Source: Baffinella frigidus (lineage: Eukaryota; Cryptophyceae; Cryptomonadales; Baffinellaceae). From it: a stretch of 29,954 nucleotides of DNA. Positions 1 through 29,954 of the stretch are shown here, piece after piece. The position numbers were made by a program, and so were the translations under genes. Each line of letters begins with the position of its first letter. Within the stretch, counting starts at the first letter, position 1. The stretch covers positions 78,972-108,925 of the forward strand of contig MU646736.1 of assembly GCA_026770585.1 (NCBI GenBank). Direction: 5' to 3'. A model generated the notes under the pieces. It had not been told where the DNA came from, ran no database searches, and was given only the letters and a program-made list of their open reading frames with translations.

Positions 1-560
1 CGCCGCCGCCCCCCTCCCCCGTAGCCATTATCCCCCCCCCCGTAGCCACTCTCCTGGTGCTCTCGGACCCTGTGGTCCCTGGGGACGTGAATCTCTCGGA
101 GGGTTCGTTGGCCTCGCAGGGTTGGATGCTCTCGGAGGGTCTGTTGGCGTTGGTCGTGGTCTCGGAGGGTCTGGAGGTGTTCCAACGAACGGTGGAGTTG
201 CTGGTGGAGGAACACCGCATTCGACAGAAACGAGCGATCCAACGAGCGATCCAACACATCTCCTGGGTGGTCACGCCCCTCTGCACGCCCGCCCCTCTCC
301 CGCTCCAGCACGTGCCGGTCATCCCCCTCTTGGCGGCCATGGCCATTCTGTCGGTCAGCCTCTTCTTGGCGGCCGTGCCCGTTGTGTCGGACAGCCCCCT
401 CCTCTCGTTCGCGGCCGTAACTCTCACTCTCATGGCGGAGGTGGGCGTCGTGCCACGCGCGGTGCAGACCCTGCCCCCCCCCACCCCCATCCTCCTCCTC
501 ACCCGACAGGAAGTTCCCGTCAGACAGGAAGTGGCCATCAGCCTGCGGCCACTGCGACGG
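1..560. other. GC-rich stretch with no gene recognised
   Basis: The stretch is pyrimidine-rich and low in complexity, with a short repeated motif CTCGGAGGGT (about 61-175). Long frames are open on the plus strand, but they run straight into the minisatellite that follows and resemble no family I know. I see no convincing splice-bounded exon. Confidence 0.4.
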
Positions 561-569
561 AGAGGGGTG

Positions 570-1018
570 TGCGCTCCCGTCTCGAGGCGGGTCTCCTCGG
601 GACGGGTCTCTGGTTCCGTCCCGAGGTGGGCCTATCCTGTCATCCCGAGACGACCCCCTGCTGGTGTCCCGAGGCGGGCCCGCTCTGCTCCCATCCCGAG
701 ACGCGCCCCTGCTCCCATGCCGCGACTGGCCTCTGTTTCCGTCCCGAGACGCACCCCTGCTGCCGTCCCGAGGTGCACCTCTACTCCCATCTCGAGGTGC
801 GCCCCTGCTGTCATCCCGAGGCGGGCCTGTCCTTCCACCCCGAGGCGGGCCTCTGCTCCCGTCCCGAAGCGGGCCTGTCCTTCCATCCCGAGGCGGGTCT
901 CTGACGTCCCGAGACTGTCCTCTGCCGGCGCTCCCATAGCCGTCCTCCATGAAGGACCCATCCCGAGGCGGGCCTCTTCTGTTGTGCCGAGGACGGGCGT
1001 TCCTCGTGTCCTGAGGCG
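570..1018. repeat. Degenerate minisatellite, about 24-bp unit
   Basis: Units of the form CCCGAGGCGGGCCTNTGCTC repeat many times with substitutions and small indels. All frames are biased towards Pro, Arg and Ser and remain open by composition, which explains the long overlapping ORFs here on both strands. Confidence 0.8.
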
Positions 1019-1218
1019 GGCTGCTGCTCGCGTCGGCGTGCTCCATGCGCTCTGCGCGCGCCCAGTCCGCCACGTCCCGCCACTCGCCTGCCCCACATAG
1101 AGAGAGCCAGTCAGTCTGTCAGTTACCCCGTGAGTGCATATGTCAGTCAGTCAGTGTCAGTCCGCCACATCCCGCCACTCGCCTGCCCCACGGGGAAAAG
1201 ATGGCTTTACAACCCATC

Positions 1219-1277
1219 TAAAACAAGATTGCAATGTTTTGTACCACAGTAAAACAAGATTGCAATGTTTTGTACCA
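1219..1277. repeat. Two-copy 31-bp tandem repeat
   Basis: The block TAAAACAAGATTGCAATGTT and the eight bases after it occur at 1219 and again at 1250. The region is AT-rich compared with its surroundings. From 1280 to 2000 I see no supported gene. Confidence 0.8.
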
Positions 1278-2008
1278 ATTTTCGATGGTTTAAAAAAAAA
1301 TTGGACATGCCGGCTAAGATTCCCAGGAAATTGGTGGAAGTAACTGGAGTTTCCACAAAACCCCGTAGTGTCTAGTCCCCAATTTTTTTCCCAAATACCC
1401 GGCGGGATTGGATCTCCCTCTCAGTGGTGCTTCTACAGAGAATTCTCGGGAGGGGATTCCCCGTCCGCGGTCTGTTCAGAATCGTGAAGGTGCACCCCAA
1501 CTTGAAATCCGAGAACCACTCTGCAATCTCATAGTTACAGGATTGAAAAAAAGATGAGTAAAGCAATACGTTCTGGTACAAATTTTAAAACTCATAGGCT
1601 TGTACAAAGGAATTGGAGTTTTAATCGTGTAGGACTGAGGAAAGTGGAAGAGCGGGGCGATACCGAAACACGAGCGGAGCAGGTGCGTTGCCCTCAGAAT
1701 CAATACCGCGCCCGCTCGCATCCGTAGCCGCCTGTCATTCGAGAAAGTCAATAAGGTTTAGGTTTACTTATACCGAAATTTGGTTTCGTTAAATTATTTT
1801 CGTCACCACCAGGTCAATAAGTTCATCAGTCTCTCATAAAGCAAAGGCTGTCTCGAGCAGCCCACGTAGCAGCCACCGCCACCTTTCTCTCCCCGATTGC
1901 CGGGAGAGATTGTTCACACGTTACTGACGAAAGAATTCGCAATTGGTGTACCAGGATCGTTGAGATTCACCGATTCCCGAAGGCACGGGTGGCTGCGAAG
2001 TGGGACCT

Positions 2009-2205
2009 CCCGTCGCCTCTCATCTCTCCTCTTATCACAATGGTGGCGTGGCTGGCCGTATCGAGACTCGAGACAGCCGGTGCTTCGACGCTCTTGCGCG
2101 GGTGAGAATGGTATGCGCGTGTCCTGGCAGGGTTTACCGTTGAAAACACAGCCAGGCACGCCACCACTGGGTCGAGAGGAGAAAGGAGAGACGAGAGGCG
2201 ACGGG
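2009..2205. mobile_element. Foldback element with about 50-bp imperfect arms (MITE-like)
   Basis: The left arm (2009-2055) starts CCCGTCGCCTCTC and ends GGTGGCGTGGCTGG. The right arm (2149-2205) is its imperfect reverse complement, with CAGCCAGGCACGCCACCA at its start and GAGAGGCGACGGG at its end. The central ~95 bp is unique. No transposase is encoded. I could not define a target-site duplication, so calling it a MITE is inference. Confidence 0.6.
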
Positions 2206-2344
2206 AGGGGCACCTTGCGCCCGCCTTCATGACCACCCGCCAAGCCCCGAGGCTCCCTTGCACCAGCACCCTCTCATGCACCCCCCCCACCCGCCCGCAG
2301 CCCCCCCCCCACCCCCAGTGCTTCGCGGCCACGCGCCACCTGCT

Positions 2345-2530
2345 TTCAGGTTTCGGGTTTCGAATTTCGGGTTTCGGGTTTCGAATTTCGGGTTTTGTGT
2401 TTCGGGTTTCGGGTTCCGGGTTTCGTGTTTCGTGTTTCGTGCTTGGGGTTTGAGGTTTGAGGTTTGGGGTTTTGAGGTTTGGGGTTTGGGGTTTGGGGTT
2501 TGGGGTTTCTTGTTTTGGGTTTCGGGGTTC
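2345..2530. repeat. Telomere-like heptamer array, TTTCGGG then TTTGGGG variants
   Basis: About 26 heptamers of the G-rich strand type occur here, first TTTCGGG and later TTTGGGG, instead of the TTTAGGG seen elsewhere in the window. This is an interstitial, degenerate array and not a chromosome end. Positions 2530-2740 downstream are GC-rich and Arg-biased in every frame; no gene is supported. Confidence 0.85.
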
Positions 2531-2818
2531 GGGTATCAACGCGGAGAGGGCGCGGTGTGCCGCGAGGCGGACGCGGCGGGTCATCAGGAGACTGACGCGC
2601 GCGAGAAGCTCGTCGCGTGCTGTCGACGTCCGGAGCGCCGTCAACGCCCACAGCCGCAGCCCCCTGCTTGTGGCAAGCGCGAGAGAGAGACGTCAGTTTC
2701 TTGGAGATCTCTCTAGGGGTTAGGACGAACGCGCTCCGGGAACCTCATGGCGATAACTGTCCAAACCCCTCCACCGTACATCATCAAGTGTGCGAGAAGA
2801 GGTGGGGGTAGATGGCTA

Positions 2819-2945
2819 TTCCAACATCGTACCCCATCTTCCCTCTATCCGAGCCCCCTCACTCCTAACTGGCTTGGCCTGGTTGAGCGTTTAGAACTGG
2901 CTTAGGGGTTCCAACAACGTACCCCAAACTCCCCTCTATTCGATT
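2819..2945. repeat. Imperfect 90-bp direct repeat
   Basis: The motif TTCCAACATCGTACCCCATC at 2819 recurs as TTCCAACAACGTACCCCAAA at 2909, each followed by a CCTCTAT(C/T)CGA motif. No gene is seen from 2740 to 3760. Confidence 0.6.
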
Positions 2946-3767
2946 TAGTTTCGAGCACTTGAGGTCCTTAGTTCGAGCCCTCTCTGGACGCCTTAAGTTC
3001 ATGGTCCGACGTCATAAGTTCAATACAAGTCTCTTCTCTATTCGAACCCGAAACCCTAACTGGCGTGACCTGGCGAGGGCGCGGCGCCTCGAGCGGAGCA
3101 CGAGCAGAGCCTGTATCCGGAACCTCGCTCGGTACGCCCTGCCATTCACACCGCCGCCGCCTCACCATCCACTACCGCCAGGCAAGACGGTGACGCTGTC
3201 ACTCCGGACGGCGGGAGACCCTGCTTCTCACATCACGCGGGGAAAACAATACGATGCATGTCGGCGGGAAGCGATTGCGTGGCGGTGGGGCTGATGGGTT
3301 GAGGGGGTGGCAAGCTCACTTGATGAAGCCCGCCCAGCGTCGGAACAGCCAGCGGAGCACCAGCCGCTCTCTGCGATTGACGCGCGCGAACAGGGGCGGG
3401 TCAGGCCAAGCTACGAGTATCAGGTCAGCACGCCGATCCATGTGCCGAGGCAGAGGTAGACAGGGCACCTGCCTCATTCAGCTGTGTGGGGACGCGGCCA
3501 AAGGTACACCGAGCGATGTGATGTGTGGACCTGACGTGTCTCGGTGGTCCGTGGCTTCGGGATTCCAAGAAAGGGGGACCTGCGCGATGCGGAGCGGCGT
3601 GCTCTCGCTCTCAATCGGACCAGGCGGCGCCACGCGTAGAAGTCGTGGCGGAGAGCGCTTGCCCGCGACATCCCGCGAAGATCCCGGTCTCCTCCGTGTC
3701 CCGCCCTTCCACGAACAAGCGAACTCTGGAACAGACGGCCCGCCTCGAATCCTCAGTCGGATTTTTT

Positions 3768-3810
3768 AGGTCAGCTCCCGTAAGGGGATTGCACAGACGG
3801 GAGCTGACCT
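3768..3810. repeat. Perfect 14-bp inverted repeat (hairpin)
   Basis: AGGTCAGCTCCCGT (3768-3781) pairs perfectly with ACGGGAGCTGACCT (3797-3810) across a 15-nt loop. A run of six Ts precedes it. It could be a small foldback remnant or an RNA hairpin; no gene context tells which. Confidence 0.75.
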
Positions 3811-4744
3811 TAACCAGTTTGTTCCACTACCCCCTCCAAGTACAAATTTGTAAAGTAACCCTTCAAAAATTGATCCTTTCCACCAAGCGGCGTCCTCATC
3901 GGTACCTTCGAAATGCGCTTCCCCGGCGTACGGCGCCTCCGCCGTCCGACAGTCCGCCCCCGCGACGCAGGGCGGGGTCCATTTCGCGGCGGGCCGACAC
4001 CCTACATCGCCTTTATGCTGATCTTCGCCCTCATAGATTGGGCCGTCAGAAATTACGTCCCGTCATCGACGGATGAGGGAGCGGACGGGGTGAGAGGCTG
4101 GCTGGAACAGCGCCGCTCCCGGGTGCTGCGCCCTCCTGCCCTCCATTTCTATCCCTGGCCACGCCCTTGCACCTCCTTCGCACCCTCGAAATGCCGATTC
4201 CATCAGAGGATGGGAGCTGACGCTAACATCCATTGGTGGCGAAACTGTCCAAGCTCTCCTCACCCCCTTCCCTGTCGGCAGGCTGCAAGAATTCCAGAAG
4301 CGACTCCCCCGCTGCATCTTTCTGGCTTATTGCTCTACCCTCCAGGTGCCTCTCAAGCATTTTCGCATGTCTCACATTCAACCTGAGACAGATCCTTCAA
4401 TGCGACACCCTCAACCCTCAACCCTCAACCACCCCCACAGAAGCGCCCAAGACCGCTAACCCCTGCAACCACTTCCCCCGCCTGCATGTCTGCCAGGGCT
4501 GGTGGCGGCAACGAACCTGTCTCTCAGAGTGAGTCTCTTTAATGCGGCCACCTCCCATTGCAGGGTTTCATCACCACCACCATCTCACCACCGGTTGAGG
4601 GTTGAGGTGGCTGGGCGCCCAACCCCCCAGCCGCACTCGAAGAAAGGTGACCCACTTGATACGTCTCAGGTTTGTGCGGCGGTATGTAGATGCTTGAATG
4701 CACCTTGCTTGCAGTGCAGAGAGGCTTGACCTCTTGATGGTGAG

Positions 4745-5215
4745 ATGCACCAACCCCGCAGAGTCAATATCAAGTGGTCAAAGGTGTCAACCGACACGGT
4801 GCAGTCGGTGAATCGAAGTCATGAGTCGGTTGTAGCCGCATCCGAAGCAACCTCAAGCATCTCACCACCAAACCCCGCAGAGTAAACATCAAGTGATCAC
4901 AGGTGTCAACAGACGCGGTCCACTCTTCCTATCGAAGTCATCAGTCGGTTTTACCCGCATCCTCACCATCCGCAAACATCTCACCACCAAACCCGCAGGT
5001 ACATCCGCGCGAGAAAACCCAGTGGGGGGCGCGGGGGCAGCGACGACAGAGGCTTGACCTGTTGAGTGTTGATGGTCCATCGACGCTGGACCCAGGATGC
5101 TCATCAACATCAAGTGGTCAGGGCTGTCAACCGACGCGGCACAGTCGCCGTATCAAACTCGTTGTTCGGTTGTACCCACAGGTACACCCGCGAGAGAACC
5201 CCCCGCGGGGCGCGC
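4745..5215. repeat. Complex repeat, about 118-bp unit in three diverged copies
   Basis: Copies begin near 4753, 4871 and 5095 and share motifs such as AACATCAAGTGGTCA, GTGTCAACCGACGCGG and TCGGTTGTACCC. The third copy is open in a frame reading INIKWSGLSTDAAQS and ends CCCACAG followed by GTACACC. The second copy has a stop at the matching Trp. The layout resembles the exon-plus-decayed-copies pattern seen elsewhere, but I do not recognise the peptide and cannot confirm a gene. Confidence 0.55.
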
Positions 5216-5573
5216 GTTCGCAGCGACACCCCTCCCACACCCCTCCACCTTCTACGCCACCCCCGGCCCGCCGCACATAACCCTCTCGGCACCCTTCGCG
5301 ACCCCCGTGTGGGATCCACCACCGCCCCCTCTCGCGCTGCCCGCCGGGGCGGCACCCGTCGAGGGGGGCGCTCTTCCAGCCGCCGGGGCACACCTCGCGT
5401 CTACACCTCCTCCTCCTCCTCCTCCTCCAAGAGAGCTCTCCGCGACGCTCACGGGGAGAGCGACGCCTCTCCACGACCCGGTGGGGGTGGGGGGAGGGGG
5501 GGAGGAGAGGGCGGGGGGGGGGGAGGCGACGCTGGAGCCTGGGTGGCTCCCCCCCCTCTCCGCTGAGGCAAAG

Positions 5574-5648
5574 ATGGCCTTGCTCCCGGAACGACCAGCT
5601 GGGTATAAAAAGGACGGATGGAACTTCCGGGGGAAAGGCCACCCGAAG
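5574..5648 (+). CDS. Possible first coding exon of an unknown gene
   Basis: The ATG at 5574 lies in the context GCAAAGATGG and opens 25 codons (MALLPERPAGYKKDGWNFRG, then KGHPK) ending AAG|GTCACC, a plausible phase-0 donor. The next supported phase-0 exon on this strand is at 7688, so it could be the start of that gene. The same bases contain TATAAAAAG, so an alternative is a core promoter. No homology is recognised. The assignment rests only on codon texture, start context and donor. Confidence 0.3.
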
Positions 5649-5994
5649 GTCACCACCAGCCCTCACGGAAAGACCAAATCGTCGATTTTCAAACCTCAGA
5701 TTCACCTTGTAGAGACCCCAGATCTGGGGTGTCTGTGTCAACTTAAGCCCCAATCTTGGTGCAAGACGGGACGCGCCTACCACTACCTAGACCCTAATCC
5801 CTGAACCCTCAACCCGAAAGCACAGGAGCCTTCCCATGAGTGTTGGCCAACCAGATCTGTCCCTTTTGCACCACCTGCCTTATTTAGCCATCAAAAGTTG
5901 ACATTCAACAGGTTATGATAAATGGCGCCAAAAATTGACACGACAGCAGCAGGCTCCTCGTACAAAGACAGCTGGGAGAAGCAAGCAGCGAGGG

Positions 5995-5999
<5 letters not shown>

Positions 6000-6038
<39 letters not shown>
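6000..6038. repeat. (GA)n microsatellite
   Basis: An uninterrupted dinucleotide run. No gene is supported from 5650 to 7687. Imperfect copies of a 30-bp motif containing AGGCATGCC lie at about 6299 and 6379. Confidence 0.9.
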
Positions 6039-6042
<4 letters not shown>

Positions 6043-6746
6043 GGCAGGAGTTCACCATAATGTCTCCATCTTCATAGGCGAGGCCACTCAATTCAAACCG
6101 TGTTTTTGCTATTTTGGGATGGGTTTCCTCCTATATTAAAGCTGTGTCGAAGCTACTATAGCAAAATAAGAGAGACACCACCCTTAAGGTAGCATAAACG
6201 GCGGTTTAAATTGAGTGGGCACACACATTATTCTGGCAGGACGAGGAGGAGGAGGAGGCGGGACAAGAGGGGACGCCCCACCAGCATGTCCCCGACAACA
6301 CCAAAATCGTCCAGGCATGCCACCCGCTGCCCCCGAACCCCTCAACCCCAGACGACACACCTCAAACTCGAAGCCTCCCCAAAATGGTCGAGGCATGCCT
6401 CCCGCTGACCCGAGGCGTAGTTTCCTCCGAGGCGGAGTTGACCCACACAGTTGACCCTAACTTCATCTGGATGCCCCACCAAGAGGACCATCGTCCAGGT
6501 GTGTCCCGAGAGAATTTCCTGCGTGAAACTCGCCTCGCCACAACACATATTTAGAGCAGACCCTCCAGTACAAGAGGGCAACTGAACTGCTTTGATGGCG
6601 AATTCAGTGTTAATCAGGCAGAGCTAGGTGCCACGAGCTGCTCGGAACCGTGATTTCCCCAGAGAACCTCACCTCTGCCGCGCCACACCATCCGGGCGTG
6701 CATCCGGGCGTAGCCCCCGCCCTCCCGGCGGGAGTCCCATTCATAG

Positions 6747-6814
6747 CGAGAGAGAGAGAGAGCGAGAGAGAGCGAGAGAGAGCGAGAGAGAGAGCGCGAG
6801 AGAGAGAGCGAGCG

Positions 6815-6870
<56 letters not shown>
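6747..6870. repeat. (GA)n microsatellite with GC interruptions
   Basis: About 120 bp of GAGAGA with GAGC interruptions. The long acidic/basic frames through it on both strands follow from the repeat. Confidence 0.9.
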
Positions 6871-6871
<1 letters not shown>

Positions 6872-6950
6872 ATCCCATGCACCTTTGTGACACCACGACC
6901 CCTGGGTCGCAGTGCCATCTTCACTTTCGTTTACGTTTTTTTTGCTGTCG

Positions 6951-6994
6951 CCTAAACCCTAAACCTCTAAACCCCAAACCCTAAATCCTGATCC

Positions 6995-7025
<31 letters not shown>

Positions 7026-7125
7026 GACCCTCAACCCTCAACCCTCAACCCTCAACCCCAAACCCCAAACACCAAACCCTAAACCCTAAACCCTAAACCC
7101 TACACCCCAAAACCTGAACCCTGAA
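6951..7125. repeat. Interstitial telomere-like array, CCCTAAA / CCCTCAA
   Basis: Heptamers CCCTAAA and CCCTCAA alternate with variants such as CCCCAAA. The C-rich strand is on plus, the same strand as the gene that follows. Confidence 0.9.
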
Positions 7126-7126
7126 T

Positions 7127-7700
7127 GGCGTGATGTTTCTGAGTGACACGAGAGTGGAGCACGACAGGAGCGAAGCAAGGCAACACTAGCGGGCGCGAGT
7201 GATGTTTCTGAGTGACGCGCGAGTGGTGCACAACATCAACTGAGCAAAGTGGAACTAGCGGGCGAGAGTGATGTTCCTGAGTGACTCGAGTGGTGCATGC
7301 CAGGAGCGTACGTTGTTTCGCGGTGGTCACCGCGCACGTCGAACCAAGTCAGATTCCTGAGTGCCTCGCATGAAGTGATCCTCCTGAGTGACTCGAGAAC
7401 GTTCTCGCACGGCAAGAGCTAAGCAAGGCGGAACTAGCGGCAGAGACAGAGACGCTCAGGCTGGGGCAGTCCGGGTGGTTGGTTGCGTGCAGGTTGCGGG
7501 TGGGTGCGGGAGGGGTGGTGTGCGTGTGGGTGCGCTCCTCCCCTCGGGTGGTGTGCGATTGCGGAGGGGTGTTCTGAGTGTTGGTGGTCACGCACCATTT
7601 TGACATTCTGTTTGGTGTGCGTTGTTTTCGGTGTCACCAGTTGAATCACGTGATGTTCCTGAGTGACGCGAGAGGGATGCACACCAGGAGCTGAGCAAAG
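7127..7700 (+). repeat. 66-80-bp repeat carrying copies of an acceptor-side exon edge
   Basis: Units contain GTGATGTTTCTGAGTGAC followed by an (A/C)AGGAGC.(A)AGCAA motif (about 7130, 7198, 7268, 7380 and 7650). The last copy runs into the open exon at 7688-7765. Earlier copies reproduce the CAG acceptor and first codons of that exon (GAGCTGAGCAAAGCGGA) with substitutions. Confidence 0.7.
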
Positions 7701-8236
7701 CGGAGATAGCGGCAGAGACGCTCAGGCTGGGGCACACGCCCGTCCCGCGCTTTCGACCCGAGCAGGTTGCGAGCCCCATCCAAGTCCAACCCTTGCACCC
7801 ACGTCCCCTGCCTATCTATGTATCTACCGTCTTACGCGGTTCTGAGGGTGGGTGCGGGCGTAGTGAGGGGTTTCTGGGTGGGTATGCAGAAGTCTCTCTC
7901 TCAAGAAGTCTCTGTCTCAAGACGTCTCTCTCAATCTCTCTCTCAATCTCTCTCTCAATCTCTCTCTCAATCTCTCTCTGAATCTCTCTTTGAATGTCTC
8001 TCTGTATTTCTCTCTCTGGGGGAGGCAGACGGCCCGCCTGCAGACAGAGCTGGACGCGCGCCTGGCAACCCTGCTAGTTACCTAGCTAGCTAGGTAGCGG
8101 CAGTAGTTGCAACACTTGGAGTAGTGAGGGGCTTCTGATGGGGTGTGGGGGTGGTCAGTGACGCGCTTGTGTGGGAGGGTGTGTGTTCGGGTAGGGAGGC
8201 GCTTCTGAGGGTGTGTGTGGGGGTCTCTCTCTCACG

Positions 8237-8282
<46 letters not shown>

Positions 8283-11200
8283 GGGTGGCAGGCGGCTCGG
8301 CTGCAGGCAGAGCTAGACGCGCGGCTTGCAGCAGCAACCGCGTGGCAAAGACAGGACCACCTGCAACCTCCCCCCCCTCCCGCAGCCACTCCAGCACCGC
8401 AACCCCCCCTCCCTCCCTCCCCGCGCGCTGAGACAGTCATTCATCAACAAGAACGTCTCGCGGAGGAGGCCCACGGGGTGGTCCCTGCCTGGAAACCACC
8501 CCCGAAGGTGCGATACCCCCCCCCCTCCCTGAGAGAGAGACCATGCGCCCCCCCCCCCTGTGAGAGAGAGGTGTGGGTGTCATGTGTGATGCCTTGCGTG
8601 CGGATGCGAACAGTACTGAGGCATGTTTGGAAGGGTGCGAAGTGGGGGTGGCCAGCCGGGCAGCTTGTCCGTGGTGAGGGACTCGTGGCGCATACACTTG
8701 CCGATCACGCATCTCCTGACTTGCGAGGAAGCACGAAGACGAGAGGTCAGTGACTTCTGATCTCTGAGTGACTTCTGACAAGTGACGTTTGATCCCTGCT
8801 ACAGACAGGAGAGCCATCGGCACCACCTTCCCTACTTCTTTCTGGTGATCTCCACCGCATCCCTGCATGTGCTTGCCTCCGTGCTTGTAGGTTCAGGGGT
8901 TTGGGGTGTGGGGTTGTACCAAACATCAGGCGTTGGTTCCCGTGCATCGCCACAAAGTGCGCGTTTGCGTCGGTGAAAAGTGGAAGCTGCTTCGAAACCA
9001 GGCAGCCGACCTGCACCCAAACCCTGACAAGCCTGCCGTGCGATGCGTGACGACAAGCCTGCCGTGCGATTCGTCACGAGTCTCGTGCCTCGCGTCTCGA
9101 TTTTCCAGAAAATTTCCCAGAACATTTCCAAGAACATTTGTGAAACATTTTTGAGCAACATTCTGAGAGAATTTCGCATGGGTGCAGGCAACGCGTCTGA
9201 CTCTGACTGGGGGAAGCTCCTGCAACGCAAGGTACGCTCGCCGAGCACGCGCCATCACTCTCTCGGCGTTGACGCTGCCTGTATGTGCTCATTGCTTCTC
9301 TGCAGACGTGCGTGTGTGCTGGCAGACGTGGCGAAAGTGAAAGTGTGTGTCCTCCTGGCAGACGTGGGGGGTGCCAAAAGATGATCTCGAAGCGCTCTGT
9401 GACTGGGTCATGCAGGTTCTTCCCCGACCCTGCACCCTCAACCCTGAACCCTACACCCTGAACCCTAATCCCCCAACCCTAAACCCTAATCCCCTAACCC
9501 TAAACCCTAACCCCTCAACCCTAAACCCTCAACCCTCAACCCTAAACCCTAAACCTTGAACCTTGAACCCTAAACACTAAACCCCAACCCCCAAACCCTA
9601 AACCCTAAACCCAATGGTACTCCTCGGGAACATCCCACTTGGCGGTGTCAACCCGAATCCCGAATTCCGAAACCAACCAGAGTCAAGGATTGAAAGAGCA
9701 CATTGACGGATGACGTCGAGCAAGACCCTGAGATACCTGGTCCCGAAGCGGGCCCATCCCAGCCATCCATTCATTCCTCAGGAGGTCTCCCCGTGCAACA
9801 CACTGGCCACGCGTCAGTTTTGTAAAGCGACTCTCTCTCTCTCTCTCTCCCTCTCTCTCTCTCTCTCCTTCCCTCTCTCTCTCTCTCTCTCTCTCTCGGC
9901 AGAGTCAAGGACTGAAGGAGCACATGGATGACTTCGAGCGGGACCCAGAGGATGCACAGCAGCTGGGCCTCAACGGCTTGGAATTCGGGGGCGCCGCCAC
10001 GTCTGCAACCCCCCCCCCCGTCAATTCACCCTGCCCGGTGAAAACCAGTGTTTTTTGTTTGATGTACCACAAATGTTGTTGATCAGGGACGGGAGAGAAC
10101 TGGGATGCGAACACACCACTGAACACAGAGGTGCGAACACACGAATGAACACAGAGGTGTTACACAACACTGAACACAGAGGAGGTGACGGACTCTGAGA
10201 TGCGTCACGCTGCAAGTATGCTCTTGCTTGACAATTGCTGGGTCAGATGCGTGACACCACCACGTTGGACAATCATACATTGAGATAAAGTGAGATCTGT
10301 CGCGGCGCAGGGTGCCCCCCCCGCGGGGGGGGCGGAAACGGGCCCTTCGTGTTTACCTGTCCAGTGTGTTCTGGTTACAGGCTGTGACATAAACTGAGAT
10401 CCTTTGCGGTGCAGGGTTGGATGTTTGGAGGTGGTGCAGGGATATTCGTGGCAACACGATGATGGGCAACCATCCCTTGACAGCATCGATGGTCAAACAT
10501 TCCTTGACAGAGAGTGGTGTGCGTTGCGGCGCAGGGTGGGCGGCGCGGGGGACGGAAACGGGTCAATACCGTTGGATATGCTCCAACGAGAAGAGCTGCT
10601 CAAGGTCAAGGCTCGCTTGAAATTGGCCGCCAGCAGGTATGCCTCGCGCAAACGCCCAACGTGATTTGCCTCTGAATAACTTCACTTCTCCTGTGTTCTG
10701 GTCTCTCGACCCTACTCACAAGTGTAAGTCGGGTTCACACCTCCTCTGTTCTCATCTTGAGACCTCCTGTGTGATCGACTCTCGTCCTGACACCTCCTCT
10801 TTGTTCTTCTTACACGTCACACCTCCTTTTCTGTCGTCTCTACTCGTGTATGACGCACAATGCATGACGCACACCAGGTTCCAGCGAAACGAGGGGCTGG
10901 ACCTGCAACGATTCGACGTTGGAATGGTCTCCGAAATCCGCGGAGAAGAGGAGTGCGCCGCACATTGCTTCTGCCGAGAATTCGTGCTCCACAGGGTGCG
11001 TCACGTCTCCTGGTTGCTTCTCCCCGCGGCAGCGCACATCAAAACAATCGCGGTGCATTGCTTCTGCCGCGAATTCCTGCTCCGAAAGGTGCTGTCTTAC
11101 AAGTGAAAGCAGGACTCACACCTCCTCTGTTCTCGTCTCTCGGCCCTATCTTACAAGTGTACGTTTTCTTCTGCCGCGAATTCGTACTCCAGAAGGTCGC

Positions 11201-12320
11201 TTTTCCAGCCAGCCTCTCCCAATATTATGCTGTATTGGGCCGGACATTGCTCCGCGCATTGCCGGGAATTCGTGCTCCAAAAGGTCGGTTTTCGCTCCAG
11301 CCTCTCCGCGCACAATATTTGGCCGAGCATTGCTCCGTGCATTGCTTCTGCCGAGAATCCTTCTGTAGCACCAATTCTGCACGAATTCGTGCCGCAGAAG
11401 GTGCGTACACTTCTCCGTGCGACAGCACACATTTACGGGATTAGTTCTGAGATTCGAGCAGTGAGCAACAACACACCTGGGTCTGTACAGGAAGAAGGAA
11501 GCATTCAGCAGAAGCTGCAGAAGGTGTGTCGCTTCTCCAGCCAGCTTCTCCGCAAAGAATCGTTGCCTTACAGGAAGCATGCTGAAATTTTCTTTTGTGG
11601 AAGCATGGCGCAGGTTTAGGGTTTAGAGTTCACCCTCAACTCTCAACCCTCAACATCGCACATTGCAGGGAACGATGCTGATTCGCGCAGTCGGCAACCA
11701 ACCTGGATCTGCACCAAAATAAAGAAGCACAGTTCTCCCCCAACCTCCCGAACGACACCAGTGAGGTCTTTCTTTGACCGAAAACTGCCCAGCAGCCACA
11801 TTGAGCGATGGTTCGTTTTGCCATCGTGCGTTTTATTCCATGCGTCATCTTAGTTGGACCACGCAAGGCTCCCCTGTACGCCAGTTGACCGAATCGGGCA
11901 ACTAGTTGACTGAACCGGTTGACTGAACCTGGCAAGTGTGGTGCGTGGACGACAACTTACAGACAACTGAGGAATTGGCTTGGGGAATTTGAACGAGAAG
12001 TCGCCCGAAATCGGGCAGCCTGCGGCGCAAAAATCCAGCGGAAAACACTTGAAAAGACGACCGGGAAGAAACGATTTCTAGCCGACTTGGAGCGGTTCTA
12101 TCCCGCTCCAAGTCGGCCTTTCAGGAAATATGGCGGGTTTATTGTGGAATCGCCTTTCAAGAAATATTATGGTGGAATCGCCTTTCAGGAAATATGAATT
12201 TTTGACGAAGAAAAGGTGCAGGTGCTGAACGTTCCGGATGCTGCTGGGATGTCTAATAAACCCAAGCACGGGTACACGCGGTTCTCCGACGACGCTGAGA
12301 AAGCCCTCATCGAACTCCAG
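7688..12320 (+). CDS. Spliced gene of unknown function, partly coiled-coil (partial model)
   Basis: Nine exons are supported by GT-AG borders, open frame and GC-rich third positions: 7688-7765, 8292-8507, 9188-9231, 9362-9415, 9903-10037, 10535-10636, 10878-10995, 11452-11523 and 12222-12320. Joins are in phase for exons 1-2, 3-4, 4-5, 6-7, 7-8 and 8-9. Exons between 8507 and 9188 and between 10037 and 10535 must be missing from my model; 8807-8890 is one candidate. Exon 2 encodes a heptad-rich segment (AARLQAELDARLAAATAW) followed by a Pro-rich linker and an HQQERLAEEAHG helix. Later exons read TWGVPKDDLEALCDWVMQ, SQGLKEHMDDFERDPEDAQQ, LQREELLKVKARLKLAAS and FSDDAEKALIELQ. The product is probably a charged, helical, cytosolic or nuclear protein. 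No family is recognised. The start may be the exon at 5574. The 3' end and the donor after 12320 are unclear. Confidence 0.55.
7905..8015 (+). repeat. (TCTCTCTCAA)n and CT-rich minisatellite
   Basis: Repeats of TCTCTCTCAA grade into plain CT just before GGAGGCAG at 8021-8028, so the array forms the pyrimidine tract of a candidate acceptor that precedes a decayed exon copy. Confidence 0.85.
8029..8075 (+). pseudogene. Decayed copy of the 8292-8507 exon head
   Basis: After a CT tract and GGCAG, the sequence encodes TARLQTELDARLATLL, closely matching AARLQAELDARLAAA of the exon at 8292. It then reaches TAG at about 8081. Only about the first 16 codons and the acceptor side are duplicated. Confidence 0.7.
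8223..8280 (+). repeat. (CT)n tract upstream of a splice acceptor
   Basis: A CT microsatellite ends 11 bases before the CAG acceptor of the 8292 exon and can serve as its polypyrimidine tract. Confidence 0.85.
9299..9361 (+). repeat. Three copies of the acceptor edge of the 9362 exon
   Basis: GCAGACGTG occurs at about 9302, 9323 and 9358. Only the third opens into the 54-nt exon (TWGVPKDDLEALCDWVMQ). Confidence 0.65.
9427..9613. repeat. Interstitial telomere-like array (CCCTAAA and variants)
   Basis: Dense CCCTAAA, CCCTCAA and CCCTAAT units lie in the intron after the 9362-9415 exon, with the C-rich strand on the coding strand. Confidence 0.9.
9681..9735 (+). pseudogene. Frameshifted copy of the 9903-10037 exon
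   Basis: CCAG followed by AGTCAAGGATTGAAAGAGCA matches the intact exon (AGTCAAGGACTGAAGGAGCA). Next comes a 4-base insertion (ATTGACGGATGAC against ATGGATGAC), which shifts the frame into a stop. Similarity continues to GACCCTGAG and then fades. Confidence 0.8.
9832..9898 (+). repeat. (CT)n tract forming the polypyrimidine tract of the 9903 exon
   Basis: About 65 bp of CTCTCT runs directly into CGGCAG, the acceptor of the 9903-10037 exon. The decayed copy at 9681 lacks this tract. Confidence 0.9.
10300..10560 (+). repeat. Copies of the acceptor edge of the 10535 exon
   Basis: GCGGCGCAGGGTG followed by a GC block and CGGAAACGGG occurs at about 10300 and 10528. A third shorter copy (GCGGTGCAGGGTTGG) is at about 10406. 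Only the last leads into the open exon. Confidence 0.65.
10960..11410 (+). repeat. Ladder of exon-tail copies (C-F-C-R-E-F-V-L-x-K plus donor)
   Basis: The last codons of the 10878-10995 exon and its donor recur at about 11053-11094, 11163-11202, 11246-11289, 11332-11362 and 11374-11405. Each copy has a GAATTC or GAATCC core, and most end AAGGT or AGGGT. Segments between them share GCCAGCCTCTCC and ATTGCTCCG motifs, giving a unit of roughly 85 bp. Confidence 0.8.
11681..11730 (+). pseudogene. Decayed copy of the 11452-11523 exon
   Basis: ATTCGCGCAGTCGGCAACCA and the following bases match ATTCGAGCAGTGAGCAACAA of the exon at 11452. The matching frame ends at TAA after CACCAAAA. Confidence 0.65.
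12081..12117. repeat. Perfect 15-bp hairpin
   Basis: GCCGACTTGGAGCGG (12081-12095) pairs perfectly with CCGCTCCAAGTCGGC (12103-12117) across a 7-nt loop. It is followed by two copies of a TTTCAGGAAATAT / TGGTGGAATCGCC motif up to 12197. The open frame through it (11960-12110) is not in phase with the neighbouring exons. Confidence 0.75.
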
Positions 12321-12548
12321 GGCACGTCCACCCTCCCCCTCTCCTCCAGCTATCTCGACTGCTGGTTTATGGTTCAGGGTTGGGGACCCTGAATCATAGC
12401 CCTCCACTGCCCTCAATTGCCCTCCCCTGCCCTCCTCCCGCGATACACGCCCCCCCCCACCCTCCACCTCATCTGGCGCAAACAGTGAGTAGTTACTGCG
12501 AGGATCACTGTGCAATAGGCGCCAGGTCCTAGAACGACGATTGGGAGA

Positions 12549-12602
12549 TACACCGAAGAAGAAGAGAAGACGAAGAGAACGCCCTCATCGATCTCCAGCC
12601 CC
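12549..12602 (+). pseudogene. Diverged copy of the 12222-12320 exon tail
   Basis: The codons EDEENALIDLQ match DDAEKALIELQ at the end of the 12222 exon. The identical block GCCCTCATCGA(T/A)CTCCAG occurs in both. The copy is preceded by an Arg-rich frame; whether it is used as an exon is unknown. Confidence 0.6.
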
Positions 12603-12679
12603 CCCCCCTCCTCTCGCCACCCCCCGGCTCCCTTCAGCTGGCAGCTCTCTGCCATCGAGGTAGCGGGCACGCTCCCTTT

Positions 12680-12725
12680 GGGGTTTGGGGGGAGGATGTA
12701 GGGTTTAGGGTTTAGGGTTTAGGGT
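12680..12725. repeat. Short TTTAGGG array
   Basis: Telomere-type heptamers with the G-rich strand on plus, opposite in orientation to the other arrays on this side of the window. Confidence 0.85.
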
Positions 12726-12834
12726 ACACCCCCATGGGTGTGTTGTGAATGGTGACTAGCGTCCCTCCCGCCCGTGGAGGCGTGTCACCATCTCGCGGAA
12801 GAGAGAGGGTGCCACCTAGCCTGCCTGTCGCACC

Positions 12835-12950
12835 ACGCGATGGTAGATATGCTATGAATGCAGAAGCACGCTATGGTAGATATCCGATGCCTATGAATGC
12901 AGAAGCACGCTGTGGTAGATATGCGATGCGTTTCTCAGCACGCTAGGCGT
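12835..12950. repeat. Tandem repeat, about 57-bp unit
   Basis: The block ATGAATGCAGAAGCACGCT followed by (A/G)TGGTAGATAT occurs twice, with a partial copy on each side. The frame is open (GRYAMNAEARYGRYPM), but I see no splice borders. Confidence 0.7.
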
Positions 12951-13053
12951 GCGATGCCTGATGCACCACGGTACACATGCGACGCCGCTCGAGTCCCAGC
13001 AAGGAGCCTTGCGGTGGTAGCGAGGATCGCGGCACCCTTAACCCTACACCCTC

Positions 13054-13240
13054 GGCCAGGCAAGGACAGAGACGAGGCCATATCGCTTGATTGACTGACG
13101 TTGGAAGAGGGCACCGGTAGACGGGACCACACGGCGTGTGTTGGCAGGCTCGGACCAGAGCGAGGTGTGCGTTGAGGCTAACACTACAGGGATCGATTTG
13201 CAGGCAAGGACAGAGACGAGGTGTGCGTGGCATTCCCATA
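13054..13240 (+). repeat. Copies of the acceptor edge of the 13311 exon
   Basis: CCAGGCAAGGACAGAGACGA occurs at about 13056 and, as CAGGCAAGGACAGAGACGAG, at 13201. The 13201 copy continues GTGTGCGTGGCATTC as in the exon at 13311. A more diverged version (GAGCGAGGTGTGCG) is at about 13157. Confidence 0.7.
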
Positions 13241-13310
13241 TCTCTCGTTCTGAAGAGGCTGACGATGGTAGAGGGAATCGCTGCACCCTGAACCCTACAC
13301 CCTCGACCAG

Positions 13311-13450
13311 GCAAGGACAGGGACGAGGTGTGCGTGGCATTCACGTATCAGGCGATCGAGTGGACCTGCTGGCTCAAGAGCTCTGGGGACCCTTCGCTGA
13401 TGAAGGACGCGCGCCCCCGCTCTACCCACGGCATCCGACACCACCGGTAA
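13311..13450 (+). CDS. Possible terminal exon with PAN/apple-like motif
   Basis: After CTCGACCAG, the frame beginning at the third base reads DEVCVAFTYQAIEWTCWLKS and continues to TAA at 13448-13450, with strongly GC-rich third positions. The pattern C-x-A-F-T-Y followed by C-W-L-K-S is typical of the C-terminal half of PAN/apple domains, which bind ligands in extracellular proteins. The alternative is an internal exon ending at 13446 with donor GTAATT. The overlapping frame is also open but has poorer codon texture. No upstream exon carrying the rest of a PAN domain was found, so this is tentative. Confidence 0.4.
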
Positions 13451-13471
13451 TTGCCTCCCTCAGACACCACC

Positions 13472-13597
13472 GGTACAGGGGTACCTCGCTCATAAGAACC
13501 CCTCCCGCCCCCTAGGACCACCGTAGGACCCTACGCATAGCCCTACTCAAGGGTCCTAGGCGGAGGCGCTTTCTGATGAGCGAGGTACCCCTGTACC
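13472..13597. mobile_element. MITE-like foldback, 22-bp perfect terminal repeats
   Basis: GGTACAGGGGTACCTCGCTC plus AT (13472-13493) is exactly inverted at 13576-13597. The 126-bp element has further imperfect pairing inside (CCCCCTAGGA with TCCTAGGCGG). It starts 25 bp after the 3' border of the candidate PAN exon. The last bases of that exon and the donor (GACACCACCGGTA) are duplicated at its left end. No transposase is present and no clear target-site duplication was found. Confidence 0.8.
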
Positions 13598-13599
13598 AT

Positions 13600-14700
13600 T
13601 CCCTGCGTCCCTCCCTGCCTGTTGTTCTGCAGATATTTCCTGTCCGCGCAAGTTGTTTGGTTCCCGCCGTTGTTGGTTGTGTGATGTGTGATGTGTGATG
13701 TGTGGTGGGTGGGATACAGGAGCAGCACGGTGACGTCAGTCCTCAACTCCTGGGCGCAAGACTATGCCTCCCATCCTGCGCCTCTCGACCCTGCTCTCGC
13801 TCTCCCGATCGCCAAGTCACGAGCTTCCACGGCCGGAGTTCCACCCCAACGAGAATGAAGAGGGGTTTCGCGCTCGAGAGGGGGGCCTAACACAGGCTGA
13901 GACGGGCGCATGCGAGCGGTGATCGCCTCCTAGTGCCTCCTGGAAGGTGGTTGTGCCATATGCTATCGCTCCTGGCATGTGAGGGGCGCGGGAGGGGAGG
14001 GGAGCTGTATATTGTTGCGTTGAGTGGAGGTGTAAATATTGGATGCACAGGTTCGATGCTCTTGATTCCATCATCGGACACCATAGAGAGCGAGGGAGCG
14101 ATAGAGCGAGAGCGCGCGTGTGCGAAAGAGCGAGGGGGAGAGGGAGATCGAACGAGAGAGGGAGCGCGCGAGAGAGAGCGAGAGCGAGAGAGAAACACGC
14201 ACGTGCACGCAACCACGCTCTCTCGCGTGGCTGACCAGAGTCACCCATCTCAGCGAGAAAAAGCACGCACTCAATCAAGCCACATGCACGCCCCCCCCTC
14301 GGTGGATCGCACAATAGCAGCGAGTCGAGCACCCCACAACGCAAGCCCCCGTACACACATGCAGTCCAGGATGATGTTGTTTTGTACTCAGCGGCATCCC
14401 TCCCCTCTCGCGTGCAGCTCACCTTACTTAGGACTGCCGCCCCCACCCCCGCGTCTCCACGCTCTCTCTCTCTCGAGATTAGCTCTCCTCGATCGCAGGG
14501 AGCTTGCCCGCACGACGCATCCGCACCTGTTGAGAAGGTTCAAGGTTATGAGCCTCAGTGCGGAGTTCTCTTCCTGTTGAGAAGGTTGAGCCTCAGTGCC
14601 AGAGGGGGAAGGACGGCGTCCGGGTGGGGGGGTAAGGTGGGCGAGGGTGAGTTGTGATCACCAAGGCGCTCCTGGGTGTGCCTCAGGGCCAGGTGTTCAC
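13600..14700. other. No gene seen; GA-rich repeats
   Basis: This holds TGATGTGTGATGTG repeats (13678-13706), a GAGAGC-rich microsatellite (about 14080-14195) and duplicated CCTGTTGAGAAGGTT motifs (about 14527 and 14573). The long minus-strand frame crossing it is repeat-driven. Confidence 0.5.
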
Positions 14701-14710
14701 GGACCAAAAG

Positions 14711-14840
14711 CACATGTCGAGGCTCAGTGGGGTGTGCACATGTCGAGGCTCAGTGGGGTGTGCACATGTCGAGGCTCAGTGGGGTGTGCACATGTCGAGG
14801 CTCAGTGGGGTGTGCACATGTCGAGGCTCAGTGGGGTGTG
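14711..14840. repeat. Five perfect copies of a 26-bp tandem repeat
   Basis: Five head-to-tail units starting CACATGTCGAGGCTCAGTGG and ending GGTGTG, at 14711, 14737, 14763, 14789 and 14815. The identity implies recent expansion. Confidence 0.95.
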
Positions 14841-14942
14841 CTGCGGGGAGACCCTGCCTGGTAGATACGCCTTAAGACAAGCTGCAAGAGGTTCAGAGGC
14901 TTGCGATTATGGGATGGATGTCGATAAGCAATACGCCACGTG

Positions 14943-15061
14943 GATAATCCGTAGGACCCTACGGTATGCCACCCGTAGGGACATGGGGTTGTTCCTACCG
15001 ATATCCTGACCGATTCTTGGCAATAATCCGACCACAAATCCCTTTGTAGCCCGCTGTGTGG
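14943..15061. mobile_element. GTAGG/CCTAC foldback element, copy 1 (inverted core)
   Basis: Shares ATCCGTAGGA at the start and a CCCTTTG..G.CCGCTGTGTGG end with the copies at 16943 and 18135. The palindromic centre (CCCGTAGGGACATGGGGTTG) is in the opposite orientation. A self-complementary GTAGGACCCTAC lies inside. Confidence 0.65.
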
Positions 15062-15202
15062 CTCTGCTTCACTAGGGTTGACCGACTATTTTCAAGTGGG
15101 TTTGCGGTAAAAATCCGTCAACTTGGGAACGGGACAGAGCCCGCCCCCCCCCAATTGGTGAGCCCACACAAATTGAGACAGCGCTAGGAAGCGGTTGTGA
15201 GG

Positions 15203-15575
15203 GGAGGAGACCTCGTGGTTGATGAAATGAAATGATGAAACATCTCTCAACAAAGGTCTAAGTGGGAGAGCGAGAGAGGAGGAGACCTCCTTCTCCGGAA
15301 CCCAAGTCCTCGAGGACAGGGAGCAATCGTCCTCGAGTACGTGGTTCAGGAGAAACTGTCGGGGGTGGGTGGCACCTCGTGGTCCAGTGAGTTGAGAAAC
15401 ACTGTGCGTGGTGGGAGAGTGGGATGGGAGGAGACCTCGCGCTACTGCGATGTTGCAACTACTGGGCGTGGTGGGAGGGTAGGAGGGTNNNNNNNNNNNN
15501 NNNNNNNNNNNNNNNNNNNNNNNNNNNNGGGGGGGGGGGGGGGGGGGGGGGGGGGAGAGTGGAAGGGGAGGTGAC
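15203..15575 (-). repeat. Copies of the donor edge of the last prefoldin exon, interrupted by a gap
   Basis: The plus-strand motif GGAG(A/G)(T/A)GACCTCGTGGTT, which is the end of the exon at 15576 and its donor, recurs at about 15203-15222, 15280, 15371 and 15430. Each is associated with GTGGGAGAGTGGGA-type repeats. Ns fill 15489-15528, and 27 Gs follow at 15529-15555. The final C-terminal exon of the prefoldin gene is expected here or below and was not identified. Confidence 0.7.
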
Positions 15576-18500
15576 CTCGTGGTTGTAGACGCGCGCCATG
15601 TTCACCTCCGTTGTCGTGATCTGGTGTAGGGTGTTGCGGTTAGGGCTTGGGGTTTAGGGTTTATGGTTTAGGGTATGGGGTTTAGGGTTTAGGGTTTTGG
15701 GGTTTAGAGTTTAGGGTTTTGGGGTTTAGGGTTTAGGGTTTAGGGTTGAGGGTTTCGGCCAGGGGTTAGGATCTGCCGCCAGTGCGCGCAGGCTCATAGA
15801 CGTCATGTATGAGGCTTACCACCGAGTACAAGTATGCCGCTAACTCCCGAGTACAGTGGGCCCAACGGCCCGAGGCAGGATGGAACGTCGTGGACTATTT
15901 CCTCACACCAGCAGCGTCTTGTGCGCGGTGCCAGTCAAACATTATCAGTCAACTCAATATCTCAATTATCTCGTCAAGTCAACCCCCCAAAACTAAAGTT
16001 GACGCTCCGTCAAGTCATTGTATAAGTTGACGAAACCATCCCACTGGCAGCGGCAATGGAAGCTACCCCCAAATGATCCGAGGCAGGCTACCACCATTGG
16101 GTTCTAGCGTAGGGCTGGTGCCTAGGAGCATAGGACCCCCCCAGTGCGGTGCGTGTCCTCAATCGCGAGTAACACCTCGAAAGGAAAACTCCAAAACATC
16201 AAGGGTGGTTTCCTACGGAATTTCCTACCATAGAAAGTAGACAATTCCGTAGGGCCATAGGACGAAACAAAAGGTTGTTGGTGGTAGACACATGTGGGCA
16301 CGGACCTGGTCGCGGAGGAAGGCAAGCTGTTCCTTGACCTTGGCGAGGTTCACCGTCGCGGTCTCGAGGTTCCCCGAAAGCAGGTTCTCCGCTTCCTGTT
16401 CAGGGTCAAATCAAACATTTTCAGCCTCGTGTTTCAAGTGAAATTTCCTGTTCATGAGACCACACTCATCAAGCTGTTCCTTGATCTTGGCAAGGTTCAC
16501 CGTCGCCGTCTCCAGGTTGCCGGAGAGAAGGTTCTCTGCCTCCTGTTGAGGGTGGAACGACAGCAGAGTTTCAGCCTCCTGTTTCAAGAGAAATGTGTGT
16601 TTAATGTGTGAAATGTGCGTTTAATCGGATCGCGAATTTTCTCGCGCCAGAGCGGTTTCGATCAAGATGGTTTCGCCATCGCAGTTTGAAGCAAGTGTTG
16701 TGTCTGAGCGGGACCCTGTGCGGGGGGTGAGATCAACTCGACTGAGCTAGAGATAGGATGTCTGGGGGAGGGCCTGTCGATACGATCAGAGGTGGTGCAT
16801 ACGGGCAGGGTTGGGGACTACCAACACGGTCACCATGTACTCTACCGAAAGGCCGCAAGGCGCACAGTTGAATCAAAGAGTTGTCTCTGAGCGGCATCCT
16901 GTGGGGCCACACAGCGAAAGCATGTCCGGGCATAAAATGCACGGGTTTCCGTCAACTTATCCGTAGGAACCCCCCTATGTTCCTACGGGTTGCCTACCGT
17001 ATGGTCCTAGGTCTGATCGCTCAGGGGTTTTTCAAGATCCCTTTGACGTCCGCTGCGTGGGTGGGGGGAGGGGACCTCGAAGGTGAACTCCATCATGACG
17101 TTAGCACCGAGCCAGAGGCAGCACGAGTCCACCTTCTTGAGTTTCGCCTGCCAGAATCCAACCCCCTCGCCTCAGCTTCACACGTGGGCGAGGCTAGAGA
17201 GAGGGACCGTGCGAGATGTTACGCGCTCGCAGTGCTCAAGTGCACCCACCCACCCGCAGCTTCACGCATGCAATCAGCAAGCCTCACACTGCACGCGTGC
17301 ACACAGCCAGGCTCAGCGTGTGGTGGAGAGGGTGGAGAGGGTGGAGACGAGGAAAGGACGGAAGGCCAGCTTCACATGCGGGTACGGCGGGAGAGAGGGA
17401 TCTAGCGAGAGGTGACAAGCTCGCAGTGACTCTGGCAGGCAGGCAGATGGGGTGGAGAGGCAGGAGAGAGAGGCACGCGCAGTCGCTGAGGTAGTCAGGC
17501 AGTGCGGTGCGGTGGAGAGGACGGATAGATGAGGGAGAGAGGAAAGAGAGAGGACGGAGAGAGAGGGGCAGCACCCTTGGCGAGAATGTTCGAGGGGGGT
17601 TCGAGAGGTCACACCACCACACTGAGGCCATGCGGTGGAGAGGAAGGAGAGATGAGAGAGAGAGAGGAATGAGAGGGAGGGTAGTTGGAGACCTTGGCGA
17701 GGACGTTGGACGCGAGTTCGAAGTTGGTCTCGTACTCTCCCTCCTGGTGGTTGCCAAAATCGGGTGTTACCAAATCGTCAAACACCACCGCTACTCGCCA
17801 GAGGGCGAGGTAAGACGAGACGAGACGTGCGGGCCCTAGCAGCCCCACCCCGTTGAGGGGATAGCACGCTCACCTCAAGAGCTTGGGGTGTGGGGTGTAG
17901 GGTTGGATTGGCTGTTGTGAGGTAGGCGCTGGACTGCGCCCACCGCCCATTTACAAGAGCGCTTAGGGGTGGCGATCCTACCTGGTCCTGCTTGGTCTCT
18001 CAGCGCCCGGTGGGACTTTCCTAGGACACATGACCGTGGCTGGTGTCGGTATCCTCCTGTCCTAGGACACACTGGTTGCCAGCCGCGCTGGCCACACTGC
18101 GGGCAACCAAGGGGTTTTCGGGCGCTGCGAGCCCGAGTTTCCGTTATCTTATCCGTAGGAACCCCCCTATGTCCCTACGGGTTGCCTAATGTAGGGACGT
18201 AGGTCTTATCGCTTAGGGGTTATTCACAATCTCTTGGAAGTCCGCTGTGTGGTACCTGGTCCTGCTTGGTCTTGAGGAAGCGGAGAGCCTCGAGGGTCTT
18301 CTTGATCTCCGGCATCTTCCCCTTCAGGTTGTTCTTGCTCTGCCACCCACCACACGCCAATTCAGCACACGCCAATTCAGCACACGCCAATTCGTGAGTC
18401 ACCTTGCCACCACCCTCCAGTCAAATATGCGCCGATTCCGGCGCACGGCGTGAGCCACCTTGCCACCCGACAGGGCCACCATCTTCGCCGGGGAGCGTGC

Positions 18501-18983
18501 GGCATGCGTTGGACCTCTGGTCCTACCTCGGTTTCATGGTGTCCCCTCAACCCTCACCCCTCAACCCTCACCCTCCACCCTCAACCCTCCTCCTTGAGTG
18601 CGAGGGGCAGACGGCTGAGATGACACCCAACGCGGCCGGTGGGGGATGGGGACTCGAGCGCGGACCTTATCAAGACGCATCTCGACAAGCTTGAACTTGG
18701 AGTACAGATCCTGCAGCGTCTTCAGCGCCTCCTCGTGTGTCTGTGAACACACCAGGCCCACATCATTTCAGGGGCTTCTCGGGAGGTGCGGGGTCGACAG
18801 GTGGGTGGAGAGCGTGGGCGTGGGGGGCCACGTTAGGAGGTGAAGTAAAAACGCGAATGGGGTGTGCAAGACCTGGCGGCTCTTCTCCAGGAAAACGTCG
18901 ACATTGTCGATGAACTCCGCGGTCGGGATCCCCGCGGTGGGCGGGAGCACCACCACCTCAGTTTCAGCCTCTGTATCGCTCAT
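15576..18983 (-). CDS. PFDN3: Prefoldin subunit 3 (VBP1-type), seven exons, 3' end not found
   Basis: Alpha-class subunit of the cytosolic hexameric prefoldin chaperone, which delivers unfolded actin and tubulin to CCT/TRiC. Exons (minus): 18873-18983, 18666-18740, 18256-18339, 17693-17743, 17076-17147, 16306-16395 and 15576-15620. All are GT-AG, all phase 0, and total 176 codons. The ATG at 18983 gives MSDTEAETEV. Family landmarks in order: GIPTAEFIDNVDVFLEK, LQDLYSKFKLVEMRLDK, KGKMPEIKKTLEALRFLK, YETNFELASNVLAK, CLWLGANVMMEF, NLETATVNLAKVKEQLAFLR and TTTEVNMARVYN. The N- and C-terminal coiled-coil helices and the central beta segment are therefore present. Animal and plant members are about 190-200 residues, so only a short C-terminal tail is missing, near the gap. 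The frame stays open upstream of the ATG but is not expected to be coding. Introns hold decayed copies of exons 3, 4, 6 and 7. Confidence 0.93.
15640..15755. repeat. TTTAGGG array in the last prefoldin intron
   Basis: On the minus (coding) strand this reads CCCTAAA, ending 20 bases before the acceptor CCCTACACCAG of the 15576-15620 exon. Confidence 0.9.
15756..16300. other. Prefoldin intron with a perfect 11-bp hairpin
   Basis: CCTACGGAATT (16212-16222) is inverted at 16243-16253. It shares the CCTACGG core with the other foldbacks. CATAGGACCCCCCC and CCATAGGAC flank it at about 16128 and 16254. No other gene is seen. Confidence 0.5.
16471..16542 (-). pseudogene. Second copy of prefoldin exon 6
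   Basis: On the minus strand, after CAACAG, 24 codons (NLETATVNLAKIKEQL core) match exon 6 at 16306-16395 except for Val to Ile. The similarity also covers about 40 bp of upstream intron, so the unit is a 147-bp tandem duplication. The copy lacks the FLRDQ end. Its nearest donor (GATGA|GTGTGG) would be out of phase. Including both copies would duplicate part of a coiled-coil helix, so I take the 16306 copy as functional. Confidence 0.75.
16943..17060. mobile_element. GTAGG/CCTAC foldback element, copy 2, at a prefoldin donor
   Basis: From GTTTCCGTCAAC to CCGCTGCGTGG, with ATCCGTAGGAACCCCCCTAT and CCTACGGGTTGCC inside. It ends 15 bases into the intron that follows exon 5 (17076-17147). It is about 75% similar to the copy at 18135 by eye. 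Confidence 0.8.
17574..17613 (-). pseudogene. Decayed copy of prefoldin exon 4 donor edge
   Basis: Plus-strand CCTTGGCGAGAATGTTCGAG, followed by GTTCGAGAGGT, matches CCTTGGCGAGGACGTTGGAC and GTTCGAAGTTGGT of exon 4 at 17693-17743. GA-rich repeats flank both (17500-17690). Confidence 0.65.
17979..17998 (-). pseudogene. Exact 20-bp copy of prefoldin exon 3 end and donor
   Basis: TACCTGGTCCTGCTTGGTCT is identical to 18253-18272, covering the last 17 bases of exon 3 and the first three of its intron. It lies 260 bp into that same intron. Confidence 0.8.
18135..18252. mobile_element. GTAGG/CCTAC foldback element, copy 3, abutting a prefoldin donor
   Basis: Begins GAGTTTCCGTTATC and ends CCGCTGTGTGG at 18252. 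The donor of exon 3 is at 18255-18254. It is in the same orientation relative to the gene as copy 2, so two introns of one gene begin with the same element. Confidence 0.8.
18351..18395. repeat. Three copies of a 15-bp repeat
   Basis: CACACGCCAATTCAG repeats three times (last copy diverged at its end) just outside the acceptor of prefoldin exon 3. Confidence 0.85.
18541..18596. repeat. CCCTCAA-type array
   Basis: Variant telomere-like units (CCCTCAA, CCCTCAC) in the intron between prefoldin exons 2 and 3. Here the C-rich strand is the non-coding one. Confidence 0.8.
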
Positions 18984-19483
18984 CTTGTCAACGACCCCCG
19001 CTTCCCGCAACGCTGGTGCCGGCGCTGCTGGTGGAGTAGGCGGGCGGAGCGCAGGCGACGCTGCACTTCCGGAGCCGCTCGCCCCGACCGCGCAGACGAG
19101 GAGCGCGAGCGCAAAGACGCGCGAGATGGGGAAACGCGTCGGGTGAGCCCCGCGGAGCTGCACGGCGCCCGGGCGTGCGATCGTCACGCACTTCCACGCT
19201 GGAGGCGAGATGCGTGTGGAGCAAGCAGAGCACCGAACCACAACGCTGCCCGTGCCCAAGGGAACCTGCTTTTCGCTCGCTTTTAAGTGGCCGGTTTCCA
19301 AATGTGGCGGGCCTGTGAGGAACAAAAAACGTCACCTCGGGAGTTGAAAGTGGTCATCTGGCAACTTATGATTTGATCGGAGTTCCCCCCCCCCAGCGCA
19401 TTTTTTCGCAAGCAGGGGGCCGGGCGCATCCCTTCGAGGAGAGACTCGTCCCCGCTCTTGGGGAGCAGCAATAATCCTCGAGT
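18984..19483. promoter_or_regulatory. Divergent intergenic region between prefoldin and the thioredoxin-ankyrin gene
   Basis: About 500 bp separate the two start codons, which point away from each other, so both promoters and 5' UTRs must lie here. It is GC-rich, with C8 and T6 runs at about 19386-19407. I see no clear TATA box. Assignment as a promoter rests on geometry only. Confidence 0.5.
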
Positions 19484-22400
19484 ATGGACGGGCATCCACG
19501 TGTGCGCCCCATGCGCGCCGGGGGGGCTGGGGCATGGCCGCGGCTTGGAGTTGGGCTGGCGTTTCTGCTTCTCATGTCGGGGTGCGCCGCGCAGATTCTC
19601 GAGGATGACGATGATGTGACCAACCCCCCCCCCCGAACGTCCGCTGGCTGGGGCTCAAACAGTGGTTGGACCTGGTGGGTTGCAAGACTAAAACGTTCTC
19701 GGGGTGGCTGCTGGCGGGACCCTGGTTTTGAGGAAGCGAATTATGACTGGCTGGCCTGCTTGTGCAAGCTGTGCGGATCTGCCGATTTTATGGGGGGCCT
19801 TCTGAGAATCGGCTACTGCAGCAGCAGCGTATTGTGGGAGGCCGTGGCGCGGCCCTCTTCCCATGCCGGAGCTGCTCAGCTTCCTCCTGCAGATGGCCAG
19901 GAGAAGGGAGGGGGACCCTGACTGACGGCTCCCGTGACCGAGGGCAGGTGAGCGCGGGGTACGACAACGATGGGATGCTCCTGCTCGACAGCCAGAACCT
20001 GCGCGGGATGACCCAGCAGGGCATCTGGATCGTCATGTTCTACTCGTACTCAGTTGTCATCAAACGTACCCCCCGAATCCCGACACCGTCAATCCTGACA
20101 GGGTTCGGGGTTTGACACTTTGTACAGCACGCGCGTCGTGACTTGCTGCACAACGTGGAACTGTCCACCAAATTCAGGCACTGCGCGGCAGAAACTCTGC
20201 AACCCGAGTCCTGAGTCCCGAATCCCGATGACATGGACCCCGACGCCCTGGAACCTCGGTTCTCGCTACCGTGCCATCAGCCCCCACGCCACTCCCTTTC
20301 GTACTCAGTCGTCATCAAGCGTACCCCACGGACCCCCCACCCGGACACCGCAGTGGGCTTGCCGAGTTCGTTTCCAGGCGTCGATTTGTATGGAGAAGTT
20401 GCACTGCGCGGGCAACTCCGTGGTACAAATCGAGCTTTGGAAGCGACCTGCGGCGCCTCCCCCTGCACGACCGCCGCTTTCCCCTGGATCAAGCCCCCCC
20501 CCACCCTTCTTGATTAACGTCTTGGCACCCCCCCCCTCCCTGATCGGCGCACCCCCTGCTTAACCCTACCCCTGAACTCTCAACCCCGAACCCTAAACAA
20601 TAAACCATCAACCATCCATAAACCATAAACCATAAACCCTAACACGCCCCTCCTGATCGGCAGGGCGGGAGGAAGCGTACGACTGCCAGAGGATGAGCTT
20701 CCTGTTCGGAGACCTTGCCGAGCGCCTTGCCGAGCTCGGCGGCACCCCCAAGTCTGGTACGCATCCAACAACTATCCCATCGTTTTATATATATATATGT
20801 AATTACTAGCGCTGACTCAGTTCATCTGAGCTCTTTGTTGAATACAAAACGCTCCAGTACAAACCGCATCTACATTGATGCAATGGTCTCCCACGTCTGG
20901 TGCGCACCCAGCACCAACTATCCATCCTGGATAGGGTTGGGTTATCAGCAAAATGACCCACCGGTTTAACGAATCTGCTGATAAACGGGTTGTCAGTTTT
21001 GGAATCTGCTGATAAACGGGTTATGCGTTGTAACAGCAGCTGGCGGATATGGTATCAGCAAGGCCTGGAAAGGACCCCAGCTTACCTGGACTGTGTCGAT
21101 GTTTTCGACCACTGCTGGAACAAAATTTGACTGTCGAGACCTCGGCGGTGCCCCCAAGTCTGGTACTCACCAACCCCACTCCAACCGCTGTATCCGGTGT
21201 GTCGACGACTCATGAATCGGAAGTTGACTATCGATATGGCTATCTCTCTCTCTCGCTGCCCTGCACCTGATCTTTTAGCGGGTGTGCTTTAGAATGAATG
21301 CACGGTGCTATCCCCCCTGAACCCTAAACCCAACACCCTGAAACCTGCACCCTACACCCTGCACCCCACACCCTGCACCCCACACCCTAAACCCTAAACC
21401 CTGGACCCTACACCCTAAACCCTAAACCCCAAACTCTACACCCTACACCCTAAACCCTAAACCCTAAACCCTAAACCCTAAAACCTCAACCCTAAACCCC
21501 AAACCCTAAACCCTAAAACATCAACCATAAACCCCAACCCCCCCTGCAGGGAGCACTCCGAGCATCCACGTGGCAAAGTTCGACACGTCCTCTGAAACCG
21601 AACGAAGGTGCCCCTCCCGCAGACCACCCTTTCAGAACCCCAGGGCAAACCATCCTCCCGCCGGGAGGAACCACCCTGTCAGAACCCTCGGGCTATCCTA
21701 ACAAAAAGTCGCTGAAATTCGGCAAGCAAATGAGGGGTGGGGAGTTTTCTCACGGGAGAGGAGAACTGGCGGAGCGATTACCTGCCCCGGAAGGCTCCCT
21801 TCCAGGAAGAGATGTGATACACGGGATTAACACGAAAATAGGCTGTCTCCGGAGGAGGCTGGGAATCGCTGTTTCGAAAAAAGAGGCGAGGGATCCCGGC
21901 AGTCTCGCTCAGCGACTGGGAGCGGATAATCACCAGAAAATCATGTATTTACTTCTGGATAAACGATCTTCGTCAGCAGGTTCGCTGCAGCCTTCTTGGG
22001 CTGTTGCGCACAGTGAGGATGCACGCTGGCATGGGGGAGTGGGGGGGTGCTCCGAGTGAGGAGTAACACTGGACTGGGCAGGTTTGCGTCTCACTCAGCG
22101 ACTGGGAGTGGAGAAGGAACAGGAAATCATATATTTACTTGTGGATACACGTGGTTGATCGGCAATGGTGATCGGCAGGTTTGCGTCGATGCTGCTCTCG
22201 TCATCGCGGATCGACTCTCTCCCCGCGATTGTCATCTTCGAGGGTTCCACCCAGATCAAGATGCCAGGTGCCTGCCTCCCCACCCGGAGCCGAAAAGGGC
22301 CACGTTTCACCAAGATGTTTTGCGAAATTGCTTCAATTTGTCGAAAAGACCGCAAATTTGACTTCTTGACCCGAAATGATGATACTCATTGAAATGGACG

Positions 22401-22699
22401 TAACCATGTTCGTGTCCGGGTGTGGTTGCGGTTGCGCGTACAAGGAAGAAGCCAGTCGTTTTCACCGCGGCGTGCATATTGCCCACACAGCGGGCTAAGA
22501 AGGGGTTTTCTCGCCGAGATCGAGCAACTTTCCTTGGGAAAGCCCCAGGAATAACTCTATGTCCCAAACCAGGATAGCCCCAGGAACAACTGTATGTCCC
22601 AAACCCTAAACCTGGTTGGTGGATCGCAGAGAGGCTGGTGCAGCAGATTGTCCAGAACTTTCCGGATCTCGATCGCCTCGAGGGTTATTCCCAGGTCCC

Positions 22700-22733
<34 letters not shown>

Positions 22734-25351
22734 TCTCCCTCTCTCTCGCTCGCGCTCTCTCTCTCTCTCGCGCTCTCTCTCTCCTCTCCTTCCCTCCCTC
22801 CCTCCCTCCCTCCCTCCACCCTCTACTCGTCGTTCCCTCTCGCATGTGAGTACGGCATCTGCCTTTCGGCGTACGGTATCGGGCTTAGGGTTCACCGTCT
22901 CGAAGGCTACTCCCAGGCCCCTCTCCCTTTCGCACGTCCCTCTCCCCCCCGACGTGAGTGAGTGTTGGGACGGCAGGAAGCCCTCCTCTTCAGACAGACC
23001 TGTCCTGTAAGGTTATGAGCCCTTGGTGGACCTCGCAGGTGGTCCACTCTCACCCAGAACATGTGCTGCATGCAGGACCTGGTGCGCTGCGTGTGACGAG
23101 GTGGGTGTTAATAGGGAAACGTCCTGCAAATCGGGTAGTTAGGTATTGCCTACTGTAGGCCGTAGGGCCCCTAGGACCTGATGCTTCGTAGGACCCCCCC
23201 TAGGCCTACCGTAGGCAATACCGTAGGCTTAACTACCCGGATTTCAGGACGTTAGCCTATGAGTGTGGCTGGTGGCGGTCGCTGAATCCAGAAGCCTCAA
23301 CCCCCGCAACGGCAGGACATGGCGTGGACTACTGTGGTGGTGGCTGGGCCGCATCGGGGTGGTGTGGGTGGCAGGACATGACATGCCTTTTGTGGGTGGT
23401 GTTGGCCGTTGGTGGGTGTGACTTGGTGAGTGTGACATGCTTGGTGGTGGTGGCAGGACATGACGTGCGACCCCCCCTCGGACCACTACGATGCGCGCGA
23501 GAAGAATGAGGCCAACCTCTACACTCTCATCCACTGGCTCAACGACCATCTTCTCACCACCGGCCGCGGTACCCACCTCCATCCCTACCTCCCTATTCCT
23601 ACCTCCACAACTCTCTCCGTACCTACCCTTGCGTGCACACCCTCAGCAAGAATGCGGCAAACCTATACACTCTGGTACACTGGCGCAATGACCATCTTCT
23701 CACCACCGGCCGCGGTACCTACCTACCTGGCTACCTCCCTACCTCCATCCCTCCCTACCAAGCTATCTAGCTAGCTAGCTACCAACCAACCTACCTTCCT
23801 ACCGACACGTGCACACCCTCACGATGCCACCAACCCAGCACCGGTGCTGCGTGCGGCAGTGCTTCAGACTCATGCTGCTGACACCAAGAGGCTCGGTGTT
23901 GTCGCTTCGAGCCAGTGTTTATGCGGTGTTGTCGCTTTACATCAACTGTCTCTGTGGTGGTAAAGGGATGGTGCAAGTGCCAGGCCCTGTGATGGTGCAG
24001 GGTCACTGAGTCAATGGATTTCTCTGACAGTGTGTGGGGGTGCAAGGATGTTGGAGGTGTCTATGTGGTGGTGTCGCCAGCAAGTGACTGTGAGGTGATG
24101 CACGGACGGTGGAGGTGTGTACGGCAAGCGTGTGTGTGGGGTTGCAGGGATGGTGCAGGGTCAGTGACTGAGTGGGGGGGAGCAGGGATGGTGGATGTGT
24201 CTCTATAGGGACACAGGGTCTCTCAGTGCTTTCATGGGTGCATTCTTCAAGATTTACAGAACGTAAGTGACTCTGTGTGGGGAGCATGGATGGTGGAGGG
24301 TGCCAGCCTATGTGATGGTGCAGGGTCACTGACTCGGTGTCTCTGCGGGGTTCCAGGGTCTCTGAGTGTCACGTGATCAACTGTGTACTTGAATAGGGCT
24401 AACGTAAGTGATTCTCTGAGTCAATGTGGTGTGTGCAGGGATGGTGGAGGTACCCGACTTGACAGAGAAGATGGGGCCTGCCGACGATCCTGGCGACTGG
24501 CACTGCAGTAAATCCTGCTGCAAGTGTGTTGACTGCAAGTGACTGTGTGATGGTGCAGGGATGGTGAAGATTTCTAGGTAGTGGTGTCGCTTGACAGGAA
24601 TGACTGCCACTGCGGAGGGGTGCAGTGATGAAGTGTCACTTTGGTGGTGCAAAGTCTTTAAGTGTGTGTGGTGGTGTGGTGCAGGGATGGTGGAGGGTCT
24701 CTCACTGTGCAGGGTCACTGAGTCAATGTGTACGGCAAGAGTGTGTGTGTGGGGTTGCAGGGATGGTCCAGGGTCACTGAGTGAATTTGGTGGTGTGCAG
24801 GCATGGTGGAGATACCCGACTGGACGGAAAACATGGGCCCCCCTGACGATCCTGGCGTCGACTGGGAGTGGAATGCCTACGACCCTACCGATCAGGTGCG
24901 AGAGAGAGAGAGAGAGAGAGGGAGGCGAGAGAGAGAGAGAAAGAGTGATGATGGCATCGGCTGCTTCTGATGCCCCTCACATAGACAGAGAGACATAGAG
25001 ACATAGACAGAGCGACATGGAGACAGAGACAGAGAGACATAGCGATGATGGCCTCGGCAGCTTCTGATGCCCCTGCCTGGGGCATCAGAAGCTGCCGAGT
25101 CCATCATCGCTATGTCGCGCAGCTTTCGAGATGGGTATTATGCTAGCGCGTAATACCCATCTCGAAAGCTGCGCGTCGATTGGCAGTGGAAAGCCTACGG
25201 CCCTACCAATGAGGTGCGTTTAGGGTTGGGGGCTTTGGGTGTAGGGGCATTCAGCATGCAGTGTGGCCGACTACGGTCAAGCTTGGCCCTGCCGATGATC
25301 CGGGCGTCGATTGGCACTGGGTTGCCTATGACCCTACCGATCAGGTGCGAG

Positions 25352-25388
<37 letters not shown>

Positions 25389-28300
25389 CGAGAGAGAGAG
25401 AGAGAGTGGTGAAGACATCGGCAGCTTGTGATGCCCCTCTCGAAAAGCCTCGCGTGCTAGCTCTTGACGCCCCTCTCGAAAAGTGCGCGTCGACTGGCAC
25501 TGAAACACCTACGCCCCCACCGATGAGGCGATCCCCTTCCCGGTGAGCTAGCTCTTGCTGCCTCACTCACGCCTTGTGTACGCTTTTGATGCCCCTCTCG
25601 AAAGTTACAAGACAATACCTGCAGAAAGTGAAGTCAACATCGCAGGCTGACCTCAGGGTCGAAGTTATCATGGAGGGGAACCCCCATCAACCCTAACCCT
25701 AACCCGAACCCTAACCCTAACCCCAACCCTAACCCCTAAACTGTTTCGCGATGCGTCGAGTGCTGGAGCGGTCACGCGAGGTAGTGGAGGGTGGTGGGTG
25801 AGTGCTGTGGCTAGTGCTACGTCGACGTGCGGCTGGCGACTAGTGCTCACGCCTGGTCGGTGGGTGCCATTTCCTGAACACTCAGTGTTGATTGCTGGGC
25901 AACCGTTGAACCTATCAACCCTAACCCCAACCCTAACCCCGCAACGGTTCAGGTGCTGGATCTGGCGCAGGAGGCAGTGGAGGATGGTGGGTGGGTACAG
26001 AGGCTAGTGCAACGTAGGCGTGAACCTCACGACCAGTTCTCACGCATCGGTGGTGCAGCGACGGCGGAGGAGTTCACGGTAAGAGCGTGTGGGGGGCTGC
26101 AGGGGTGGTGCAGGGTCTCTGACTCTGTGTGTGGGGGGGCAGGTGCTGGAGCTGGCGCGGGAGGCTGTTCGCAGCGGGGATCGCGCACCCCTCCTCCGGC
26201 TGTTGGAACGCATGGATGCTGTTAACGGCACTGGCGTCGACTGCCGGTACTGTCGCTCTCTCTCTCTCACTCACTCGTTCACTGACTGGCTGACTCACTC
26301 GCTCGCTCGCTCGCTCACTCACTCACTCACTCACTCACTAACGCGCTCACGAGTTCACTCACTCACTCACTCACTGGTTAGCTGACTCACTCACTCACTC
26401 ACTCACTCACTCACTCACTCACTCCTCTCGCCTGTGTGGTGTCCAGTGTGCGCGTGGTGAACGTGTGATGGTGGTGGGGGGGTTGGGGTCGGGTGTGGGG
26501 GCGGGGTAGTCACAGGGGGTCTCTTTCATTTGCCGAGGACCGTGGAGCTGAGATACGGAGGCAGCCTGCCAGCCACTCTCGCTCACCTCAGCTTAGCGAT
26601 CGGTGTGTCACTGGCATGGCAGCGCTCGCACTGGGATCGGTATGCTGATGTGCACATGACGCGTGTGGCAGGTGCCCGCTGACGCTGCAGACATCCCTCC
26701 ACTTCGCGGCCATTGCCGGCGAAGCCTCTGTCGCTGCTCTCCTCGCTCAGGTGCCCCCCCTCCCCCGAATGGAGACATTCCTAGTGCGTATGCATCAGCG
26801 ATTCATCACACGAAAAATGGGTGATTGGTGGCTTAAACACGCGTTGGAAAACAGGTCGGTGCGGACCTGGAGGCAGCTGCCGGTCGATGCTCAGGGATTC
26901 GTGAAAATCAGGGATTGGTGACTCACGGATGGCGGGGGGGGGCGGGTCAGTGCGGGTCTCGAGGCAGCGTGCGTGGACAGTGATTGGTTGCGACGTGGGT
27001 GTAGCACACGCACCCCAGTCCTGTATTGTCCGATGGTGGGGGCGGACTGACCCCTACTAACCCGAACTCCGACGCAGGTTGGTGCCGACCTGGAAGCAGC
27101 TTGCATCGATGGAGAGACGCCACTGCACAAGGCTGCCGAGGGTGCGCGCCGCGGCGCTGTGCGCGAGCTTCTCGCGCATGGCGCGTGGCCCAACGCCCCC
27201 CGCCACTCTGACGGTCACCTCCGCGCCACACACCAAATCCGAAACCTTCAACCTTACACCCTATACCCGAAACCCGTAACCCGAAACCGTAAAACAGGAG
27301 CGACGCCGCTGCACATGGCGGGGCTGACGGGGGAGGGGGACGTGTGCTCTCTCCTCGTGCGGGAGGGCGCTGACGTCGAGCTTCGCACCCCGAAGGTTTC
27401 TCTCTCACTCCCAACCCCCCCCAAGTCCTCACCCACAGCCAAACGCCCAAGTTCTCCGCCACGCCGTGTGTCGCATACATTTTACGAATCAAACTTTCAA
27501 ATTAGTTGGCCGATACATACATACATGCGCTGGTAACGTTTGTCAAATGGCTGGAAGAAAGGGGCTGCGAAGGTGTGTGTCTGGTTGCGCGCCACAAAAG
27601 CAGTCAAGTCAGCACACACTTGGTAAGTGGCCGGGACCAAAAGTCTGCAAAGGCGTGGGATTTCTTGCTCACGGTGTGGGTTGTGGTTGCACGTGACAGG
27701 GGCAGTCAGCACTCCACTTCGCAGCACTCGGGGGCTACGTCCACCCCACCGCATCCGCCGAGGCGCTGGTGGCCCTCGGCGCGGATCTGGTGAACCCTAA
27801 ACCCCAAATCCCGCACCCTAAACCTGAAACCAAAAAACGTAAACCCGAAACCCGAAACCAGAAACCCGAAACCTCAAAGCCCAAACCCCAAAACCCAAAC
27901 CCCAAACTCTCAACCCCAAACCTGGAACCAGGATGGGAAGGACAACATGGGGTGGACGCCGCTGATGATGGCTGTCTATTCTGGCGAGGAGGTGCCAAAC
28001 CCTCAACCTCAAACCCTAAACACCAAACACCAAACACCAATCACCAAACCCCAAACCCCAAACCCCAAACACCAAACACCAAACACCAAGCCCCAAGCCC
28101 CAAACCCCAAACCCCAAACCCAAAACCCAAAACGCCTCAAACAGGGGATGGCATCGAAGCTGCTGCTCTCTCTCGGCCCAGACCTGGAGACGTCTTGCTG
28201 CTGATCGATATACAGCACCCCGCATACAGTCGATCTAACGCTCCGAGTCCGGCTCGTCCTGGGCCAGGGTTTCGGGTGTAGGGTTTTCCTGACGATCACA

Positions 28301-29892
28301 CGCGGGGTGTGATCGGCAGGGGATGGCCTCGAAGCTTCTCTCTCTCGGCGCGGACTTGGAGGCGCGCGACCACTCTGGCAACTCCGTGCTTCACCACGCT
28401 GTGCAATACAGCATTGAGGTGACGCCCTGACGCCCGCTTCACCTCGCCATCAAGCCCTCAAGCCCGCTTCACCTCAGGGCTTCACCTGTGCCCCCCGCCC
28501 CCCACCCTGCTTCCGAACCCCGGATCCCGGATTCCGAGTCCCGAATCGTGGTGTCCATCACGGCTTGGAGGTGAGGAACCCCTCGGCTTGACCTCGCCTT
28601 GAGGTCCTGAACCTCGCTTCACCTGCGAGGCATCCCGCTTGGGATTCAGGGCTTCACCTGCACCATGCGCCCCCCCTCGCCCCCCGCCCTGCTCCCGAAC
28701 CCCGGATCCCAGATCCCGAGTCCTCCACCACGCTGTGCACTACGGCCTCGAGGTGACCCTATACCGATAGTAGCAACGGGAACAGGTTTGCTTCCGCCAC
28801 CCGCCCGGCGCCTGAACCCTGGATCCCGGATCCCGAGTCCCGAATCATGCTGTCCCTTACTGTCTCGAGGTGAAGAACCCCTCGGCTTTGACCACTACGG
28901 CTTTGACCAGTGCAGTGCGGCTTTGACCAGTAAGGCAGCCCCAATCGAGAACCCCGCGAGGTTGCCAAGACCCCCGCGGGCCTCGCTTCCGAATCCTGGA
29001 TCTCGAGCCCCGAATCTCGAATCCCGGACCCCGAACCGTGAAGACAGTGAGAACTCGGTCCTCCACCATGATGTACACTGCGGTCTCGAGGTTGCCACCA
29101 CCCCCCCCCCCGCTCCCGAGCCCCGAGTCCCTGGTCCTGAATCCTGGATCCCGGATCCTGGATCCCGGATCCCGGATCCCGAATCCCGAATCCCGAATCC
29201 CGAAAGGCCAAACACGCACCGGTGCACAGGGTATGGTGTGGTTGCTGCCCTATGAACTGGCCTACCGGCCTCTGGGGGGGAGGGGGGTTATCAGCGAGGT
29301 ACCCTAGACTAAGTCTTACGTCATTACCTCCAATTGAAATGCAGAACACACACCGCCGCACGTGACTCGAACCGCTACACGGAGATGGTGTCGCGCTTGT
29401 TTCGGCACACGTAACTCAAAGCGACCTTGGTGTCCTGCGTTCCCAAGCTTGCACTCACTCTCTGCCGCACCACCACTTTACCGCACCACCACGATTTGGA
29501 ATCCCGAATCCCGGATTGCCAAACGCGCACCGGTGCCCTGGGGGTGGTGCGACTGCTGATGCGGCACGGCTGCTGATGCGGAACCGCTGCTGGTGCGGCA
29601 CGTAACTCCAACAGTTTTGTAACGCGAAGTTTGCACCAGGGGATGGTGTTGCTCCTGCCCTAGCAGGGGATGGTGTTGCTCCTGCCCTAGCAACAGGCCT
29701 ACCGATCTCTGCAGGGTTTCTTTTATCAGCGAGGTACCCTAGACACAGGCCTACATCAACACCTCGACTTGAAATGAAGACCACGTTCCTCCGCACGTAA
29801 CTCGAAGTGCTACTCAGGGGATGGTGTTGCTGCTGCTTCGGCATGGCGCTGACGTCTACGCGAGCAACCGCGCTGGCGAGAAAGTCTACGAG
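19484..29892 (+). CDS. Secreted thioredoxin-like / ankyrin-repeat fusion protein (3' end beyond window)
   Basis: Exons: 19484-19615, 19948-20045, 20664-20756, 21550-21607, 22179-22267, 22630-22694, 23457-23568, 24801-24895, 25953-26078, 26143-26246, 26672-26750, 27078-27213, 27298-27395, 27700-27789, 27941-27991, 28320-28418 and 29818-29892. Joins keep the reading phase through 0, 1 and 2 from exon 3 onward, strong evidence for one gene of at least about 530 residues. The ATG at 19511 may be the true start. A signal peptide (LGVGLAFLLLMSG, cleavage near GCAA) is followed by a thioredoxin-like fold: WIVMFYS, YDCQRMSFLFGDLAERL, IHVAKFDTSSETE, SLPAIVIFEG (cis-Pro loop) and PGERLVQQIVQNF. A linker of unknown type (HYDAREKNEANLYTLIHWL; PPDDPGVDWEWNAYDPTD) leads to six ankyrin repeats and the start of a seventh (for example DGETPLHKAA, DGATPLHMAG, HGADVYASN). 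Exons 2 and 3 join one base out of phase, so an exon is missing or there is an error. Confidence 0.85.
20555..20645. repeat. Telomere-like array with CCATAAA variants
   Basis: CCCTAAA, CCATCAA and CCATAAA units end shortly before the acceptor GATCGGCAG of the 20664 exon. Confidence 0.8.
20880..21180 (+). repeat. Two copies of the donor edge of the 20664-20756 exon
   Basis: The exon ends GGCACCCCCAAGTCTGGTAC plus GCATCCAAC. Copies are CACGTCTGGTGCGCACC (20891-20907, followed by CAACTATCC as in the original) and GGTGCCCCCAAGTCTGGTAC (21146-21165). An AATCTGCTGATAAACGGGTT pair (about 20971 and 21002) lies between them. Confidence 0.8.
21315..21540. repeat. Long interstitial CCCTAAA array
   Basis: About 30 heptamers (CCCTAAA, CCCTACA, CCCTGCA) run up to CCCCCCTGCAG, the acceptor of the 21550 exon, so the C-rich array supplies its pyrimidine-rich approach. 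Confidence 0.9.
21625..22178 (+). repeat. Intron with two tandem duplications
   Basis: A CCACCCT(T/G)TCAGAACCC unit occurs at about 21627 and 21670. A 90-bp unit (GTCTC(G/A)CTCAGCGACTGGGA ... TATTTACTT(C/G)TGGATA) occurs at about 21901 and 22088. Both copies of the second unit run into GCAGGTT(C/T)GC, which in the second copy is the acceptor and first bases of the 22179 exon. Confidence 0.75.
22697..22820. repeat. Poly-C run followed by CT-rich microsatellite
   Basis: Over 30 Cs and then TCTCTCGCTC and TCCC repeats start directly after the donor of the 22630-22694 exon. Confidence 0.9.
22896..22916 (+). pseudogene. Copy of the 22630-22694 exon tail
   Basis: The codons RLEGYSQ are repeated with silent changes (CGTCTCGAAGGCTACTCCCA against CGCCTCGAGGGTTATTCCCA), but the donor GGT has become GGC. 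Confidence 0.75.
23118..23253. mobile_element. MITE-like foldback with AACGTCCTG termini
   Basis: The left terminus AACGTCCTGCAAATCGGGTA is inverted, with one gap, at the right end (GGATTTCAGGACGTT). Arms extend about 40 bp and include TATTGCCTAC / GTAGGCAATA. The centre has CCTAGGACC and GTAGGACCC motifs like the other foldbacks. It is about 136 bp, non-coding, in the intron before the 23457 exon. Confidence 0.85.
23311..23460 (+). repeat. Three copies of the acceptor edge of the 23457 exon
   Basis: GGCAGGACATG occurs at 23311, 23370 and 23452. The second continues ACATGCC and the third ACGTGCGACC into the open exon. Confidence 0.75.
23651..23714 (+). pseudogene. Second copy of the distal half of the 23457-23568 exon
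   Basis: Encodes NAANLYTLVHWRNDHLLTTG against NEANLYTLIHWLNDHLLTTG and ends in the same CGGCCGCG|GTACC donor. It is preceded by CAGCAAG. It stays open, so it could be an alternative exon, but it lacks the first half (DMTCDPPSDHYDAREK). Confidence 0.75.
23965..24800 (+). repeat. Ladder of about ten acceptor-edge copies of the 24801 exon
   Basis: Variants of GCAGGGATGGTGGAGG occur at about 23965, 24041, 24143, 24181, 24283, 24435, 24554, 24681, 24756 and finally 24797, where the acceptor leads into the open exon. Intervals are 40-150 bp and include GGTCACTGAGT and TGTGTGTGGGG motifs. Confidence 0.85.
24439..24524 (+). pseudogene. Near-complete copy of the 24801-24895 exon
   Basis: Reads MVEVPDLTEKMGPADDPGDW against MVEIPDWTENMGPPDDPGVD of the main exon and stays in the same phase. 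It loses one codon before DW and ends without the DPTDQ|GTGCG donor. It may be an inactive or alternative exon. Confidence 0.7.
24898..25038. repeat. (GA)n and GACATAGA repeats starting at a donor
   Basis: The GA run starts within the donor GTGCGAGAGAG of the 24801-24895 exon. It is followed by GAGACATAGAC repeats. The same donor-GA arrangement recurs at 25345-25408. Confidence 0.9.
25039..25113. repeat. 35-bp hairpin with one mismatch
   Basis: The left arm 25039-25073 begins ATAGCGATGATGG. The right arm 25079-25113 is its reverse complement except one C-T opposition, across a 5-nt loop. The left arm's GCTTCTGATGCCCC also occurs singly near 24961 and, in part, near 25427. Confidence 0.9.
25116..25175. 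repeat. Perfect 25-bp hairpin adjacent to the previous one
   Basis: CGCGCAGCTTTCGAGATGGG continuing to 25140 is perfectly inverted at 25151-25175 across a 10-nt centre (TGCTAGCGCG). The right arm abuts a copy of the VDW exon at 25176. Confidence 0.95.
25176..25540 (+). pseudogene. Three further partial copies of the 24801-24895 exon
   Basis: 25176-25213 encodes VDWQWKAYGPTNE|GTGCG. 25263-25344 encodes LGPADDPGVDWHWVAYDPTD and Q|GTGCG. About 25488-25535 encodes VDWH followed by an in-frame TGA, and its donor has become GCGATC. The second copy could be functional; the third is clearly broken. GATGCCCCTCTCGAAA repeats at about 25432, 25469 and 25589. Confidence 0.75.
25688..25740. repeat. Array of hexamer type CCCTAA
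   Basis: Units are mainly CCCTAA (TTAGGG type), with CCCCAA and CCCGAA variants, unlike the CCCTAAA heptamers elsewhere. A shorter set is at 25916-25940, directly before the acceptor of the 25953 exon. Confidence 0.85.
25757..25862 (+). pseudogene. Decayed copy of the 25953-26078 exon
   Basis: VLERSREVVEGGG followed by an in-frame TGA matches VLDLAQEAVEDGGW of the intact exon. DNA similarity continues to CTCACGC(C/A)T..TCGGTGG. The 26143 exon (VLELAREAVRSGD) is a third, coding, member, so this exon has been duplicated at least twice. Confidence 0.75.
26255..26425. repeat. (ACTC)n / (CTCG)n tetranucleotide repeats
   Basis: Tetranucleotide tracts start about nine bases after the donor of the 26143-26246 exon and run with short interruptions to 26425. 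Confidence 0.9.
26853..26985 (+). repeat. Two copies of the acceptor edge of the 27078 ankyrin exon
   Basis: CAGGTCGGTGCGGACCTGGA (26852) and GGTCAGTGCGGGTCTCGAGG (26945) match CAGGTTGGTGCCGACCTGGA at 27075. The first keeps the acceptor AG; the second has lost the AG|G context. Confidence 0.8.
27240..27292. repeat. Short telomere-like tract before an acceptor
   Basis: ACCCTATACCCGAAACCCGT-type units lead into AAAACAG, the acceptor of the 27298 exon. Confidence 0.7.
27560..27625 (+). pseudogene. Copy of the acceptor edge of the 27700 ankyrin exon
   Basis: GGTTGCGCGCCACAAAAGCA and GTCAAGTCAGCACACACTTGG parallel GGTTGCACGTGACAGGGGCA and GTCAGCACTCCACTTCG at 27684-27718. The AG acceptor is lost. 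Confidence 0.65.
27790..28142. repeat. Degenerate telomere-like arrays CCCGAAA / CCCCAAA / CACCAAA
   Basis: Two arrays flank the 51-nt ankyrin exon at 27941-27991: 27790-27935 (CCCGAAA, CCCAAAC) and 27995-28142 (CCAAACA, CCCCAAA). Each starts within a few bases of a donor and ends near an acceptor, so these introns are almost wholly repeat. Confidence 0.9.
28145..28191 (+). pseudogene. Copy of the acceptor edge of the 28320 ankyrin exon
   Basis: CAG then GGGATGGCATCGAAGCTGCT encodes GMASKLLLSLGPDLE, against GMASKLLSLGADLE in the exon at 28320. It then diverges at the ARDHSGNS part. One Leu codon is inserted. Confidence 0.75.
28419..29100 (+). repeat. Ladder of donor-edge copies of the 28320-28418 ankyrin exon plus minisatellite
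   Basis: The exon ends CTTCACCACGCTGTGCAATA, then CAGCATTGAGGTGA. Copies end at about 28570 (GGTGTCCATCACGGCTTGGA|GGTGA), 28752 (CACGCTGTGCACTACGGCCT), 28870 (CATGCTGTCCCTTACTGTCT) and 29090 (CATGATGTACACTGCGGTCT), each followed by (C/G)GAGGTG or CGAGGTT. Between them lie GGATCCCGGATTCCGAGTCC minisatellite tracts that expand again at 29130-29205. Confidence 0.85.
29222..29817 (+). repeat. Copies of the acceptor edge of the 29818 exon and a 150-bp direct repeat
   Basis: CAGGG(G)(T/A)TGGTGT-type exon heads lie at about 29227, 29386, 29537 (GGGGGTGGTGCGACTGCTGA), 29637 and 29666. A longer unit with TTATCAGCGAGGTACCCTAG and a CCGCACGT(G/A)ACTCGAA tail occurs at 29288-29372 and 29733-29806. The second unit leads into the intact exon GMVLLLLRHGADVYASN. 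Confidence 0.75.
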
Positions 29893-29894
29893 GT

Positions 29895-29897
<3 letters not shown>

Positions 29898-29954
<57 letters not shown>
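29898..29954. repeat. Terminal poly-C run
   Basis: 57 Cs run to the window edge, starting a few bases after the last donor (GAG|GTCTG). It may be a genuine C tract like that at 22697, inflated or truncated by assembly. Confidence 0.85.

Follow-up and report, generated by a model that had tools for sequence, protein, structure and literature searches.

Exon duplication and alternative exons leave exon sequence repeated in a neighbouring intron, as do the copies that we describe here in the cryptophyte alga Baffinella frigidus; unlike those cases, the Baffinella copies are one-bordered and absent from the known spliced product. According to two accounts of intron gain by tandem genomic duplication and by partial duplication in genes (PMC3443670, PMC2891723), a short exonic piece with splice sites is duplicated, the message stays unchanged and the event is tolerated, and all of this applies to Baffinella as well. 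Compared with what these accounts describe, however, the Baffinella intron pre-exists and is lengthened, and the duplicate consists of one real border plus intron and is left unspliced in the known product. Repair-mediated duplication in vertebrates, as presented in PMC2671141, likewise concerns short and closely linked copies that can include exons and splice sites; that study left out pairs within 50 bp and reports an inverted exon copy, whereas almost every pair in the window analysed here is direct, and contiguous pairs occur. With regard to features of the SDSA type, many of our pairs are spaced, and in the window their orientation is nearly always direct. Introner elements (PMC9860276) also add intron sequence in many genes, but here no dispersed family was seen in the window and the copies derive from the adjoining exon. 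None of the cryptophyte terms searched for occurs in PMC9860276, and the word "intron" is absent from the main text of the genome paper on this alga (PMC9756366). Within the searches made, no account of exon-edge ladders was found in the open PMC literature. The genome paper gives strain CCMP2293, conspecific with B. frigidus, a genome of 534.5 Mb, 6.1 times that of its relative Guillardia theta (PMC9756366), and the edge copies make visible one way in which introns grow in a genome of this reported size.

Gene models and copies of exon edges

The window, by which we mean the whole stretch of 29,954 nucleotides that was analysed (C428:78972-108925 of a 382-Mb assembly with 1,364 contigs), holds three spliced genes with 37 exons and 69 splice edges, and their exon maps were fixed by independent proteins and not by the original prediction (Table 1). 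Gene 1 has a weak PAN-domain match (PAN_1, E 3.6e-5, two pieces joined), and its 13 spliced exons translate exactly to an NCBI protein of B. frigidus (T484DRAFT_1962735, P0145). Gene 2 encodes prefoldin subunit 3 (PFDN3; Pfam Prefoldin, E 2.2e-22), and its eight exons translate exactly to another NCBI protein of this species (P0001); the prefoldin-like protein of the minus strand was 100% identical over 161 residues to a B. frigidus NCBI protein. The 16 exons of gene 3 that lie in the window correspond, by exact translation, to residues 1-492 of the 877-residue P0025. The longest contig for P0025 measures 2,796 nt and leaves no room for introns, so we infer that it is a spliced cDNA. The gene 3 product may carry a signal peptide and a thioredoxin-like region, by our own reading of its sequence, and putative ankyrin sequence, by the Pfam labels that its relatives carry. 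Exons were 40-216 bases long and introns 84-1,399 bases, and the introns are of the GT-AG type except for two with GC donors; these GC-AG introns are found in the annotated gene 1 model, at 6314-6315 (exon 2) and 12321-12322 (exon 11). In prefoldin relatives P0010-P0013, with longest contigs of 2.6-8.1 kb, the frames run uninterrupted across the positions of Baffinella introns 3-6, and if those sequences are genomic, introns 3-6 of PFDN3 would be absent in these relatives. The window gave no Rfam match at gathering scores and no tRNA, the gene 3 protein had no match in viral contigs, and the stretch 24401-29890 had none in phage records.

To find copies, each exon with 30 additional bases was compared with 1.5 kb of masked sequence on both sides. 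At a score of at least 26, 43 copies were detected, comprising 25 of 5' edges, 15 of 3' edges, three internal and none whole, and the controls gave one match in reversed sequence and two on the inverted strand; raising the score to at least 30 left 32 copies and removed every control match. The three internal matches (19723, 26856 and 25267) were left out of the 40 edge copies, which were distributed over 23 of the 69 splice edges. At least one edge copy was present at 20 of the 37 exons, with one to six copies each (one internal included), and the identity of copies scoring at least 34 was 76-100%, with a median of 87%. The prediction, made from the letters alone, that exon edges with their splice sites recur in the neighbouring introns of all three genes thus described something real. 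Of the 15 exons that it named, a copy was detected for 13 at score 26 and still for 11 when the score was set to 34, but the masked search gave none for those at 10535 and 22630, where weak candidate copies are visible by eye. One to ten copies per exon had been announced, and several per exon were indeed found, but the maximum was six and ten was never reached. As to whole-exon copies, which it had called fewer, none of the 43 was whole under the strict criterion, and two, at 7383-7468 and 25267-25334, could be stretched to nearly whole exons in looser alignments.

Table 1. Genes, exons and copies of exon edges, in window positions.
Feature	Positions	Strand	Remarks
Gene 1, otherwise uncharacterised protein, weak PAN-domain match	5574-13858	+	13 exons; exact translation to P0145
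Gene 1, exons 1-7	5574-5648, 6240-6314, 7688-7765, 8292-8507, 8805-8844, 9188-9231, 9362-9415	+	
Gene 1, exons 8-13	9903-10000, 10535-10636, 10878-10995, 12222-12321, 13311-13446, 13720-13858	+	
Gene 2, prefoldin subunit 3 (PFDN3)	14482-18983	-	8 exons; exact match to P0001
PFDN3, exons 1-8	18873-18983, 18666-18740, 18256-18339, 17693-17743, 17076-17147, 16306-16395, 15576-15620, 14482-14526	-	
Gene 3, putative signal-peptide/thioredoxin-like/ankyrin protein	19511-29892	+	16 exons within window
Gene 3, exons 1-8	19511-19615, 19948-20065, 20664-20756, 21550-21607, 22179-22267, 22630-22694, 23457-23568, 24801-24895	+	
Gene 3, exons 9-16	26143-26246, 26672-26750, 27078-27213, 27298-27395, 27700-27789, 27932-27991, 28320-28418, 29818-29892	+	
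Gene 1 exon 2, 3'-edge copy, downstream	6379-6411	+	
Gene 1 exon 3, four 5'-edge copies, upstream	7139-7181, 7208-7267, 7276-7307, 7383-7468	+	partly 69-base tandem array
Gene 1 exon 4, 5'-edge copy, upstream	8019-8067	+	
Gene 1 exon 7, 5'-edge copy, upstream	9308-9331	+	weak, score 27
Gene 1 exon 8, 5'-edge copy, upstream	9678-9732	+	
Gene 1 exon 10, four 3'-edge copies, downstream	11056-11092, 11165-11197, 11236-11285, 11514-11551	+	
Gene 1 exon 12, three 5'-edge copies, upstream	13032-13077, 13145-13172, 13201-13242	+	
PFDN3 exon 7, 3'-edge copy, downstream	15201-15221	-	
PFDN3 exon 6, 5'-edge copy, upstream	16470-16553	-	9 of its 10 exonic mismatches at third codon positions
PFDN3 exon 4, 3'-edge copy, downstream	17577-17604	-	weak, score 26
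PFDN3 exon 3, 3'-edge copy, downstream	17979-17998	-	20/20 identical
Gene 3 exon 2, 3'-edge copy, downstream	20299-20336	+	
Gene 3 exon 3, two 3'-edge copies, downstream	20890-20923, 21138-21174	+	
Gene 3 exon 5, 5'-edge copy, upstream	22077-22090	+	short, score 28
Gene 3 exon 7, two 5'-edge copies, upstream	23311-23326, 23367-23386	+	
Gene 3 exon 7, 3'-edge copy, downstream	23648-23712	+	
Gene 3 exon 8, three 5'-edge copies, upstream	24266-24298, 24413-24495, 24538-24571	+	
Gene 3 exon 8, two 3'-edge copies, downstream	25173-25218, 25487-25528	+	
Gene 3 exon 8, near-whole copy, downstream	25267-25334	+	counted as internal
Gene 3 exon 9, 5'-edge copy, upstream	25950-25978	+	
Gene 3 exon 11, 5'-edge copy, upstream	26852-26878	+	
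Gene 3 exon 15, 5'-edge copy, upstream	28143-28192	+	
Gene 3 exon 15, 3'-edge copy, downstream	28720-28757	+	
Gene 3 exon 16, five 5'-edge copies, upstream	29227-29248, 29353-29407, 29540-29576, 29619-29658, 29664-29685	+	

Sidedness of the copies and local duplication

The 25 copies of 5' edges were without exception upstream of their own exon, the 15 copies of 3' edges were without exception downstream, and every one of the 40 was in the intron adjoining that exon. For this side rule P is about 3e-7, taking the 23 edges as independent and the side as chosen by the available sequence. The rule, which the original prediction did not state, decides the matter. When a unit across an acceptor is duplicated in tandem, a partial copy is left upstream and the whole exon downstream, and a donor gives the mirror image; thus, the rule points to tandem duplication and not to random nearby copying, because about half of the copies would then sit on the wrong side. 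It had been argued against ordinary tandem duplication that it would show no preference for splice borders, and this was wrong, as a unit that crosses a border necessarily leaves a one-edged copy on the outer side (40/40 here and 11/11 in the second gene described below). Template switching primed at splice-site repeats, which had been offered instead, predicts copies on either side, and none was found on the wrong side.

The kinds of copy were also compared with those expected from random tandem units touching exons. With the unit sizes of the 44 of 71 pairs that lie outside exons, 53% of the units should hold a whole exon or multiple exons, 46% should be one-edged and 1% internal; with match lengths as unit sizes, the corresponding values were 7, 67 and 25%. 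We observed no whole copy, 40 one-edged and three internal ones, one of these approaching a whole exon. Duplications of whole exons and of exon interiors are thus scarce, as would be expected if units that alter the protein were lost to selection. The side rule is a simple and checkable signature of purifying selection on duplications, and it can be looked for in any genome.

The masked self-comparison of the window (score 36) detected 72 direct pairs, 71 of them within 3 kb and one beyond, and four inverted pairs, one local and three beyond 3 kb, with three in the reversed control. On these numbers, inverted or long-range copying was rejected for the window. Local duplications covered 17% of the unmasked intergenic bases, 23% of the intron and 21% of the exon bases; the median offset of the pairs was 219 and the median length 47, and tandem units of 69 and 27 bases were present. 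Eight other stretches of the genome, which were those with sequence among 20 arbitrary ones fetched (the other 12 were all N), gave 141 local direct pairs, 27 inverted and none in the reversed control at score 40 (42 kb unmasked). At the same score, three 10-kb parts of the window contained 60 direct and one inverted local pairs, and four Escherichia coli stretches contained 18 direct and no inverted pairs, with 14 of the 18 in a single stretch that has a tRNA cluster. Since the other stretches carry it too, local duplication seems to be characteristic of this genome in general. Two of the eight stretches (L014 and L018) were rich in local inverted pairs, with 14 and 6, respectively, compared with one in the window.

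Outside the window, the genome was searched with E. coli proteins, and the formal test concerned one gene, that for alanyl-tRNA synthetase (AlaRS), found with alaS on contig C33. It is a multi-exon gene whose seven exons join in frame; the borders were placed with E. coli alaS and the splice consensus, and the complete exon was taken as the real one. Its introns hold 11 edge copies, nine of 3' edges, all downstream, and two of 5' edges, both upstream, and the two controls gave zero each. At exon 3, an adjoining tandem pair (3687-3771 and 3776-3860; offset 89, length 85, 89% identity) spans the donor, with 43 bases of exon before it and intron after it, and over the 91 bases that follow the alignment drops to 45% with gaps; in this pair, tandem duplication is seen directly. 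Longer units have duplicated the edge copy and intron together, over 149 bases at 89% identity and 271 at 75%. Adjoining units, with an offset equal to the unit length, are clear at AlaRS exon 3 and in the 69- and 27-base units of the window, and most window pairs are spaced. The tktA query had one match in the genome, a transketolase fragment that was inspected by eye, where the last codons recur as a copy past the stop codon, at a place with no donor; the sdhA query had no match in the whole genome. The metK query led to an apparently intronless gene for S-adenosylmethionine synthetase at C22:1215754-1216827 (one open frame, query residues 32-372 of 384), so the intron load differs between genes of the same genome.

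Frequent local tandem duplication combined with selection probably explains the one-edged copies, and a special border-copying mechanism is, on the best reading, unnecessary. Short pieces, from tens to a few hundred bases, are often duplicated in tandem inside and outside genes, as the repeat surveys of the window and the eight other stretches indicate. A piece lying across one exon border would yield an intact exon and, on the outer side, an intronic copy of the edge with its splice site, which the side rule supports and AlaRS shows directly as a contiguous unit. Short exons are presumably recognised by both ends, and a copy with one splice site would be an incomplete exon, passed over with the message unchanged. 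Pieces that hold a whole exon or lie inside one would change the protein and be lost to selection, to judge from their scarcity. The copies would then decay, and the exon half should outlast the intron half because the source exon is held constant, leaving one branch to change, and the intron diverges on both; old copies would come to look like a splice site with codons. Repeated rounds, together with copies of copies, would build the ladders and lengthen the introns. Erosion must be assumed, because the spacing in the window usually exceeds the match and most pairs are no longer contiguous tandems. The original prediction had noticed something real that recurs in at least one other gene, and its cause is most likely ordinary. 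Among the interpretations offered, a mechanism of intron growth is supported, as each copy lengthens an intron, and border favouring, template switching and decoy sites are not. With its dense ladders, its side rule and the codon pattern presented below, the phenomenon is useful as a system and is not a new mechanism.

Divergence of the copies and alternative readings

Past the matched part, the intron side remained similar (mean z 1.1, P 0.03; 6/29 copies significant) and the exon side did not (mean z 0.15, P 0.85; 1/29 significant). The breakpoint is sharp in the exon and the fading gradual in the intron, as the tandem-duplication model says. In about half of the copies, however, the similarity of the intron part ends at the splice site or close to it, although many of their exon parts are 85-93% identical, and given this, gradual fading in the intron is not the whole story. 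In fixed register, 17 of the 27 upstream rows (two internal) had an intact AG, and 11 of the 16 downstream rows (one internal) had an intact GT; when registers were corrected by eye, these values became about 20/25 and 13/15, one of the latter being GC like its source. An identity of 86-89% leads one to expect about 20 AG and 11 GT. The copies thus keep their splice dinucleotides about as overall identity predicts, and the proposal of decoy or recursive splice sites is unsupported. No copy is contained in P0025, the one known spliced product, or in the two annotated proteins. With 23 of the 69 edges carrying self-copies, many with intact splice dinucleotides, and the known product nevertheless spliced without them, this alga offers a natural setting in which to test how the spliceosome of a protist distinguishes true exons from decoys with a single end.

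Mismatches between copy and exon at codon positions 1, 2 and 3 amounted to 34/347, 23/342 and 86/338 in the window and to 5/153, 5/155 and 28/155 in AlaRS, and these counts are dependent, because some copies are copies of copies. Exons with a single copy showed 8, 3 and 28 mismatches (about 105 sites each). In exons with at least two copies, changes private to one copy were even over the codon positions (15, 14 and 18), and 4, 1 and 6 sites had every copy different from the exon; the internal matches 19723 and 26856 were left out of these counts for single-copy and multi-copy exons. By our estimate, third-position changes in a dead copy next to an exon under constraint should be at most about twofold in excess, and the observed bias exceeds what dead copies should show. 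Either some copies worked as edges for a time, or diverged alleles were their source, or change at synonymous sites is faster than assumed. This bias is the part most worth following.

One reading is that exon edges turn over through successive tandem duplications and deletions, with copies replacing working edges, so that the ladders contain former or spare edges instead of dead copies, or, in a milder form, that copying occurs between strongly diverged alleles. This would explain the excess of synonymous differences between copy and exon, and we consider it unlikely. It is rather improbable that some copies are coding now or were so recently, as alternative exons, displaced former edges or sequence from a diverged allele. 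The third-position bias in the window and in AlaRS would fit such coding, and so would the PFDN3 exon 6 copy, with its mismatches nearly all at third positions (Table 1) and no stop, and the AlaRS exon 4 copy at 4945, with five of five mismatches at third positions. However, each copy carries one edge only, the private changes in multi-copy exons are even over codon positions, stops occur in the AlaRS copy at 3776 and in window copy 25487, and no copy is used in the spliced P0025 or in either annotated protein. Alternative or mutually exclusive exons as such do not fit, with no whole copy under the strict criterion and none in P0025, the one spliced product compared.

Local duplications covered 14 of the 69 splice edges, against 11.5 at shifted positions (P 0.25), and the duplication depth at edges was 22, against 15.9 (P 0.13). 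Duplication ends within 20 bases of borders were no more frequent than by chance (P 0.15 and 0.17), and those within 6 bases showed a weak enrichment (6 vs. 2.1, P 0.04, and 5 vs. 2.1, P 0.08). Splice borders are not clearly preferred by duplications in the window. An even spread of duplications had been named beforehand as the outcome that would speak against a preference for borders, and it is essentially what the window contains. Border-directed copying, either by template switching at splice-site repeats or by an RNA-linked process, therefore appears very unlikely. Several copies do begin at the CAG before an exon or stop near the GT after it, and this and the weak enrichment within 6 bases would speak for it, but the same duplications are present in intergenic DNA, the transketolase copy of last codons past the stop codon has no donor, and the side rule is left unexplained.

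It is highly improbable that the copies are relics of intron birth, by tandem duplication of an exon piece bearing AGGT or from introner elements. Under the AGGT model, 5' pieces would likewise come to lie upstream and 3' pieces downstream, and the PFDN3 frames of the relatives run across the positions of Baffinella introns 3-6. However, the flanks of the copies are unlike the neighbouring exon, with 1-6 of 12-13 bases matching (8 in one case, in a repeat), and AGGT intron birth was rejected for this reason; moreover, a number of copies include 20-30 bases of intron flank, and the window pairs are local, with no dispersed family. An assembly artefact is practically negligible as an explanation, because, despite many gaps or N stretches (including the 12 of 20 arbitrary stretches), the identities of the copies span 76-100% around the median given above, with indels, and the copies recur on another contig.

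Repeats within the introns

Introns at 27790-27931, 27214-27297 and 27992-28142 consist mostly of telomere-like repeats of the CCCTAAA type with the C-rich strand in the sense direction, and these repeats account for 134 of 142 and 63 of 84 bases in the first two, respectively. One AlaRS intron, at L028:3280-3578, is also mostly made of telomere-like repeats, as judged by eye. Over the 13 listed window introns, telomere-like arrays comprised 1,390 bases in the sense-C orientation and 224 in the sense-G orientation. In our view, the C-rich arrays, which often end near the acceptor, could supply branch points and the pyrimidine tract. Palindromic MITE-like elements with CCTACGG/CCGTAGG arms were observed at 16939-17060 and 18131-18252, immediately within the introns at the donors of exons 5 and 3 of the prefoldin gene, and they are 84% identical. 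By eye, a further MITE-like element was seen at about 14930-15060, and hairpins near 13480-13600 and 23130-23250.
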